Origin: Martelella mediterranea DSM 17316
Lineage (GTDB): Bacteria; Pseudomonadota; Alphaproteobacteria; Rhizobiales; Rhizobiaceae
Direction of reading: 5' to 3'
DNA length: 64,000 nucleotides
Assembly (NCBI RefSeq): GCF_002043005.1
Contig: NZ_CP020330.1
Location: 186,001 to 250,000 of the forward strand
Both the position numbers and the translations under genes were made by a program. The notes beneath the pieces were generated by a model. That model was given only the letters and a program-made list of their open reading frames with translations, ran no database searches and was not told the origin of the DNA. Shown in pieces: positions 1 to 64,000 of the stretch (its first letter is position 1; each line of letters opens with the position of its first letter).

Positions 1-177
1 CAGGTGCTGGCCGATGACTTCCATTCCGCGGTCAGGGTTGTCGGCGGACACGATTTTGCCGAGGGCGTTCGCGCCATCCTGATCGACAAGGACGGCGCGC
101 CAAGGTGGAATCCACCGGAGTTGGCCAATGTCACGAAGGACGATATCGACGCTTTGCTTGCGCCGCTGGACGGCTGA
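1..177 (+). CDS. Enoyl-CoA hydratase/3-hydroxyisobutyryl-CoA hydrolase family protein, C-terminal end
   Basis: Only the last 58 codons are inside the window; the frame is open from base 1 to the TGA at 175-177. The segment has the pattern FAEGVRAILIDKD followed by a W-P-P motif, which is typical of the C-terminus of the crotonase subgroup that includes 3-hydroxyisobutyryl-CoA hydrolase (valine degradation). The active-site half lies outside the window, so hydratase versus hydrolase cannot be decided, although the DKD..P.W.P ending favours the hydrolase subgroup. The enzyme would be cytoplasmic. The sequence downstream is a decayed region, so this gene is probably not in an operon with what follows. 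Confidence 0.7.
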   Translation, partial: QVLADDFHSAVRVVGGHDFAEGVRAILIDKDGAPRWNPPELANVTKDDIDALLAPLDG

Positions 178-299
178 AACGCCCGGCAATGCATCGCCGG
201 TTCAGCCCTCGCCGGTCTGAAATTTGGAGAACGGCACTGCTGCCGGGCCGGAACTGGCAATGGAACTGGACATTGGGACCATAGGATCGCCTCTCCTTC

Positions 300-743
300 A
301 GCACGACGCTCCCAGACGCGACATCGATCGATATGCGCCCCACCGCCCTTGACCATATCGGTCTCGGCAATCAACACGTCGGGAATGTCGGCAAGCGCGA
401 TCGCCTCCCCTTCTGCGAAGCCGCTGCCGGGTGCGGGAAGCCCGATATGCGTGACGGAAGCATACCAATCCTCGAAATCACCAAGAGTCCCGAACTCCGG
501 AAGAGGATCGCCGCCGAGCAGGAACGCAAAGGTCGTGTCTTGGACCTCGTCCGTGATCGTCATCAGATAGGAGACGTTGCCAGCGCCCCATTCGAACCGT
601 TCGTCATAGAAGTACCGGTCATCGTGGTCGTCGCCTAGCGTCAGTGGCACTTCGTTCAACTTAACGTTAAAGGCGTCGATCTCGACATTGACGCTGTTCT
701 CGTGCTCGGGGTCGCTGGTATCGTAGGCGTAGACCAGGCGCGC
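300..743 (-). pseudogene. Remnant of an unidentified acidic protein gene
   Basis: On the minus strand, reading down from about base 743, there is a stretch of protein-like sequence rich in Asp, Glu, Gly and aromatic residues (for example VNVEIDAF, EFGTLGDFEDW and GEAIALADIPD). The complementary plus strand gives only Arg/Pro/Ser-rich shadow translations. No start codon with a ribosome binding site lies at its 5' side; instead it runs straight into a LuxR-type fragment in the opposite orientation at about 745. It loses protein-like character below about base 300. The composition resembles a beta-rich secreted or calcium-binding protein, but I do not recognise the family. It is best treated as an internal fragment left by a rearrangement. 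Confidence 0.4.
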
Positions 744-744
744 T

Positions 745-1197
745 ACGACCGGGTGGCAGGATTTCGTGGAACGGCTGAACGGCACGAGATCGGGCGCATT
801 GACCAGCATGCTCGTCCATGACCGGGCCGACGACAGCAGCGCACTCGGCTTCGTTGCCGGCACCGCCGGCCGGGAGGCCGCCCTCCAGCAATATGAAAGC
901 TATTACTGTCGCCTCAACCCCTGGATGACGCGGGCGGAGATCATGCCTGTCGGCCATGGCATCGTCGGCGAGCAGCTCGTCAGCCGCGCCGCCTTCGAAA
1001 ACAGCGAGTATTACTACGACTATCTCCACAATGAAGGGCTGGAATCCGGGTTCGGCCTCGCGCTCTTCAAGGAGAAGAGCCAGTATTTCGTGCTGAACAC
1101 GCTGACCGGTGACAAGGATCTCGACCGCAACAGGGATCGCGCCGCCCAGCTGACAGCCGTATATCGATGGTCAGCATCAGGTCTTGATGGGATATGA
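745..1197 (+). pseudogene. Truncated LuxR-family regulator (sensor part only)
   Basis: The frame carries features of the N-terminal sensor region of a proteobacterial LuxR subfamily: TGWQDFVERL before the GTG at 766, then YYCRLNPWM, VGHGIVGEQLV, FENSEYYYDYL and a GFGLALFKE segment. The open frame stops at 1197 after QLTAV, just where the linker and C-terminal helix-turn-helix should begin, and no helix-turn-helix is found downstream. The 5' end is also missing: similarity begins at about 745, directly abutting an opposite-strand gene fragment. The gene has therefore lost both ends and is almost certainly not functional. The last 27 bases overlap a motif that recurs at 20511-20542. Confidence 0.65.
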
Positions 1198-1200
1198 ACC
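1170..1200 (+). repeat. Copy A of a ~31-bp motif shared with 20511-20542
   Basis: The sequence ending in GGTCTTGATGGGATATGAACC aligns with GGTCTTGAGGGGATACGAACC at 20511-20542 in the same orientation. By eye 27 of 32 positions match, with one gap. Both copies lie beside gene debris. This could be the edge of a mobile element or a fragment of a structured intron; I cannot identify it. Confidence 0.35.
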
Positions 1201-1322
1201 TTCGACCCCCAATTATGACCGTCACGCGCGAAGCAGCGCTGAGAATGCACAAAGCCTGGGCGTGGCGCGATCGTGAACATCACTCCGTTTCCGGCCTTCA
1301 GGGAAGCGAGGGCCGCGTCGCC

Positions 1323-2951
1323 CTATCCGCCTGACGCTTCCGCCACAGAGCCGAGCAGTTTACGCGCATGAGCGGCAAGGTGGCTTTTTTGGACTTTCGA
1401 AGAGGCCGTCATGCCGATCATTTCGAAGTCGTCCACGATCCACACATATCGCGGCACCTTGAAGCCGGCCATGTGCTGTTGCGCCCATGCAATCAGGCTG
1501 TCGGCATCGAGCGCGCAGCCTTCATTGAGGATGACGAAGGCCGCGCAGACCTCGGTCAGCCTTTGGTCGGGCACCCCGACGACCTGCGCCTGCTTGATGG
1601 CGGGGTGCTGGTGGAGACGGTCCTCGACCTCTTCGGGGGAGACGTTTTCCCCCCCCACCCGCACGATATTCTTCAGCCGCCCGACAAATTCGAGGCGCCC
1701 CTCCTCGTTCATGCGTCCGAGATCTCCGGTGAGAAGCCAGCCATCCGGCGACATGGTCTCCGCCGTCTTCTCCGCCATGTCGAAATAGCCCTTCATCACC
1801 GTCCAGCCGCGCACCCGTATCTCGCCGATCTCACCGGGCCCGCAATCCTTACCGCTTGCCGCGTCGACGATACGGATTTCAAGGCCGGGCTGGGGCAGCA
1901 TCAGGCCGCCGGTGCGCACGGTTTCCGGCTCCCACCAGCAGGATTGGGCGATATTCGGCGAGGCCTCCGAAAGGCCGTAGCCGGAGACGACCTCCCGCGC
2001 GCCGAGCTCCCGCGCGAACCGCCCGAGAACGGTTTGCGAGCCCGCCACCCAGCCACCGCGCAGGGAAAGTTCTCTCTTGCTCCGGTCGGGATGGTTGAGA
2101 AGCATCAGCGCCATCGTGTCATTGCCCGAAAAATGCGTGCAGCGTTCGGCTTCGAGCAGCCGCAGCGCCTCGCCGGCCTCGAAACGGGTCATGGTCACGA
2201 GCGTGGCCAGGTTTTGCAGGCAGGCGAGGATCGAAAGCGTCGTCCCGGCAACGTGGAAGAACGGGCGTGAGGAATGGAACCGATCGGCGGTGCGCAGCCC
2301 GATGCGCTGCCCGGAAACAAACCCGTTGCCGAGCATGTTGCGATGGGTGAGCATCACGCCTTTCGGCAAGGCCGTGGTCCCCGAGGTGAACTGGATCAAC
2401 AGCGTGTCGTCGGCCTCTGCCGCCGGGCCGGGATCATCGGCGGCCGCGTTCAGGAAGTCGAACCATGACCGGCATCCGGCAGGTATGTTGCTGCCGTTGA
2501 CGATGATTTCGCCCAACGCTGGAAGCGCCTGATCGGGAAGCACGCTATCGATCCCCGGCGCGATCTGACGCAGGATGGCGATGAAATCCGCATTGAGAAG
2601 CGTATCAGCGGTGAACAACGTCGTGACCCGTGACTGTCTCAGGACATAGGCGATCTCGTCGGCCTTCAGCCGCGTATTGACGGGAACGGCAACCGCTCCC
2701 AACGATCCGAGCGCGAGGAAAAGCGTCTCGAAGGCAACGCTGTTTCCAAGGCAGAGCCCGACGTGATCGCCCCTCTTGACGCCGGCCGCCGCGAGCGCGG
2801 CGCGGACCTTCCCGACCTCGGTTAGCAGCATGGCGAAGGTCAGCCGGCCGTCCGGGGCGACCAGCGCCTCGACGTCGGGGGCAAGCGCTGCAGCGCGCCA
2901 GAGAGACGCCTGCACCGTCACCGGGCACAGGCCTTCAACATCGAACGTCAT
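1323..2951 (-). CDS. AMP-dependent acyl-CoA synthetase/ligase
   Basis: A 542-residue member of the ANL superfamily that would activate a carboxylic acid to its CoA thioester through an acyl-adenylate, using ATP and CoA. Visible motifs in order are the P-loop-like FTSGTTALPKG (about residue 188), the YGLSEASP motif, WLLTGDLG, the hinge GRLKNIVRVGGENVSPEEVE, and the late catalytic lysine region TASSKVQK. The ATG at 2949-2951 overlaps the stop of the upstream enoyl-CoA hydratase gene by four bases, which fixes the start; longer readings only extend into that gene in another frame. It is the last gene of the minus-strand catabolic operon. The acid is unknown; medium-chain, aromatic or branched acids are all possible. 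Confidence 0.9.
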   Translation of the reverse strand: MTFDVEGLCPVTVQASLWRAAALAPDVEALVAPDGRLTFAMLLTEVGKVRAALAAAGVKRGDHVGLCLGNSVAFETLFLALGSLGAVAVPVNTRLKADEIAYVLRQSRVTTLFTADTLLNADFIAILRQIAPGIDSVLPDQALPALGEIIVNGSNIPAGCRSWFDFLNAAADDPGPAAEADDTLLIQFTSGTTALPKGVMLTHRNMLGNGFVSGQRIGLRTADRFHSSRPFFHVAGTTLSILACLQNLATLVTMTRFEAGEALRLLEAERCTHFSGNDTMALMLLNHPDRSKRELSLRGGWVAGSQTVLGRFARELGAREVVSGYGLSEASPNIAQSCWWEPETVRTGGLMLPQPGLEIRIVDAASGKDCGPGEIGEIRVRGWTVMKGYFDMAEKTAETMSPDGWLLTGDLGRMNEEGRLEFVGRLKNIVRVGGENVSPEEVEDRLHQHPAIKQAQVVGVPDQRLTEVCAAFVILNEGCALDADSLIAWAQQHMAGFKVPRYVWIVDDFEMIGMTASSKVQKSHLAAHARKLLGSVAEASGG

Positions 2952-3730
2952 GATTTTTTCCCGCCATCCGGGCGGCCTCCCACCTGGTTGCCGAAGCGCT
3001 CGATGCCGGCGCGCCAGTCGCTTTGTGAAAGCAGGCGATCGATAGCCGCCAGTTCGATGGCGATGCCCGCCGCAAGATCCGTGCGCGCGCCGGCATCGAC
3101 ACAATGCTTGGTCAGCTTCATCGCCAGCGACGGCGCGGCAACGATCTGCTCGGCGATCCCGTCGACCTGGCCAGAAAGCTCCTCTGGATCTGTCAGTTGC
3201 GTCACGAGGCCGATGCGATGCGCCTCTTGCGCATCCATCACCCGGCCCGTGTAGAGCAGTTCCTTCGCGCGCGCGAGGCCGATAACCCGTTGCAGGCGCT
3301 GCGTCGCGCCGACCGTTCCCCACTGGGGCTCGGGAAAGCGGAAAGTCGCGGCGGTGGAGGCGACGATAAAATCGCAGCTCATCGCAATCTCGCCGCCGGA
3401 GCCGACGAGCGGACCCTGCACCTGCGCGATCACAGGCAAGGCGCATTGGCCGATCGTCTCGTAGGCGCGGAAGGAGGCGCGGCGACGCATCTTGACCCAG
3501 GCCTCGTCCCGCCCCTTACGCTCCTTCATGTCCGCGCCCGCGCAGAACGAGGGTCCTTCGGCGCTGAGGACGACGACGCGCAGGTCGTCATTCGCCGCAA
3601 TCGCTTCGAAAACCGCGATGAGATCCTCGCACATGGGCAGATTGAGCGCGTTGCGCGCCTCCGGCCGCGCCAACACGACATCGGCGCGCGCCCCATCGAT
3701 CTCGAGACGCACCAGTCCGTTCTTGGTCAT
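2948..3730 (-). CDS. Enoyl-CoA hydratase/isomerase family protein (first paralogue)
   Basis: A 260-residue crotonase-fold protein, the usual length. It has the oxyanion-hole segment SFCAGADMKERKG, the second oxyanion-hole segment GPLVGSGGEIAMSCDF, and the FRFPEPQWGTVGATQRL stretch that normally carries the second catalytic acid. It probably hydrates or isomerises a 2-enoyl-CoA in the cytoplasm. Its stop overlaps the ligase start and its start overlaps the CoA-transferase stop, each by four bases (ATGA), so translation is probably coupled. It differs clearly from the second hydratase at 4914, so the two probably act on different intermediates. Confidence 0.88.
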   Translation of the reverse strand: MTKNGLVRLEIDGARADVVLARPEARNALNLPMCEDLIAVFEAIAANDDLRVVVLSAEGPSFCAGADMKERKGRDEAWVKMRRRASFRAYETIGQCALPVIAQVQGPLVGSGGEIAMSCDFIVASTAATFRFPEPQWGTVGATQRLQRVIGLARAKELLYTGRVMDAQEAHRIGLVTQLTDPEELSGQVDGIAEQIVAAPSLAMKLTKHCVDAGARTDLAAGIAIELAAIDRLLSQSDWRAGIERFGNQVGGRPDGGKKS

Positions 3731-4917
3731 GCGACTATTCCCTTTTCGAAGAGTTTTTCGATCTGCTCACCGCTCAGGCCGATGTCCTCCGCCAGAACGC
3801 GGCGCGTATCGGCGCCGAGCCCCGGAGGCGCCTCGAAGCGATGCGGCTCGTAGCCGGAGAACCGGGCCGGCGTCTTCACGCCGCGCATCGAGCGATAACC
3901 ATCGGCATCGAAGCCGCCGACCATGCCGCGCGCATTGGTGTGCGGGTCGTCAAGAATTTCGGGCACGGTACTGACCTCACCGGCCGGCACGCCGGCAGCG
4001 CGCAGCGCATCAGCAAGCTCGGCGCGCTCCCGTCCGGCAATGGCCGTCTTCAGCGCAGCGTTGACCTCGTCGCGGCGATTGACGCGATCGAGGTTTCGCG
4101 CAAGGCTTTCGTCGGCGGCCATGGCGTCAAGTCCGAGGGTCGCGCACAACATCGGCCAGTGCTGGTCCGACGCCGACACGAACAGCCATTCGCCCCCGCG
4201 GCACTGAAAGGCCGCAGACGGCACGCGGCCGAGATGTTCCGTTCCCGTGCGCCGCGCCGTTTCGCCCAGCGCGAAATAGCGGGCGGCGGGCAATGACAGC
4301 AGGCTGACCTGCACATCCATCATCGCAAGATCGACATGGCAGCCCTTGCCGGTGGTGGTGCGGCCGAGCAATCCCGTCAAGGCGGAAATGGCGATCCACA
4401 GTCCCGAGGTCAGGTCGGCGAACGGCACCCCGACCTTTGCGGGCGGCCCATCCGGAAAGCCCGTCAGGTCGATCACGCCGGAGAGCGCCTGAAAGATCGT
4501 GTCGTAGCCCTTGCGATCGCGATAGGGACCCGTTTGCCCGAAGCCGGTATTGGAAACATAGACGAGGTTCGGATTGGCGCCGGAAAGCGCCTCGTAGCCG
4601 AGCCCCATCCGGTCCATCGCGCCGGGCAGGAAATTTTCGACCAGCACATCGGCCTTGGCGGCGAGATCGAAGGCCAGTTGACGCCCCGCCGCGCTCTTCA
4701 GGTCGACGGCGATCGAGCGTTTGGAGCGGTTGAAGGCGGCGTAATAGGCGCTCATCCCGTTGTCGAAGACCGGCTCGAAGGTCCGGCTCTCGTCGCCATC
4801 GCCCGGACGCTCCACCTTGGTGACGCTCGCCCCCATTTCCGCAAGAATCTGCGTGGCGAACGGCCCCGCCAGCACGCGCGAGAAGTCGACGACCCTGATC
4901 CCCTCAAGCGGCCTCAT
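3727..4917 (-). CDS. CaiB/BaiF family CoA transferase (type III)
   Basis: A 396-residue protein that would move CoA between carboxylic acids (family III CoA transferase, acting as a dimer). It opens with MRPLEGIRVVDFSRVLAGPFA and has KVERPGDGDESR, the NRSKRSIAVDLKS segment, ADVLVENFLPG and the VDLAMMDVQVSLL region; the Asp in the last of these is at the position of the aspartate that forms the acyl anhydride in the family. The start at 4917 gives an ATGA overlap with the upstream hydratase gene; a longer reading in this frame is only a shadow of that gene. Having both a ligase and a CoA transferase in one operon gives two ways of loading CoA, which fits recycling of CoA from a product back to the substrate acid. 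Confidence 0.9.
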   Translation of the reverse strand: MRPLEGIRVVDFSRVLAGPFATQILAEMGASVTKVERPGDGDESRTFEPVFDNGMSAYYAAFNRSKRSIAVDLKSAAGRQLAFDLAAKADVLVENFLPGAMDRMGLGYEALSGANPNLVYVSNTGFGQTGPYRDRKGYDTIFQALSGVIDLTGFPDGPPAKVGVPFADLTSGLWIAISALTGLLGRTTTGKGCHVDLAMMDVQVSLLSLPAARYFALGETARRTGTEHLGRVPSAAFQCRGGEWLFVSASDQHWPMLCATLGLDAMAADESLARNLDRVNRRDEVNAALKTAIAGRERAELADALRAAGVPAGEVSTVPEILDDPHTNARGMVGGFDADGYRSMRGVKTPARFSGYEPHRFEAPPGLGADTRRVLAEDIGLSGEQIEKLFEKGIVA

Positions 4918-5651
4918 GCCTTCGGTTCCCGGAATGAACGCATCAACTGGTTGACGTCGCGGCCCGCGAGCATCGCGGCATCGCCCGGCAGTTCGGCGAC
5001 GCGGTAGAGCAGGCTCTTGGAGGCGCGCATCGCCCGCGGCTCGACCGCAGCCCAACGCTCGGCAATCTCGATTGCGGCCGGCAGCGGGTCGCCGTCGACC
5101 ACGCGATTGACAAGGCCCATGCTGAACGCCTCCTCGCCATTAAGAAGGCGACCGAGCGAGACGAGCTCGAAAGCCTGCTTGCGGCCGAGCGCGCGAACCA
5201 GGCCGGTCATGACCAATGCGGGAACGATCGAGTGCTTGAGCTCGGGATAGCCGAATTTCATCGAAGCGGCGGCGACAACCATGTCGCAGCCGAGCGCGAG
5301 CCCCGCGCCGCCGCCGACGGCCGGCCCCTTGACGGCGGCCACGACGGGCTTACCGATCTTCTGCGCCGCCATCTGCAGTCGGCAGGTCAGATCGGCGCGG
5401 ATTTCCACGGCGTCCGCCTGGGCGGGCGTCAGATCCTTGAACTCGGACAGGTCAGCGCCGGCGCAGAAACCGCGGCCGGCGCCGGTAAGCACGATCGCAC
5501 GAATATGCCCGGCGGCATCGGCTTCCTCCAATGCGTCCAGAACGCCTTGCGTGAGCGCGGTGTTCAGCGCGTTGAGCTTGTCCGGGCGGTTCATCGTGAT
5601 GATCCGCACGGCGTCCCGGTCTTCGATCAGCACCACGTTGTCTTCAGTCAT
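4914..5651 (-). CDS. Enoyl-CoA hydratase/isomerase family protein (second paralogue)
   Basis: A 245-residue crotonase-fold protein with RPDKLNALN near the N-terminus, the oxyanion-hole segment GFCAGADLSEF, GPAVGGGAGLALGCDM, and FGYPELKHSIVPA in place of the usual PE..LG..P. The last segment resembles isomerase or atypical hydratase members more than standard short-chain hydratases, so dehydration, isomerisation or hydration are all possible. It sits between the CoA transferase (four-base overlap) and the HMG-CoA-lyase-like gene, whose stop codon directly abuts the start of this gene. It is cytoplasmic by family. Confidence 0.87.
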   Translation of the reverse strand: MTEDNVVLIEDRDAVRIITMNRPDKLNALNTALTQGVLDALEEADAAGHIRAIVLTGAGRGFCAGADLSEFKDLTPAQADAVEIRADLTCRLQMAAQKIGKPVVAAVKGPAVGGGAGLALGCDMVVAAASMKFGYPELKHSIVPALVMTGLVRALGRKQAFELVSLGRLLNGEEAFSMGLVNRVVDGDPLPAAIEIAERWAAVEPRAMRASKSLLYRVAELPGDAAMLAGRDVNQLMRSFREPKA

Positions 5652-6599
5652 TCACGCCTCCCCGTGTTCTCTTGATTGTTCCTGTCGCCACAATCCGGTG
5701 CGGGCGACGCGTGACAGTAGGTTTCGGCCGAGCGCTTCCTCGCAGGCGCGCGAGGCGCGCATCATCGCGTCGAGATCGATGCCATGCGACAGGCCTTCGG
5801 CTTCGAAGAGGGTGACGATATCCTCTGTCGCGACGTTTCCCGTGTCTCCGCTGCCATAGCTGATGCGCGTCGGATGCCCGCCGACGCCGCCCATGGCGCT
5901 GTCGAAATGCGTCGCCCCGGCTTCCAGCGCGGCTATGCAATTGGCAATCCCGGTTCCTCTCGTGTCGTGAAAATGCGCGACCGGAATGACGACCGGCACC
6001 TCGTCGAGCAGGCGGCGAAAGAGGCCGCGAACGGTCCGCGGCGTGCCGCTGCCTATGGTGTCGCCTATGGTTGCCAGCCCGATCCCGAGGTCCGCAAAAC
6101 GGGCGACATCCTCAACCACGCTGCCCGGGTCGACCTCGCCCTCGAACGGGCAGCCGAGCGCCATCGAAACAACCCCGACCATCCTGAATTTCCCGGCGGC
6201 GAGCCGCGCCATCTCGCCGATCCGTTCCCATTGCTCGGCCCTGCTTGAGCGCAGGTTGCGCTGGTTGTGGGATTCGGTGGCCGAGATCAGGAAACTGAGT
6301 TCGTCCGCGCCGTGGCCCGCTTCGAGATCGGCAATGGCTCTTTCGACGGCCCTGGGGTTCGGGCAGGTCGCCTTGTAGGCAGCGCCCGGCGCCTTGCCGA
6401 GCCCGGCCAGCAGCTCGGATGCATCCGAAAACGCGGGCACGTGGCGCGGATGGGAATAGCTCGTCGCCTCGATCCGGCGAAACCCCGCCTCGCCGAAAAG
6501 CGCCAGAAGACGCAGCTTGCCGGCCGTATCGGGAACGCGCTTCTCGTGCTGCAATCCGTCGCGGGCAAAACACTCGCATATGACAATGGCTTCAGACAT
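5652..6599 (-). CDS. Hydroxymethylglutaryl-CoA lyase-like protein lacking the usual active-site cysteine
   Basis: A 315-residue DRE-TIM barrel protein. The ARDGLQHE segment at residues 12-19 gives the Arg-Asp pair that binds metal and enolate, and HFHDTRGTGIAN (209-220) supplies the metal-binding His residues. GNVATED near 254-260 is also typical of HMG-CoA lyases. The usual GGLGGCPY segment, whose Cys acts in catalysis, reads GGVGGHPT here, with His at about residue 242. The enzyme probably cleaves a 3-hydroxyacyl-CoA or similar compound, but not necessarily HMG-CoA. It lies directly upstream of the second hydratase gene, which suggests hydration followed by carbon-carbon cleavage. Confidence 0.82.
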   Translation of the reverse strand: MSEAIVICECFARDGLQHEKRVPDTAGKLRLLALFGEAGFRRIEATSYSHPRHVPAFSDASELLAGLGKAPGAAYKATCPNPRAVERAIADLEAGHGADELSFLISATESHNQRNLRSSRAEQWERIGEMARLAAGKFRMVGVVSMALGCPFEGEVDPGSVVEDVARFADLGIGLATIGDTIGSGTPRTVRGLFRRLLDEVPVVIPVAHFHDTRGTGIANCIAALEAGATHFDSAMGGVGGHPTRISYGSGDTGNVATEDIVTLFEAEGLSHGIDLDAMMRASRACEEALGRNLLSRVARTGLWRQEQSREHGEA

Positions 6600-6669
6600 C
6601 GCCCGGCGGCTCCCCGAAACTGCGGACGGCCAGCGAGCGGCCGCCGGCGCGCGACAACAACAAGTTCAT
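6592..6669 (-). CDS. Possible 25-codon linking ORF
   Basis: An ATG at 6667-6669 overlaps the stop of the flavin reductase gene as TGATG. A 25-codon frame (starting MNLLLSRAGGRS) runs from it to a TGA that lies just inside the start of the lyase-like gene, with an eight-base overlap. It could be a short coupling peptide that keeps ribosomes moving between the two genes. It could also be the N-terminal stub of a lost gene, since the opening weakly resembles the start of a medium-chain oxidoreductase. I see no domain. Confidence 0.3.
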   Translation of the reverse strand: MNLLLSRAGGRSLAVRSFGEPPGDV

Positions 6670-7274
6670 CATTTCTCCTGCGGACGCTTGAGTTGCCATA
6701 CGCTTTCCACGGTGGCGTAGTCGCGATAGCCCAGCCGCGCGATCGGCCTGGCGCGGGCGCTGTCGAAGCGGCCGTTGCTGATGTAGTCGTCGGCGATATG
6801 GGTGCGCACCACCTCGCCGAAGGTGAGGTAACGATCTGTAAGGTTGCCGAAACGGTCCTTCATCTGCATCGTGTCGATGACGACGCATTCGAATGCCGCG
6901 GGGCTCGCCGCGACAAAGGGCGTTGCGATTTCAACGGGTTTTCCCAGTTCCAGACCGGCCAGCTCGAATTCGCTGACGCCATCCTCGACATGGGCGGAGC
7001 TGATGTTCATCTCATCCTTCAAGGCCTCGGTCGCCAGCGAAACGGTGAATTCGCCGCGCGCCTTGGCGTTGAGGTAGGAATGTTTCTCGCCCTCGCTGGA
7101 GAAGAACAATTGGTTGGGCCTCGACCCTATTCCGTTGAAAAAGGAATAGGGGCCCAGATTGGGCACGCCATCGGCGTTCAGCGTTCCGATCCAGCCGATC
7201 GGCCGCGGCGCAATGATCGCCTTGAAGGGATCATATTTGAGGAGTTCCGGCCGTTCGTCGCCGTAGTTCATCAT
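6669..7274 (-). CDS. Flavin reductase-like (DIM6/NTAB) family protein
   Basis: A 201-residue protein of the FMN-binding split-barrel flavin reductase family. It has PFKAIIAPRPIGWIGTLNADGVPNLGPYS near the N-terminus, which is the flavin-binding APRPI/SP motif region, and GEFTVSLATEALKDEMN and VIDTMQMKD further on. Family members reduce FMN with NAD(P)H for a partner monooxygenase, or act alone on a flavin or organic substrate. No partner monooxygenase is in this operon, so its own substrate or a distant partner must be assumed. The start at 7274 (MMNY) follows an AAAGGA sequence, while longer readings run into the next intergenic region. Gap to the ABC ATPase gene is 43 bases. Confidence 0.85.
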   Translation of the reverse strand: MMNYGDERPELLKYDPFKAIIAPRPIGWIGTLNADGVPNLGPYSFFNGIGSRPNQLFFSSEGEKHSYLNAKARGEFTVSLATEALKDEMNISSAHVEDGVSEFELAGLELGKPVEIATPFVAASPAAFECVVIDTMQMKDRFGNLTDRYLTFGEVVRTHIADDYISNGRFDSARARPIARLGYRDYATVESVWQLKRPQEK

Positions 7275-7317
7275 TTTTCCTTTCCATGGAGGGGCATGGG
7301 CCCGCCCGGGCAACCCG

Positions 7318-8439
7318 CTAATTGTCCGCAAGAACGATCGCATCATCCGGCGAGAAGCCGAGCACGACATTGTCGCCGGGTCTGAGCTGCACCTTGGGAT
7401 TGGTGTTGACCGAGAATTTCATGTCGTCGGCCGTCAGTTCGTAGCGGGCAAGGTTGCCGACGAAACCGCGCAGTTTTACCTGGGCATTGATCCTGTTGCC
7501 CGGATCACCGCCGCTTCCGTCGACAACCACGATCGACTCCGGCCGCACCGATATCGTTGCCGCATCGCCCTCGGCCACATCGCGCAGCGACGTGCAATCG
7601 ATGATCTGTCCGTTCGCGAGCCGGACCTTCGCCGAACCGCCCTTGGGGCAGGCTTTCGCGACCTTGCCCGACAGCAGGTTCGTGGTGCCGACGAAGTCGG
7701 CAACGAAGGCATTCTCCGGCCTGAAGTAGATCGCCTCCGGCGTATCGAGCTGAACAACGCGGCCCTGATTGATGACAGCGATCTTGTCCGACATGTCGAG
7801 CGCCTCCGCCTGGTCATGCGTCACGTAGATCGTCGTGATGCCGAGCTGGCGCTGCAGCCGCTTGAGCTCGGTGCGCATATTGTCGCGCAGCGCCGCATCG
7901 AGGTTTGAAAGGGGCTCGTCCAGCAAAAGCAGGCTGGGCTCACGCACGATCGCCCTGGCAAGCGCGACGCGCTGCTGCTGGCCGCCTGAAAGCTGGGTGG
8001 CGGAGCGTTCGGCGAAACTTTCCAGAGCGACCGTGGAAAGCGCCTTCATGGTCATGCTGGAAATCTCTTCGCGGCTGTAGGACCGATCCTTGGCGACTCT
8101 GAGCGGAAACGAGACATTTTCGAAAACACTCATATGCGGCCAGATCGCATAGGACTGGAACACCATGCCGATATTGCGCCGGTTGAGCGGCACCCAGATG
8201 CCTTTCCGCTGGTCGAAGAAAACCCGGTCATCGACCTGAACCCTTCCACTGTCGGGATGTTCGAGCCCGGCAATGCAGCGCAAGGTCGTGGTCTTGCCGC
8301 AACCGGAAGGGCCAAGCAGCGTGAAGAAGGTGCCGGGCGGCAGATGGAAATCAGCCTCATGGATGCCACCGGCAACGCCGGCGGATGAAGGGTAGATCTT
8401 GCGAAGCCCCTCGACGGTCACCCCAGTCTGGTTGTTCAT
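7318..8439 (-). CDS. ABC transporter ATP-binding protein (Fe3+/polyamine-type)
   Basis: A 373-residue ATPase. Walker A is GPSGCGKTT, the signature motif is LSGGQQQRVALARAI, Walker B is LLLLDEPLSNLD and the H-loop is YVTHDQAEA. A C-terminal TOBE-like domain of about 120 residues follows, as in FbpC, PotA and related proteins. It would power import by the permease encoded just upstream, whose stop overlaps this start by four bases. It sits in the same operon as the binding protein at 10223. Sequence class alone does not tell iron from organic anions; the catabolic neighbours favour an organic acid. Confidence 0.92.
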   Translation of the reverse strand: MNNQTGVTVEGLRKIYPSSAGVAGGIHEADFHLPPGTFFTLLGPSGCGKTTTLRCIAGLEHPDSGRVQVDDRVFFDQRKGIWVPLNRRNIGMVFQSYAIWPHMSVFENVSFPLRVAKDRSYSREEISSMTMKALSTVALESFAERSATQLSGGQQQRVALARAIVREPSLLLLDEPLSNLDAALRDNMRTELKRLQRQLGITTIYVTHDQAEALDMSDKIAVINQGRVVQLDTPEAIYFRPENAFVADFVGTTNLLSGKVAKACPKGGSAKVRLANGQIIDCTSLRDVAEGDAATISVRPESIVVVDGSGGDPGNRINAQVKLRGFVGNLARYELTADDMKFSVNTNPKVQLRPGDNVVLGFSPDDAIVLADN

Positions 8440-10199
8440 GGTTTTCCTCCAAAGGCACTCGCCGACTGGCGTTTTTCAACAAAGCGGAATGCACTTGCGA
8501 CCAGCACCATCAGCAGTGTCCACAGAAGGCCGAGTGCGCTCAATTCGCCGGCCTGGCCGTTCTGCCAGAGATCGAGCATGGATACCGCGATCACCTGAGA
8601 GCGCGGCCCGGCGAGCAAAACCGCGATCGACAGTTCCCGCGATGCAATGAGAAAGATGAAAAGCCATCCGGCCATCAGCGCGGGGGAGAGCAGAGGAGCG
8701 ACGATCATCCGTAGCGACTGGAAAATCGACGCGCCGGCGACATTGCTGGCTTCCTCGAGCTCGCGGTGGATCTGCAACACGCCCGAATACGAATAGCGCA
8801 TCCCGTAGGGCAGGTAGCGGATGAGATAGGCAAGCGCGATCAGCCAGATCGTCCCGTAAAGCGGAAACGGCGATTCAAGCGAGAGTTCCAGGAGCGCCAC
8901 ACCGAGCACGATGCCGGGAAAGATCAGCGGCATGGTCGTGAGCTGGTCGACAAGCCCGCCCATCGGCTTGCGCCGGGCCGCCAGCCAGCCCGATACCATG
9001 GTGATCACGATCGCGCCGGTGGCCGCGGCGACCGACACCACCAGAGTGTTGAACGCCAGGTCGAGGTAATGCGGCGAACGCAGCACGGCACTGAAATTCT
9101 CCAGCGTCAGATTGGGCACCATGCTCAGGCGCATCTGCGTGACGAACGGGGTCAGCGCCATCCACAACAGCGCCAGAACCGGCAGGGCGAGCACGAGAAC
9201 GAAGTCGACGATGATGATCGCGCCGGCAATCCACCTTCCCGGCCCCAGATCGAACGGACGGGGCCTGAAGCCCTTGCCGGTGATCGAGGCGTAGCGGTCG
9301 GCATGGCGCGAGATGCGGCCATAGAAGTAAAGGAGCACCGCCACCAGAATGAGCATGATCACCGAAAAGGACGCGGCATGCCCGAGGTCGGGCGGAAAGT
9401 CCTTCACCGAGAGATAGATATCGGTGGTCAGAACCTTGACCTCGCCTGGAATGCCAACCAGGGCGGGCACTTCGAAGCTTTCGATATTGCGGATGAAGAC
9501 GAACAGGCCGAGGGCCAGGATCGCCGGCCAGGCGAGCTTGAGCGTGACGTGCCAGATCGTATCGACGACAGAGGCGCCGTTCATCCTGGCCGCTTCCTCC
9601 ATTTCCGCGTTTGCCATGCGGAAAGTGGCGGACATCAGCAGGAAGACGAGCGGCGACCACAGGAATCCTTCGATCAGGATCATGCCGGAAAGCGAATAGA
9701 CGTTGAAAAGCACGCCGGTTTCGCCGGTCACGGCACGATAGAGCGAATTGAGTGGCCCGGCCCGGCCCAGGATATAGAGCCAGGACATGACATAAAGCAC
9801 GTAGGGCGTGCCAAGCGAGACCACCGCGGTCAGATAGGCAAGTCCCTTGAATGGCGAGTTCGTCCGCTCCACCAGCCAGGCCAGAACGCCACCGATCAGC
9901 AGCGAGAGAAGCGTGGCCAGCGCCGAAAAGATCACGGAATTCAAAAGCGCCGTGAAGAAGCCCTTGTCGGCGAGCGCGATGTAATGGCTGAGCGTGAAGC
10001 CTTCCCGAGCGCCGTTCGGGGCGAAATCGGAAAAGCTCATCTGAATGAGAATGACGATCGGCGGAATGACGAGAACTGCCAGAAGGACAATCCAGACGAG
10101 CGATAGGAAGCTCACCGGTTCTCGACGCCACAGGGCCGTCAGTTTGGCAGTCCTCCCCCGCGCGCCGGCCGGGGAGGAAGTGGTTTCATGAACTGTCAT
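8436..10199 (-). CDS. ABC transporter permease with two fused transmembrane domains
   Basis: A 587-residue inner-membrane protein with about twelve membrane segments, organised as two BPD_transp_1 domains as in FbpB-type permeases. Two EAA loops are visible, EEAARMNGASVVDTIWHVTL and EEASNVAGASIFQSLRMIV, each of which docks on the ATPase. The start at 10199 is chosen because the hydrophilic N-terminus (MTVHETTSSPAG) leads cleanly into the first helix, while the longer reading is a shadow of the binding-protein gene. It overlaps the ATPase gene by four bases and lies 23 bases after the binding-protein gene. Confidence 0.9.
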   Translation of the reverse strand: MTVHETTSSPAGARGRTAKLTALWRREPVSFLSLVWIVLLAVLVIPPIVILIQMSFSDFAPNGAREGFTLSHYIALADKGFFTALLNSVIFSALATLLSLLIGGVLAWLVERTNSPFKGLAYLTAVVSLGTPYVLYVMSWLYILGRAGPLNSLYRAVTGETGVLFNVYSLSGMILIEGFLWSPLVFLLMSATFRMANAEMEEAARMNGASVVDTIWHVTLKLAWPAILALGLFVFIRNIESFEVPALVGIPGEVKVLTTDIYLSVKDFPPDLGHAASFSVIMLILVAVLLYFYGRISRHADRYASITGKGFRPRPFDLGPGRWIAGAIIIVDFVLVLALPVLALLWMALTPFVTQMRLSMVPNLTLENFSAVLRSPHYLDLAFNTLVVSVAAATGAIVITMVSGWLAARRKPMGGLVDQLTTMPLIFPGIVLGVALLELSLESPFPLYGTIWLIALAYLIRYLPYGMRYSYSGVLQIHRELEEASNVAGASIFQSLRMIVAPLLSPALMAGWLFIFLIASRELSIAVLLAGPRSQVIAVSMLDLWQNGQAGELSALGLLWTLLMVLVASAFRFVEKRQSASAFGGKP

Positions 10200-10222
10200 A
10201 TCGCCGATCCTGCTATCTTTTC

Positions 10223-11260
10223 TCAGTCGAACAGTTCTTTGTAGACGGCGCTCCACTTCGGAAGGTCTTCCAGGGCGAGCTGGTTGGTGATGACGGTCGC
10301 CGTGTAGCCGCCATCGGCCGGCTTCAGGTCCGGGACCTTGGCCTGGACGTTGGGGCTTGCAGGCAGATAATTGGCGTCCCGGAACACGTTCTGGCCCTCG
10401 TCCGAAAGCAGGAAATCGAGGAACAGCTTGGCCGCGTTCGGATGCGGCGCGCCCTTGATGATGCCCGCATAGTTGGACGTGGAAACGACCGGCTCGATCT
10501 TCAGCCAGGTGACCGGCGCGCCCTTGTCGGCGGAGATGACGGCGTGGTGATTGAAGATCATCAACCCGATCGCGTATTCGCCGGAGATGACCTGGTCGAG
10601 CACGACCCGCTGGCTTGCGGGAATCTTGGCGATATCCTGCTTGGCAAGCGCGCGCAGATACTCCATTCCCTTCTCTTCGCCCATCGTCATGAGAATATTG
10701 CCGATGAAGCCGGGCGGGCCGTTGGGCGTCAGGTCCGTCGTCCAGGCCATCCTGCCCTTCCATTTCGGATCCAGCAGGTCCTCATAGGTCTTTGGGTACT
10801 CGTCCTCAGCCACCAGCTCGGTATTGATGCCGGTGGTCATGGTGAATACGTTGACGCTGTAATACCGCCCGTCGGGATCCTTCAGATCGGCAGGATAGGC
10901 AGCGGCTGCCTCCGGCACGTAGCTTTCCAGGTCATCCAGCGGAAGCACCTGGAAGAATGCCGCGTTCGCGTCGAAGACGTCGACCTGAACGCTGTTGGCG
11001 CGGATTTCGTTTTGAACCTTCAGCGCCAGTTCACCGGCGGGCGTGCGCGAAAACTGCACGGGAATGCCGTATTTTTCCTCGAAGGCCGCCGCGACGGGGC
11101 GTACCAGCTGGTCGACGATCAGCGTCGAATACCAGACGACCTCCCCTTCCTTCTTGGCGGCGTCGATCAACGCCTGTTCGGCGGCCTTGACCGAAGCCGA
11201 ACCCAAGAGCCCGGCGACACAGGCTGCAAGGGCCAGCTTTCCGAATTTTCCAATCTGCAT
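10223..11260 (-). CDS. ABC transporter substrate-binding protein (Fe3+-type family)
   Basis: A 345-residue periplasmic protein with a clear Sec signal peptide (MQIGKFGKLALAACVAGLLGSASVKAAEQ, cleavage after KAA). The EGEVVWYSTL start of the mature part, followed by ALKVQNEIRANSVQVDVFDAN, is typical of the extracellular solute-binding protein family 1/Fbp-like group. Many members of this group outside the true iron-binding clade carry phosphonates, thiamine or small organic acids. The two adjacent tyrosines expected near the C-terminus of true ferric-binding proteins are not evident, which argues for a non-iron ligand. It precedes its permease and ATPase genes in one operon. Confidence 0.9.
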   Translation of the reverse strand: MQIGKFGKLALAACVAGLLGSASVKAAEQALIDAAKKEGEVVWYSTLIVDQLVRPVAAAFEEKYGIPVQFSRTPAGELALKVQNEIRANSVQVDVFDANAAFFQVLPLDDLESYVPEAAAAYPADLKDPDGRYYSVNVFTMTTGINTELVAEDEYPKTYEDLLDPKWKGRMAWTTDLTPNGPPGFIGNILMTMGEEKGMEYLRALAKQDIAKIPASQRVVLDQVISGEYAIGLMIFNHHAVISADKGAPVTWLKIEPVVSTSNYAGIIKGAPHPNAAKLFLDFLLSDEGQNVFRDANYLPASPNVQAKVPDLKPADGGYTATVITNQLALEDLPKWSAVYKELFD

Positions 11261-11305
11261 GTCTTTCCTCCTCCAGTTGATTTTGATTTAGTTCAGTCTA
11301 GGCAA

Positions 11306-11644
11306 TTATTCTCCTCCAAGACCCTTGATGAGCGTCGCCGGCGTAAAGGGCGCCGCCTTCAGGATGCGCGTTTCCTGCGCGGCGAAAGTGCCGATATTCC
11401 CGCGTTTGAAATCGATCCACTGCGGATCATTCTCGACAGCGTTGCGCCGTTGCTCGCGGTCGGCCATGCTCTCGTAGGCCCACAGGTGCAAAACCTGGTT
11501 CAGCGGACCGATTTCACTGACATAGCAACCGAGCCAGCCATCCAGATACTTCTGCTGAACCGGCAATCCGTCGCGACCATAGCGCTGGAGATATTCCTCG
11601 GTTTTTCCATGCGGGAGCGTGTAGATGCGGTGATCGATGATCAT
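11306..11644 (-). CDS. NIPSNAP family protein
   Basis: A 112-residue ferredoxin-like-fold protein with the family's opening MIIDHRIYTLPHGKTEEYL and the LHLWAYESMADREQRR segment. NIPSNAP domains occur in small dimeric proteins next to degradative enzymes, but their biochemical role is poorly defined. Its ATG overlaps the stop of the RraA-like gene by four bases, so the two are translationally coupled. The gap to the binding-protein gene is 45 bases. Being in the operon suggests an accessory catalytic or binding role towards the same substrate. Confidence 0.85.
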   Translation of the reverse strand: MIIDHRIYTLPHGKTEEYLQRYGRDGLPVQQKYLDGWLGCYVSEIGPLNQVLHLWAYESMADREQRRNAVENDPQWIDFKRGNIGTFAAQETRILKAAPFTPATLIKGLGGE

Positions 11645-12417
11645 GGTGCCCTCTGTTGCGTCGCCGCCGGCGCGGCAGGTTTGTGGATATGGTTCGCCTT
11701 GGGCAGGTCCTTGATCGGCACGCCATCATAAATTGCCTTGAGCCGATGCGCTTCGTCAGCCTCGATCGCCTTGGCGACGGCGAGCACCTGCCCCGCTGCC
11801 GCCAGCGGAATGAAGCATAGGCCCGTGTCATCCGCGGCGACGATGTCGCCGGGAGCAACCCGGCGGCCGCAGATTTCGATTTCTGTGTTGATGGAGACCG
11901 TCTCAAGCCGCCACTTGCCGGTAAGCGGCGTGGTGCCCCGCGCCCAGACGGGCAGCGCGTTGTCGATAATGGCTCCGGTATCGCGGACATACCCGTCGAC
12001 AACGATGCCGGCTTCCCCTTGGCGAGCGGCAATGCTGGTTGCGATGCCGCCGAGGCTGGAAATGCCTTCGACGGCCTGAACAACGACGACATCGCCCGGA
12101 CGGGCAAGGTTGTGCGCCTCGATATCGGCGAGCATAGAACGGCCCCCCGCCACGGCCTGCGCCACGCTATCGCTGCGCCGAACATTCTTCACAGTAATGG
12201 CCGGACCAACCACGCGGGCGCCTGAAAGAACTGGCCTGAGCTCGGCGCTGCTGACGGCGCCCTCAAGGCCCAGAAGGTCCATGGCATCGGAAATCATGCC
12301 GGTCAGATCAGGCAGTGACCTGAGACCTTCGACAATGTCGTTGTCGCAATCCGGCAACGCGGAACAGCCAAACGCGGATAGGGGAATCTTGCCCAGTGTG
12401 GGTCCCTGATCGCTCAT
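11641..12417 (-). CDS. RraA family protein (possible aldolase/decarboxylase)
   Basis: A 258-residue protein of the RraA-like family, which includes 4-hydroxy-4-methyl-2-oxoglutarate aldolases/oxaloacetate decarboxylases. The conserved GGIATSIAARQGEAGIVVDGYVRD segment is present and supplies the Arg-Asp pair for substrate and metal, followed by RRVAPGDIVAADDTGLCFIP. The start at 12417 follows GGGAGGAGAAACGG, a strong ribosome binding site; the longer reading has no such site. This is the first gene of the minus-strand operon and is transcribed away from the LysR gene at 12701, so the LysR protein is its likely regulator. An aldolase here fits cleavage of a hydroxy-keto acid to pyruvate. Confidence 0.85.
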   Translation of the reverse strand: MSDQGPTLGKIPLSAFGCSALPDCDNDIVEGLRSLPDLTGMISDAMDLLGLEGAVSSAELRPVLSGARVVGPAITVKNVRRSDSVAQAVAGGRSMLADIEAHNLARPGDVVVVQAVEGISSLGGIATSIAARQGEAGIVVDGYVRDTGAIIDNALPVWARGTTPLTGKWRLETVSINTEIEICGRRVAPGDIVAADDTGLCFIPLAAAGQVLAVAKAIEADEAHRLKAIYDGVPIKDLPKANHIHKPAAPAATQQRAP

Positions 12418-12565
12418 CCGTTTCTCCTCCCAATCGTCCGTCCCGGCTGCTCGCAAGCCTTACGGCCTGTCTGTTACCGAGGCGGACAACGGGAATGGTA
12501 GGGCTGGATCCTGGTAAATTTCCAATGCAAAGTTTCAATCGCATCCATGCTTTTTCGGCATTTCG

Positions 12566-12633
12566 ATGCTTCAGCATGGGCCGTTCGCGGCTGCAATATG
12601 CTGGGAGAGCATCGTTCCGATCGAATAATTCGG
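12566..12633. promoter_or_regulatory. Divergent control region with candidate LysR operator sites
   Basis: The 283-base gap between the RraA-like operon and the LysR gene holds three dyads. ATGCTTCAGCAT (12566-12577) and ATGCTGGGAGAGCAT (12598-12612) use the same arms, ATGCT/AGCAT, with different spacers. CCGATCGAATAATTCGG (12617-12633) has outer arms CCGA/TCGG and a perfect inner CGAAT-A-ATTCG. Such spaced dyads between divergent genes are usual for LysR-type activators. Assignment to this protein is an inference from position. Confidence 0.45.
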
Positions 12634-12700
12634 TTGGATTTCCGAGGTGACCTGGCGCTAAGCTGTCTCTCAAGCCTCAATACCGTGGGAGGAGTTTCGG

Positions 12701-13666
12701 TTGAAGGGTTACTCGCAGTTCGATACGACCGGGTTGTATTACTTCTCGGTCGTAGCGGAGGAGATGAGCGTTTCGCGTGCGGCCGAGAGGCTGCTCATCG
12801 CGCAGTCCGCGATCAGCCGGCGCATCATGGCGCTGGAAGACCATCTCGGGGTGAAACTGTTCGTGCGGCACCCGCGCGGCGTGGATCTGACGGAAGCCGG
12901 GGAGACCCTGCTCCAGAACGCATATGCGCTTTTCCGCCATATCGAGAATCTGCGCGAGAATACCTCCGCGGTCGGCAATGCGCTGCGCGGCGTCGTCACC
13001 ATCGGGACAGTGCCGACACCGGGCGAGTACATCATTCCGAAATTCATGGCCAAGGTGCGTGCTGAGTATCCGGACATCAAATGCCGGATCGTCGAGGGCT
13101 ATTCCGCGGATCTGCTGCGCATGCTGAACGATCAGGAAATCAACATCGCGCTGATGCACGCGCCGGTCGCCCAGCCCGATATCGAGACGCAGGAACTGCT
13201 TCTCAATTACATGTGCCTGGTGGGGCCGCCCGGATCGCTGAAGAAAAAGTCATACGCCTTCAAGGAAGCCGCGGCGTTTCCGCTGATCCTGCCTTCCAGC
13301 CCCAATCTGGTCCGCATGCGCCTCGACCAGATCGCGCAGGAACGCGGAATCACCTTCAACGAGGCCATACGCTGCCAGGGCTTCTGGCTGATCAAGGCGA
13401 TGGTCCGCGAGGGGCTTGGCTACACGATCGTGACGTTCGGTTCGGTGGTGACTGACCTCGAACAGGGCCTGCTGGACGTGGCCGTGCTCAAGGAGCCGGC
13501 AGTGCCATGGGGCCTGGTTCTCGCCAACCGGGCCGAACAGGCGAACAAGCTCTCGCTGATCGCCGTCAAGCAATTGCTCGGTGATGTGGTGAGCGAACTT
13601 CAATCGCGCGACATCTGGCATCAATTGCCAGCCAAGCCCAGCGCCGAAACCCCACCCGAGGAGTGA
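12701..13666 (+). CDS. LysR-family transcriptional regulator
   Basis: A 321-residue LysR-type regulator with the winged helix-turn-helix in residues 9-68 (MSVSRAAERLLIAQSAISRRIMALEDHLGVKLFVR) and a periplasmic-binding-protein-like effector domain starting near GVVTIGTVPTPGEYIIP. The start is a TTG at 12701, supported by GGGAGGAG nine bases upstream and by the position of the helix-turn-helix close to the N-terminus. It is divergent from the RraA-like operon and is followed three bases after its stop by the lactonase gene, so it probably controls both directions in response to the pathway substrate. Confidence 0.9.
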   Translation: MKGYSQFDTTGLYYFSVVAEEMSVSRAAERLLIAQSAISRRIMALEDHLGVKLFVRHPRGVDLTEAGETLLQNAYALFRHIENLRENTSAVGNALRGVVTIGTVPTPGEYIIPKFMAKVRAEYPDIKCRIVEGYSADLLRMLNDQEINIALMHAPVAQPDIETQELLLNYMCLVGPPGSLKKKSYAFKEAAAFPLILPSSPNLVRMRLDQIAQERGITFNEAIRCQGFWLIKAMVREGLGYTIVTFGSVVTDLEQGLLDVAVLKEPAVPWGLVLANRAEQANKLSLIAVKQLLGDVVSELQSRDIWHQLPAKPSAETPPEE

Positions 13667-13669
13667 ATA

Positions 13670-14566
13670 TTGAAACCGGAACGAATAACCGAATCACTGT
13701 GCCGCCTTGGGGAGTGCCCGATCTGGTGCGAGCGCACGAGACGTCTTTATTGGGTGGATTCCCGCGGTCCCGCGCTTCATGTCCTCGATCACGCGAGCGG
13801 AAAACATGCCTCATATCCCCTGCCCGAAGTTGTCGGAAGCATCTGCCTGCGCGAGGATGGCGGGCTGCTGGCGGCCATGGTCACCGGCATCTACGCGCTC
13901 TCGCCGGAGGGCGCGATCGGCCCCCGTATTGCCGAGGCTGTCCCCAATCATCCCGACAACCGGTTCAACGACGGCCGATGCGACCGGGCGGGCCGTTTCA
14001 TCGTGGGCACGATGAACGACAAGGCGCGCGACCCGACCGGGGTGCTCTGGTCGCTTGGAACGGACGGCCGACTGACGGCCATGGAAGGCGACGTCATCGT
14101 TCCCAACTCACTCGCTTTCTCGCCGGATGACACGGTGATGTATTTCGCCGACACCTACCGGCACGCCATTCATCGCTTCGACTATGACATCGAGACCGGG
14201 CGGATATCGAACAAGCAGCTTTTCTCGGACCGGACCTCGGCGCCGGGGCGACCGGACGGCTCGGCCATGGATGCCGATGGCTGCCTTTGGAACGCCGAAT
14301 ATGCCGGCGGGCGCGTGGTTCGCTACACGCCGGACGGCAAGATCGACCGCGTCGTCGAGCTGCCGGTCAGCCAGCCGAGTTGCTGCGCCTTCGGCGGCGC
14401 GCAACTCGACGAGCTTTATATCACCACCGCACGGCAGCGCCTGAGCGATGATGAACTGAAGGCCCAGCCTCTCGCCGGATCGCTGTTTGTGGTGCGTCCC
14501 GGCGTGAAAGGCCTGCCGGAAGGCCGGTATCGGGGCGATGTCAATCAACTGGGAGCAGCCGCATGA
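13670..14566 (+). CDS. SMP-30/gluconolactonase family lactone hydrolase
   Basis: A 298-residue six-bladed beta-propeller of the SMP-30 family. Metal-binding landmarks are LGECPIW near residue 13, the NRFNDGRCD segment (usual form NRFNDGK), PNSLAFSPDD and the RPDGSAMDADGCLWNAEY stretch near residue 190. Members open sugar or hydroxyacid lactones in the cytoplasm using a divalent metal. Translation probably starts at TTG 13670 after GAGGAG, and the stop overlaps the next start (ATGA). Paired with a 2-hydroxyacid dehydrogenase, it may supply an open-chain hydroxyacid to the pathway. Confidence 0.88.
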   Translation: MKPERITESLCRLGECPIWCERTRRLYWVDSRGPALHVLDHASGKHASYPLPEVVGSICLREDGGLLAAMVTGIYALSPEGAIGPRIAEAVPNHPDNRFNDGRCDRAGRFIVGTMNDKARDPTGVLWSLGTDGRLTAMEGDVIVPNSLAFSPDDTVMYFADTYRHAIHRFDYDIETGRISNKQLFSDRTSAPGRPDGSAMDADGCLWNAEYAGGRVVRYTPDGKIDRVVELPVSQPSCCAFGGAQLDELYITTARQRLSDDELKAQPLAGSLFVVRPGVKGLPEGRYRGDVNQLGAAA

Positions 14567-15501
14567 GCGTCGAAATCATTGTCACCGATCCGGTCGAGCC
14601 CGCCCTGATGCGGCAGCTTGAGGACACGTTCGCCATCCGCAGGCTGTGGGAGGCGGAGGATCGCGATGCATTTCTGCGCGAACACGCCAGCCACGCCCGC
14701 GGCCTCGTCACACGGTCGATGGTGGGGGCGGATGCCGCGATGATGGATGCACTGCCGAAACTTGAGATCATATCGGTTTTCGGCGTCGGCACGGATGCCG
14801 TCGATCTGGAAGCGGCCCGAAAGCGCGGCATCACCGTGACCAACACCCCCGGCGTGCTCACAGAGGACACCGCCGATTACGGCATGGCGCTACTGCTCGC
14901 CCTCGCCCGCAAGATTGCCGAGGGAGACCGGTTCGTGCGCGCCGGGCGCTGGCCGGGGGAAGCCTTTCCCAATTCCGTCCGGGTCAACGGCAAGAAGCTT
15001 GGCATCGTCGGCCTTGGCCGTATCGGCTCGGGGGTGGCGCGCCGCGCCGAGGCGTTCGGGATGGAAATATTCTATTCCGGGCCCACCGAGAAGCCTGACC
15101 GGCCCTACGGCTATATTCCCGATGTCACGGCGTTGGCGGAAATGGTCGATTTCCTGATTCTGACCTGCCCCGGCGGCCCAGACACAAAAGGACTTGTCGA
15201 TCAGGCGGTGCTGAAATCGCTGGGAGCGCAAGGCATGCTCGTCAACATCGCGCGCGCTTCCGTCGTCGATGAAGCGGCGCTGCTTGACGCGCTGCGCGAC
15301 AATACGATCAAGGCGGCCGCGCTCGATGTGTTCGCTGACGAACCTCATGTCCCGGAGGCCTTCCTCAAGCTGGACAATGTTCTGCTGACGCCGCATATCG
15401 CCAGCAAGACGGCTGAAACCAGAGGCGATATCGGCGACCTCGTCTACCGCAATATCAAAGCCCATTTTGCCGGAAGCGAGGTTTTGAGCCGGGTCGTTTG
15501 A
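14563..15501 (+). CDS. D-isomer-specific 2-hydroxyacid dehydrogenase
   Basis: A 312-residue NAD(P)-dependent dehydrogenase that interconverts a 2-hydroxyacid and a 2-oxoacid. It has the Rossmann fingerprint GIVGLGRIGSGVARRAEAFG, the NIARASVVDEAALLDAL stretch carrying the substrate-binding Arg, and the DVFADEP...LTPHIASKTAETR region with the catalytic Glu and His. The GXGXXG is followed by a residue pattern common in glyoxylate/hydroxypyruvate reductases, but cofactor choice cannot be read with certainty. It overlaps the lactonase gene by four bases. A long gap with gene debris follows. Confidence 0.9.
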   Translation: MSVEIIVTDPVEPALMRQLEDTFAIRRLWEAEDRDAFLREHASHARGLVTRSMVGADAAMMDALPKLEIISVFGVGTDAVDLEAARKRGITVTNTPGVLTEDTADYGMALLLALARKIAEGDRFVRAGRWPGEAFPNSVRVNGKKLGIVGLGRIGSGVARRAEAFGMEIFYSGPTEKPDRPYGYIPDVTALAEMVDFLILTCPGGPDTKGLVDQAVLKSLGAQGMLVNIARASVVDEAALLDALRDNTIKAAALDVFADEPHVPEAFLKLDNVLLTPHIASKTAETRGDIGDLVYRNIKAHFAGSEVLSRVV

Positions 15502-15620
15502 AGCGGCGCAGGCGCGGTCGCATCAGGCCGCCGTTATCACGGCGCCTCTCCGCAACCGCAGGCCGGGATTGAGAAAGAGCCGTTTCGATCCGGGTTTCGG
15601 GGCGCGCCCGCCCGTGTGTT

Positions 15621-15716
15621 ACAGAGCTTTCCTATTACGGCGGCTCGGACACGGCCGAAGTGCTGGAGATCGAACTATTCGTCCAGAACCGCCCTGCCCG
15701 GTTTAAGCAGATATAG
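15621..15716 (+). pseudogene. C-terminal remnant of a serine hydrolase paralogue
   Basis: The frame ending at TAG 15714-15716 reads YYGGSDTAEVLEIELFVQ and then NRPARFKQI. This matches the C-terminus of the intact serine hydrolase at 18798-20372 (FSGGSDEAEALEIELFIM then NGPAQFKRI). Similarity continues about 25 bases past both stop codons. Upstream of about 15621 the similarity disappears, so only the tail of a second copy remains. It points to a former tandem or duplicated copy of this hydrolase, mostly deleted. Confidence 0.75.
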
Positions 15717-15728
15717 AACGGATCGCGG

Positions 15729-15898
15729 TCAATCACTCTCAAGAGCGGTCCAGCGCAAAGGATGTTCGGCTTCGTGTTCCATCACCATCAAAACAGCACG
15801 GCTTCGGACTTCCGGCGAATATTTATTGGTCGTCTTGCTTGTCATGGATCCTACTTCTCACGCGTTGGGGTCTCCGGCAAACCCGCACCAGTTCACAC
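15729..15898 (-). mobile_element. Fragment of an IS3-family insertion sequence (OrfA N-terminus and end)
   Basis: On the minus strand an ATG at 15843-15845 starts the frame [18 protein letters not shown], continuing [19 protein letters not shown] to a stop at 15729. This is the typical N-terminus of the IS3-family OrfA transposase, a helix-turn-helix protein normally of about 90-100 residues; only 38 codons remain. The roughly 50 bases in front of the ATG, up to about 15898, are probably the insertion sequence's left end. The break coincides with the end of the hydrolase remnant, suggesting that the insertion or a later deletion removed most of both. Confidence 0.65.
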
Positions 15899-15985
15899 GA
15901 TTTCTTGGCCGTTCTTGCCCATAATATTGATAGTTGCTTATATAAAACGTGAGGGATTCGCCGTCCTCAATGGTCAGATGGGCTC
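15899..15985. other. AT-rich leader before the LuxR-type gene
   Basis: This stretch is clearly more AT-rich than its surroundings (ATAATATTGATAGTTGCTTATATAAAAC) and must carry the promoter of the LuxR-type gene at 15986. No well-spaced -35/-10 pair and no strong palindrome could be assigned. The rest of the 15502-15620 gap shows nothing recognisable. Confidence 0.4.
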
Positions 15986-16777
15986 ATGCTGGACGAAACG
16001 ATCGATACCGAACGGATTTATGCGCTGTGGGACGAGCTTTCGGACTTCGAGGCATCACGCATGCCGGAGGCGCGCGTGCACCTGCTCTCGGTCGTCAGTG
16101 GAATGATCGACGCACGCCAGGCGGACTGGATCGGCGCCGTGCGACTTGCCGACAACATGCATCGCGACCCGCTTTTCGGCTGGCGGCCGCGCAGCCTGTC
16201 GGCACTTTATCCAGACGCAGAAACCGCAAGGACCATCCAGGAAGCCTTTGCCCTGATGGAGAAGGGCGAACCCGATATTACCACGATCCGCAATGCCGCG
16301 CTTGCCGGACAGTTCCGGGTGTTCATGCTGGATGAGCTTGCGACGCCCGAGTGGTTTGAAAGCTATTCCTACAAGACCTTCTATCGCGGTCTGGACCGGC
16401 TGGATTCGATCTGGGTAGGCATTCCCATCAATGCCGACGCCGAAATCCAGATCGGCTTTCACCGCGCGCTCTCGCAGTCGCGATTTTCGGAGCGCGATCG
16501 CAAAATTGTGGCGCACGCCTTGCGCGGCATCCGCTGGTTCTATCGTCTGCAGATGCTGTCGGAAGGGATCGGGGTCGCATCCGAAGCCTTGACGCCGATG
16601 GAGAGCAAGGTGCTTCACGACCTGCTGCAAGGGCTGTCGGAGCGACAGATTGCCGATCACAACGGCCAAAGCCCGCACACCGTCCACGATCACGTCAAGC
16701 GGATCTACCGCAAATACGGCGTTTCCAGTCGCGCGTCATTGATGGCGCTGTGGCTGGGCCAGCCCATACCCCCCTGA
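15986..16777 (+). CDS. LuxR-type (HTH) transcriptional regulator
   Basis: A 263-residue protein with a C-terminal LuxR/GerE helix-turn-helix at about residues 195-255: LTPMESKVLHDLLQGLSERQIADHNGQSPHTVHDHVKRIYRKYGVSSRASL, with the family's expected T, VH-H and IY-K-GV positions. The roughly 190-residue N-terminal part contains no recognised autoinducer or receiver domain, so its signal is unknown. It is placed 140 bases upstream of the TpsB gene in the same direction and may control that secretion unit. Confidence 0.85.
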   Translation: MLDETIDTERIYALWDELSDFEASRMPEARVHLLSVVSGMIDARQADWIGAVRLADNMHRDPLFGWRPRSLSALYPDAETARTIQEAFALMEKGEPDITTIRNAALAGQFRVFMLDELATPEWFESYSYKTFYRGLDRLDSIWVGIPINADAEIQIGFHRALSQSRFSERDRKIVAHALRGIRWFYRLQMLSEGIGVASEALTPMESKVLHDLLQGLSERQIADHNGQSPHTVHDHVKRIYRKYGVSSRASLMALWLGQPIPP

Positions 16778-16917
16778 ACAGGGGATTCCAAACGCCGGAC
16801 GCCTGATCGATAAGCATTGGCAAAACAGGGTCTCGTCAGTTCCGGTGCACCTCGCCGCCGTCATCAGGCTGAATGCAAGAGTGGGTCCCTTGTGCAAATA
16901 TTCACGTGGGGGGAACC

Positions 16918-18720
16918 ATGCATCGAACGGCCCTATCAGAGAAACCCGGTTTCCTGGCGATAACGCGCCTGCAATTGCTCGCACGGCTCGATAATCAAAA
17001 GGCTGTAGCGAGCTCTGCGGAGACATCGCGCAGAACCGGACCTCCCGCGCGCCCTGCTTCCTCCTGGTGGGGATTTCTCGCCTGTGGACCGCTCGCCCTC
17101 GGATGCCTTTTCGCGCAGACCGACACGGCGCTGGCGCAAACCGCGGAGCGGATCGAACAGACGGTTGCCGGCCAGACAACCATTCTCGAACGGTTCACGC
17201 CGCCGCAGCGCATCGGCACGGTCGATATCAAGGTTCAGGATCAGCGGCGGCGCACCCCCGAAAAGGATGCAGAGGCGATCCGCTTCACGCTGAAATCCCT
17301 GTCGATCGAGGGCGCTGCGACGTTGCCCGGCACGGCGTTTTCCGACCTCTGGCAGGGGATGACGGGCAAGGTCATCACGCTTGCCGATCTCTATCGGATC
17401 GCCGCGGAGATCGACGCCCGGTATCTGAGGGCGGGCTATCTCGCCATGACCGTCGTGCCGGTTCAGGATTTTTCCTCCGGAAAGATCACGCTCCGCGTCT
17501 ATGAAAGCTATGTCGAGACGCTGGAAGTGAACAGTTCCATTCCCGGCATCCGCGAACGGCTTGCGCCCTATATCGACCGGATCATCGCCATGCGGCCGAT
17601 CCGGATCAAGGAGGCCGAGCGCATCCTGCTGCTGATGAGCGATCTCGGCGGGCTCGATATCGAGGGCACGCTGATACGACCGGAGACCCCGAAGGGCGGC
17701 GGAACATTGCGCCTCGACATCGGCTTCGACCGCGCCTCGGGTGCCGTCGGGCTCGACAATCTCGGGACCGATGAAGTCGGGCCGCTGGAGCTTTCCGGCA
17801 ATGTCACCGTCAACGATATGCTCGGGCTTTTCGACAGCGCAAGCCTTGTCGGCGTGACCGTTCCCAACATGCCGCAGGAGATGATCTTCCTGCAGGCCTC
17901 TCAGGATATCCCGATCGGCTACAACGGCCTGTCCGCCGGATATGACCTTTCCTACATCACCCAGAAGCCCGGCGGCGACCTGAAGGCCGACGACATTGAT
18001 ATCGAGTCCGTGATCGGCACGGCGCGGCTCGACTATCCCTTTGTCCGCACCATTGACCAGAGCCTTTTCGGCAGGCTGGAGGTCAATCTGCGCAATGATC
18101 GCGTCGATGTGATGGGCGCGCGGGCGGCCCGCGAACAGACGCGTTGGGCGGCCATGTCGCTGACCTATGACCGGCAGAAGGGAGACACCGCCTTCCTCAC
18201 AACGGCCGAATTCGGCCAGGGTCTGGGACAGGAAACCGCCCTGCCCGAGGTGCCGGAGGATTACCGGTTCGCGCGGGTGAATTTCGACCTCGCGCATGAT
18301 CTTGGCGCCGACACCGCAATCCGGTTGCGCAGTGCCGGACAGTATTCCGCGACGCCGCTGCCTGCGGCCGCGCAATTCTCGCTCGGCGGCGATCCCTATG
18401 GCTGGGCGTTTGATGGCGGCACGCTTTCCGGCGCCAGCGGCGCGGCGGCCGCCCTTGAACTCAGCCATGATTTCGAGACCGGCTGGTCGGCGCTTCCGGG
18501 GCTGACCTGGACGACGTTCGCGGATTATGGCGTCGTCTGGAATGAAGAGGCGAGCGCCGACTATGCGCGCGATGCGCTCGGCTCCGTCGGCGTCGGCGTC
18601 AGCGGCATGCTCGCGGAAAAGATGAGCTTTCAGCTGATCGCGGCCGTGCCGTGGTACAGCCCCGACAATGGCGAGGATGAAGGGCTGAGGCTTTTCTTCA
18701 GGCTGGGGCTGCCGCTCTGA
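16918..18720 (+). CDS. TpsB-type two-partner secretion outer-membrane transporter (ShlB/FhaC/HecB family)
   Basis: A roughly 600-residue protein. After a long N-terminal leader with a hydrophobic segment ending TALAQTAE come a POTRA domain (about residues 90-170: FTLKSLSIEGAATLPGTAFSDLW through DLYRIAAEIDARYLRAGYLAMTVVP), a second POTRA-like segment (KITLRVYESYVETLEV), and a C-terminal Omp85-type 16-stranded barrel ending in a terminal aromatic/hydrophobic strand (LRLFFRLGLPL). The family threads an exoprotein through the outer membrane. I chose the ATG at 16918, which follows GGGGGG; an in-frame ATG at 16873 is less well placed. No TpsA partner with a TPS domain is encoded nearby. Confidence 0.85.
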   Translation: MHRTALSEKPGFLAITRLQLLARLDNQKAVASSAETSRRTGPPARPASSWWGFLACGPLALGCLFAQTDTALAQTAERIEQTVAGQTTILERFTPPQRIGTVDIKVQDQRRRTPEKDAEAIRFTLKSLSIEGAATLPGTAFSDLWQGMTGKVITLADLYRIAAEIDARYLRAGYLAMTVVPVQDFSSGKITLRVYESYVETLEVNSSIPGIRERLAPYIDRIIAMRPIRIKEAERILLLMSDLGGLDIEGTLIRPETPKGGGTLRLDIGFDRASGAVGLDNLGTDEVGPLELSGNVTVNDMLGLFDSASLVGVTVPNMPQEMIFLQASQDIPIGYNGLSAGYDLSYITQKPGGDLKADDIDIESVIGTARLDYPFVRTIDQSLFGRLEVNLRNDRVDVMGARAAREQTRWAAMSLTYDRQKGDTAFLTTAEFGQGLGQETALPEVPEDYRFARVNFDLAHDLGADTAIRLRSAGQYSATPLPAAAQFSLGGDPYGWAFDGGTLSGASGAAAALELSHDFETGWSALPGLTWTTFADYGVVWNEEASADYARDALGSVGVGVSGMLAEKMSFQLIAAVPWYSPDNGEDEGLRLFFRLGLPL

Positions 18721-18797
18721 TGCGGGTTTGGTCGCGTCAGCATTCGACAACGAGATATTCCGGCCGCACCGGCTATTGCAACGAAAAGAGGTTTTCC

Positions 18798-20372
18798 ATG
18801 TCACGGTTCAAAGCTTCGCGCCGCCATTTCCTGACCACGGTTTCGCTGGCGTCTGCCTCGATCGCCTTGCTCTCGTTTCCCGCCTTTGCCGAGATGTTGC
18901 CGCCATCGCGCACATCGGGCGTCCCGGTTCCGCCCGGTCAGATCGACAAGGCCGTGGCCGCCCTTGATGGCATCGTCGAAGACATCAAGGCCCTGAGCGG
19001 CGTGCCGGGCATTGCCGTCGCCGTGGTTCGCGGCGGAAAGACCGTTTATGCCAAGGGGTTCGGCATGCGCGACGCCAAGGGCGACCTGCCCGTAACGCCC
19101 GATACGGTGTTCCAGCTCGCCTCGCTCTCCAAGTCCGTTGGCGCGACGGCCGTCGCCCGTCAGGTCAGCCGCGGCGTGGTCTCCTGGGACAGCCGCATGC
19201 AGGACCTGCTGCCATGGTTCTCGCTCTCCGATCCAGCAGTGAGCGAACGGCTGACGATCGGCGACCTCTACAGCCATCGCTCCGGCCTGCCGGATCATGC
19301 CGGCGACGATCTTGAGGACCTCGGCTTCGACCGCCGAACCATTCTCGAACGGCTGCGGCTTCAGCCGCTCTCCCCCTTCCGCACCAGTTACGCCTATACG
19401 AATTTCGGCCTGACAGCGGCGGCTGAAGCGGTTGCCGAGGCCTCCGGCATGGCGTGGAGCGATCTTGTGCAGGAGGCTGTGTTCGAGCCGCTTGGCATGA
19501 ACGACACCAGCGCGCGCTTTGACGATTTCATGGCGCGGGAGAACCGGGCGACGCCCCATGCCAGAACCGCAGACGGGTTTGCCGCGCTCTACCAGCGTGA
19601 GCCGGATGCCCAGTCGCCGGCGGGCGGCATCAGTTCGACGATCGAAGACATGGCCAAATGGATGACGATGGTGCTCGCCGATGGCGGCGACCTCATCCGG
19701 CCGGAAGCCCTGCAGCCGGCGATCAGCCCGCAGAGCTTTTCCAGCAGGCCGCACAGCCCGGATGAACGCGCTGGCTTTTATGGCTATGGCTTCGGCGTCG
19801 GCACAGATCCGAGCGGCCGGGTGGTGCTCAGCCATTCCGGCGCGTTCATTCTGGGATCTGCGACCTATTTCGCGCTGATCCCCTCGCTCGATGTGGGGAT
19901 CATCGTCCTCTCCAACGCCGCCCCGGTGGGCGCGGTCGAAGCGATCGGCGCGAGCTTTACCGACATGGTTCAGACCGGCAGCGTGACCCGCGACTGGTTC
20001 TCGGGCTATGAGGCGCTGTTTGCCGGTCTATACACGCCGCTCGGCGAGACCGCCGGAATGCCGTTTCCGCAAGCGGCCGCTGCGCCGCCACTCGCAAGCT
20101 ATTGCATCGGCCGCTACAGCCATCCCTATTTCGGGACCGTGGAGGTGCGCGAGGACGAGACCGGCAGCCTCGTCTTGCTTGCCGGGCCCAAACCGGAAGC
20201 GTTTGCGCTGTTGCCGTGGGACGGCGCGATGATGGTGTTCGATATCGAGACCGAAAACGCGCCCGCAGGCTCCCGCTCCGCTGCCACGTTTTCCGGCGGT
20301 TCGGACGAGGCCGAAGCGCTGGAGATCGAACTCTTCATCATGAACGGACCGGCGCAGTTCAAGCGAATATAG
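18798..20372 (+). CDS. Serine hydrolase (beta-lactamase/penicillin-binding protein fold) with Tat-like signal
   Basis: A 524-residue protein. The N-terminus (SRRHFLTTVSLASASIALLSFPAFA) is a twin-arginine-type export signal. The catalytic SxxK motif is S109-L-S-K112 in FQLASLSKSVGA, the tyrosine motif is YTN in SYAYTNFGL, and the third motif is HSG in LSHSGAFIL. These are features of class C-like esterases, peptidases and beta-lactamases. A C-terminal extra domain of about 130 residues follows; its last 30 residues recur as the remnant at 15621. The gene follows the TpsB gene by 77 bases in the same direction, so they are probably co-transcribed. Substrate is unknown. The upstream reading from 18720 lacks a good start. 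Confidence 0.85.
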   Translation: MSRFKASRRHFLTTVSLASASIALLSFPAFAEMLPPSRTSGVPVPPGQIDKAVAALDGIVEDIKALSGVPGIAVAVVRGGKTVYAKGFGMRDAKGDLPVTPDTVFQLASLSKSVGATAVARQVSRGVVSWDSRMQDLLPWFSLSDPAVSERLTIGDLYSHRSGLPDHAGDDLEDLGFDRRTILERLRLQPLSPFRTSYAYTNFGLTAAAEAVAEASGMAWSDLVQEAVFEPLGMNDTSARFDDFMARENRATPHARTADGFAALYQREPDAQSPAGGISSTIEDMAKWMTMVLADGGDLIRPEALQPAISPQSFSSRPHSPDERAGFYGYGFGVGTDPSGRVVLSHSGAFILGSATYFALIPSLDVGIIVLSNAAPVGAVEAIGASFTDMVQTGSVTRDWFSGYEALFAGLYTPLGETAGMPFPQAAAAPPLASYCIGRYSHPYFGTVEVREDETGSLVLLAGPKPEAFALLPWDGAMMVFDIETENAPAGSRSAATFSGGSDEAEALEIELFIMNGPAQFKRI

Positions 20373-20776
20373 AGCGGCTCGCGGCCGACCACTCTCAGGT
20401 GCAGCGTCGGTAAGCGCTATCGCATGACTACCCGTTCCCAATGCCATGTGTCGCCATGGGCAGCAGTGAAACGTCCCGTGAGTGGCGGGGTTCCGTGAGG
20501 CTGGTCGTAAGCCAGTATCAAGGTCTTGAGGGGATACGAACCGGCGCGCCCTTATGCGCCGAGCCTTGCGCATCGGAGATGCCAAGTCCCTATCGCCATT
20601 AAAAAGGAATGCGCAGGATCACCGAAAGACCGCCATCTGCGTCCGGTTAGGTCTCTCCTAATCAGCGCTATCGGATTTGCTATTTTTGTTTACCAGGCAA
20701 TGCCCCTAGGCTTTTGCTGCGCACAAAGAGGACTGGTGACGGTTCGCGCGCGCTGTGAAAATGGGGTGAAGTGCGT
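20373..20776. other. Intergenic region with repeat motif, no gene seen
   Basis: About 400 bases separate the serine hydrolase from the flavin monooxygenase gene. The first 25 or so bases are shared with the sequence after the hydrolase remnant at 15717. Bases 20511-20542 carry the second copy of the motif at 1170-1200, followed by a GC-rich dyad (GGCGCGCCCTTATGCGCC). Nothing in any frame looks like a protein. It may be debris of a mobile element or intron. Confidence 0.45.
20511..20542 (+). repeat. Copy B of the ~31-bp motif shared with 1170-1200
   Basis: GCCAGTATCAAGGTCTTGAG followed by GGGATACGAACC matches copy A at 1170-1200 in the same orientation, with four substitutions and one gap by eye. 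The surrounding sequences do not align. Confidence 0.35.
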
Positions 20777-22054
20777 ATGGCTTTGGAAAGATTCGACACG
20801 GTCGTGGTCGGCGCCGGTCAGGCCGGGATCGCGGCGAGCGAGCATCTGAGCAACAACGGAACGGGGCATGTCGTGCTTGAGCGGAGCCGGGTTGCCGAAC
20901 GCTGGCGAACGGCGCGCTGGGATTCGCTCGTTGCAAATGGTCCGGCTTGGCACGACCGTTTCCCGAACCTCGAATTCGAGAGCGCCGACCCCGACAGCTT
21001 CATCCACAAGGATGCCGTTGCCGACTATTTCGTCGCCTATGCCGAGAAGATCAATGCGCCTGTGCGGTGCGGCGTCGAGGTTCTTTCCGTCGAACGCAAG
21101 GACCACGAACGCGGCTTTCTGGTGAAGACCGACAAGGGCGACTTCGAAGCTTTGAACGTCGTCGTGGCGACAGGCCCGTTTCAGCAACCCGCCATTCCGT
21201 CGATCATCCCGGGCACGGCGGCGGTGAACCAGCTGCACTCGTCCGACTACCGCAATCCCGCGCAATTGCCGGCCGGCAACGTCCTGGTTGTCGGCGCCGG
21301 ATCGTCCGGCGTCCAGATCGCCGATGAACTCGCCCGCAGCGGCCGCAAGGTCTACCTGTCCGTCGGCCCGCATGACCGGCCGCCGCGCGCCTATCGCGGC
21401 CGGGATTTCGTCTGGTGGCTCGGGGTTCTCGGCAAATGGAACCTGCAGGCGCAGGCGCCCGGCACGGAACATGTGACCATCGCGGTCAGCGGCGCGCGCG
21501 GCGGCGAGACCATCGATTTCCGCAGGCTGGCGGAAAACGGCATGACGCTGGTCGGACGCACCGAAAGTTTCGAGAACGGCGTCCTCAGCTTCGCCCATGA
21601 CCTTGCCGATAACATCGCCGGCGGCGATGCCTACTACCTGTCGCTGCTCGACGAGGCCGACGCCTATGTGGCGCGCAATGGCCTGGATCTTCCGGCAGAA
21701 CCGGAGGCGCGCGTCTTCGGCCCGACGCCCGACTGCATCGCCAATCCCGTTTCCAACCTCGACCTCGAAGAAGCCGGAATCACCACGGTCATCTGGGCCA
21801 CCGGATTCCGCTCCGACTACAGCTGGCTGAAACTCGACATATGCGACGAGCACGGCCGACCCGTGCACCAGCGCGGCGTCTCCGACGAACCCGGCCTCTA
21901 TTTCCTCGGCCTGCCCTGGCTGTCCGGGCGCGGATCGAGTTTCATCTGGGGCGTCTGGCACGATGCGAAATATGTTGCCGATCACATCCTGATCCAGCAG
22001 AAATACCGCGATTATCAAGCGCCGTCGGACGGCTTGCGGTCAGCGGCGGAATAG
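20777..22054 (+). CDS. Flavin-containing monooxygenase-like NAD(P)/FAD oxidoreductase
   Basis: A 425-residue protein with two Rossmann fingerprints: FAD-binding VVVGAGQAGIAASEHL near residue 9, and NAD(P)-binding VLVVGAGSSGVQIADEL near residue 172. The motif WATGFRSDYSWL near residue 340 is the ATG motif that links the two domains in flavin-containing monooxygenases and CzcO-like proteins. It would oxygenate a nitrogen- or sulfur-containing or carbonyl substrate with NADPH and O2 in the cytoplasm. ATG 20777 is preferred to GTG 20771 because the GGGGTGAA ribosome binding site is better spaced. RidA and DUF1028 genes follow in the same direction. Confidence 0.88.
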   Translation: MALERFDTVVVGAGQAGIAASEHLSNNGTGHVVLERSRVAERWRTARWDSLVANGPAWHDRFPNLEFESADPDSFIHKDAVADYFVAYAEKINAPVRCGVEVLSVERKDHERGFLVKTDKGDFEALNVVVATGPFQQPAIPSIIPGTAAVNQLHSSDYRNPAQLPAGNVLVVGAGSSGVQIADELARSGRKVYLSVGPHDRPPRAYRGRDFVWWLGVLGKWNLQAQAPGTEHVTIAVSGARGGETIDFRRLAENGMTLVGRTESFENGVLSFAHDLADNIAGGDAYYLSLLDEADAYVARNGLDLPAEPEARVFGPTPDCIANPVSNLDLEEAGITTVIWATGFRSDYSWLKLDICDEHGRPVHQRGVSDEPGLYFLGLPWLSGRGSSFIWGVWHDAKYVADHILIQQKYRDYQAPSDGLRSAAE

Positions 22055-22111
22055 GCCGCATCGCAGCATACCGCATCGGTCACGATATCGGCCCAAGCAA
22101 AAGGGAGCCCC

Positions 22112-22525
22112 ATGGCACATACGCGTATCCGCAAGTTCAACACCAAGGACACCTATCCAGAGCAGAAGCTCGACAACGACCTGTGCCAGGCCGTGGTTGC
22201 GCGCGGAAGGACCGTGTTTCTGCGCGGCCAGTGCCCCCAGGACCTCGACACCGCCGAAAACATCGCAAGCCATGATCCGGTCGAGCAGACCCACAAGGTC
22301 ATGCAGAATATAAGGCAGCTGATCGAGGAGGCCGGCGGCTCGATGGAGCATCTGTGCAAGGTCGTCGTCTATCTGACCGATGTGCGCCACCGTGAGGCCG
22401 TCTACCGCACGATGGGCGAATATATCAAGGACGTTCATCCGGTCTCGACCGGCGTGGTCGTGACCTGCCTCGCGCGGCCGGAATGGCTCGTCGAAATCGA
22501 CGGCACCGCCGTCATTCCCGACTGA
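22112..22525 (+). CDS. RidA/YjgF family protein
   Basis: A 137-residue protein of the RidA family, trimeric enamine/imine deaminases. It has the RGQCPQDLDT, QTHKVMQNIRQLIEEAGGSMEHLCKVVVYLTDVRHREAVY and VVTCLARPEWLVEIDGTAVIPD segments. The canonical RidA arginine (about residue 105 in the E. coli enzyme) appears to be replaced: the final conserved segment reads LARPEWLVEID. Its position between a flavin monooxygenase and a DUF1028 gene suggests a role on a reactive imine or carbamate in the pathway rather than general housekeeping. Confidence 0.88.
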   Translation: MAHTRIRKFNTKDTYPEQKLDNDLCQAVVARGRTVFLRGQCPQDLDTAENIASHDPVEQTHKVMQNIRQLIEEAGGSMEHLCKVVVYLTDVRHREAVYRTMGEYIKDVHPVSTGVVVTCLARPEWLVEIDGTAVIPD

Positions 22526-22558
22526 ACTAGCACCGACTGAACCAGCAAAGGCCCGGAC

Positions 22559-23236
22559 ATGACCTTTTCAATCATCGCCCGTTGTCGCAACACCGGACAG
22601 TTCGGCGTTGCCATCGCCTCGTCCTCTCCGGCGGTTGCCGCGCGCTGCATGTTCGCCGAGGCCGGCGTCGGCGCCGTCTCGACGCAGAATGTCACCAACC
22701 CGGCGCTCGGCCCGCTCATGCTTGGCGAAATGAGGAAAGGCGCCAGCGCGGAAGAGGCCGTTGCCGCCGCCCGTGATGCCGATGGCTTTCCGGCCTACCG
22801 GCAGCTTCTGGCGATCGACGGAAAGGGTCAAAGCGCGATCCATTCGGGCCCCAAGGCGCTCGGGATCTGGACCAGCGCATCCGGAACCGATTGCGCGGCC
22901 GGCGGCAATCTTCTGGCCAATGACCAGGTGCCAGCTTCCATGGTTTCCGCCTTTGAAACGGCCGCCGGCACGCTCGCCGACCGGCTGGTCGTCGCGATGC
23001 AGGCGGGTCTTGCCGTGGGTGGCGAGGCCGGGCCCGTCCATTCCGCCGGCCTCCTGGTCGTCGACCGGCAGAGCTGGCCCTATATCGAGCTGCGCATCGA
23101 CTGGCTGGACGCGGACTGCCCGATCGCGGCCCTGGCCCGCGCCTTCGAGATCTACAAGCCCCAGGCGGACGACTATATCACGCGCGCCCTGAACCCCGAG
23201 GCCGCGCCCTCCTACGGCGTGCCGGGCGACGAATGA
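22559..23236 (+). CDS. DUF1028 family protein (Ntn-hydrolase-like fold)
   Basis: A 225-residue protein with the DUF1028 opening MTFSIIARCRNTGQFGVAIASSSPAVAARCMFAEAG, then GAVSTQNVTNPALGPLMLGEMRKG and GNLLANDQVPASMVSAFE. The family has an Ntn-hydrolase-like fold, but the function is unassigned; genes of the family are often found with RidA and amidohydrolase or peptide importer genes. Here it follows the RidA gene by 33 bases, so the two are co-transcribed. A hydrolytic role on an amide or carbamate is an inference only. Confidence 0.88.
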   Translation: MTFSIIARCRNTGQFGVAIASSSPAVAARCMFAEAGVGAVSTQNVTNPALGPLMLGEMRKGASAEEAVAAARDADGFPAYRQLLAIDGKGQSAIHSGPKALGIWTSASGTDCAAGGNLLANDQVPASMVSAFETAAGTLADRLVVAMQAGLAVGGEAGPVHSAGLLVVDRQSWPYIELRIDWLDADCPIAALARAFEIYKPQADDYITRALNPEAAPSYGVPGDE

Positions 23237-23335
23237 CGGAACCCGGCCGCCCGTCCCGTGCTCGATTGCTCCCCCGCAAAAGCCCCGTATACTAGCACTG
23301 ACAAGCGTACGGCTTTTGAAGGACAGAGAAACAGG

Positions 23336-24265
23336 GTGCCACTTCGTATCACCTTCAGACAGCTGGAATATTTCGTCGCCGTTTGCGATTGCGGCTCGAT
23401 TGCGCATGCCGCGCAGAAGATCAATGTTTCCTCGCCCTCCATCTCCGCGGCCATCGCCCAGCTTGAAGCGGAATTCGGCCTCAAACTGTTCGTCCGCCGC
23501 CATGCCCACGGCCTGTCGCTGTCGCAGACCGGCGAACTGTTCCTCAACGCCGCGCGCGAGACGCTGGAAAAGGCCAATGCGCTCAACCAGCTGGCGGCCG
23601 ATGTGGCGGGAACGGTGCGCGGCAACCTCAGGGTTGGCTGCCTCCTGACCTTTGCCCAGATCGTGCTGCCGCGCCTGCGCCGCAGCTTTGTCGATCTGTT
23701 CCCAGAGGTCGTCTTCAGCCAGTTCGAGCGGGACCAGTCCGAGCTTTTCAACGAATTGCGCGCCGCAAGGCTGGATATCGCGCTCACCTACGATCTCAAC
23801 ATTCCGGCGGATCTCAACTTCGTGCCTCTCGTCGAACTCTCGCCTTTCGCGCTGTTCAGCGAGGGCCACCCCCTGGCCGATCGCCCCTATGTCTCGCCAG
23901 TGGACCTTGCGCGCTATCCGATGGTCCTGCTCGATCTGCCGATGAGCACTGATTATTTCCTATCGATCTTCTCGTCGCTGGGCATCCGTCCGGAGATCGC
24001 GGAGCGGACCCGGGATATGGCGGTGATGCGCTCGCTGGTGGCCAACAATTTCGGATATTCGGTCGCCAATATCCGCCCCTTGTCCAATCTCGCCCCCGAC
24101 GGCCAGAAGCTTCGTTTCGTGCCGCTGTCGGGATCGGTGCGGCCGCTCAATATGGGCCTGCTGATGTCCGAGGGGGCGGCGAACGCCCGCACCGTCTCGA
24201 CCTTCATCGAACACGCGAAGAATTTCATCCAGAACGACGACACTTTCCATTTCGCCGCCAGCTAG
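23336..24265 (+). CDS. LysR-family transcriptional regulator
   Basis: A 309-residue LysR-type regulator. The helix-turn-helix lies in residues 2-60 (ITFRQLEYFVAVCDCGSIAHAAQKINVSSPSISAAIAQLEAEFGLKLFVR), followed by the effector domain from RGNLRVGCLLTFAQIVLP. I chose the GTG at 23336, which puts the helix-turn-helix directly at the N-terminus and follows ACAGAGAAACAGG; the longer reading adds 26 residues unlike the family. It lies in the same direction as the flavin monooxygenase/RidA/DUF1028 genes and the deacetylase gene, and is a likely regulator of one or both. Confidence 0.88.
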   Translation: MPLRITFRQLEYFVAVCDCGSIAHAAQKINVSSPSISAAIAQLEAEFGLKLFVRRHAHGLSLSQTGELFLNAARETLEKANALNQLAADVAGTVRGNLRVGCLLTFAQIVLPRLRRSFVDLFPEVVFSQFERDQSELFNELRAARLDIALTYDLNIPADLNFVPLVELSPFALFSEGHPLADRPYVSPVDLARYPMVLLDLPMSTDYFLSIFSSLGIRPEIAERTRDMAVMRSLVANNFGYSVANIRPLSNLAPDGQKLRFVPLSGSVRPLNMGLLMSEGAANARTVSTFIEHAKNFIQNDDTFHFAAS

Positions 24266-24299
24266 GACGCGTGCGCAACACTCAGAGAAACTTCCCCCC

Positions 24300-25397
24300 A
24301 TGCCGGACAGAATAAAGCCGCTGCTCGAAACGCTCGTCGCCTTCCCGACGATTGCCGGCACGCCCAATATCGACCTCATCGCCTGGGTGAAAGACCTGCT
24401 CGACGCTGCGGGGTTTGCCGTGACCATCATTCCCTCGCGGGACGGCACGAAAGCCGGCCTGCTCGCCCGGTTCGGCGATGGCGATGGCGGAACGCTGTTT
24501 TCCGCCCATACCGATGTGGTTCCGGTTGACGGGCAGAACTGGAGGGAAGCGCCGTTCCGGCTTGCGGAGCGGGAGGGGCGCTATGTCGGTCGCGGGACGA
24601 CCGACATGAAGGGCTTCATCGCCTGCGTGCTGGCGCTGGCCGAAACATTGCGGGAAACGCCGCCGCCAAGACCCGTTCTGATCTGCCTCAGTTGGGATGA
24701 GGAGCTGGGTTGTCGCGGCATTCCGGAAATGATCGACAGTGTTGTGCCGGTGCTGGGCCGGCCGGATCTCTGCATTGTCGGCGAGCCGACGCTGATGCGC
24801 CCCGTGCTGGGACACAAGGGCAAGGCCAGCTACCGCGCCGAATTCGCCGGCACGCCGGGCCATTCCGCGATGGCGCCCTATTTCACCAATGCGCTCCATG
24901 GGGCAGCCGAATTCATTCTCGCGCTGAGAAGCCTTCAGGACGCGCTGGCCAAGGAGGGCGCGCGCGACGACGCCTTCGACCCGCCTTTTTCCACCGTCCA
25001 TGCCGGTATCGCGCGCGGCGGCGTGGCGCTCAACATCGTGCCGGACCATGCCGAGGTTCTGTTCGAAATCCGCCATCTGGCGAGCGAAACCCCGGATGCC
25101 ATCCTGTCCCGCCTCGTTGTTCCCGAAGGCGCGCGGATCACCCGCACGGGCCAGTATCCCGGTCTCTCGGCCCTGGCGGACGATCCCATAGTGGCGCGGT
25201 TTTCCAGCGCCCTGCCCGATCCGACGCCGGCGACCGTCGCGTTCGGGACCGAGGCCGGATACTTTGCCGAACGCGGCATCCCGACCGTCGTCTGCGGGCC
25301 GGGCACGATGAAGGACGGGCACCAGCCGGATGAATCAATCGCCATCGATCAGCTCGCGCGCTACCATGCCCTGATCCGCGACTGGGTGTTCCGCTGA
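24300..25397 (+). CDS. Acetylornithine deacetylase-like M20 metallopeptidase
   Basis: A 365-residue M20 family hydrolase. Metal-site segments are FSAHTDVVPVDG, GRGTTDMKGFIA, the catalytic Glu in SWDEELGCRG, GEPT, GHKGKASYRAEFAGTPGHSAMAP and the final GPGTMKDGHQPDESI. ArgE-type enzymes remove an acyl group from N-acyl-ornithine or related amino acids in the cytoplasm using two zinc ions. The gene context (RidA, DUF1028, flavin monooxygenase, Rieske oxygenase) suggests that it acts on an N-acyl or N-carbamoyl intermediate of a catabolic pathway rather than in arginine synthesis. Confidence 0.87.
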   Translation: MPDRIKPLLETLVAFPTIAGTPNIDLIAWVKDLLDAAGFAVTIIPSRDGTKAGLLARFGDGDGGTLFSAHTDVVPVDGQNWREAPFRLAEREGRYVGRGTTDMKGFIACVLALAETLRETPPPRPVLICLSWDEELGCRGIPEMIDSVVPVLGRPDLCIVGEPTLMRPVLGHKGKASYRAEFAGTPGHSAMAPYFTNALHGAAEFILALRSLQDALAKEGARDDAFDPPFSTVHAGIARGGVALNIVPDHAEVLFEIRHLASETPDAILSRLVVPEGARITRTGQYPGLSALADDPIVARFSSALPDPTPATVAFGTEAGYFAERGIPTVVCGPGTMKDGHQPDESIAIDQLARYHALIRDWVFR

Positions 25398-25519
25398 CGG
25401 CTTCGCCTTTCCTTAATTGCAACTAAGCGATTTCCTTCTTTCTCGATTCCGGTCCGCGCGCCATCCTGCGTTTTGATGTGCCTTGGTACAAGACCGCGCG
25501 TCGCGAAAAGGAGGTTCGA

Positions 25520-26650
25520 ATGACAAAGCATGTAGACGCGGTAAGCGAGCTTGCCGAGAATGTGGCGACCCCGTTCGAGCGCGCCCAGGCCATGCCGGTT
25601 TCGGCCTATACCAGCGAGGATTTTCTAGCACTCGAACAGTCCGAGATCTTCTCCAGGAGCTGGCTTTGCGCCGGACGGGCCGATGCCTTGAAGAAGCCCG
25701 GCGACTACATGACGATCGAGATCGCGGGCGAGCCGATCATCGTCCTGCGCGACCGGGAAGGCGAATTGCGGGCGCTCTCGAATGTCTGCCGCCACCGCAT
25801 GTCCGTGCTACTGGAAGGCCGCGGCAATGTCCGCACGATCACCTGTCCCTATCACGCCTGGACCTACTCGCTGGACGGCAGCCTGCGCGGCGCGCCGGCG
25901 ATGGAGAAGAACGATAGCTTCTGCAAGAACGACGTCAGCCTGCCGGCGATCCGCAGCGAGGAGTGGCTGGGCTGGATCATGGTCACGCTCGATCCCGACC
26001 TGCCTTCCGTCACTGAAACCCTTGCCGACGTCGACACGCTGGTCGGCTATCTGAACATGGGCGATTATGTCCAGACGTTCAGCGAGGAGCATCGCTGGAA
26101 CACCAATTGGAAAATCCTTGCCGAGAATTTCATGGAGAGCTATCACCTGCCGATGTGTCACGCCGGCACAATCGGCGGTGCGTCGAAGCTGCAGGACATG
26201 GTCTGTCCGGAAGGGTTCCCGGGCTTCAATTACCATCACATCCTCAAGGACGACTCCGTGCCGCTGGCGCTGGCGCATCCGTCCAACACGGCGCTTCAGG
26301 GCGACCAGCGCCGCCGCACCTGGCTGCTTGCGATCTACCCGTCGCTGATGATCACGCTGACGCCCGGCTACTTCTGGTATCTGTCGCTCTTGCCCGATGG
26401 TCCGGGCGGCGTGAAGATCCTCTATGGCGGCGGCCTGTCTCCGGAATACATGAACGACCCGAAGGCGGAGGAGCATTTCGCGGCGCTGAAGGGCCTGCTC
26501 GATCACGTCAACGAGGAAGATCGCGGCTGCACTGAGCGTGTCTGGAAAGGCCTTCAGAGCAAGTTCGCCAAACCGGGGGCGCTTTCCCACCTCGAGCGCC
26601 CCAACTACGAATTCGCCACCTGGATTTCGAACAAGGTGTCGGCGAAGTAG
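25520..26650 (+). CDS. Rieske non-haem iron oxygenase, catalytic subunit
   Basis: A 376-residue oxygenase alpha subunit. The Rieske [2Fe-2S] ligands are C90-x-H92 and C109-x-x-H112 (CRHRM and CPYHAW). The mononuclear iron site follows in AENFMESYHLPMCH, with His209 and His214. This family hydroxylates or demethylates aromatic rings or quaternary ammonium compounds and needs a separate reductase, which is absent here. The ATG at 25520 is preceded by AAGGAGG; the longer reading has no such site. It is a stand-alone gene 122 bases after the deacetylase gene. The lack of a small beta subunit fits carnitine- or betaine-type monooxygenases, but the substrate is not clear. Confidence 0.87.
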   Translation: MTKHVDAVSELAENVATPFERAQAMPVSAYTSEDFLALEQSEIFSRSWLCAGRADALKKPGDYMTIEIAGEPIIVLRDREGELRALSNVCRHRMSVLLEGRGNVRTITCPYHAWTYSLDGSLRGAPAMEKNDSFCKNDVSLPAIRSEEWLGWIMVTLDPDLPSVTETLADVDTLVGYLNMGDYVQTFSEEHRWNTNWKILAENFMESYHLPMCHAGTIGGASKLQDMVCPEGFPGFNYHHILKDDSVPLALAHPSNTALQGDQRRRTWLLAIYPSLMITLTPGYFWYLSLLPDGPGGVKILYGGGLSPEYMNDPKAEEHFAALKGLLDHVNEEDRGCTERVWKGLQSKFAKPGALSHLERPNYEFATWISNKVSAK

Positions 26651-26742
26651 AACATGGTTATCCGGTCTCGGATCGGCAGAAGGCGCCAGCAGGTTGCGGG
26701 CCACGTCGGGCATTCGATCTGGAAGCGCTCGGTCTAAGAACG

Positions 26743-27522
26743 CTAGTTCATGGCGAGGTCCTGCTTGCGGGTGGCCCAGCCGCATATGCGCTTCTCGATC
26801 ACGGCGAAGACCGCGTAGAGAAGGATTCCGAGGATGGCCAGGGCGAACAGGCCGGCGAAGGCGAGCGGCACGTCGAAGCTTGCCGTCGCCATCATCATCA
26901 CCGTGCCGATGCCGCGGTTGGCGGCGACCGTTTCCGACAGCACGGTCCCGACGAAGGCGAGCGTCACCGCCACTTTCAGCGAGGCGAAGAAATAGGGCAT
27001 GGTGCGGGGCAGGCTGACATTGCGCAGCACCTGGTAACGCGATGCGCCGAGCGCCTTCAGCACGTCCTCCATTTCCGGCTCGGTGGTGGCGAGCCCGGTC
27101 GCGACATTGACGACGATCGGGAAGATGCAGGTGGTGAGCGCGGTCAGCACCGCCGGCAGCGTGCCGGAGCCGAACCAGAGCACGAAGATCGGCACCACGG
27201 CGACCTTGGGGATCGAGGAAAAGCCGACCAGCAGCGGATAGGCAACATTATAGGCCGTGCGCGATATGCCGACGATCGCGCCGAGGGCAACGCCGATCAC
27301 CATGCCGAAGAAGAAGCCGACCAGGGTCGTCAGCAGGGTCTGCAGGATATGCGGCCACAGTGCCGGCATGTTGACGATCAGCGTCGAGAGGATCGCGGAC
27401 GGCTTCGGCAGCACGATCGGACTGACTTCGAAGACCACGCAGGCGACCTGCCAGAAGACGAAGAGCAGCAGGATGAAGCTCGCCGATTTCAGATGCTCGA
27501 TGGTGGTTCGCGACAGTTTCAC
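26743..27522 (-). CDS. ABC transporter permease (SsuC/TauC-like)
   Basis: A 259-residue inner-membrane permease with about six membrane segments and a BPD_transp_1 domain. The EAA-type loop is DVLKALGASRYQVLRNVSLPRTMPYFFASLK. This is the class that imports sulfonates, nitrate or pyrimidine precursors. Its start overlaps the stop of the ATPase fragment by four bases, showing the original operon order of binding protein, ATPase, permease. The permease itself is intact, but its ATPase and binding protein are broken (see 27519-27946), so it cannot work unless served by partners encoded elsewhere. Confidence 0.88.
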   Translation of the reverse strand: MKLSRTTIEHLKSASFILLLFVFWQVACVVFEVSPIVLPKPSAILSTLIVNMPALWPHILQTLLTTLVGFFFGMVIGVALGAIVGISRTAYNVAYPLLVGFSSIPKVAVVPIFVLWFGSGTLPAVLTALTTCIFPIVVNVATGLATTEPEMEDVLKALGASRYQVLRNVSLPRTMPYFFASLKVAVTLAFVGTVLSETVAANRGIGTVMMMATASFDVPLAFAGLFALAILGILLYAVFAVIEKRICGWATRKQDLAMN

Positions 27523-27692
27523 GGCGTGACCTCCTTTTGTTTCAGACGAGCCTCGAAGATCAGCCGGCGCAATTCGTTGGTGAGATCCGAGAAGGCGGGC
27601 TCGAAGGTGGTTTCAAGCGTGCGCGGACGGGAAAAGCCGACTGCCCTGTCCTCGGTCACCCGGCCGGGACGGGCGCTCATCACCAGGATGCG
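27519..27692 (-). pseudogene. ABC ATPase, C-terminal fragment
   Basis: The minus-strand frame ending at 27519 reads RILVMSARPGRVTEDRAV and continues for about 57 residues to KQKEVTP. This is the C-terminal tail of a nitrate/sulfonate-type ATPase just after its H-loop; Walker A, signature and Walker B are all missing. It joins abruptly at about 27693 to the N-terminal part of a binding-protein gene in a different reading frame. The deletion must have removed roughly the remaining 200 codons of the ATPase gene. Confidence 0.8.
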
Positions 27693-27694
27693 GC

Positions 27695-27946
27695 ATAGAC
27701 GCCCGAGCCGACGCGCGAGACGGCCTCGCCGGAACCGCCGCCTGCATCGAACTGGCAGGAAAGGCCCGCCTCCTTGTACCAACCGTTCTGTTCGGCCAGA
27801 AAGAAGGCCGCGTTGGAGCCATCGAACGGCGCCGCGAACGAGAATTTGACCGTGGTCTCCGCTGCCGCGCCGCCGGCTTTCAGGACGAAGGGCGCCGCGA
27901 GACTGGCTCCGACAAAGGCCCTGCGTGAAAGTTTCAGTCCTGCCAT
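27695..27946 (-). pseudogene. ABC substrate-binding protein, N-terminal fragment
   Basis: About 84 codons from the ATG at 27946: a signal sequence with a twin-arginine look (LSRRAFVGASLAAPFVLKAGGAAAE), then the start of an NMT1/taurine-type binding domain (KFSFAAPFDGSNAAFFLAEQNGWYKEAGL, GGSGEAVSRVGSGVY). The frame hits a stop soon after the join with the ATPase fragment. The rest of the protein (normally 320-340 residues) is deleted. It lies divergently from the GntR gene at 28084, the likely regulator of the former operon. Confidence 0.8.
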
Positions 27947-28036
27947 TTGCTTCCCCTTTTTGATGGACTTGACAGAAATGGTCTTGCAAGGGGTGTGCCA
28001 GACTGTAAACATGAATAAAAACAATCAAGCGTTCAG

Positions 28037-28060
28037 AATTGTGCACAATTTCGTGCACCA
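28037..28060. promoter_or_regulatory. Tandem GntR-type operator
   Basis: AATTGTGCACAATT at 28037-28050 is a perfect 14-bp palindrome with a TTGT-GC-ACAA core, matching the TNGTNNNACNA pattern known for FadR/FCD-type GntR regulators. It is followed directly by TCGTGCACCA (28051-28060), a near-repeat of the core. The pair lies between the broken ABC operon and the FCD-type GntR gene, 23 bases upstream of its start. It most likely mediates autoregulation and control of the former transporter operon. Confidence 0.7.
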
Positions 28061-28083
28061 GAGAATGCAGAGGACGTCCACAA

Positions 28084-28803
28084 ATGAAGCAGCCAGGCAA
28101 GCTCGTCGGCGTTATGAATGACCGGAACCGGCCAAGAGTGGAGACAGCCGAGGATGCCTATGAGCACCTTTTCTCGGCCATTGTCGATCAGCGGCTTCTG
28201 CCCGGGACGAAGCTGACCGAACTGGCGCTTGTCGAGGCGCTGGGGATCGGCAGGCGCGCCATCGCCACGGCGCTCCAGCGACTGACGTGGGAGAAGCTCG
28301 TCATTTTCCTGCCGAAGCGCGGCGCCTTCGTCGCCGCCCCCGATGCCGATGAGGCGCGTGCCGTTTTCGCCGCGCGCATCGCCATCGAGGCGGGCACCAC
28401 GGAGGCGGTGGCACGGGCGGCCGATCAGAAAGCGATCGCGCGACTGCAGGAAAACATCGAGCAGGAACACAAGCTGCGCGAACAGGGCCACATGCGCGAG
28501 GCCATCCACCTTTCAGGCGGCTTCCACGTCCTGATGGCCGAACTTTCGGGCAATCCGATCCTGGCCGAACAGGTTCGCCTTCTCGTTGCCCGCACCAGCC
28601 TGATCGTCAATCTGTTCGACAACCAGATCGGCCTTGCCGGCTGGCACGACCACCATGACGAACTGATCAATCATTGCGCCAGGGGCGAGGTCGACGAGGC
28701 CGTCACGCTGATGCGCGCGCATATCGCCGAACTCCAGGAAGCCCTCATCCTCGACCGCCGCCGGCCGGTCGCCTTCGACATGGTGGGTGTTTTTGGACGT
28801 TAG
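28084..28803 (+). CDS. GntR-family regulator with FCD effector domain
   Basis: A 239-residue regulator. The N-terminal winged helix (about residues 18-85) contains LFSAIVDQRLLPGTKLTELALVEALGIGRRAIATALQRLTWEKLVIFLPKRGAFVA. The all-helical FCD domain follows, with the metal/ligand residues expected in AIHLSGGFHVLMAELSGNP and WHDHHDELINHCARGEVDEA. Such proteins usually bind an organic acid and are repressors. ATG 28084 is chosen over 28039 because the longer start lies inside the palindromic operator. It faces the remains of the ABC operon at 26743-27946. Confidence 0.9.
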   Translation: MKQPGKLVGVMNDRNRPRVETAEDAYEHLFSAIVDQRLLPGTKLTELALVEALGIGRRAIATALQRLTWEKLVIFLPKRGAFVAAPDADEARAVFAARIAIEAGTTEAVARAADQKAIARLQENIEQEHKLREQGHMREAIHLSGGFHVLMAELSGNPILAEQVRLLVARTSLIVNLFDNQIGLAGWHDHHDELINHCARGEVDEAVTLMRAHIAELQEALILDRRRPVAFDMVGVFGR

Positions 28804-28841
28804 GCGATTTCGTACAACCATAGCGGACCGGGACAAAGGCC

Positions 28842-29774
28842 ATGCTTGATTATGTAACCCATCTGTTCCGGCTGAAGGCCATCATCGAGGAAGGCAGCCT
28901 CGGACGGGCGGCCCAGCGGCTCAACGTCACCCAACCGGCGCTGTCGCGCTCGGTCTCCCAGCTTGAGAAGCATTTCGGCCAGCCGATCCTGATCCGCCAT
29001 TCCCGCGGCGTCGCGCCGACGCCATTCGGAGAACGGGTGCTCTCCTCGGCGCTCGGCATCGAACGTCATTGGCAACTGGCCGAAAAACTGCTGCAGACCG
29101 ATCCGGCCGAGGGCAAGACCTCGATCAGGATCGGCGCCGGGCCGATCTGGCGCGGCGCGATCCTGCCGGAGTTCATCAACCAGCTCCAGAAGGATTTTCC
29201 GAAGGTCGTCTTCGAACTGCTCAGCATCGAACCGCGCGGCAGCCTGCGGGACCTCAAGGAGGGTCGGCTCGATTTCGTCTTCACCGGCGTCGACCTCACG
29301 CCCGAAGGTGAACCCGGCATATCGGTGATGCCGTTTGCCCGCATCCTCGCCAATGTCGTCGCCCGCAAGAACCATCCGATCTTCCGGCATCGCGGCCCGG
29401 ACGGAACGATCGCGCCGATCCGGCTGCTCGATTTTCCCTGGGTCGTCTACAGCGCGATGCCGAACTATCGCGACATGATGCGCCACGCGATCTATGAACA
29501 TCTCGGCGTCGAACCCGAGGTCCGCGTGATCTGCGACGGATTGCTGCCGACGCTGAGGCTGCTGGAGCTCGGCGATTTCCTCGCCGTGATGCCGCACGCG
29601 GCGATCAATCGCGACCTCACCCCAAACCTGAGGGCCGTGCCCGCTGGGCTCACGCCGCGCCGCAACCAGGCTGCCTTCTTCTACCGTTCGGAAATGGATG
29701 ACTGGGAGATCGTGCAGGCCATCCGGCGGCTCTGCCTGCAACGGTTCGGGCCGTTGGAGAGCCAAAAGCCATAA
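28842..29774 (+). CDS. LysR-family transcriptional regulator
   Basis: A 310-residue LysR-type regulator. The helix-turn-helix is in residues 5-65 (FRLKAIIEEGSLGRAAQRLNVTQPALSRSVSQLEKHFGQPILIRHSRG), followed by the effector domain from SIRIGAGPIWRGAILP. It lies 38 bases after the GntR gene and 139 bases before the first peptide-type binding-protein gene, in the same direction. It may control the sulfatase module that starts at 29914. No operator was assigned with confidence. Confidence 0.88.
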   Translation: MLDYVTHLFRLKAIIEEGSLGRAAQRLNVTQPALSRSVSQLEKHFGQPILIRHSRGVAPTPFGERVLSSALGIERHWQLAEKLLQTDPAEGKTSIRIGAGPIWRGAILPEFINQLQKDFPKVVFELLSIEPRGSLRDLKEGRLDFVFTGVDLTPEGEPGISVMPFARILANVVARKNHPIFRHRGPDGTIAPIRLLDFPWVVYSAMPNYRDMMRHAIYEHLGVEPEVRVICDGLLPTLRLLELGDFLAVMPHAAINRDLTPNLRAVPAGLTPRRNQAAFFYRSEMDDWEIVQAIRRLCLQRFGPLESQKP

Positions 29775-29913
29775 ACATCATTAATGGCTGACGCTGGTTA
29801 TTATGCTTGTGTCACATGGGTGAGCGAACCATTCTCCGCCGCACGAGGAGATTTCGCTGCCAACGGCCTTCTTTCGAGCGCCGCACGGCAGAGCCAATGA
29901 CCAGGAGGAGCCT

Positions 29914-31401
29914 ATGACCTTTCAATTCAACGGATGGCGGAAATGCGTTTCCGCCGTTGCACTTGCCGCAGCGCTCGCCGTGCCCGGCGCGGCGTTTGCC
30001 GAAACGCTGACAATCGCGAGCCCGGGCGATGCCCAGCCCAAGAACATCCTGCCGATCCGCGCCGGCAATACGTCCTGGGTGCAAGCTGTATTCGAGCCTC
30101 TGGTGCGAATCATGCCGGGCGATGACACCCCGCAGCCGGTGCTCGCCAAGAGCTGGACCGTCTCCGAGGACGGCAAGACCGTGACCTTCGAACTTGAGGA
30201 CGGCGTCACCTTCCATTCGGGCCGTCCGTTCACGTCCGCCGACGTAAAATTCACGCTGGAAACGGCCGCCGACAAGGCCTCCGCGTCCCAGTTCTCCTTC
30301 ATCGCCAGCGCGATTTCCGAGATCGCGACGCCGAGCGACACCGAGGTCGTGCTGACGCTCGAAAGGCCGATGCCGAACCTGTTCGAGTTCCTGTCCCAGA
30401 CGGTCATCGTCGACAAGGATACTTACGACCAGCGTGCTGACGGCAAGGTGCTTGTCGGCACGGGACCCTACAAATTCGCCGACTGGGTGCCCGGCGCCTC
30501 CATCCGGATGGTGTCCTATGACGGTTATCGCGACCCCTCCGCCCATGCCTTCGACGAAATCGACATCGCCGTCATCACCGACCCGACCGCGATGATTTCG
30601 GCGCTCCGCTCGAACCGCGCCCAGCTCGCCATGCAGATGCAGCCGCGCGACGCGATCGAGCTTTCGGGCAATCCGATGTACCAGACCGTGCCCACCGCCG
30701 GCTCGATTTATCCGCTCGGCGTCAACGTCACCGACGCGCCGTTCGATGACAAGCGCGTGCGCCAGGCGGTCGGCTATGCGATCGACCGGGACCGTATCAA
30801 CCAGCAGATTTTCGACGGCCTCGGCACGCCGACAGACCTGTTCTGGCCGACCTCTGACGAACAGGCGCAGCACTATGCCTACAACCCGGACAAGGCCCGC
30901 GAACTGCTGAAGGAGGCCGGCGCCGAGGGCGCGACCGCCACCGTCGCCCTCCACGCCCTGCCCTCGCAGCGGGCGATCTTCGAGATCGTGCAGAACAACC
31001 TCACCGATGCCGGTTTCAAGGTCGAGGCCAATATCCTCGACCCGTCCACCTATGGCCAGCAGCAGATCGCCGGCGAACTCGGACCGGTGTTCATCCAGCT
31101 CCACGGCATGGATGGCCTCAGCCCGGCGACGCTGCTCAGCGCCGCACCGGCCTTGCGCGACGGCAATCCCTCTCACTTCTGGACCGACGAGTATCTGAAG
31201 CTGCGCGACGCCGTCCAGAGCGCTGCGAACAAGCAGGCCTCCGACGACGCGGTCAAGGCGCTCGGGGACTATCTCCTCGACCAGGCCTTCAACCTCAACA
31301 TCCTGTCGGCGCCGACGCTCTCGGTCTCGACCACCAATCTTGAGGGCGTCGAATACACCACGACCGGCTATATCGTGTTCAATCACGCTTCCGGCGGCTG
31401 A
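29914..31401 (+). CDS. Peptide/oligosaccharide-type ABC substrate-binding protein (family 5), paralogue 1
   Basis: A 495-residue periplasmic protein with a Sec signal peptide (CVSAVALAAALAVPGAAFAE). It has the SBP_bac_5 features LAKSWTVSEDGKTVTFELEDGVTFHSGRPFTSADVKFTLE and YKFADWVPGASIRMVSYDGYRD. Family 5 proteins carry peptides, nickel or oligosaccharides. It is clearly related to the protein at 36867 (shared DAQP+N, GTGPYKF and GTPTDLFW segments). There is no permease set directly after it, only sulfatases, so it probably shares the DppBC/ATPase proteins encoded at 38402-42329. AGGAGGAG lies before the ATG. Confidence 0.88.
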   Translation: MTFQFNGWRKCVSAVALAAALAVPGAAFAETLTIASPGDAQPKNILPIRAGNTSWVQAVFEPLVRIMPGDDTPQPVLAKSWTVSEDGKTVTFELEDGVTFHSGRPFTSADVKFTLETAADKASASQFSFIASAISEIATPSDTEVVLTLERPMPNLFEFLSQTVIVDKDTYDQRADGKVLVGTGPYKFADWVPGASIRMVSYDGYRDPSAHAFDEIDIAVITDPTAMISALRSNRAQLAMQMQPRDAIELSGNPMYQTVPTAGSIYPLGVNVTDAPFDDKRVRQAVGYAIDRDRINQQIFDGLGTPTDLFWPTSDEQAQHYAYNPDKARELLKEAGAEGATATVALHALPSQRAIFEIVQNNLTDAGFKVEANILDPSTYGQQQIAGELGPVFIQLHGMDGLSPATLLSAAPALRDGNPSHFWTDEYLKLRDAVQSAANKQASDDAVKALGDYLLDQAFNLNILSAPTLSVSTTNLEGVEYTTTGYIVFNHASGG

Positions 31402-31406
31402 CATTC

Positions 31407-31433
31407 GGCGGGCCGCACGACAGGCGGCCCGCC
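31407..31433 (+). terminator. Strong intercistronic stem-loop
   Basis: GGCGGGCCGC and GCGGCCCGCC form a perfect 10-bp stem with a 7-base loop, starting five bases after the binding-protein stop codon. No T-tract follows. Stem-loops at this place usually protect the upstream binding-protein mRNA and lower read-through into the next gene, here the first sulfatase. Confidence 0.65.
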
Positions 31434-31464
31434 CCCAATCCATCCATGACAAGAGCCTGCGACC

Positions 31465-33240
31465 GTGCGTACCATTGTCCTGATGTTCGACAGCCTCAAC
31501 CGGCTCTATCTTCCGGCCTATGGCGGAACCCGGTTCGATCTTCCCAATTTCAGACGGCTTGAAAGCCGGACCGTGACCTTCGACCGGTGCTATGCGGGCT
31601 CCATGCCCTGCATGCCCGCGCGCCGGGAGATGCACACGGGCCGCCCCAATTTCCTGCATCGCGGCTGGGGTCCGCTCGAGCCGTTCGATGACAGCAGCTA
31701 CGAGATTCTCGGCAAGCACGGCGTCTATACCCATCTCGTGACAGATCATGTCCACTACTGGGAGGATGGCGGCGCGACCTATCATCCGCGCTTCTCCTCC
31801 TACGAGTTCATTCGCGGACAGGAAGGCGATCCCTGGAAGGGGCATGTCGCCGATCCGGTGATCCCGCCCGCGCTCAACTGGCGCGGCGGCAAGGGCTGGC
31901 GGCAGGACTGGATCAACCGGGCCTATACCGCCACCCGCGAAAGCCATTTCCAGACGAAAACCCTTGATGCCGGACTGGAATTCATCGACACCAATGCCGC
32001 CGCCGATAACTGGCTGCTGCAGATCGAGTGTTTCGATCCGCACGAGCCCTTCTTCACGCCGGAGGAATATCACGGCCTGACGGGCGTGCGCGACGACATG
32101 CCCCATTACGACTGGCCGGATTATCGGCCGGTTCTGGAGGACGGGGAAACGGTCGATCAGGTCAAGGCGCGCTACGGTGCGCTCCTGAAGATGTGCGATG
32201 ACAGCCTCGGCCGGCTGCTCGACCGGATGGATGCGGGCGACATGTGGAAGGACACGATCCTGATCGTTTGCACCGACCACGGCCTGCTGATCGGCGAGCG
32301 CGACTGGTACGGCAAGAATGTCCAGCCATGGTATGAGGAAACCATCCATACGCCACTGTTCGTCTGGGACCCGGTCTCGGGCAACCAGGGGACCCGCGAC
32401 GGCAGCCTTGTCCAGACCGTCGATTTCGCTGCGACCTTTCTCGATGCGTTCGGGCTTGAACCGACGCCCGACATGCAATCGTGCTCAATCCTGCAGCACC
32501 TGCGCACCGGCGCACCGGTGCGCGAGACCGCGCTTTTCGGCATTTTCGGCGGTCATGTCAGCATCACCGACGGGCGCTACGTCTATATGCGCGCCTGCGC
32601 CACGCCGCAGAACCGGCCGCTCGAGGAATTCACCCTGATGCCGACGCGGATGAAGGCGCGGTTTTCGGCGGGCGAACTGAGAGACTTCCGGGTCGCCCCC
32701 CCCTTCGCCTTCACCAAGGGCGTGCAGACCATCGTCACGCGCGGCGGCGCCTTCGGCAATCCCTATCATTTCGGAACGCTGCTGTTCGACCTTGAAACCG
32801 ATCCGGACGAAACGACGCCGTTGAACGATCCCGCGCTCGAAACCCGAATGGCGACCATGCTGGTCGAGGCGATGCGGAAAAACGACGCGCCGGCCTCGCA
32901 GTATGAGCGCCTCGGCCTGCCGGAAACCGGCCCTGTCGAAGAACGGCATCTGCTGATCGAAAGGCAATGGCCGCAGATCGAGCGCAGCCGCCAGCGCAAC
33001 TGGAAGCAGGCGCCGGCGGATAGCTACGGCCCCGCCGCCCGTCTCACCATTGCCGAAGTCTTTGCCGATCCGGCCCTGAAGGCGCTCGTCGACGAGGCGT
33101 TCGGCTTCGCCCTCGGCCCGGCGATGGTCGAGCGCTTCGGCCGCAACAGCCTCTGGGCGCTCGCGGTCATGTCGCCCGGCGTCACGCCCGGGGATCTGCA
33201 CGCCCTCGACGACCGGCTCGTCCGGCATCAGCCCGCATAG
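31465..33240 (+). CDS. Cys-type sulfatase, paralogue 1
   Basis: A 591-residue sulfatase that would hydrolyse a sulfate ester after conversion of Cys49 to formylglycine: the motif is C49-M-P-A-R in GSMPCMPARREMHTG, the C-x-P-x-R form. An N-terminal metal Asp lies in MFDSLNR and the second metal pair in VCTDHG (about residue 270). There is no signal peptide, so it acts in the cytoplasm unless exported in an unusual way. The start is a GTG at 31465 without a strong ribosome binding site. It is closely related along its whole length to the sulfatase at 42983. No formylglycine-generating enzyme is encoded in the window. Confidence 0.9.
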   Translation: MRTIVLMFDSLNRLYLPAYGGTRFDLPNFRRLESRTVTFDRCYAGSMPCMPARREMHTGRPNFLHRGWGPLEPFDDSSYEILGKHGVYTHLVTDHVHYWEDGGATYHPRFSSYEFIRGQEGDPWKGHVADPVIPPALNWRGGKGWRQDWINRAYTATRESHFQTKTLDAGLEFIDTNAAADNWLLQIECFDPHEPFFTPEEYHGLTGVRDDMPHYDWPDYRPVLEDGETVDQVKARYGALLKMCDDSLGRLLDRMDAGDMWKDTILIVCTDHGLLIGERDWYGKNVQPWYEETIHTPLFVWDPVSGNQGTRDGSLVQTVDFAATFLDAFGLEPTPDMQSCSILQHLRTGAPVRETALFGIFGGHVSITDGRYVYMRACATPQNRPLEEFTLMPTRMKARFSAGELRDFRVAPPFAFTKGVQTIVTRGGAFGNPYHFGTLLFDLETDPDETTPLNDPALETRMATMLVEAMRKNDAPASQYERLGLPETGPVEERHLLIERQWPQIERSRQRNWKQAPADSYGPAARLTIAEVFADPALKALVDEAFGFALGPAMVERFGRNSLWALAVMSPGVTPGDLHALDDRLVRHQPA

Positions 33241-33251
33241 GAAGTCCCATC

Positions 33252-34682
33252 ATGCAACCGAATATTCTTCTGGTTTTCCCGGATCAACTGCGCTCCGACT
33301 GGGTGGAGCCACGGGCGACGGTTCCTGTCAGGACGCCGAACGCGAAGGCGCTCGCCGAAAGCGGCGTCAACTTCGAGCATGCCTGGACGCCATCGCCGAT
33401 CTGCGCGCCGGCACGCGCCTGCATCGCCACCGGCCGCCGTTACGATCGCAGCCCGGTGCAGCATAACAACCAGAATGTGCCGGCGGGCGCCGACACGATC
33501 TACCGGCGCATGGCCGACAAGGGTTATGCGGTTTCCACGGTCGGCAAGCTCGACCTGTTGAAGGGTTTCATGGACTGGGGTGCCGACGGCAAGCACATGA
33601 CGGAGGCCGGCGAAAGCCGCCTCGCCGATCTCGGCTTTACCCGCGGCATCGACAATGCCGGCAAGCATGACGCGATCTATGGCCGCGAGCGCGGCGCCCG
33701 CGAGCCCTACATGACCTATCTCGCCGAGATCGGGCTTGCCGACGTTCATGACGCCGATTTCCGCCGCCGCGACCGCGCCAATATTCCGGCGACCGTCAAC
33801 GAGATCGCCGCAGGCGACCTTCCGTTGCCCGACGCCTATACCAATCCCGATCTCTCGCCACTTCCGGACGAGGCCTATTGCGACAACTGGATCGGCCGCC
33901 AGGCGATGAACGAACTCGAGGGCCTGAAGGACACCGGCAAGCCGTGGTTCCTTACCGTCAACTTCGCCGGCCCCCACGAACCGCTCGACGTGACGGAGCG
34001 CATGCGCGACCGCTGGAAGGACGTGGCCTTCCGGGAACCGGCCGACGGCTCCCCCGATCCGCGACACCAGATGATCCGGCAGAACTATGCCGCGATGATC
34101 GAGGTCATCGATGACTGGCTCGGGCGCTTCCTCGCCTTTCTCGACGAGACCGGACAGCGCGACAACACGCTGGTGGTGTTTGCCTCCGACCACGGCGAAA
34201 TGCTCGGCGACCACAGGCTCTGGGCGAAGTCGATCCCCGACGAGAATTCCGTGCGCGTGCCGATGATCGTTGCTGGCGCGGGTGTTTCGGTCAGGGACCG
34301 CTCCGTCCGGACGCCGGTGTCCCTTCTCGACATGGCGAAGACCTTCCTCGATTTCTCCGGCGCGCCCGGCGAAGGCATGGAAGGCGACAGCCTGCGCGGC
34401 CTGCTCGAGGGCGAGGCCGAACCCGAGACGCGGCTCGTATTTTCCGGCCTCGGCCCGTGGCGGGCGGTGACCGATGGCCGCTTCAAGCTCGTCGCCGGCG
34501 ACTGGCGCGCGATCCGGCCGGGCAAGATGCAGTTCACCGAATTCGATCCCGCCGGCCTCGATACGGTCGCGCTGTTCGATCTCGATGAGGATCCGGAGGA
34601 GCGCCGTGACATCGCCGCCGCGCATCCCGAGATCCGCGACCGTCTGCTGGAAGCGATCCGGGACGATATGGCGCGCCGCTAA
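33252..34682 (+). CDS. Cys-type sulfatase, distinct subfamily
   Basis: A 476-residue sulfatase with the formylglycine motif C51-A-P-A-R in SPICAPARACIATG, metal residues in VFPDQLRSDW and FASDHGEMLGDH, and a typical C-terminal RLVFSGLGPWRAVTDGRFKLVAG region. It opens directly with MQPNILLVFPDQ, so it has no signal peptide and should be cytoplasmic. It is only distantly related to the sulfatases at 31465 and 42983 and probably removes a sulfate at another position or sugar. It follows the first sulfatase gene by 11 bases. Confidence 0.9.
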   Translation: MQPNILLVFPDQLRSDWVEPRATVPVRTPNAKALAESGVNFEHAWTPSPICAPARACIATGRRYDRSPVQHNNQNVPAGADTIYRRMADKGYAVSTVGKLDLLKGFMDWGADGKHMTEAGESRLADLGFTRGIDNAGKHDAIYGRERGAREPYMTYLAEIGLADVHDADFRRRDRANIPATVNEIAAGDLPLPDAYTNPDLSPLPDEAYCDNWIGRQAMNELEGLKDTGKPWFLTVNFAGPHEPLDVTERMRDRWKDVAFREPADGSPDPRHQMIRQNYAAMIEVIDDWLGRFLAFLDETGQRDNTLVVFASDHGEMLGDHRLWAKSIPDENSVRVPMIVAGAGVSVRDRSVRTPVSLLDMAKTFLDFSGAPGEGMEGDSLRGLLEGEAEPETRLVFSGLGPWRAVTDGRFKLVAGDWRAIRPGKMQFTEFDPAGLDTVALFDLDEDPEERRDIAAAHPEIRDRLLEAIRDDMARR

Positions 34683-34772
34683 CGGAATTTGCTGCGGGTG
34701 CGGCGAATAACTGTACCCGCCGGCAACCCCGGGAAGGTATGCCGCGGCTAGGCGACAACGCAGGCTCGCCCC

Positions 34773-36458
34773 TCAGAACCGGGCCTGCTCCTGCCCGCAG
34801 AAGGGATCGACCGGGCTTTTGCCGGTGAACGGCTTTTCGCCGGTCATACAATCGAGCACCGCCTCCTGCATCTCGTCGGAGGTCGCATAGGCATTGATGA
34901 CGGCGGGCATGCGCGGTGCGTCGTAGAGGTAATAGGGATAGCCGAAGGAGACGAGCGCGGTCGCCGCCTCGTGCCACGGCCGCTTCATCGCCATCCGGAA
35001 ATCGCCCATCAGCCGGGCCCAGTCGAGGAAGATGTGGCTGCGCGTCAGCAGCGTCTCCTCGGCCAGGAGATAGAGCGCGAGGTCGTATTCCGCGGGCTGC
35101 CACGGATCGCCGTGGGCGAAGACCGTCACCTCGAAACCGCGTGCGCGCATCATCTCCGGCAGGGCAAGCGGCATCGGGGCGCCGTGGATCGGCGAGACGA
35201 TGCCACCGGAGATGACAAGCACCCGGCGGTGGGTTTCCGGTGACAGCGGAAACAGGTTCCGCACATCCTTCACCAGCGTCGGTGCGCGGGCAAACGCCTC
35301 TGCGGCGGTCGCCTTCGCCTCCGGCGTCGCCAGCCGGGCAAGGGGTTCGGCTGCCGCCTCACGGCAATGAAGTCCGAGCGCGGCTTTCATTCCCAGAACC
35401 CGCGTCAGGGCTTCGGCGAGGCGCGCCTCCGGCAGGCTGCCATCCTCCAGCGCGGCGCGGACAAGGGCGATATCGCCCGGCAGGTCGCCGGTGAACAACA
35501 CCATGTCACACCCGGCGCGGAGCATTTCGACCTTGGCCGGGCCGGCCGCCATATAGGACGTCGCGCCCACCATCTCTGAGGCATCCGAGACGATCAGGCC
35601 GTTGAACCCCAGCCGGTTGCGAAGCAGTTCCTGATTGAGAAGCCGCGAAAGCGACGCCGGCCGATAGAGTTCCTCCGGCCCGGCCTCGGGATCCAGCATG
35701 CGCACGAAGGCTGGCAGCGCGATATGGGCGGACATCACCGACAGCACATTGTTTTCGATCCCGGCCCGATAAAGCCTGCCGAAGGTTTCCTCCCACGCAT
35801 CCATCGACAGCGGATTGACGGTGGTCACCAGATGCTGGTCGCGGTCGTCATAGCCCTCGCCCGGCCAGTGTTTCAGGCAGGCGGCAATGCCATGGCGCTG
35901 CAGCGTCTCGATCTGGACCATCGCGTGACGTTCGATCAGCGCCGGATCGGAACCAAACCCTCGGGTCGCCACGATCGCCGAGCGGAACGCGGCATTGATG
36001 TCGATAACCGGCGTGAACGACCAGTTGGTGCCGACCGCCCGCGCCTCCTCGGCCATCAGCGTGTAGATGTCGCGGGTGAGCGCCGTGTCATCGGCCGCCG
36101 CCAGCGCCAGCGGGTTCGGAACCTGAGTTCCGAAGGGAAAGGACATGCGCGAGCCTTCGAGATCCGCCGAGACCAGCAGCGGAACCTTCGACCGTTGCTG
36201 CAGGGTTTGCAGGAGCGTCACCTCGGCGGCCCCATCCTGCGAGAAGAAGCGCGTGACCCCGCCCGGCCGCAGCCTTTCGATTTCCGCCGCCCATGGCCCG
36301 GCCGGCCCGTGCAGGCCGATGACGAAAAGCTGCGCGATCATGCTTTCGACGTCGCCCGCGAGTGCCGCCGCGGACTGCGCCACCCAGGCGATATCCTCCT
36401 CCGAGAGGTTGAAGGGTTGCTCCCTCAGAAGATTGAGCGGCAGATCGTCCGGTGTCAT
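34773..36458 (-). CDS. GH3 family glycoside hydrolase (NagZ-like beta-N-acetylhexosaminidase)
   Basis: A 561-residue protein. Its TIM-barrel part has DLEGSRMSFPFGTQVPNPLALAA and KHWPGEGYDDRDQH, which corresponds to the NagZ loop KHFPGHG..D.H and keeps the Asp-x-His dyad used as acid/base, while the second His of the loop is Glu. The nucleophile is expected in GLIVSDASEMVG. A C-terminal alpha/beta domain of about 200 residues follows, as in Bacillus-type NagZ. No signal peptide is present, so it is cytoplasmic. The start at 36458 follows GGAGGAAC. It converges on the sulfatase gene and presumably cleaves a hexosamine-containing substrate of the same locus. Confidence 0.87.
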   Translation of the reverse strand: MTPDDLPLNLLREQPFNLSEEDIAWVAQSAAALAGDVESMIAQLFVIGLHGPAGPWAAEIERLRPGGVTRFFSQDGAAEVTLLQTLQQRSKVPLLVSADLEGSRMSFPFGTQVPNPLALAAADDTALTRDIYTLMAEEARAVGTNWSFTPVIDINAAFRSAIVATRGFGSDPALIERHAMVQIETLQRHGIAACLKHWPGEGYDDRDQHLVTTVNPLSMDAWEETFGRLYRAGIENNVLSVMSAHIALPAFVRMLDPEAGPEELYRPASLSRLLNQELLRNRLGFNGLIVSDASEMVGATSYMAAGPAKVEMLRAGCDMVLFTGDLPGDIALVRAALEDGSLPEARLAEALTRVLGMKAALGLHCREAAAEPLARLATPEAKATAAEAFARAPTLVKDVRNLFPLSPETHRRVLVISGGIVSPIHGAPMPLALPEMMRARGFEVTVFAHGDPWQPAEYDLALYLLAEETLLTRSHIFLDWARLMGDFRMAMKRPWHEAATALVSFGYPYYLYDAPRMPAVINAYATSDEMQEAVLDCMTGEKPFTGKSPVDPFCGQEQARF

Positions 36459-36785
36459 GCATGTTCCTCCCCGCAAGACGCTTCAATGTGTTTCTGGATA
36501 GCCCTCGTGGGCAATGGTCGACAATGTTTTTGTTGGGACCGGCCATAAACGACAGTTATGCCCGCCACGGTTCGAAAGCCGCAGGCAGGCCGGTTTCGCG
36601 CACCTGAAGCGTCGCCGTTTTGCTGGCCGCTTCAAGGTCTCAAGCGCCTGCGGCTCAACGTCCGGAGTTTGATCGAAGCCTCGCTTTCTGCCGAGCGCGA
36701 AACCATTGTCGGCCGCAGACGACGGCACGACGCCCTGGCTCCATGCCCTGCACCGAGGCCACCGCCCCGCCCGGTGGAGCGTCAA
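36459..36785. other. Intergenic region between divergent GH3 and transporter operons
   Basis: About 330 bases without a convincing gene. Open frames exist on both strands but are Arg/Pro/Cys-rich and show no family pattern. A weak minus-strand promoter for the GH3 gene may be TTGTCG followed 17 bases later by CTATCC, near 36500-36528. The plus-strand transporter promoter and operator begin at about 36788. Confidence 0.4.
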
Positions 36786-36787
36786 AA

Positions 36788-36820
36788 TTGACTTGTGTTA
36801 AACCTAGCAAGTGCTAGGTT
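36788..36820 (+). promoter_or_regulatory. Transporter-operon promoter with 20-bp TetR-type operator
   Basis: A -35-like TTGACT (36788-36793) is followed by AACCTAGCAAGTGCTAGGTT at 36801-36820, a palindrome with perfect 8-bp arms (AACCTAGC/GCTAGGTT) around a 4-bp centre. The palindrome covers the spacer and -10 positions, so a bound protein would block transcription. A version with 16 of 20 matching bases lies at 47429-47448. The TetR gene at the end of this operon is the natural candidate to bind it. Confidence 0.7.
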
Positions 36821-36866
36821 GTTTTAAGAGGGCGTCAGGGGAGTGACGCCACGAAGGAGGATTTCC

Positions 36867-38396
36867 ATGCCCAACCCGAAACTGTTTTCGGTCACCCGTC
36901 GTCGTCTGCTGACCGGTTCCGCGCAGGCCGCAGTGATGATCGGCGCCATGCATTATGTCCCGGCTCTTGCCCAGGACACGTCGCGCGCGGTCATTGCCCA
37001 GGCCTATGACGCCCAGCCGCGCAACCTGCTCGCCTTTCGCGGCGGCAATTTTCCCTGGATCAAGAATGTCTTCGAGACGCTGACCTATACCGATCCCGAA
37101 ACGTTCGAACCGCAGCCCGAGCTTGCCACCGACTGGACGCTGTCTGATGACGGCATGACACTGACGCTCAACCTGCGCGACGACGTCACCTTCCACACCG
37201 GCCGCAAGATGACCGCGGCGGATGTGAAATACAGTCTCGAGACCGCAGCGCTTCCCGAAACCGCTTCGCAGATCGGCTTCATCGCCCGCAGCTTCAAGGC
37301 GATCGACACGCCCAGCGATACGCAGGTGGTGATCACCTTCTCGCAGCCGACATCGAATGTCTGGGACCTGTTCGAGGAAACCCCGATCATCGACAAGGAA
37401 ACCTATGCCGAGCGCGAGGACGGTTCGAAGGTGATCGGCACCGGCCCGTACAAATTCGTGAGCTGGACGCCGGGCGCCGAGCTGCAGCTCAGCCGGTATG
37501 ACGGCTATCGCGACAAGGATGCCGCGAAAATCCACGATCTCGACTACGCCATCATCGCCGATCCGACGGCGACGATCGCCGCCGTCCGCTCGGGCCGTGC
37601 CCAGATCGGCTACGGCATGACCCCGCGGGACGTCATCGAGTTCGACCGCAACCCGATGTACACGATCGTCAGCACCGCCGGCACGATCTATCCGTTCGGC
37701 GTCAATGTGGAAGAAGGTCCGTTCGACCAGAAGACCGTCCGTCAGGCCGTCGGCTATGCCATCGACCGCCAGCGCATCATCGACCAGGTCTTCGACGGCG
37801 CCGGCACCCCGACGGACCTTTTCTGGTCCCCCTCCTCCCCCGGCTATACCGAGGAGCAGGCGAACCGCTATTCCTACGATCCCGAAAAGGCCAGCAAGAT
37901 GCTGGAGGACGCGGGCGCCAAGGGTGCCAAGGTCACGATCGTCATTCCCGCCATTCCGGCGAACCGCTCGATCTTCGAGATCGTGCAGAACAATCTGCGC
38001 GAAGTCGGGCTCGAGCCGGAGGCCAGGGTTCTCGACGTCGCCGAATACGACCAGCGGCAGGTGGCCGGCGACCTCGGCCAGTCCTTCATCCTGATCCATG
38101 GCCAGGTCGGCTTCCAGACCGCGACGCTTCTCTCCTCGCTGCCGTCACTGCGCAAGGGCAACCCGTCGCATTTCTGGAGCGACGAATACGAGACGCTCCG
38201 CAACGCGGTCTCGGCCGCCTCGACGGCTGACGACCAGGCCAAGGCCGTCACGGCGCTGTCGGAATATATGCTGGACGAGGCCTTCACGCTGGCGCTCCTC
38301 CAGGCGCCGTCCCCCAGCGTCGTTTCCGCCGATCTCGAAGGTGTCTCGTTCTCGCGGCGGGGCTACATCCTGTTCAAGAACGCCACCTACAGGTAA
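36867..38396 (+). CDS. Peptide/oligosaccharide-type ABC substrate-binding protein (family 5), paralogue 2
   Basis: A 509-residue periplasmic protein. The N-terminus contains VTRRRLLTGSAQAAVMIGAMHYVPALAQ, a probable twin-arginine signal, unlike the Sec-type signal of paralogue 1. Family 5 features include LATDWTLSDDGMTLTLNLRDDVTFHTG and YKFVSWTPGAELQLSRYDGYRD. The ATG at 36867 follows AAGGAGG; the longer reading begins inside the leader. It is the first gene of a five-gene operon that encodes both permeases, a fused ATPase and a TetR regulator. Its likely ligand is the sulfated glycoside degraded by the neighbouring enzymes. Confidence 0.9.
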   Translation: MPNPKLFSVTRRRLLTGSAQAAVMIGAMHYVPALAQDTSRAVIAQAYDAQPRNLLAFRGGNFPWIKNVFETLTYTDPETFEPQPELATDWTLSDDGMTLTLNLRDDVTFHTGRKMTAADVKYSLETAALPETASQIGFIARSFKAIDTPSDTQVVITFSQPTSNVWDLFEETPIIDKETYAEREDGSKVIGTGPYKFVSWTPGAELQLSRYDGYRDKDAAKIHDLDYAIIADPTATIAAVRSGRAQIGYGMTPRDVIEFDRNPMYTIVSTAGTIYPFGVNVEEGPFDQKTVRQAVGYAIDRQRIIDQVFDGAGTPTDLFWSPSSPGYTEEQANRYSYDPEKASKMLEDAGAKGAKVTIVIPAIPANRSIFEIVQNNLREVGLEPEARVLDVAEYDQRQVAGDLGQSFILIHGQVGFQTATLLSSLPSLRKGNPSHFWSDEYETLRNAVSAASTADDQAKAVTALSEYMLDEAFTLALLQAPSPSVVSADLEGVSFSRRGYILFKNATYR

Positions 38397-38401
38397 ATCC
38401 A

Positions 38402-39349
38402 ATGTTCGGCTTTCTCCTCCGCAAGCTCCCTGCGGTGATCCTCGTCGCCTTCGTGTCGTCAATCATCGCCTTCACCCTGCCGCGCCTTGCGCCCGGCGAT
38501 CCCGCGATTACGGTCGCCGGCTCCGATGCGACGCAGGAGCAGCTCGAGGCCGTGCGCGAGGAGCTCGGCCTCAACCAGCCCATGCCGGTGCAGTACATCC
38601 ACTGGCTGACGGGCGCGCTGCAGAGCGATTTCGGTCAGTCCTACGTCATGCGCCGGCCGGTATCGACGGTCATCGCCGACCGGCTGGAAAGCACGCTTGA
38701 GCTTGCGGGACTGGCCACGATCATCATGATCGTCGTCGGGCTGGGGCTTGGCGTGCTCGCGGGAACGGAGCGAACGCCCTGGGGGCGCGCGGTGCTCGAC
38801 GTCGCCACCACGATCCTGCTGGCGACGCCGCCATTCCTGACCGGGCTGATCCTCATCCTCATCTTCGGGATTGCCTTCCAGCTGCTGCCTGTCTCCGGCG
38901 AGGTCAACCTGTCGAAGGATCCGGTGATGGGCTTCAAGTTCCTCATCCTTCCCGCGATCGCGCTGGCGCTGCCGCAATCGGCCATGATCGCACGCCTGCT
39001 GCAGACCACGATGAACTCGACCCGCGGCGAGGATTTCGTCGATCTGGCCAAGGCCAAGGGCGTGCCGCGCGGCCGGATCGTGCGCAAACACGTGCTGCGC
39101 AACAGCCTCGGCCCGGCAATCGTCGCCATCGGCCTCAGGATTGGCGACCTGCTTGCCGGCGCCATCATCATCGAGGCGATCTTCGCCCGAAACGGTCTCG
39201 GCGCGCTCGCCATCTACGCTGTGCAGAGCCGCGACTATTATGTGCTGCAGGCGCTCATCCTCGGCGCCGTCATCGTCGCGGTGCTGATCCAGCTCCTCTC
39301 CGAAATTCTCATCGCCGCGCTTGATCCGCGCATCCGGCTGGAGGGTTGA
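38402..39349 (+). CDS. ABC transporter permease, DppB-like
   Basis: A 315-residue inner-membrane permease with an N-terminal membrane helix, a periplasmic loop and a BPD_transp_1 domain. The opening RLAPGDPAITVAGSDATQEQLEAVREELGL is typical of DppB/OppB. The EAA-type loop is EDFVDLAKAKGVPRGRIVRKHVLRNSLGPAI. It forms the channel with the protein at 39354. The gene lies five bases after the binding-protein gene. Confidence 0.92.
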   Translation: MFGFLLRKLPAVILVAFVSSIIAFTLPRLAPGDPAITVAGSDATQEQLEAVREELGLNQPMPVQYIHWLTGALQSDFGQSYVMRRPVSTVIADRLESTLELAGLATIIMIVVGLGLGVLAGTERTPWGRAVLDVATTILLATPPFLTGLILILIFGIAFQLLPVSGEVNLSKDPVMGFKFLILPAIALALPQSAMIARLLQTTMNSTRGEDFVDLAKAKGVPRGRIVRKHVLRNSLGPAIVAIGLRIGDLLAGAIIIEAIFARNGLGALAIYAVQSRDYYVLQALILGAVIVAVLIQLLSEILIAALDPRIRLEG

Positions 39350-39353
39350 AACC

Positions 39354-40241
39354 ATGTCCGAAACATCCCTGAACGACACCGCGGAAGACCGTCACGGCGA
39401 TCAGAAATGGACGGTTCATCCCGCCCTTCGCGGCTATGGCGAGGCGCTGACGACGCCCAAGGGCATCATCGCCGTCGCCATCATCATTCTCCTGACAGGC
39501 GGCGCGCTGCTGGCGCCGGTACTGTTTCCGGGCGGTTACGATCAGCAGTCGCGCGATGCGCTGCTCGGCGTCAGCCTCGCGCACCCGTTCGGCACGGACG
39601 AGCTCGGGCGCGACATCATGGTACGCAGCATCTATGGCCTCAGAACCGACCTCAGCCTGGTCTACACCGCCGTACCGCTGTCGATGGTGATCGGCACGCT
39701 GCTCGGCCTGCTCGGCGTCATCTCCGCCCGGCTCGGCACTTTTGTCCAGCGCGGTCTGGATGTGATCGCCGGTTTCCCAGGACTCATCCTCGGCATCAGC
39801 GTGGTGATCATCTTCAGCGCCGGCTGGCAGGCGCTGGTCATCGCCATCACCATCCTCGGGCTTCCGGCCTTCGGCCGGTTGGCGCGCGCGACGATGCTGT
39901 CGCAGATGCAGCGCGAATACGTCACCGCGGCCCGCACGCTCGGCGCCACGAAATGGCAGATCATGGTCCGCCACGTCCTGCCCAACGCGGTCGAGCCAAT
40001 CATCGTCCAGGGCGCGATGTTCGTCGTCGCCGCCGTGTTCATCGAGGCGGCGCTTTCGATCGTCGGCCTCGGCCTACAGCCTCCCGAACCCTCCCTCGGC
40101 ACGCTTCTCAATGTCGGCATGCGCTACATCTCCCGCGCGCCGACCTATGTGATCGGGCCAACCGCCATCCTGATCCTGCTCGCGCTCGGATTCAGCCTTC
40201 TCGCCGATGCGCTGAATGCCGCCGTCAACCGCTCGGAATAG
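39354..40241 (+). CDS. ABC transporter permease, DppC-like
   Basis: A 295-residue permease with a cytoplasmic N-terminus of about 40 residues, then about six membrane segments. HPFGTDELGRDIMVRSIYGLRTDL is the DppC/OppC signature before the membrane domain, and the EAA loop is REYVTAARTLGATKWQIMVRHVLPNA. The ATG at 39354 is used; the longer reading overlaps the DppB-like gene. It pairs with that protein and with the fused ATPase at 40245. Confidence 0.92.
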   Translation: MSETSLNDTAEDRHGDQKWTVHPALRGYGEALTTPKGIIAVAIIILLTGGALLAPVLFPGGYDQQSRDALLGVSLAHPFGTDELGRDIMVRSIYGLRTDLSLVYTAVPLSMVIGTLLGLLGVISARLGTFVQRGLDVIAGFPGLILGISVVIIFSAGWQALVIAITILGLPAFGRLARATMLSQMQREYVTAARTLGATKWQIMVRHVLPNAVEPIIVQGAMFVVAAVFIEAALSIVGLGLQPPEPSLGTLLNVGMRYISRAPTYVIGPTAILILLALGFSLLADALNAAVNRSE

Positions 40242-40244
40242 ATC

Positions 40245-42329
40245 ATGACCGCCATTGCAACCGATCCGCTGCTCCGGGTCGATAACCTCACCACCGCCTT
40301 CGGCAACCGCGATGCCGGCATCACCGCCGTGCGCAACGTCTCCTTCGAGGTCGGCCGCGGCCGCGTGCTCGGCATCGTCGGCGAAAGCGGCTCCGGCAAG
40401 TCGGTCACAGCGCGGTCCATCCTGCGGCTCTTGCGCAAGCCGGGCCATGTCCGCGAAGGCTCGGTGAAGCTCGCCGGCCGCGAACTGCTGACGCTTCCCG
40501 AAGAGGAAATGCGCAAGATCCGCGGCAAGGACATCGCCATGGTGTTCCAGGATCCCCAGTCCGCGCTCAACCCGGTGATGCGGGTCGGCGACCAGATCGT
40601 CGAGGCACTGGAAGTCCATGGCGTCAAGGGTCCGGCCGCCCGCGAGCGGGCCAGGGAACTGCTGCGCCAGGTCGGCATTCCCGACGTCGAGCGCAACATT
40701 GACAACTATCCGCACGAATTCTCCGGCGGCATGCGCCAGCGCGTGGTGATCTCGATCGCGCTCGCCAACCATCCGAGCCTGCTTCTCGCCGACGAGCCGA
40801 CAACGGCGCTCGACGTCACGATCCAGGCACAGATCCTCCGGCTGCTCGTCAAACTTCGCGACGAGCTCGGCGTCTCCATCGTCATGATCACCCACGACAT
40901 GGGCGTCGTCGCCGAACTCTGCGACGATCTCGTGGTGATGTATGGCGGCCGGGTGGTCGAAACCGGGCTCGTCAGCGATGTGCTGACGGCGCCACGCCAC
41001 CCCTATACCGCGGCGCTGCTGCGCTCCGTGCCGCGCCTTGACGCCGACGACGCCCACGAGCTGCCGGCGATTCCCGGCCAGCCGCCGATCCCGGCCTTCC
41101 TGCCGTCCGGCTGCGCCTTCCATCCGCGCTGCGCGCATGCAATCGAAGCCTGTCGGGAGAAGGTTCCGCCACTTGCGCAATTGCAGCCCGGCCACCGTTC
41201 AGCCTGTCACGTGGCGCAGGCGGGTAAAACCGACCTCGCCCCACCGCCGTCCGCAGCCCTCCCCGCGCGGGCGGCGGTGCCCGACAACGCGAAACCCTTC
41301 CTGAAGGTCACAAACCTGAAAACCGATGTCGCCGCCGGTTCCGGCGGCATGTTCCGCAAGCATACCCCGGTCTATGCCGTCGACGGCATCTCCTTCGATG
41401 TCTATCTCGGCCAGACCTTCGGTCTCGTAGGGGAATCGGGCTGCGGCAAGTCGAGCCTGTCGCGCTCGCTGGTCGGCATCAACCATCCGACCTCCGGCAC
41501 GATCGAACTTGACGGCCGTGACGTCACCGCGATGACGACCGAGGACCGGCACTTCATCAACCGCCGCGTCCAGTATGTCTATCAGGACCCCTCGGCCTCG
41601 CTCAATCCGCGACGCACGATCGCGCAATCGCTGGAAGAGGCGCTCGCCGTGGTCGGGCTCACGGGCCGGGCGGCGCGGGCGCGGGCCGCCGACCTGATGA
41701 ACACGGTCGGGCTGGCGCCGCATTTCCTCAGCCGCTATCCGTTCGAGATCTCGGGCGGCCAGCGCCAGCGCGTCGGCATCGCCCGCGCGCTCGCCGTCGA
41801 GCCGAAGCTCCTGATCTGCGACGAGCCGGTCTCCGCCCTCGATGTCTCGATCCAGGCCCAGATCATCAACCTTCTCGACGATCTCAAGACCGAACTGGGG
41901 CTCGGTTACCTGTTCATCGCCCATGACCTGGCGGTGGTGAAGCATATCTCGGACATGGTCGCGGTGATGTATCTCGGCCGGCTGGTGGAAACCGGCACCA
42001 CAGACGATGTCTACAACCGTCCCCGCCACCCCTATACCCAGGCGCTGCTTTCGGCGACGCCCGAGGCCGACGTGACCCGCCGGGACCGCGAACGCATCTA
42101 CCTTGGCGGCGAACTGCCCTCCCCCGCCAACCCGCCCTCCGGCTGTCGTTTCCGCACCCGCTGTCCGATCGGACCGCTCCATCGTCCCGATCGACAAATC
42201 TGCAAGGACAGCGATCCCGCGCTTGCCGAACGGGACGGGCGCTCGAAGGTCGCCTGCCATTTTGCCGCCGAGCGCGATGCACTGCTCCTCTCCGAGGCCC
42301 AAAATCCGGAAGGTGCACAGCAACGATGA
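40245..42329 (+). CDS. Fused ABC ATPase with two nucleotide-binding domains (DppD-DppF type)
   Basis: A 694-residue protein with two complete ATPases in one chain. The first (about residues 8-335) has Walker A GESGSGKS, signature [12 protein letters not shown] and Walker [14 protein letters not shown]. The second (about 345-690) has [24 protein letters not shown] and [13 protein letters not shown]. Each ends in an oligopeptide/dipeptide C-terminal domain with clustered cysteines ([15 protein letters not shown] and [11 protein letters not shown]), which can hold an iron-sulfur cluster in this family. It powers the DppBC-like channel. Its stop overlaps the TetR start by four bases. Confidence 0.92.
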
Positions 42330-42946
42330 AGGCAAAAGCAGAACCACGCCGCCGGCGCAGTCCAAAGGGCGAGAGCCGGCGCCAGGAAATCCTCGATGCC
42401 GCCACCAAGCTGTTCTCCCATGGCGGCTTCCACACCGCGAGCCTCGCCGATATCGCCGATGCCGTGGGACTGACGCAGGCCGGCCTGCTGCACTATTTTC
42501 CGTCCAAGGCGGAACTGCTGCTTGCGGTGCTGCGCCAGCGCGAGGAGCGCGTTCTGGTGGACGAGACCGCCGATGCCGCCAACAAGGGCATCGCCTATGC
42601 CGAGGCCTTCGTCGAGACCTTGCGGCGGAACGAGAAGAACCCGGTGATGGTGCAACTCTTCGCGATCCTGTCACACGAGGCGATCTTCACAGACCATCCG
42701 GCCCATCCCTGGTTCCGCGAACGATACGCAGCCGTCGTCATCAAGGCGACCGACCAGCTTGCGGCGACGATCGACGAAACGAAGCTGCCGCCCGGCACGA
42801 CGGTGGAAAGCATCGCCCGGCTGATGATCGCCGCCGCCGACGGGCTGAGACTGCAATGGCTGCTCGATCCGAAAGCGCTCGAACGCCCGAAGGTGATGAA
42901 CGAGTTCTTCGCTCTCCTCGCCCCCTATATCAAGAAACCGGACTGA
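42326..42946 (+). CDS. TetR-family transcriptional regulator (paralogue 1)
   Basis: A 206-residue regulator. After a basic N-terminus, the helix-turn-helix domain covers about residues 17-65 (RRQEILDAATKLFSHGGFHTASLADIADAVGLTQAGLLHYFPSKAELLLAVL). The C-terminal ligand-binding domain follows. It is translationally coupled to the transporter ATPase gene (ATGA overlap) and so is made together with the importer. Its relative at 47502 has a very similar recognition helix (VGLT..GLLHYFPSK), in agreement with the two near-identical operators at 36801 and 47429. Confidence 0.9.
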   Translation: MKAKAEPRRRRSPKGESRRQEILDAATKLFSHGGFHTASLADIADAVGLTQAGLLHYFPSKAELLLAVLRQREERVLVDETADAANKGIAYAEAFVETLRRNEKNPVMVQLFAILSHEAIFTDHPAHPWFRERYAAVVIKATDQLAATIDETKLPPGTTVESIARLMIAAADGLRLQWLLDPKALERPKVMNEFFALLAPYIKKPD

Positions 42947-42982
42947 CGGCCCGTCACGACCGACACCCTCCAGGAGACAATC

Positions 42983-44761
42983 ATGCGCGCCGTCATGGTG
43001 ATGTTCGATAGCCTCAACCGCCTGTTCCTGCCGGCCTATGGCGCCACGGATGTGGACCTTCCGAATTTCCGCCGGCTGTCAGAGCGCAGCGTGACATTCG
43101 ACCGTTGCTATGCCGGCTCCATGCCCTGCATGCCGGCGCGGCGCGAGATGCATACCGGGCGCTACAATTTCCTGCATCGCGGCTGGGGACCGATCGAGCC
43201 CTTCGACGACAGCGTGCCGGAGATGCTGAGAGGGGCAGGCGTCTACACCCATCTTGTCACCGACCATCAGCATTACTGGGAGGACGGCGGCGCGACCTAT
43301 CACAATCGCTACTCCACCTACGAATTCTTCCGCGGCCAGGAGGGCGATGCCTGGAAGGGCGAGGTCGCGGATCCCGTGATCCCGGAAACCGTGACCTGGC
43401 GCAAGGGCCGGCTCTGGCGGCAGGACTGGATCAACCGCAAATACCTGAAGACCGCCGCCGATTATCCGCAAACGCAGACCTTCGACGCTGGCCTCGGCTT
43501 CATGCGAACCAATGCCGATGACGACAACTGGTTCCTGCAGATCGAATGCTTCGATCCGCACGAGCCGTTTTTCACCGACGAGGCCCACAAGGCCCGCACC
43601 GGCGCGCAAGAGGCCGGGCTGCATTACGACTGGCCGGACTATCGGCCCGTTCTGGAGGACGCGGAAACGCTCGCCCGCCTGCGCAAATCCTATGCGGCGC
43701 TGCTGACCATGTGCGACGACAATCTCGGCCGGGTGATGGACCTCATGGACGCGCAGGACATGTGGAAGGACACGATGCTGATCGTGTGCACTGACCACGG
43801 TTTCCTGCTCGGCGAACACGGCTGGTTCGGCAAGAACATCCAGCCCTGGTTCGAGGAAAACATCCACACCCCGCTGTTCCTCTGGGATCCGCGCACCGGG
43901 GCGGCGGGGACGCGCTCGGATGCCCTCGTGCAAACGATCGATTTCGGCCCGACATTGCTCGAATATTTCGGCGTCGACCGCACGCCCGACATGCAGGGGC
44001 GGCCGATCGCGCCGGTTCTTTCCGGCAGCGAAAAACCGAGGCAGCACGCGCTGTTCGGCGTCTTCGGCGGGCATGTCAACATCACCGATGGCCGCTATGT
44101 CTATATGCGCGGGCCGGCGACCCCATCCAACGGCCCGCTTCACGAATACACGCTGATGCCGACGCGCATGGACCATCGCTTTGCCGTCCCGGACCTGCAG
44201 GAGGCGACCCTCTCCCCGCCCTTCAGCTTTTCGAAGGGCGTTCCGCTGCTGAAGGTCCGGGGCATGGCGATGGGCAACCCCTATGCCTTCGGCAGCCTGC
44301 TCTACGATCTTGAGACCGATCCCGAACAGCGCAATCCGTTGATCGATGACGAGCGCGAGCTCCTGATGGCGCAACGGCTTGTGGAGGCGATGCGCGAGGC
44401 CGAAGCGCCGCCCGAACAATATGAACGCCTCGGCCTGCCCGAGACCGGCGATGTCGGCCCCGAACACCTGCTTGTCCGCAAACAGAGAGAACTCTCGCTG
44501 GAAACCCTTGAACAGGACTGGACATCCGCGCCGGAAACGGAGTTTTCGCCGGCGCTCAGGCAACCGATGGAGACGCTCGACAAGGTCCTTCTGGAACAGG
44601 CCGCCGCAGCCCTTGGCCTCCCCGCCTACGGGCCGTTTATCGAACGCTTCGGTTACCTCTCCCTCTGGCAGATCTCGGTCATGCTGCCGAGCGTCTCGCC
44701 GGAACGGTTAAGGGCGTTTGAACGGACACACGGCCGAGGCGTGATGCAACCGGCAAAATGA
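42983..44761 (+). CDS. Cys-type sulfatase, paralogue 2
   Basis: A 592-residue sulfatase with the formylglycine motif C49-M-P-A-R in the segment GSMPCMPARREMHTGR. It has long, nearly identical blocks with the sulfatase at 31465 (MFDSLNR, NFLHRGWGP, FDPHEPFF, PHYDWPDYRPVLED-like and VCTDHG). The metal-site Asp is in MFDS and the later pair in CTDHGFLLGEHGWFG. No signal peptide is present. It lies 36 bases after the TetR gene with AGGAGA before the ATG, so it ends the transporter operon. It probably has a substrate related but not identical to that of paralogue 1. Confidence 0.9.
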   Translation: MRAVMVMFDSLNRLFLPAYGATDVDLPNFRRLSERSVTFDRCYAGSMPCMPARREMHTGRYNFLHRGWGPIEPFDDSVPEMLRGAGVYTHLVTDHQHYWEDGGATYHNRYSTYEFFRGQEGDAWKGEVADPVIPETVTWRKGRLWRQDWINRKYLKTAADYPQTQTFDAGLGFMRTNADDDNWFLQIECFDPHEPFFTDEAHKARTGAQEAGLHYDWPDYRPVLEDAETLARLRKSYAALLTMCDDNLGRVMDLMDAQDMWKDTMLIVCTDHGFLLGEHGWFGKNIQPWFEENIHTPLFLWDPRTGAAGTRSDALVQTIDFGPTLLEYFGVDRTPDMQGRPIAPVLSGSEKPRQHALFGVFGGHVNITDGRYVYMRGPATPSNGPLHEYTLMPTRMDHRFAVPDLQEATLSPPFSFSKGVPLLKVRGMAMGNPYAFGSLLYDLETDPEQRNPLIDDERELLMAQRLVEAMREAEAPPEQYERLGLPETGDVGPEHLLVRKQRELSLETLEQDWTSAPETEFSPALRQPMETLDKVLLEQAAAALGLPAYGPFIERFGYLSLWQISVMLPSVSPERLRAFERTHGRGVMQPAK

Positions 44762-44787
44762 TGGCCGCCTGAACCAATGCATTTCGT

Positions 44788-44827
44788 CATCATCCGCCGC
44801 GCACTGTCCGGCGCGCGGCGGATGATG
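44788..44827. terminator. Bidirectional terminator between convergent genes
   Basis: CATCATCCGCCGCGC and GCGCGGCGGATGATG form a perfect 15-bp stem with a 10-base loop, lying 26 bases after the sulfatase stop and 12 bases beyond the GH3 stop on the opposite strand. A short T-run (GGTTTTC) follows on the plus strand. It should end transcription from both sides. Confidence 0.75.
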
Positions 44828-44839
44828 GTTTTCAGGTCA

Positions 44840-47335
44840 TCAGGCCGGTTCTGACCATTCGGTCTCAAGATCGACGGCCAGACGCTGGCGGATATCGCCG
44901 GCATTGGCGGCCACGAGAAGCGCGTAGCGGCCGGCAGGCGCCATCCATCTCTGGCGTTCCACATCGAAATAGGCGAGATCGCGCGGCACGATGCCGAGGC
45001 TGGCCGTTCCGCTCTGTCCTGGCTTCAGGGCCAGACGCGCGAAGGCGCGCAGTTCCTTTTCCGGGCGGGCGACAGGAACGTCTTTAGCCATGGCTTCCGG
45101 ATGGACGTAAAGCTGCACGACCTCGACGCCATCCGCCGCGCCCGAATTGACGATCGGTACGGTGACGGTGACACCGGCATCGGTCATAATCTCGGTGTCT
45201 GCGACGGCCTCGCCCCAGGTAAACTGCGTGTAGCCGAGGCCGAAACCGAAGGGAAAGAGTGGCGGTACATTGTGACTGTCGTGATGGCGATAGCCGACGA
45301 AAACGCCCTCATCGTAGCGCACATGCCCGTCCTTGCCGGGATAGGTGAGCGCGTCTTCGCTCCAGGCCGAATTGTCCTTCATGCGGCGTGGGAAGGTCTG
45401 CGGCAGCCGTCCGCCGGGAGATGCCGCGCCGCTCAGCACATCGGCAATCGCATTGCCGACCTCCTGTCCCGGGTACCAGAACTGGACGACCGATTTCACC
45501 TTGTCGAGCCAGGGCATTTCCACCGGCCCGCCGGTCTGCAGAACCACGACCGTGTTCGGATTGACGGCGGCAACGGCCTCGATCAGTGCATTCTGCCTGC
45601 CGGGCAGGGTCATGTCCGGCAGATCATACCCCTCGCTGTCCCATTCCTCCTGGCGGCCGACGAACAGCACCGCCACATCCTGCTCCGCCGCAAGCCTGAC
45701 GGCATCATCGATTTCCGGCTGCCCCATCGTCTTTTCAATCCCGAACCTGAGCGCGCGGACGGTGATGCCGTTATCGGCGGTTGCCGGGGAACAATAGTCG
45801 ATGACCAGCTGATAGGTGGTCCCGGCCTGAAGTTCGATATCCGCCAGCCTCTCATCATTGGCCGTGCCGAAAAAGTTCTGTCCGTGCGCCCAGTCGCTCT
45901 CGCCGTCGATCAGCAGTTCGCCATCAAGATAGGCGCGCGCAAGGCCGGCATTGGTCATTCCGGCGCGGTAGGTCCCGCTCTCCTCCGGAGTGAAGGTGGC
46001 GACGGCCCGCACGGAAAAATCGTTCTGGTCCAGTTCCGGTGCGGGCAAGTCGAACCAGAAGCAGTTGAGCGCCTCCTCGGTTGCGATGTGAGCGGGCTTG
46101 CCTTCAAGCCGGCGGCCGTGATGGAACCGAAGCTCGATATCGCCCTGCAGGACCTGCGTCAGCCTGTTGTTGGTGCAGCCCTTGGCATGGGAAACGCGAT
46201 TGTCACCGAAGGCGGCCTTCAGTCCCTCCACCGGCGTCACCCGGTAGGGCGCGTTGATCTGCGCCGATCCGCCGCCCATCAACCGCGCCACGCCGGCATT
46301 GGGTCCGAGGGCCGCGATCGATACGGTGTTTTCCAGCGGCAGCAGGTCGCCTTCATTCTTCAGAAGAACGGCGCCTTCCGCACCGAGGCGACGGATCAGC
46401 GCACGGGTCTCCGGCGCATCACGCGACGTTTCCGCCTCGGGACCTGCGCTGTCGAAGGCGCCGACACGCTCGAACAGGACGAGCAGGCGCCGCGTTGCGG
46501 CACGGATCGTCTCGGGATCAACCTCCCCGGCCTTCACCGCGTCAAGAAGCCTGGTGCCGCGATAGCGTGCCGGCCCCGGCATTTCGAGGTCGTGCCCGGC
46601 ATTGACCGAGCTCGCGACCGAATTCGTGCCGAACCAGTCCGACATGAAGATGCCGTCATAGCCGAACTCACCCCGCATCACGTCCTGCAGCGCCCATTTG
46701 TGGCTGTCCATATGGATGCCGTTGAGCCGGTTATAACCGGTCATCACCGCCCAGACGCCCGCCTTCTTGACCGCGGCCTCGAACGGCGGCAGGTAGATTT
46801 CGCGCAGCGTCCTCTCGTCGACATCGGAGGACACCGTCTGCCGGTCGATTTCGGAATCATTGGCGACGAAATGCTTGATCGTCGCCCCGACTCCATTGTC
46901 CTGCAGGCCCTTGATATAGGCGACGGCCAACATGGATGTCAGCAGCGGGTCTTCCGAATAGCATTCGAAATTGCGCCCGTTGAGGCCCGAGCGGTGTATG
47001 TTGACCGTCGGTGCCAGCAGCACGCGCGCCCCCTTCGAACGCGCCTCGGCGGCGAGCGTCGCCCCCATTTCATAAGCCGCGTCGCTGTTCCAGCTCGCGC
47101 CAAGCGCGATGGCGCAGGGGAAGGCAGCGGCCGGCGTGCCGTTGGTCAGCCCGCCCGCGCCGCGTGCGCCATTGGGGCCATCGGAGACCTTCACGGCCGG
47201 GATGGCGAGGCGCGGGATCGGAACGGTGGTCCAGAAATCCGCGCCCGCCATCAGCGAGACCTGCTCCTCCAGGGTCAATTCGTCCAGAAGTTGCTCGATA
47301 TTGACGGCAGCGCCGCGCGTCTGCTCGCTGTTCAT
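44840..47335 (-). CDS. GH3 family beta-glycosidase with PA14 domain
   Basis: An 831-residue beta-glucosidase-type GH3 enzyme: barrel domain (residues 10-300) with KVSDGPNGARG, the NGRNFECYSEDP and KHFVANDSEIDR segments, and the nucleophile Asp in GIFMSDWFGT; an alpha/beta sandwich with LLKNEGDLLPL; a PA14-like insertion at about 390-550 (FWFDLPAPELDQNDF, GTYRAGMTNAG, YLDGELLIDG); and a C-terminal fibronectin III-like domain. PA14 insertions shape the substrate site in this group. No signal peptide is seen, so it is cytoplasmic. The start at 47335 follows GGGAGG. A -10-like TATGAT (47421-47426) and the operator at 47429 lie just upstream. Confidence 0.9.
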   Translation of the reverse strand: MNSEQTRGAAVNIEQLLDELTLEEQVSLMAGADFWTTVPIPRLAIPAVKVSDGPNGARGAGGLTNGTPAAAFPCAIALGASWNSDAAYEMGATLAAEARSKGARVLLAPTVNIHRSGLNGRNFECYSEDPLLTSMLAVAYIKGLQDNGVGATIKHFVANDSEIDRQTVSSDVDERTLREIYLPPFEAAVKKAGVWAVMTGYNRLNGIHMDSHKWALQDVMRGEFGYDGIFMSDWFGTNSVASSVNAGHDLEMPGPARYRGTRLLDAVKAGEVDPETIRAATRRLLVLFERVGAFDSAGPEAETSRDAPETRALIRRLGAEGAVLLKNEGDLLPLENTVSIAALGPNAGVARLMGGGSAQINAPYRVTPVEGLKAAFGDNRVSHAKGCTNNRLTQVLQGDIELRFHHGRRLEGKPAHIATEEALNCFWFDLPAPELDQNDFSVRAVATFTPEESGTYRAGMTNAGLARAYLDGELLIDGESDWAHGQNFFGTANDERLADIELQAGTTYQLVIDYCSPATADNGITVRALRFGIEKTMGQPEIDDAVRLAAEQDVAVLFVGRQEEWDSEGYDLPDMTLPGRQNALIEAVAAVNPNTVVVLQTGGPVEMPWLDKVKSVVQFWYPGQEVGNAIADVLSGAASPGGRLPQTFPRRMKDNSAWSEDALTYPGKDGHVRYDEGVFVGYRHHDSHNVPPLFPFGFGLGYTQFTWGEAVADTEIMTDAGVTVTVPIVNSGAADGVEVVQLYVHPEAMAKDVPVARPEKELRAFARLALKPGQSGTASLGIVPRDLAYFDVERQRWMAPAGRYALLVAANAGDIRQRLAVDLETEWSEPA

Positions 47336-47420
47336 ACTCGCCTCCCTTGATATCCGGCATGCTCGTTCCTGACCGACAACCACCCGGTCGGCGTGGCGTC
47401 GATCACTGTCGCGACACGAA

Positions 47421-47448
47421 ATCATAAAAATCTACCAATTACTAGGTT
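47421..47448 (-). promoter_or_regulatory. GH3/TetR divergent control region with second copy of the 20-bp operator
   Basis: On the minus strand AACCTAGTAATTGGTAGATT (47448-47429) matches the transporter-operon palindrome at 36801 in 16 of 20 bases, with arms AACCTA and TAGRTT kept. It sits directly upstream of TATGAT (47426-47421), a good -10 for the GH3 gene, so it overlaps the -35 position. On the plus side it is 53 bases upstream of the TetR gene at 47502. Both genes could be controlled by either TetR protein. Confidence 0.65.
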
Positions 47449-47501
47449 TTTAAATCGGGCGCATTTCGTGTAATCTGAGAGCCGAATGGAGACGCCATCG
47501 C

Positions 47502-48143
47502 ATGCCGAGGAAAAACCTGACGCAACCCGCCCCTCAAAAGCCAGAGAGCCGTGCGCGCGGCCCATATGGAAAGGGCCGGCAGCGGCGTGCGGAAATCGTG
47601 AAAGCGGCAGTTCGGGTGTTCAGCCAATCGGGCTATCAGAATGCGGCCATTGCCACCGTCGCCGCGGAGGTGGGGCTGACGCTTCCCGGCCTGCTGCACT
47701 ATTTCCCGAGCAAGACCGATTTGCTGCTGGCTGTCCTGGAACAGCGCGATGAAGTCACCGCCGACATGCTGCCGAAGGAGAGCGCCGACTGGCGCACATT
47801 CCTCGGTTCGCTGGTGGACATCGTCCGGTATAACGAGACGATCCCGGGCGTGATCCGCGCCTTCGCGCTTCTGTCGGTGGAAAGCCTATCGGCCGACCAT
47901 CCAGCGGCGGACTGGTTCGCGGACCGATCGGCAAAGACGCACGCCATGATCGCCAGAGCGCTCAGATCCGGACAGGCCGAGGGGACATTCGACCCGGCCG
48001 CCGATGCGGGCGCCCTCGCCTTCGAAATCATCGCCATGATGGACGGCCTGCAGGAGCAATGGCTGCGCTCGGGCGAAACCATCGACATGGCCGGCATCTT
48101 CGAAACCTACATCAACCGGCTTGCTGCGCGATACAGCCGCTGA
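47502..48143 (+). CDS. TetR-family transcriptional regulator (paralogue 2)
   Basis: A 213-residue regulator with a basic N-terminus of about 28 residues, a helix-turn-helix domain (RRAEIVKAAVRVFSQSGYQNAAIATVAAEVGLTLPGLLHYFPSKTDLLLAVL) and a C-terminal ligand-binding domain. It is divergent from the GH3 gene at 47335, with the shared-type operator between them. Its similarity to the TetR protein at 42326, including the LLHYFPSK segment, indicates a duplication. It is probably a repressor that responds to a sugar derived from the glycan. Confidence 0.88.
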   Translation: MPRKNLTQPAPQKPESRARGPYGKGRQRRAEIVKAAVRVFSQSGYQNAAIATVAAEVGLTLPGLLHYFPSKTDLLLAVLEQRDEVTADMLPKESADWRTFLGSLVDIVRYNETIPGVIRAFALLSVESLSADHPAADWFADRSAKTHAMIARALRSGQAEGTFDPAADAGALAFEIIAMMDGLQEQWLRSGETIDMAGIFETYINRLAARYSR

Positions 48144-48417
48144 TCGCTCGCGATTTGGGCCGTCCAGCGATCGCGCTGAATGACACTGGAAACCATCGCC
48201 ACAATGAGCGTTGATTCCAAAATCAGCCTGCCCGCGGCGAGCTGGTCCGTTTCCGGCTCGAGAGCCCCTCAGCGATTACGCTATGTGGTGTAGCTTGGAC
48301 GACCACGTTTGGACGGAGGCGATGGTGACATTGTCGCCTCTCTGACAACAGACTTATCTGGATTGCTGAACGCGTCGACGAGGCCGGACCGGAATTGCTC
48401 CGGAAGCTCCCGGGCGG
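48144..48417. other. Gap between TetR and the Tct operon
   Basis: About 270 bases between convergent genes. On the minus strand there is a 45-codon open stretch (TARELPEQFRSGLVDAFSNP, then SPPSKRGRPSYTT) ending near 48285 that could be a remnant of a DNA-binding or transposase-like protein, but I cannot assign it. A short dyad, CCGGAATTGCTCCGG, lies near 48389-48403. No convincing terminator was seen. Confidence 0.3.
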
Positions 48418-49908
48418 TCAACCGATCGACTTGACCAGCCGTTTCAACCCCGGGAGTGCGGTCAGCACCAGAAGCAGGACCGAAATCGCGATCATGACGG
48501 CACTGCCCGGTCGCTGGAGGAAGATCATCGGGTCGCCGCGTGACAAAAGCATGGCCCGGCGCAGATATTCCTCCATCATGGGCCCGAGGATGAAGCCGAT
48601 CAGAAGCGGCGCGGGTTCGTAGCGGTAAAGCCTCAAGACATAGCCGAGCAGGCCGAAGCCGAGCATGGTCCAGACATCGAAGAGCGAGTGATCAAGGCTG
48701 TAGACGCCGATCGAGATCAGGACGACGATCGTCGGATAGAGGAAATAATGCGGAATACGCAGCAGCCTCACCCAGATGCCGATCAGCGGAATGTTGAGCA
48801 CCAGCAGGAAAAGATTGCCGAACAGGAAGGAGACGATCAGGCCCCAGAACAGCGCCGGGTGATCGGAGATCAGGCGCGGCCCGGGGGTGACGCCGTGGAT
48901 CATCAGGGCGCCGATCATCAGCGCCATCGTCGTGGATCCCGGTATGCCGAGCGTCAGCGTCGGGATGAAGGCGGTCTGGGCTGCGGCATTATTGGCCGAT
49001 TCCGGCACCACCACTCCCTCGATCGCGCCCTTGCCGAAATTGGCGCGGTTGGGCGAGACGCGCTTTTCCACGGCATAGCCGATCGAAGAGGCGACCGTCT
49101 GGCCAGTGCCCGGCAATGTGCCGAAAAAGCTGCCGATCAGGCTGCCGCGAAGCGCCGGGCCGAGGCAACGCAGCCATTCGCCGCGCATCGGCAAGAAACG
49201 CTGCCAGGAGACCTTTTCCATGGCATAGGAGGCCGATGCCCCGCGCGCGGAAAACATCGCTTCGGAGACGCCGAAGAGCCCCATGGCGACGACCACGAGA
49301 TTGATGCCGTCGCGGAGATCCTGAACGCCGCCGGTAAAGCGGGTGGCGCCGCTGTTGACGTCGACGCCGATCGTGCCGAGTAGAACGCCCAGCGTCACCA
49401 TCATCACGCCGCGCAGCGTGCCGGAACTGGAGACCACGGATGCCGCGACAAGGCCGAGCAACATCACCGCGAAATAATCCGCCGGTTCCAATAGAAGCGC
49501 GAAATCCGCGAGCAGCGGCGCGAGCGCGGCAATCACCAGAATGCCGAAAACGCCGCCGAAGAACGAGGCAAGCGCGGTGACCAGAAGGGCGACGCCGGCG
49601 CGGCCCTCGCGCGCCATCGGATAGCCGTCGAGGCAGGTGATCGAGGAGGACGGCGTGCCCGGAATATTGAGCAGGATGGAGGCGATCGAGCCGCCATATT
49701 CCGCGCCGTAATAGACCCCGGCGAGCATGACGAGCGCGGTTTCCGGCGGCAGGTAGAAAGAGACCGGCAGCAGCATCGCAACCGCCGCCAGCGGACCGAG
49801 GCCAGGCAGAACGCCGATAAAGGTGCCGAGAAACGTACCGAGGAAACAGTAAAGAAGGTTGGAAACCGTGGTGGCGGTGGCAAAGCCGAGGGCGAGATTG
49901 TCGAGCAT
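48418..49908 (-). CDS. tctA: Tripartite tricarboxylate transporter, large membrane subunit (TctA family)
   Basis: A 496-residue integral membrane protein with about 11-12 segments. The TctA hallmark GVLPGLGPLAAVAMLLPVSFYL near residue 35 and the GSIASILLNIPGTPSSSITCLDGYPMAREG stretch are present, along with ESANNAAAQTAFIPTLTLGIPGSTTMAL near residue 305. It transports an organic acid using an ion gradient, with ligand delivered by the periplasmic TctC. It is the last gene of the four-gene operon, four bases after TctB. Confidence 0.92.
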   Translation of the reverse strand: MLDNLALGFATATTVSNLLYCFLGTFLGTFIGVLPGLGPLAAVAMLLPVSFYLPPETALVMLAGVYYGAEYGGSIASILLNIPGTPSSSITCLDGYPMAREGRAGVALLVTALASFFGGVFGILVIAALAPLLADFALLLEPADYFAVMLLGLVAASVVSSSGTLRGVMMVTLGVLLGTIGVDVNSGATRFTGGVQDLRDGINLVVVAMGLFGVSEAMFSARGASASYAMEKVSWQRFLPMRGEWLRCLGPALRGSLIGSFFGTLPGTGQTVASSIGYAVEKRVSPNRANFGKGAIEGVVVPESANNAAAQTAFIPTLTLGIPGSTTMALMIGALMIHGVTPGPRLISDHPALFWGLIVSFLFGNLFLLVLNIPLIGIWVRLLRIPHYFLYPTIVVLISIGVYSLDHSLFDVWTMLGFGLLGYVLRLYRYEPAPLLIGFILGPMMEEYLRRAMLLSRGDPMIFLQRPGSAVMIAISVLLLVLTALPGLKRLVKSIG

Positions 49909-49911
49909 GGT

Positions 49912-50355
49912 TCAAAATCCCCGGAACGCTTCAAGCGGCAGCCTGAGACCGAAAATGAAGACGAGCCAGACGCCGAAAACGGCGCCGAGGACGAAACCCG
50001 CGCGTCGCAGCGGGGAGAGCGCGTCGACCGCGAAGCTGGCGATGAGGACGCAGACGCCAGCGCCCGGCAGCACGCCGAAGCGTGGTGTGACCAGCGCAAA
50101 ACTTCCCACCGCAAGCACGATCGGAACGACCGCGCGCCAGTCGACCTTCTGATGTTCGGCGCGGTCCTTCATGTCGCCGACAAAGGCGACGGCTGCAAGG
50201 ATGACGAGAATGCCGCCGGCTATCAGCGGAAAGGCGCCGGGACCCATGCGCCGCGGCGTGCCTAGGTCGAGCACGGTCAGCGAACCGAAGATAAAAACGA
50301 GGGCGATCGCGCCGATGAGAAGCGTGCCCGCCTGCGCCGAAAGCTTCTTCAGCAT
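49912..50355 (-). CDS. tctB: Tripartite tricarboxylate transporter, small membrane subunit (TctB family)
   Basis: A 147-residue membrane protein with four hydrophobic segments and the LDLGTPRRMGPGAFPLIAGGILVILA stretch typical of TctB. It forms the membrane part together with TctA. Its start lies seven bases inside the end of the BMP-domain gene, so translation is probably coupled. Confidence 0.88.
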   Translation of the reverse strand: MLKKLSAQAGTLLIGAIALVFIFGSLTVLDLGTPRRMGPGAFPLIAGGILVILAAVAFVGDMKDRAEHQKVDWRAVVPIVLAVGSFALVTPRFGVLPGAGVCVLIASFAVDALSPLRRAGFVLGAVFGVWLVFIFGLRLPLEAFRGF

Positions 50356-51314
50356 CGCCCGGTCTCCGTTTCAGGTTCGAACTCCGCCCCGTCATAGGTC
50401 TCGGAAACGATGATGCTGCGATCGCGGATAGCCCCTGCGGCGGTAGCGACCCGTTCGGCGACGGCATCAGGAACATCCGCGCCGAGCGCAAGCGAAGCAT
50501 AATCGCCTTCCGAAAGACCCAAAATGACCGGTGCCCGTGGCAGCCTTCCCGCCGCGACATCGGCAATGGCACGCTCCACGCCAAGATCGATCCGCGCCAG
50601 TGCCGAGGCGACAAACACATCAGGCGCCAGCGCCGTCCAGTCGAGCGCATTGCCGATCTGTAAAGTGCCGGCGGCCCGGCAGGCCTCGATCGCGCCCTGT
50701 CTGGCGCCGTTCAGCATGGTGAAGATGATGTCTGCACCGGCCTTGATCTCGGCATCGGCCCAGCGCCGGGTGATCGCATTATCGTCCTGCGAGCCGCAGA
50801 AGACCGTCAGAACGTGGACGGCGGGATCGGTCTCCATCACGCCCTGCACGAAGGCGGCGCGACCCTTCAGGCCCGGTCGGACGCGGTGACCGGAAAGATG
50901 GCCGACCGTGCCGGTCTTCGTCATCAGCGCCGCCAGGCATCCGGCAAGATAGGCCGAATGCTCCTGCGCGACATCATAGCTTGCCAGATTTTCCGCATGG
51001 GCGTGGCCCTGGACGATGGCGAAGGACTTTTCCGGCCAGTCGAGCGCGAGCACAGGCATGACCCGATCGCCCTGCCCACCGATGAAAACCAGCCCGTCGA
51101 AATCCGGCAGTATTCCGCCGAGGCTTTCGAGGATTTCGGCCGTGTCATAGGCAAGCCCGTCGACAATGCTGATCCGGCCCTTGCCCGCACGCGCCGCCTG
51201 GCGCGCGCCGGCAAGACCGCTGGCATTGAAGCCCGCATCCTCCGCCTCGCCGATGACGACGACGGCGATCTGCGGCAAGTCGGGTTGCTCCGCGGCAAGC
51301 GGCCTGATGCGCAT
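50349..51314 (-). CDS. BMP/Med-family domain protein without signal peptide
   Basis: A 321-residue protein with the fold of ABC-type basic membrane lipoproteins (Med/BMP, nucleoside binding). It has IAVVVIGEAEDAGFNASGLAGARQAA, the FDGLVFIGGQGD and SAYLAGCLAALMTKTGTVGHLSG segments, and DIIFTMLNGARQGAIEACRAAG. Known BMP proteins are exported lipoproteins with a lipobox; here the start fits TGATG coupling with TctC and leaves only about 12 hydrophilic residues before the first strand, so the protein should stay in the cytoplasm. Its place between TctC and TctB in the operon is unusual. It could be an enzyme or a ligand sensor. Confidence 0.8.
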   Translation of the reverse strand: MRIRPLAAEQPDLPQIAVVVIGEAEDAGFNASGLAGARQAARAGKGRISIVDGLAYDTAEILESLGGILPDFDGLVFIGGQGDRVMPVLALDWPEKSFAIVQGHAHAENLASYDVAQEHSAYLAGCLAALMTKTGTVGHLSGHRVRPGLKGRAAFVQGVMETDPAVHVLTVFCGSQDDNAITRRWADAEIKAGADIIFTMLNGARQGAIEACRAAGTLQIGNALDWTALAPDVFVASALARIDLGVERAIADVAAGRLPRAPVILGLSEGDYASLALGADVPDAVAERVATAAGAIRDRSIIVSETYDGAEFEPETETGRC

Positions 51315-52279
51315 CACTGGTTCGCCTGCTTGACGAGCGGGGCCCATTCGGCAACGCCTTCCGCGACATAGTCTGTGAATTCTTCGCTCGTCATCTTGCC
51401 GCCGACAATACCCCATGTGTCGAACTGGGCGACGACATCATCGGAGGCGAGCGCCGTGTCGAGCGCGTCCTGAAGCGTGGAGACGACCTCGGGGTCGACG
51501 CCGGCCGGACCGGAAATACCGAGCCAGTTCTCCGCAACGATATCATAGCCGAGTTCGGTAAAGGTCGGGGTATCGGGCAGGGTTTCGAGCCGTTCTGGCG
51601 AGGAGACGGCGAGCGGGAGTGCTGTCCCATCCTCAACGGCCGGCAGGTTCTGCGGCACGGCATCGAAGATCACCGGGATAACGTTCGCGCGGAAATCGAG
51701 CCGCATCGGGCCGGAGCCCTTGTAGGGAATGTGCGAGAGTTCGACGCCTGCCTCGTTCTCGAAGGCAACGGCCACGACATGGCCCCACGAGCCGACGCCG
51801 GAGGAGCCGTAGTCCAGCATGCCGGGCTCGGCCTTTGCCTTTTCGACAAAGGCGGCCATATCCGGCGTCTCAAGCTCGGGCGAGACGAACATGCCGAGAT
51901 GGACGGCGCCGATATAGCCGATATGGGTGAAGTCTTCGACCGGATCATAGGGCGTATCCGGGAAGCTCGTCGGCGCGACATTGAAGGGCGTCAAGTTGGA
52001 GAGCATCAGCGTGTAGCCGTCACTGTCGGCATTCTTCAGCTCGGTTGCGGCGACCGTGCCGGCAGCGCCCGGCTTGTTCTCGACAACGAATTGCTGGCCA
52101 AGCGCGGCCCCGAGCTTTTCGGTGAGAAGGCGGGCGACGAGGTCGCTCGAACCACCCGGCGGGAAGGACACCAGGATACGAACGGGCCTTTCGGGATATT
52201 CCGCGGCAAGTGCCGCGGGCGCGAGCGCAGCAAGGGCGGTGGCGGCGAGGATCAAGGATTTCAGCGGACGGGCCGGCAT
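51314..52279 (-). CDS. tctC: Tripartite tricarboxylate transporter substrate-binding protein (TctC/Bug family)
   Basis: A 321-residue periplasmic protein with a signal peptide (LKSLILAATALAALAPAALAAE). Its mature part opens with YPERPVRILVSFPPGGSSDLVAR, the Bug-family ligand-binding loop, then VVENKPGAAGTVAATELKNADSDGYTLML and DFTHIGYIG. It captures a carboxylic acid for TctAB. The ATG at 52279 is preferred over 52336 since CTGGAG lies nearby and the signal peptide then begins directly. It is the first gene of the operon and diverges from the RpiR gene. Confidence 0.9.
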   Translation of the reverse strand: MPARPLKSLILAATALAALAPAALAAEYPERPVRILVSFPPGGSSDLVARLLTEKLGAALGQQFVVENKPGAAGTVAATELKNADSDGYTLMLSNLTPFNVAPTSFPDTPYDPVEDFTHIGYIGAVHLGMFVSPELETPDMAAFVEKAKAEPGMLDYGSSGVGSWGHVVAVAFENEAGVELSHIPYKGSGPMRLDFRANVIPVIFDAVPQNLPAVEDGTALPLAVSSPERLETLPDTPTFTELGYDIVAENWLGISGPAGVDPEVVSTLQDALDTALASDDVVAQFDTWGIVGGKMTSEEFTDYVAEGVAEWAPLVKQANQ

Positions 52280-52348
52280 GTCGGGACTCCAGTTTCTGCT
52301 GTCGTGGGTCGGGGCGAATGCATTGACGAAATTCAAGTTCCAACAAAA

Positions 52349-52362
52349 GAAACTACAGTTTC
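52349..52362. promoter_or_regulatory. GAAACT/AGTTTC dyad, candidate RpiR operator 1
   Basis: GAAACTACAGTTTC has perfect 6-bp arms and a 2-bp centre. It is placed 70 bases upstream of TctC in an AT-rich stretch. The RpiR/MurR family is known to use TGAAA/TTTCA-type palindromes, and two similar dyads lie at 52502 and 52565. Confidence 0.55.
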
Positions 52363-52501
52363 AAAAATCACGCAAGTAAAAAATAGGCATATATCGCAAT
52401 TGATTATTATTTAGGCAATTTGAATTTTCCTTGAGCACTTGAAGCAGCAAAAAGCCCGCAGATACGGCACTTTCCCGCGGCCGTTTACAAAACGCCGCAC
52501 T

Positions 52502-52515
52502 GAAATCATGATTTC
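52502..52515. promoter_or_regulatory. Perfect GAAATCATGATTTC palindrome, candidate RpiR operator 2
   Basis: A perfect 14-bp palindrome preceded by T, located 27 bases upstream of the first ATG of the RpiR gene. It fits autoregulation. Confidence 0.6.
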
Positions 52516-52542
52516 GAAAACGCGCTGCTTGCATTTTCCGCC

Positions 52543-53427
52543 ATGCAATCATTAATGAGAATCATGAAATCAGAATTTCAAAACCCTGCCGACGACGCTC
52601 CTTTTCTCACCCGCGTGCAACGGGTGTTGCCGCAGTTGAGCCCCGCCGAGCGTCGGCTGGGTGAGTTCCTGCTGGATTTTCCCGGCGAGCTCGGCAGTTA
52701 TGACGCGCAGGAGCTGGCCCGGCTTTGCGATGTCTCGAAGGCGACCGTTTCGCGCTTTATTCGCAAGCTCGGCTTTGCCAGCTATGACCAGGCGAAAAAG
52801 GCGGTGCGCGATGAGCGCCAGACCGGTTCGCGCGTGTTCTTCGCCCATGCCGAGCCGGAAGCCAATGCCGCAGCGCTGGCCCTCGACATGCGTGAGGACA
52901 AGGACAATCTCGACTGGACCTTCGCCAATCTCGATCCGAGCGAGCTGGAAGCGCTCGCCGCTGCCGTGGTCGATAGCCGAAAGGTCTGGATCACCGGCCA
53001 GCGCATCAGCCAGTCCTTTGCCCATTACATCTACTGGCAACTGACCAAGATCGTCGGCGAGGTCGCGGTTTTCCCGCAAGGCGGCGAAACGCTGGGCGAG
53101 CATGTGGCCCGGATCGAGGAAGGCGACCTGGTGATCGCCATCACGCTGCGCCGCCGCATTGCCGGCACGCGGCAATTGCTGGATTCGATTGCGGAAAGCG
53201 GCGCGCGCCTTGCCTTGATCTCGGATGAGACCATGGCCCGTCATCCCGCCGCCCGCTGGCATTTTCCCTGCCGGATCCATTCCGACGGGCCGCAGTTCAA
53301 CCATGCGGCCGTGCTGGCGCTCTGCCACCAGATCGTGGTGCGCGCGACGCTGAAGGCCGGGCGCACGGGCCGCGATCGGCTAAGAAGAGTCGACGCGGTC
53401 AACGAAAAGCTGGCGCAGTACGAGTAG
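52543..53427 (+). CDS. MurR/RpiR-family transcriptional regulator
   Basis: A 294-residue regulator with an N-terminal RpiR-type helix-turn-helix (residues 25-100: LPQLSPAERRLGEFLLDFPGELGSYDAQELARLCDVSKATVSRFIRKLGFASYDQAKKAV) and a C-terminal SIS domain for a phosphorylated sugar or similar ligand (VWITGQRISQSFAHYIYWQL, then EGDLVIAITLRRRIAGT). Three in-frame ATGs occur at 52543, 52555 and 52564, none with a strong ribosome binding site; the last would still keep all domains. It diverges from the Tct operon and probably controls it. Confidence 0.87.
   Translation: MQSLMRIMKSEFQNPADDAPFLTRVQRVLPQLSPAERRLGEFLLDFPGELGSYDAQELARLCDVSKATVSRFIRKLGFASYDQAKKAVRDERQTGSRVFFAHAEPEANAAALALDMREDKDNLDWTFANLDPSELEALAAAVVDSRKVWITGQRISQSFAHYIYWQLTKIVGEVAVFPQGGETLGEHVARIEEGDLVIAITLRRRIAGTRQLLDSIAESGARLALISDETMARHPAARWHFPCRIHSDGPQFNHAAVLALCHQIVVRATLKAGRTGRDRLRRVDAVNEKLAQYE
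52565..52580. promoter_or_regulatory. TGAAAT-CAGA-ATTTCA dyad, candidate RpiR operator 3
   Basis: Two 6-bp arms around a 4-bp centre, overlapping the first codons of the RpiR gene. It is the third dyad of the TGAAA/TTTCA kind in 230 bases. Its coding position makes it weaker evidence than the site at 52502. Confidence 0.4.
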
Positions 53428-53646
53428 GCTGGCAGAGATCAGCCGGGCGCCCTGCCGAGCGCAAAGGCGACATCGGGGTTGTCGTTACGCAGGCCTTCGG
53501 GGCCTGGGACGAGGGCGCCTGCGTTGCGACAAGAAACTTCAAAACCGCTCTTCTGGCAGGCACGAAACCGAAAGCAGGCAATCGGTCTTTGGCCGCCCGG
53601 TGCCCGGCTGCAAACCCGATCCAGCGCGACCACGACATGTCACGCC
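53428..53646. other. Gap after the RpiR gene
   Basis: About 220 bases without a recognisable gene. A hairpin CAGGCC-TTCGG-GGCCTG (53490-53506) may end RpiR transcription, though no T-tract follows. A 65-codon minus-strand frame (53439-53633) has no family signature and no good start, so it is not called. Confidence 0.35.
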
Positions 53647-53660
53647 TTGATCACGGTCAA
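53647..53660. promoter_or_regulatory. FNR/CRP-like box upstream of the SQR-like gene
   Basis: TTGATCACGGTCAA matches the FNR/Anr/FixK consensus TTGATNNNNATCAA in nine of ten defined bases. It lies 157 bases upstream of the SQR-like gene, with 5' AT-rich sequence (GTAGATTGAATG) between them. A Crp/Fnr-family gene lies at the end of the same gene set, but its recognition helix is not the classical FNR type. Confidence 0.5.
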
Positions 53661-53817
53661 TTTTGGACCGCCGACTTCAATGTAGATTGAATGCCGAAGA
53701 TGGTCTGTTTCGCACCATGCGGCAGAACCGGACAGCAGGCCGACTTCCGTTGCGCAGACGCAAGGTCTGGACCGCCGTTCCGGCCACGGTGTGTATCTGA
53801 TGAGGAGGAGAGATCGG

Positions 53818-55119
53818 ATGAAACGCAGGGAATTCCTCGGCCTGGCAGCCCTCGGCGGCGCTGCGGCCGCACTGCCGGTGACCGAGGCAAAGCCAGCCCG
53901 GGCGCAGGTGTCAACCTCGGCCAGTATCGTCATCGTCGGGGCCGGGGCCGCCGGCACGGCGCTGGCCAACCGGCTGAGCGAACGGCTCGCGGGCGCCCGG
54001 ATCACGATCATCGATCCGCGCACCACGCATCTTTATCAACCCGGCCTCACGCTGGTGGCAACCGGACTGAAGCCGGCCTCCTACGTCACATCGGACGAAA
54101 GCCGCTGGTTACCCAAGGGAATAGACTGGATCAGGGAAAAGGTCGCCGCCGTGGATGCCGAGGCCAGGACGGTCTCGACGGAAAGCGGGCGGACCATCGA
54201 TTATGACTGGCTGGTGCTCGCCCCCGGCCTGGTTCTGGATTACGGCGCAATCGAAGGCTTTTCCGTGGACATGATCGGCGAGAACGGCATCGGCGGACTT
54301 TATGGCGGACCGGAACAGGCCGCGCGCACCTGGCAGGCGGCGCGGAAATTCACCGAGGAAGGCGGCATCGGGATATTCACCCGTCCCGCGACCGAGATGA
54401 AATGCGCCGGCGCTCCGCTCAAGCACACCTTTCTGATCGACGATATCGCCCGCCGGGCGGGCAATACCGGCAAGATGAACATGATCTATACCGCGCCGCA
54501 ATCCTCCCTCTTCGGCGTGCCGATCGTGGCCGAGAAGGTCCGGATGCTTTTCGAGGACCGCGGCATCAACACGATCATGCAGCGCACGTTGACGGCGGTG
54601 GACGCCGGCGCGAAACGCGCGACCTTCGCCACCGGCGACGGTAACGAGGAAATCGATTACGACTATATTCACGTCATCCCGCCGCAGCGCGCGCCGGACT
54701 TCATTCGCCGGTCGGGCCTGTCCTGGTCCGACAAATGGACCGACCAGGGCTGGGTCGAGGTCGACATGCATACCCTGCGTCATTTGCGCTACCCGGACAT
54801 TTTCGCGCTTGGCGACGTGGCGGGCGTGCCCAAGGGCAAGACCGCGGCGAGCGTGAAGTGGCAGGTCCCGGTGGTCGAGGATCATCTCGTCGCCGCCATC
54901 GACGGCCGCGAGGGCACCGCGAGCTATAACGGCTACACCTCCTGCCCGCTGATTACCCGGATCGGCCGGGCCATGCTGGTCGAGTTCGACTACCGCAACA
55001 ATCTGACGCCCTCTTTTCCCGGTATCATCGCCCCGCTGGAGGAACTCTGGATCAGTTGGCTGATGAAAGAGGTTGCGCTGAAGGCGACTTACAATGCAAT
55101 GTTGCGCGGACAGGCCTGA
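53818..55119 (+). CDS. Sulfide:quinone oxidoreductase-like FAD protein with Tat signal
   Basis: A 433-residue flavoprotein. The N-terminus MKRREFLGLAALGGAAAALP is a twin-arginine signal. The FAD fingerprint is IVIVGAGAAGTALANRL near residue 41. Two conserved cysteines of SQR/flavocytochrome c enzymes are visible: one in EMKCAGAPLKHTF and one in NGYTSCPLITR, the pair that holds the polysulfide bridge. FALGDVAGVPKGKTAASV is the C-terminal FAD motif. It would oxidise sulfide and pass electrons to the quinone pool or to another acceptor outside the cytoplasm. Ribosome binding site GAGGAGGAG precedes the ATG. The next gene follows after 12 bases. Confidence 0.87.
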   Translation: MKRREFLGLAALGGAAAALPVTEAKPARAQVSTSASIVIVGAGAAGTALANRLSERLAGARITIIDPRTTHLYQPGLTLVATGLKPASYVTSDESRWLPKGIDWIREKVAAVDAEARTVSTESGRTIDYDWLVLAPGLVLDYGAIEGFSVDMIGENGIGGLYGGPEQAARTWQAARKFTEEGGIGIFTRPATEMKCAGAPLKHTFLIDDIARRAGNTGKMNMIYTAPQSSLFGVPIVAEKVRMLFEDRGINTIMQRTLTAVDAGAKRATFATGDGNEEIDYDYIHVIPPQRAPDFIRRSGLSWSDKWTDQGWVEVDMHTLRHLRYPDIFALGDVAGVPKGKTAASVKWQVPVVEDHLVAAIDGREGTASYNGYTSCPLITRIGRAMLVEFDYRNNLTPSFPGIIAPLEELWISWLMKEVALKATYNAMLRGQA

Positions 55120-55131
55120 GGAGGATCGGAC

Positions 55132-55497
55132 ATGAAAGACATGACGCTCTCGACGCTGATCGCCGTTCTCGAGGAAATTTTCGGCCGGGGCGTGTTCTGG
55201 GCCATGGTCGCCGCTGCGGCAATCGTTACGCTCGCCTATTTCTACGTTCTCGTTCGCGACCGCTCGGTCAGTTGGAAAAAATTCCTGCTGGCGCAGCTTT
55301 CCATGCCGGTCGGCGCCATCGCCGCGGTCTGGTTTCTGATGGTCATGACCCATTCGCGCCTGTCCGACATGGGCGGGCCGATAGACGTCATCGTCCTGCT
55401 TTGCGTAGCCGCGGCCGGCGCCATCGGCATGGCGATCCTCGTATACACCGTCGAAGCGCTCATCGGCTCCGACCGGACCACGGACGAGGGCAAGTGA
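55132..55497 (+). CDS. Small membrane protein (DUF5368-like)
   Basis: A 121-residue protein with three predicted membrane segments: GVFWAMVAAAAIVTLAYFYVLV, FLLAQLSMPVGAIAAVWFLMV and PIDVIVLLCVAAAGAIGMAILV. It resembles a family of unknown function, probably DUF5368, that occurs next to SQR-type flavoproteins in alphaproteobacteria; that assignment is from memory and uncertain. Twelve bases after the SQR-like gene, it may anchor that protein or link it to the quinone pool. GAGGATCGG precedes the ATG. Confidence 0.75.
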   Translation: MKDMTLSTLIAVLEEIFGRGVFWAMVAAAAIVTLAYFYVLVRDRSVSWKKFLLAQLSMPVGAIAAVWFLMVMTHSRLSDMGGPIDVIVLLCVAAAGAIGMAILVYTVEALIGSDRTTDEGK

Positions 55498-55560
55498 GAA
55501 CAAGTCAGGATCACGAAGGAGGAAGCCGCAAGCAGGCATCCGCCATGGAGGGAATTCGCC

Positions 55561-56289
55561 ATGCAGATCAACGTAACCTTGCAGACGTCGCATGCCGCCC
55601 CTTGCTCGGCGGTCGATGCCTATGCCGCGCTGCGCCCGAAACAGGCCGTAAGACGGGCCGTCAAGGGTCGCACCGTCGTGCAGGAGTCCGACTACGCCGC
55701 CCATTCGATGTTGCTGTTGGACGGCTGGGCGGCCCTTTCCAAGACAATGCCCGAAGGCGAGGTACAGATCATCGACGTGATGCTGCCCGGTGATTTTGCG
55801 CTGGTCGGCGCGGAGGTCGCCCCCGTCGCTGCCTTCACTGTCGAGGCACTGACCGATATCAGCTATCTCGCCGTACCGCTCGAGCACGTCAATGGCCCGG
55901 GCCCGGAACACGCCGAGCTGCGCCGGCTGTTCACGGCGTTGCTCGTGACGACACAGGCCCGCATGTCCGAACTCCTGTTGCGAATGGGGCGAAGCGGTGC
56001 GTGCCGCGTAGCCTATACCCTGCTGGAGCTTTATGTCCGGCTGGAGCAGATCGGTTTGATCCGGAACGGGCGATTCCGCCTGCCCATGAACCAGCACAAG
56101 ATCGGAGAATTCACCGGCCTCAGCAACGTACATGTGTGCCGCACCATGCGCCGGTTCGCGCGCGACGGGCTGATCACGAATTTCGACAATCAGGAGATTT
56201 CCCTCAACGATCTGAACGCCCTGAGCGACTTTGCCGGGGTTGACCTCACGCGGCTCCGTAAGGAAATCTTTCTGCGCAGACCGCAATAG
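55561..56289 (+). CDS. Crp/Fnr-family transcriptional regulator
   Basis: A 242-residue protein with a cyclic-nucleotide-binding-type sensor domain (residues 20-150) and a C-terminal Crp helix-turn-helix (HKIGEFTGLSNVHVCRTMRRFARDGLITNF). The four cysteines that hold the Fe-S cluster in FNR are absent; only one N-terminal Cys is seen, so it is not a direct oxygen sensor of FNR type. The recognition helix reads SNVHVCR instead of the ET-SR of FNR. It is encoded 63 bases after the small membrane protein and may control the SQR-like unit. Confidence 0.87.
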   Translation: MQINVTLQTSHAAPCSAVDAYAALRPKQAVRRAVKGRTVVQESDYAAHSMLLLDGWAALSKTMPEGEVQIIDVMLPGDFALVGAEVAPVAAFTVEALTDISYLAVPLEHVNGPGPEHAELRRLFTALLVTTQARMSELLLRMGRSGACRVAYTLLELYVRLEQIGLIRNGRFRLPMNQHKIGEFTGLSNVHVCRTMRRFARDGLITNFDNQEISLNDLNALSDFAGVDLTRLRKEIFLRRPQ

Positions 56290-56334
56290 AGCATTTCGCG
56301 GACCTGGGACGATCCAGCTTGGCCGCGCCATGCT

Positions 56335-56745
56335 TCAGCGCGTCTCGACCACCTCTCCGAGCGTTTGCCCCGCAAGTTCCTCATCGGCGTCGTTGGCGAT
56401 GTCGCCCAGCGACATGATGCCCGCAACAGCGCCCGCGTCATCGACGACGACCAACCGGCGAATTTGAAGATCGCCCATGCGGTGCGCCGCTTCGCGGACC
56501 GTCTGTTCGGGGCGACAGGTGGCAACGTCGCGTGTCATGATCGCGGCGATGGGCCCATCGGACACAGCGTTGGGAAGATAGCGCGTCACGATGTCCCGGT
56601 CGGTGACGATGCCGACAACCTTCTCCGCCTCGCAGATCACGACGGCGCCTATGCCGCACTCCTTCATGAGCGCCGCTACCGCCCGGACGGATGCCGCGGG
56701 ACCAACGGTGGTTACGGGGCGGCGCATGATGGATTTGACAAACAT
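56335..56745 (-). CDS. CBS-pair domain protein
   Basis: A 136-residue protein that consists of two CBS motifs (about residues 7-62 and 68-125), with AALMKECGIGAVVICEAEKVVGIVTDRDIVTRYL and AHRMGDLQIRRLVVVDDAGAVAGIMSLGDIA. Such stand-alone pairs bind adenine nucleotides and act as energy or redox sensors. An in-frame ATG at 56760 is possible, but 56745 sits after GGAGATTGGAG. It lies downstream of the N-ATPase operon on the same strand with a 133-base gap. Confidence 0.88.
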   Translation of the reverse strand: MFVKSIMRRPVTTVGPAASVRAVAALMKECGIGAVVICEAEKVVGIVTDRDIVTRYLPNAVSDGPIAAIMTRDVATCRPEQTVREAAHRMGDLQIRRLVVVDDAGAVAGIMSLGDIANDADEELAGQTLGEVVETR

Positions 56746-56852
56746 CTCCAATCTCCACATCGGAAACTAACCCTGGTTGCTGGCATTGCATTGCGGGCCT
56801 TGCCTACTGTTAACGCAACCAGCGCCGAAACGGATCCTTTGGTCAGGATTTT

Positions 56853-56865
56853 AGCCCGAAGGGCT
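56853..56865 (-). terminator. Possible terminator of the N-ATPase operon
   Basis: A short hairpin, AGCCC-TTC-GGGCT on the minus strand, lies 14 bases after the atpG stop codon. It has only five pairs and no T-tract on that strand, so termination is uncertain. Confidence 0.3.
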
Positions 56866-56878
56866 TTACCCCCGCCGG

Positions 56879-57784
56879 TCAGCTATCCTTATCGTCGCTC
56901 CGTTTGGTGCGATGCGATTTCAACGCCTCGAAACCGATGATGACATCAAGCAGTTCGGTGGTGATCTCGCTCTGCCGCAGCTGGCGCATTTCTCCGGCGA
57001 GTTCCTCGCGCCGGTCATCGATCGCGCGTTCGGCCTGCTGCATGCGGGCCAGACGCGCGGCGTTTTCGGTTACCAGCGCCTCGGCCGCTGCGAGAAAGAG
57101 TTCGGTGAAAAGAAAGCTTCGCACAAGCGCGGCGAGCATATGCCCGGGCGAAAGAGAAAAGGTCGGCAGGCTGCGCGATGCCCAGGGGCGCGCGGCCAGC
57201 GCCCCGGTCATGGCCGGGTCGAGCGGCAGCAGCCTGCGCGTCACCGGCGCCTGCCGGCCATGCTCGACCCGCTGCATGAACACCAGCGACACCGTCATGC
57301 CGGCACCGCCCCTGGCGCCCTGGATATCGTCGATGAGGGTGATCAGCCTTCCGGCAAGCCGGCCCAGCCCGTCGACATTCGCTGGTGGCAGAAGGGCGGT
57401 ATCGGCGGAGATACCCTGCCCCGCCAGCGCGTCCTCCAACTGCGCGCCGATACAGATCACCCGCGTCGGGGCTTCATCGCCCGGGCCGCGCTGAACCTCT
57501 TTCGCCAGCAATTCATTGTAATTGCCGCAAAGCCCGTGATCGGAGCCGAAGGCGATCGTGACCCGCTCCGCGGCGTTTTCGGAAACTTCGGGCAAAGGTC
57601 CCTCGACAGTGAGGAACGCGTGCAGACCGTCCAGAACCGTGGCGCGATAGGCCTCGATGGCGTGAGCGGCCTGCTCGTAAGGCGCGGCGTTGATCGCCGA
57701 CATCGTTTTCATTGTGCGCACGATACCGCGAATGCTGTCCATGGTTTCGGCGCGGCGGGTGAGAAGCTCAAGCGTCTGCGTCAT
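56879..57784 (-). CDS. atpG: N-type ATP synthase subunit gamma
   Basis: A 301-residue central-stalk subunit. The opening helix [29 protein letters not shown] and the closing helix [24 protein letters not shown]...[19 protein letters not shown] form the coiled coil that turns inside the A3B3 ring. [12 protein letters not shown] is the gamma-subunit signature region. The start at 57784 overlaps the atpA end by 17 bases; the longer reading is a shadow of atpA. It is the last gene of the operon. Confidence 0.9.
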
Positions 57785-59297
57785 CGCCTTTTCCCATCGC
57801 TTCGACAGCTTGGCGCGCCCTGGCCGTGACACCCGCGCGAATCTCGTCCGTCAGGGCCTCGTCGGCTTCGAGGCTTGCCGCAAGTCCGGCATCGTCTTCG
57901 CGCACGGCGCGGCGGATCGCCGCCATTGCAAGCAGCGTATGCACCTCGTCCAGTCCGTCCAGCAGCCCCTCCATCGCGGCAAGCAGGATGGCAAGCTGTT
58001 CGGCTGCCGGCATCGGATCGCGCTCGGGCTGGCGCAGCGCCGCGCGCACCGCCGCCCCGCGCGCCAGACGCGCGCGCGTATCCTCGTCCAGCCTTGTGCC
58101 GAAGCGGGCGAATTCCTCAAGCTCCTCGAATTGCGACAGCGTGACGCGCAGATTGCCCGCGACCGCGCGAAAGGCCCGCGCCTGCGCCTTGCCGCCGACG
58201 CGGCTGACCGACACGCCGAGATCGACCGCCGGGAACTGGTTGCGCCGCACAAGGCGCGGTGACAGGTAGATCTGCCCGTCGGTAATCGAGATCAGGTTGG
58301 TCGGGATATAGGCCGAAAGGTTCTCGGCCTGCGTCTCGACCACCGGTAGGGCGGTGATCGACCCGCGCCCCTCACCGAACTGGCCGGCGCGTTCCAGAAG
58401 CCGGGCATGGATGAAGAAGATGTCGCCGGGAAAAGCCTCGCGTCCCGGCGGACGGCGCAAAAGAAGCGACAGCTCGCGATAGGCGCGGGCGTGATGCGTC
58501 AGGTCGTCCAGCACCAGAAGCACGTCCTGCCCCCTGGCCGCAAACGCTTCGGCCATCGCCATCGCGGCATAGGGCGCGACATAGACAAGGCCGGGCGCAT
58601 CCTCGTCGCCTGCCGCCATGATGACGGTGCGCTCCATCATGCCGCCCTCGCGGATCGCGCCGATGACCTTGGCCACGGCATCGCCCCTTTGGCCGATCGC
58701 GCAATAGATGCAATGCACCCCGGTCGTGCGCTGGTTGAGGATCGCATCCACCGCGATCGAGGTCTTGCCGGTCTGCCGGTCGCCGATGATCAGTTCCCGC
58801 TGGCCCATGCCAACGGGCACCGCCGCGTCCACCGCCTTCAGCCCGGTGGCGAGCGGTCGCGACACCGCCCGCCGGTCGAGAATTCCCGCCGCCGGCCATT
58901 CTATGGGGCGGTGATGGTTCGTCTCGATCGGCCCCTGACCGTCCCGCGGCCGGCCGATCGGATCGACGACCCGCCCCAGAAGCGGCGCGCCGACCGGCAC
59001 GCTCACCACCTGGCGGGTGCGCCGCACCGTCTCTCCCGGCGTCAGACGTTCCGTCGGGCCGAGCAGAACGACGCCCAACCGGCCCGGCTCCAGATCGAAC
59101 ACGATGCCCTTCACGCCCGAGGCGAATTCCAGCACTTCATCGGCCAGCGCCGAGCCAAGACCGGTGACGATCGCGACGCCATCGGCGGCTTCCTCCAGAC
59201 GACCTATCTCGCTGACGCGCGGAGGCGGCGCGGGCGCATCCAGGAGTTTGCGAAGCAACGCGCCCGCACCGGTTTCGGCAGCGCCTTCATCCGTCAT
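57768..59297 (-). CDS. atpA: N-type ATP synthase subunit alpha
   Basis: A 509-residue alpha subunit of F1. It has the P-loop [15 protein letters not shown] near residue 170, the [41 protein letters not shown] region, and [26 protein letters not shown] near 365, which includes the conserved VSRVGG segment with the arginine finger. It forms the non-catalytic sites of the A3B3 head. It overlaps the atpF gene by 11 bases. Confidence 0.94.
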
Positions 59298-60045
59298 CGC
59301 GCGCGCTCCCGGCCGGCAGGTCGTCCATTGCCTTGTCGAGCATCGCCTCGAGGTCCTCGAGATAGTCGCTGATCGTCCAGTCTATCTGCACGCTGCCCAA
59401 CTTCAGGCTAAGGCCCGGCGACCGCGTCTCATCGGTCTCGAAACTGAGCTGCGCGCCCGGCGCAAGCCTGTTCAGCGCATCGCGCAGGCCGGCGCGCACA
59501 TCCTCGGGCAGGGGATTGCGGGTCACGGCCACCGCGTATTGAGGCTCGCCATGCAGCCTGTCGGCCACCTCGGGCAGGCGCGCAACGGCGCGGGCCACGA
59601 TGCGGCTCTCCAGCGTCTCGTCGGCCAGGTCCGTCAACGCCTTCCGGGTCAGCGACAACAGCGCCTCGGCACCGGTTTTCTGCAACTCGGCCCGGTAGGC
59701 GCGCGCATCCTCGGCGCGTTGCGCGGCCCGCTCCGCCTGTTCGCGGTCTATTTTCCGGCGGGCCTCGGCCAGCATTTCGCGGCGCTCCTTCTCGGCCGCC
59801 TCCCGCGCCGCTTCCAGCGTTTCGGCGCGGCTGGCCTGCAACGCCTCGATCCGCGCTTCATATTCGGCCTTCTGCTTCTCAGCCGCCGCCTCGACCCGGG
59901 CGGCTTCGCCCATGCGCGTGGAGATTTCCCGCTCGCGCGCGTCGATGCCGTCGAGAATGGGCCGGTACAGGAAGCGCTTCAGCAGCCAGACCAGGACCAG
60001 GAAATTGCCGATCTGCGCGCCGACCGTGATCCAGTCGATCGACAT
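59287..60045 (-). CDS. atpF: N-type ATP synthase subunit b (fused b/delta-like)
   Basis: A 252-residue protein with an N-terminal membrane segment ([37 protein letters not shown]), a long charged coiled coil to about residue 130, and a C-terminal part of about 110 residues ([23 protein letters not shown] onwards) resembling a delta-subunit region. N-ATPase operons have no separate delta gene, so this extra domain probably fills its role in the peripheral stalk. The start at 60045 is used; longer readings are not plausible. Confidence 0.9.
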
Positions 60046-60049
60046 GGCG

Positions 60050-60340
60050 TCAGCCCCCGGTCCCGCGCGCCGCCGCCTCAAGCGCCGCGTTCCAGAACGG
60101 GTTGGCGAACAGCAGGATCATGGCGACAACGAAACAATAGATGGCCGTCGATTCGATCATCGCGAGACTGACGAAAAGGGTGCGCGACAGGGTCGATGCG
60201 GCATCGGGCTGCTGCGCGATGGCGCTGAGAGCGGTCGAGGCGGCGCGCCCTTCGCCCAAAGCGGGTCCGAGCGCGCCGAACGAAACCGTCAGACCGGCGG
60301 TCAGGATCGAGATGAAGGCGATGATGGAAAGGTCAGTCAT
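60050..60340 (-). CDS. atpE: N-type ATP synthase subunit c
   Basis: A 96-residue ring subunit with two membrane helices. The ion-binding carboxylate is Glu63 in SLAMIESTAIY, followed by Ser-Thr. A second carboxylate, Glu30, lies in helix 1 (GPALGEGRAA), where Na+-binding rings usually have Gln. N-ATPase c-subunits with two glutamates are known, and one from Burkholderia was reported to couple H+. The ion used here cannot be decided from the sequence. The start at 60340 is supported by the family's typical short N-terminus. Confidence 0.93.
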   Translation of the reverse strand: MTDLSIIAFISILTAGLTVSFGALGPALGEGRAASTALSAIAQQPDAASTLSRTLFVSLAMIESTAIYCFVVAMILLFANPFWNAALEAAARGTGG

Positions 60341-61034
60341 GGGGTATGTCCTTGTTGTCGTCGGCGGCATCGGAAACGGCGGTGGCCGAGGAAATGTAGA
60401 CGGTCGCCAGAACGGCGAAGATGTAGGCCTGGATGACGCCCGTGAGCAGGCCGAGCATGTCCATCACCACCGGAAAGAAGAACGGCGCGATGGACAAGAG
60501 GATGGCGGCGATGACGGCGCCGCTCATGATGTTGCCGTAAAGGCGGATGGCGAGCGAAACCCCGCGTGACGCCTCGCTGACGACGTTGAACGGCAGCATG
60601 ATGATCGAGGGCTCAGCATAGGTCTTCAGGTAGCCGCCAAGCCCCCGGCTGCCGATGCCAAAGACCGGAACCGCCACCAGCACGGAGATTGACAGCGCCA
60701 CCGTGGTCGAAAGCGACGCCGTCGGCGTGTCGAAACCGGGCACGACCATGAGAAGGTTCGCGGTCACGATGAACAGGAACAGCGTGCCGACGAAATAGAG
60801 AATGCGCGGGTCGCGCCGCTGCGTCACCTCGGCGATCTGGCCGACGATGCCGCTGACGATAACCTCGAGCGCGGTGCGCCAGCGGCTCGGCGGCACATCC
60901 GGGCGCAGGCGGCGCGTGACCAGCGCCGACGCCCCGACAAGCAACGCCATGATGATCCAGGTATTGACGACCGTGGCGTTGATGCCAATGCCGAGGATGG
61001 TGAAGACGATCGTGTCGTCGGGCGTCAGTTGCAT
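60333..61034 (-). CDS. atpB: N-type ATP synthase subunit a
   Basis: A 233-residue membrane subunit with about five to six helices. The essential Arg is R164 in SLAIRLYGNIMSG. NTWIIMALLVGASALVTRRLRPD and GTLFLFIVTANLLMVVPGFDTPTASLSTTVALS are typical of the family. It forms the ion half-channels against the c-ring. The ATG at 61034 lies 10 bases inside the atpR end; the longer frame is a shadow of atpR. Confidence 0.93.
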   Translation of the reverse strand: MQLTPDDTIVFTILGIGINATVVNTWIIMALLVGASALVTRRLRPDVPPSRWRTALEVIVSGIVGQIAEVTQRRDPRILYFVGTLFLFIVTANLLMVVPGFDTPTASLSTTVALSISVLVAVPVFGIGSRGLGGYLKTYAEPSIIMLPFNVVSEASRGVSLAIRLYGNIMSGAVIAAILLSIAPFFFPVVMDMLGLLTGVIQAYIFAVLATVYISSATAVSDAADDNKDIPHD

Positions 61035-61324
61035 CTCGGCGCCTCGCCCGATCGCACCACCGCCACAATGATCGTCCGCGTGAGGAGAAAGCCGATGGCG
61101 AAGGCCGCGATCGCCTGGAGACCCAGCCCCGCGACCCACCAGCCAAGCCCGAGCAGTGCCGCCATGCGCAGCGCCGCGCTGAGAAACAGCACCAGCGCCG
61201 GGCTCTGCCGGCGCAGGGCAAACCGGATGCCGAGCGCCAGGCCGCCGAGAAACAGGGCAGCCGCCACGGCGCCGGCCAGAAAGCCCGGCACAACCAATGT
61301 CCAGTCAAGAGCGATCATCGTCAT
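61025..61324 (-). CDS. atpR: N-ATPase subunit AtpR
   Basis: A 99-residue membrane protein with three helices (PGFLAGAVAAALFLGGLALGIRFAL, ALVLFLSAALRMAALLGLGWWVAGLG, AIAAFAIGFLLTRTIIVAVV). AtpR is found only in N-type ATPase operons, between atpQ and atpB, and is thought to interact with the c-ring or help assemble it. It overlaps atpQ by 20 bases. Confidence 0.88.
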   Translation of the reverse strand: MTMIALDWTLVVPGFLAGAVAAALFLGGLALGIRFALRRQSPALVLFLSAALRMAALLGLGWWVAGLGLQAIAAFAIGFLLTRTIIVAVVRSGEAPRCN

Positions 61325-61597
61325 TTCCTTCCTTCAACACCCAGCCCCAGGCGATGAACACGCCAATGACAACGCCGCCGAGCAGGAGCGCCAGCGTCCA
61401 CGAAAACCCCTGCGGCGCAACGCGATCCAGCCAGAGACCCAGCAGCGCGCCGCCCACCGTCGGCACGGCAACCGACCAGCCGATCATGCCGAAGGTTCCA
61501 AAGCCTCTGAGCGGGCTCGGACCCGGCTTGTCGCGCGCGTTCTTCATCCGGCCGGCGCGGCGGCCGATCTCGCTGGCGGCGCGGTCGTCCTCGTCGT

Positions 61598-61601
<4 letters not shown>
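61305..61601 (-). CDS. atpQ: N-ATPase AtpQ (AtpI-like) subunit
   Basis: A 98-residue membrane protein with two helices (MIGWSVAVPTVGGALLGLWLDRV and FSWTLALLLGGVVIGVFIAWGWV), matching the AtpI-like family. Its place directly after atpC is typical of N-ATPase operons. It probably helps c-ring assembly or divalent-ion homeostasis. It overlaps atpC by four bases. Confidence 0.88.

Positions 61602-64000
<2,399 letters not shown>

Follow-up and report, generated by a model that had tools for sequence, protein, structure and literature searches.

The choline sulfatase BetC of Sinorhizobium belongs to a system in which the sulfate ester is imported, and the ats genes of Pseudomonas provide cytoplasmic arylsulfatases together with ABC import of sulfate esters. 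According to the accessible part of one report, Streptobacillus moniliformis genes Smon0120-0127 serve the ABC import of sulfated glycosaminoglycan (GAG) disaccharides, which enter whole, with a sulfatase that is predicted to be cytoplasmic (PMC5430744). A review, in its consulted sections, places the carbohydrate sulfatases that it treats in the periplasm or at the cell surface of gut and soil Bacteroidetes (PMC10154612). The phosphorylase BglX/BglP (5VQD), recovered from a metagenomic library, has cello-oligosaccharides as its substrates, and no sulfatase link is given in the available portion of its description (PMC8950772).

The window examined here, a stretch of 64,000 nucleotides from Martelella mediterranea DSM 17316, carries 12 genes that we judge, with moderate confidence, to be an import-first catabolic route for a small O-sulfated beta-glycoside, which would be imported whole, desulfated and split inside the cell. 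Such a route would resemble the Streptobacillus GAG system in its ABC import of an intact sulfated compound and its predicted cytoplasmic desulfation. However, the latter system, as far as its accessible description goes, handles unsaturated uronyl disaccharides by GH88 splitting, whereas the Martelella genes encode SBP5/Opp import, a GH3 phosphorylase and a PA14-GH3. An earlier note on this DNA had described known systems as mostly periplasmic, with Bacteroidota as its example; Streptobacillus supplies an import-first precedent outside that phylum (PMC5430744, in part). Because import before desulfation has already been proposed there, we regard the cluster as an import-first variant whose novelty is the phosphorylase coupling. 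No Opp-sulfatase-phosphorylase route appeared among the literature matches listed, judged by titles and the openings of abstracts in a collection with few subscription papers.

Gene content and protein leaders

The 12 genes at 29914-48143 are genuine, and their Pfam domains fall where the earlier note had put them: SBP_bac_5 (two), Sulfatase (three), GH3, GH3-PA14-Fn3, BPD_transp_1 (two), a fused ABC_tran/oligo_HPY protein and TetR_N (two).

29914..31401, + strand: g1, family-5 solute-binding protein, Sec-like leader (PF00496, 266 bits)
31465..33240, + strand: g2, leaderless S1-type sulfatase, long form, CMPAR (PF00884, 102 bits)
33252..34682, + strand: g3, another type of leaderless sulfatase, CAPAR (PF00884, 137 bits)
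34773..36476, - strand: g4, GH3 of BglX/BglP beta-glucoside phosphorylase type, start codon uncertain (5vqd, 294 bits)
36801..36820, no strand: operator-like 20-bp palindrome AACCTAGCAAGTGCTAGGTT, ahead of the Opp operon
36843..38396, + strand: g5, family-5 solute-binding protein, twin-arginine-like leader (PF00496, 265 bits)
38402..39349, + strand: g6, Opp/Dpp-type permease B (PF00528, 119 bits; PF19300, 64 bits)
39321..40241, + strand: g7, Opp/Dpp-type permease C, start codon uncertain (PF00528, 93 bits)
40245..42329, + strand: g8, fused OppD-OppF ATPase (two ABC_tran and two oligo_HPY stretches)
42326..42946, + strand: g9, TetR regulator within the operon (PF00440, 60 bits)
42983..44761, + strand: g10, leaderless S1-type sulfatase, long form, CMPAR (PF00884, 122 bits; clade analysis)
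44840..47425, - strand: g11, GH3-PA14-Fn3 beta-glycosidase, true start maybe 47335 (Pfam)
47429..47448, read on - strand: second operator-like site AACCTAGTAATTGGTAGATT, between g11 and g12
47502..48143, + strand: g12, second TetR regulator (PF00440, 46 bits)
48418..52336, - strand: adjoining tripartite tricarboxylate transporter genes, namely TctA and TctC with the stretch separating them (PF01970, 521 bits; PF03401, 178 bits)

Leaders, judged by eye and hydropathy, are visible on g1 and g5 only, which are 52% identical. That of g1 (approximately 29 amino acids, by eye) ends in AFA, and that of g5 (approximately 43, by eye) has an RRR motif, with VTRRRLLTG ahead of the hydrophobic stretch; by hydropathy alone g5 and g4 are narrowly separated (1.53 versus 1.23). 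The earlier note had seen no signal peptide on the sulfatases or GH3 enzymes, and this reading holds by eye and hydropathy: no leader, a sign of export that would have told against that note's proposal, was found on any of the three sulfatases, and neither GH3 enzyme shows one. The sulfatase domain begins at residue 3-4 in the sulfatases.

An SBP5 protein, two BPD_transp_1 permeases and two oligo_HPY ATPases, here fused, make up an Opp/Dpp-type ABC importer. The best solved chain for g1 is AgaA (6hlx, 136 bits). The two TetR proteins share 38% identity, and the second operator-like site, with four mismatches, is the only other match to the 36801 palindrome in the window at six or fewer; a scan around the 36801 site found no sigma-70 promoter. 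Whether the adjoining TctA/TctC genes are part of the pathway is uncertain, and a TctA-sulfatase linkage is seen in this genome. Recent acquisition of the cluster was considered and rejected, as its GC content (0.63-0.66) resembles that of the rest of the window (0.60-0.67).

Sulfatases and GH3 enzymes

Each of g2, g3 and g10 combines a Sulfatase domain with a C-x-P-x-R motif, in line with the Cys-type assignment made earlier, which assigns them to the family S1 FGly sulfatases, with sulfate ester hydrolysis as the predicted reaction. Sulfatases as such are common in the Martelella genome, given its 20 PF00884 matches, and one formylglycine-generating enzyme (FGE), which the earlier note had suggested seeking, is detected elsewhere in it (C1:2164227-2165051). 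The best solved chain for g3 is 7oz8 (BT1918_S1_46) with 125 bits, a narrow lead over the next four chains at 110-115 bits; SpAS1 and choline sulfatases are close behind 7oz8. Although BetC, too, is an FGly sulfatase whose substrate is a small sulfate ester, its system is without glycosidases, and we rejected choline sulfatase (S1_12) because the three window sulfatases score 75, 159 and 98 bits, under the TIGR03417 cut-off of 433. Sulfated-glycan loci of Bacteroidota (S1_11, S1_46, S1_9) likewise place S1 sulfatases alongside glycosidases but, in the consulted part of the review, use periplasmic or surface sulfatases and SusCD uptake (PMC10154612).

The sulfatases g2 and g10 are 61% identical. 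The best solved chain for g2 reaches only 76 bits, and the AlphaFold2 model of g10 has a pLDDT of 85.5. Profile scores for the pair run from 122 to 103 bits over SpAS1/2, 5g2v, phosphonate monoester hydrolases, 9s03, choline sulfatase and 7p24, and profile and fold comparison singled out no S1 subfamily, S1_11 included. The clade containing them is about equally close to sulfatases and to phosphonate monoester hydrolases. A role of the cluster's FGly enzymes as phosphodiesterases or phosphonate monoester hydrolases, with an agrocinopine-type sugar phosphodiester as the imported substrate, is conceivable but quite improbable; against this, N. petrolearium carries an S1_11-like enzyme (413 bits to the GlcNAc-6-sulfatase 5g2v) and an S1_8-like enzyme (228 bits) beside its clade sulfatase. 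Neighbouring FGE or anSME genes do not discriminate between the two activities.

The GH3 enzyme g4 had been called NagZ-like, a label that we withdraw: it scores 127 bits against PRK05337, whose cut-off is 207, and is instead homologous over its full length to BglX/BglP (residues 16-566 of 567 aligned to 5vqd). As in that enzyme, a His/Asp acid-base dyad replaces Glu, in the stretch KHWPGEGYDDRDQH with its RDQH motif. The pattern KH[WF]PG[ED]G.D.RDQH is present in 20/20 related ORFs scoring above 250 bits to g4, as in 5vqd. On these grounds, phosphorolysis giving a sugar 1-phosphate is predicted for g4. The second enzyme, g11, matches beta-glucosidase I (3abz) with 551 bits over residues 42-848.

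Linkage in related genomes

All 74 ORFs of the g2/g10 clade, drawn from 69 loci, lack a leader. ORFs whose g10 match starts past residue 6 were excluded, one member (L059) is a 116-aa piece, and each ORF was trimmed to the residue aligned with M1 before the 45-210 bases upstream were checked for a hydrophobic extension. A recognisable importer lies within 8 kb of 51 of the 74, a figure that has no random-locus background for comparison; labels were assigned by similarity to 64 reference proteins, and a looser count that takes ATPase-only matches as Opp gives 53/74. Of the 23 without a recognisable importer in this range, 13 are from Chloroflexota; the neighbours tested there encode enzymes, among them galactarate dehydratase, thiolase and CoA transferase.

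The earlier note's proposal would have been undermined had relatives lacked the gene combination, but the cluster genes do co-occur in related genomes. Among 297 Rhizobiaceae genomes, at least 28 carry a clade sulfatase, at least 13 the phosphorylase and at least four both, these being lower bounds because no more than four candidates were scored per genome. In all four genomes with both, the two genes are 0.06-6.7 kb apart, a linkage that exceeds chance. Plain co-occurrence is weak on the same lower-bound counts (four observed versus 1.2 expected, P 0.025; three versus 1.1, P 0.085, with the Martelella genome removed). In 9 of the 13 Rhizobiaceae genomes with a detected phosphorylase no clade sulfatase accompanies it, and the same holds for stretches from Thioclava, R. 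lusitanum, A. tumefaciens and E. innesii.

At 11 Rhizobiaceae loci with Opp and clade sulfatase (the window, L062, L076, L082, L086-L089 and L126-L128), the phosphorylase is present in eight, PA14-GH3 in five, both in two and neither in none, six of these loci having been picked with prior knowledge that both genes were present. Outside the family, one of five such loci (L052) has a GH3 of either type within 8 kb, and neither type lies within that distance in L031, L032, L040 or L054. The g7 permease family (F22) is common to L031, L040, L052, L054 and L062. The closest g4 orthologues (78% in L091, 83% in L067) also sit beside clade sulfatases, where the importer is of CUT1 type; among five Rhizobiaceae loci that pair a close clade member (at least 53%) with a CUT1 importer, GH3 is present in L061 and absent from L077, L084, L085 and L090. 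A phosphorylase-sulfatase linkage in Cohnella thailandensis was left uncounted: there, a 33-36% relative shares a contig with the operon at a distance of approximately 29 kb.

The Mediterraneibacter locus L052 holds, in one block, genes for SBP, OppB, C, D, F, ROK, phosphorylase, beta-phosphoglucomutase (TIGR01990, 253.9 bits; cut-off 189.4) and clade sulfatase. The mutase is the enzyme expected to follow the phosphorylase, and its position is an indirect pointer to a sugar 1-phosphate product. Above the cut-off it is absent from 9 of the 10 genomes checked, Martelella included.

A chance neighbourhood of unrelated catabolic genes could be imagined in a genome so well supplied with sulfatases (20) and transporters (21 TctA), but we deem it very unlikely, since the linkage persists in different genera, a Bacillota genome among them, and since the operator-like sites form a pair.

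Proposed route and candidate substrates

Gene content, the lack of recognisable leaders, conserved linkage and similar operator-like sequences outline the route, whose reactions, substrate, step order and repressor action we infer as follows. Periplasmic g5, or its paralogue g1, would capture a small O-sulfated beta-glycoside, and g6-g8 would carry it in whole. In the cytoplasm, g2, g10 and g3, matured by the one detected FGE, would remove the sulfate ester(s), after which the freed glycosidic bond may be split by g4, yielding a sugar 1-phosphate, and/or by g11. The TetR proteins g9 and g12 may repress from the shared 20-bp operator until the substrate relieves repression. Intact import followed by cytoplasmic breakdown, as the earlier note had proposed, is thus favoured by the leaderless enzymes, the Opp-sulfatase-GH3 linkage in relatives and the shared operator-like site; its NagZ component is lost. 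Weighing against the route are the Opp and CUT1 loci whose clade sulfatase has no GH3 nearby, the phosphorylase genes that occur apart from the clade sulfatase, the clade ORFs lacking a recognisable importer, the closeness of the clade to phosphonate monoester hydrolases and the lack of an above-cut-off beta-phosphoglucomutase in most genomes checked.

Sulfur scavenging, in which organic sulfate esters in general are imported for sulfate assimilation and the GH3 enzymes merely tidy up the sugar part, has a precedent in the Pseudomonas ats genes and would suit the LysR regulator in Neorhizobium versions of the locus. We consider it unlikely, given that the window has a pair of GH3 enzymes and a pair of TetR genes, that a locus can hold as many as three sulfatases, and that a TauE/SafE exporter gene, which looks like disposal, lies some kilobases from the E. 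faecium and Serratia loci.

For the import-first route, the sugar is most likely gluco-configured, of glucose or glucosamine type; a gluco-configured or hexosamine glycoside is favoured because of the S1_11-like (GlcNAc-6-sulfatase) enzyme in Neorhizobium versions. The hexosamine suggested earlier gains indirect support from that enzyme, but the Mediterraneibacter beta-phosphoglucomutase points to glucose. Both the S1_11-like and S1_8-like enzymes of N. petrolearium would also agree with a GAG or mucin fragment of the kind used by Streptobacillus, for example a disaccharide with sulfated GlcNAc, and so would the similarity of g3 to BT1918 S1_46, in the consulted part of the review a 3-O-sulfatase of 3S,6S-GlcNAc (PMC10154612). 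We give such a fragment little credence: no lyase, GH88 unsaturated glucuronyl hydrolase or uronate gene of a Streptobacillus-type locus is among the 12 genes, the mutase indicates glucose, and several of the host bacteria come from soil or plants.

More broadly, and tentatively, the g2/g10 clade may comprise unnamed, obligately cytoplasmic sulfatases of Pseudomonadota, Actinomycetota, Bacillota and Chloroflexota, marked by an invariant D-H-x-H at roughly the position of G-K-x-H in other sulfatases, that desulfate small glycosides imported whole through interchangeable Opp, CUT1, PTS, TTT and MFS systems, the Opp branch of Rhizobiaceae and Mediterraneibacter being coupled to phosphorolysis. 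If so, uptake of a sulfated beta-glycoside in that branch would yield a phosphorylated sugar with no ATP spent on a kinase, and this leaderless, importer-tied clade would represent another way of exploiting sulfated carbon, directed at small molecules and spanning soil, plant-associated and gut bacteria. The cluster offers a short gene list in culturable organisms for finding the substrate. Sulfated Nod factors were considered, as were glucosinolates, which as sulfated glucosides would fit the beta-glucoside PTS and beta-phosphoglucomutase neighbours.

The Opp-sulfatase cluster and its enzymes

The twelve genes that the earlier note had placed in this cluster (29914-48143) were all confirmed in the window as described, within a genome of 5.69 Mb on four contigs. 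We regard the cluster as real and linked, and it probably represents a coherent pathway. Whole import followed by cytoplasmic desulfation of sulfated disaccharides has been proposed for Streptobacillus in portions of a published study (PMC5430744). That precedent shares the order of import before desulfation, whereas the set of an Opp importer, a leaderless S1-type sulfatase clade (the g2/g10 type, or ‘clade sulfatase’) and a GH3 phosphorylase belongs to the cluster described here. This combination appears to be new as far as the literature examined goes.

Two groups of genes look like operons because of their close spacing on the + strand: g1 to g3 (solute-binding protein (SBP), sulfatase, sulfatase) and g5 to g10 (SBP, two permeases, fused OppD-OppF ATPase, TetR, sulfatase). 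Both GH3 genes, g4 and g11, are on the − strand. Paralogy within the cluster is marked, with identities of 52% for the SBPs g1 and g5, 61% for the sulfatases g2 and g10, and 38% for the TetR proteins g9 and g12. Since the match of g11 (a GH3-PA14-Fn3 protein, or PA14-GH3) to the solved chain 3abz opens at residue 42, translation may actually begin at Met31 (47335). Long ORFs face real genes in the window at 45101-47350 (+), 35724-36548 (+) and 29812-32478 (−); all three look like high-GC shadow frames, and no Pfam match was found for the first two.

The proposal that the sulfatases and GH3 enzymes carry no visible export leader is upheld by hydropathy, by sulfatase domains that start at residue 3-4 and by the appearance of the N-termini. 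Within residues 1-50, peak 15-residue hydropathy reaches 2.08 and 1.53 in the SBPs g1 and g5; 1.01, 0.35 and 1.14 in the sulfatases g2, g3 and g10; and 0.04 in g11. The value for g4 (1.23) differs by only a small margin from that of g5 (1.53), and its peak is at residue 29, beyond the start of the match to the solved chain 5vqd.

The description of one GH3 enzyme as NagZ-like did not hold, as g4 scores 127 bits with the NCBIfam NagZ model, under the cut-off of 207. Among solved structures it is closest, by a wide margin, to the beta-glucoside phosphorylase BglX (5vqd), which scores 294 bits across the entire protein against 123 bits for the runner-up. The RDQH dyad motif of 5vqd is present in g4 and kept in 20/20 fetched ORFs scoring >250 bits to g4. 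According to parts of a review (PMC8950772), GH3 phosphorylases work through a His/Asp dyad, and the entry for the 5VQD enzyme gives beta-Glc1P and beta-GlcNAc1P. On homology, g4 is filed as phosphorylase-type, and phosphorolysis is predicted. Its nearest orthologues (78% identical in L091, 83% in L067) reside beside clade sulfatases and a sugar importer of the CUT1 type.

Conservation among Rhizobiaceae

Among 297 Rhizobiaceae genomes, clade sulfatases (E ≤ 1e-80) occur in at least 28, the phosphorylase (E ≤ 1e-60) in at least 13 and both in at least 4, these being lower bounds because no more than four candidates were scored per genome. The two genes are neighbours in all four genomes that have both, at distances of 59 bp to 6.7 kb. 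For the three genomes other than that of the window, the product of the chances of such proximity is ~8e-9, assuming random placement and lower-bound copy numbers and ignoring shared descent. Co-occurrence is mildly over expectation (P 0.025; 0.085 excluding the window’s genome). No clade sulfatase was found among the up to four candidates scored per genome in 9 of the 13 phosphorylase-bearing genomes, and thus the phosphorylase is not tied to sulfate chemistry.

Neorhizobium loci carry the following genes:

Neorhizobium petrolearium (L076), one stretch: anaerobic sulfatase maturase, formylglycine-generating enzyme (FGE), phosphorylase, sulfatase, SBP, LysR, permease, permease-ATPase, ATPase, clade sulfatase, further sulfatase
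Four other Neorhizobium records (L082, L126-L128), nearly the same set reordered: S1_11-like sulfatase, LysR, SBP, OppB, OppC-ATPase, OppF, clade sulfatase, phosphorylase, FGE

The expected co-occurrence of these genes in relatives was borne out: one or both GH3 types are present at 11/11 Rhizobiaceae loci read with Opp and clade sulfatase genes (the window, L062, L076, L082, L086-L089 and L126-L128), six of which, namely L088 and the five from Neorhizobium, were chosen since both genes were already known there. The phosphorylase occurs at eight, PA14-GH3 at five, both at two and neither at none. Three of the loci are from N. galegae and two from Martelella; the PA14-GH3 of L088 is truncated by the end of the stretch, and OppF is the sole importer gene on the 7.4-kb contig L089. 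Loci selected on the sulfatase alone (L062, L086, L087, L089) have a GH3 gene in 4/4 cases. The occurrence of two different GH3 types in one gene context suggests a shared target bond. Where a CUT1 importer accompanies a close clade member (≥53%), GH3 is found at one of five loci (L061, not L077, L084, L085 or L090). L090 was left out of the 11 loci, as CUT1 genes adjoin its sulfatase and weak Opp-like matches are farther away.

Putative operator sites

Two operator-like sites were identified in the window:

Site 1, 36801-36820: perfect 9-bp inverted repeat, 22 bp upstream of the g5 start
Site 2, 47429-47448: in the gap separating g11 from the TetR gene g12, four mismatches to site 1

When site 1 alone was the query, site 2 was the only other match in the window at ≤6 mismatches on either strand. 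Shuffled half-site palindromes matched at ≤4 mismatches anywhere in the window in 19/1000 cases and in the g11-g12 gap in 1/1000. A pattern combining the two sites hits no other place in the genome at ≤3 mismatches, but the reversed control pattern gives three matches, and therefore genome-wide rarity by itself is weak proof. The exact core pattern is in none of 130 loci except the two containing sites 1 and 2, and a scan around site 1 revealed no sigma-70-like promoter. On the simplest interpretation, the paralogues g9 and g12 would jointly control the Opp-sulfatase operon and PA14-GH3.

Distant loci, substrate hints and neighbouring transport genes

Beyond Rhizobiaceae, Mediterraneibacter (L052) carries a single block coding for SBP, OppB, C, D and F, a ROK protein, the phosphorylase, a beta-phosphoglucomutase (254 bits; cut-off 189) and a clade sulfatase. 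The mutase points to phosphorolysis because it would be the predicted next step behind a retaining beta-glucoside phosphorylase, and we judge it the strongest single sign of phosphorolysis and of glucose in the Mediterraneibacter version. None above the cut-off was found in the remaining 9 of 10 genomes checked, including that of the window. Neither GH3 type was found within 8 kb at the other four Opp and clade sulfatase loci (two Cohnella, two Streptomyces).

One extra sulfatase of N. petrolearium is S1_11-like (413 bits over the full length to the GlcNAc-6-sulfatase 5g2v) and the other is S1_8-like (228 bits). Further S1_11-like sulfatases are encoded in L082, L087, L091, L126 and L128, and one is split into two pieces in L127. 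The closest relative of g3 is BT1918 (S1_46), by a margin that is not decisive. These sulfatase types, together with the glucose-type mutase, favour as the predicted substrate a small molecule whose sugar is gluco-configured and may be an amino sugar. Four further clade members, 45-48% identical to g10, are located at three other loci of the window’s genome (L063, L064, L065), making several related substrates likely.

Clade sulfatases also occur in other arrangements. In Thermophilibacter (L049), a pair of clade sulfatases and a further sulfatase-like ORF stand in succession (8376-13303), with a large GH3 upstream (4460-6934). On a very large E. coli replicon (CP088669; L081, 7303-10482), a PTS IIC-IIB-clade sulfatase set is situated between rlmC and art genes.

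Tripartite tricarboxylate transporter (TTT) genes adjoin the cluster (48418-52336), and in a Lachnospiraceae locus (L048) TctC, a small ORF and TctA are immediately upstream of a clade sulfatase. Within the window’s genome, 5 of 21 TctA genes are ≤5 kb from one of 20 sulfatases (random mean 0.74, P 0.0005); at 2 kb there are 2 versus 0.41 expected (P 0.065), the distance having been picked afterwards. TTT systems may serve to take up small sulfated acids. TauE/SafE genes are near clade sulfatases in E. faecium and Serratia (L101, 12302-13081; L102, 10322-10642), and CLC channel genes are near them in Martelella and relatives (L067, L073, L074). Proteins of either type might release sulfate freed in the cytoplasm. 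A CLC gene also adjoins the FGE gene of the window’s genome (L001, 2338-3813).
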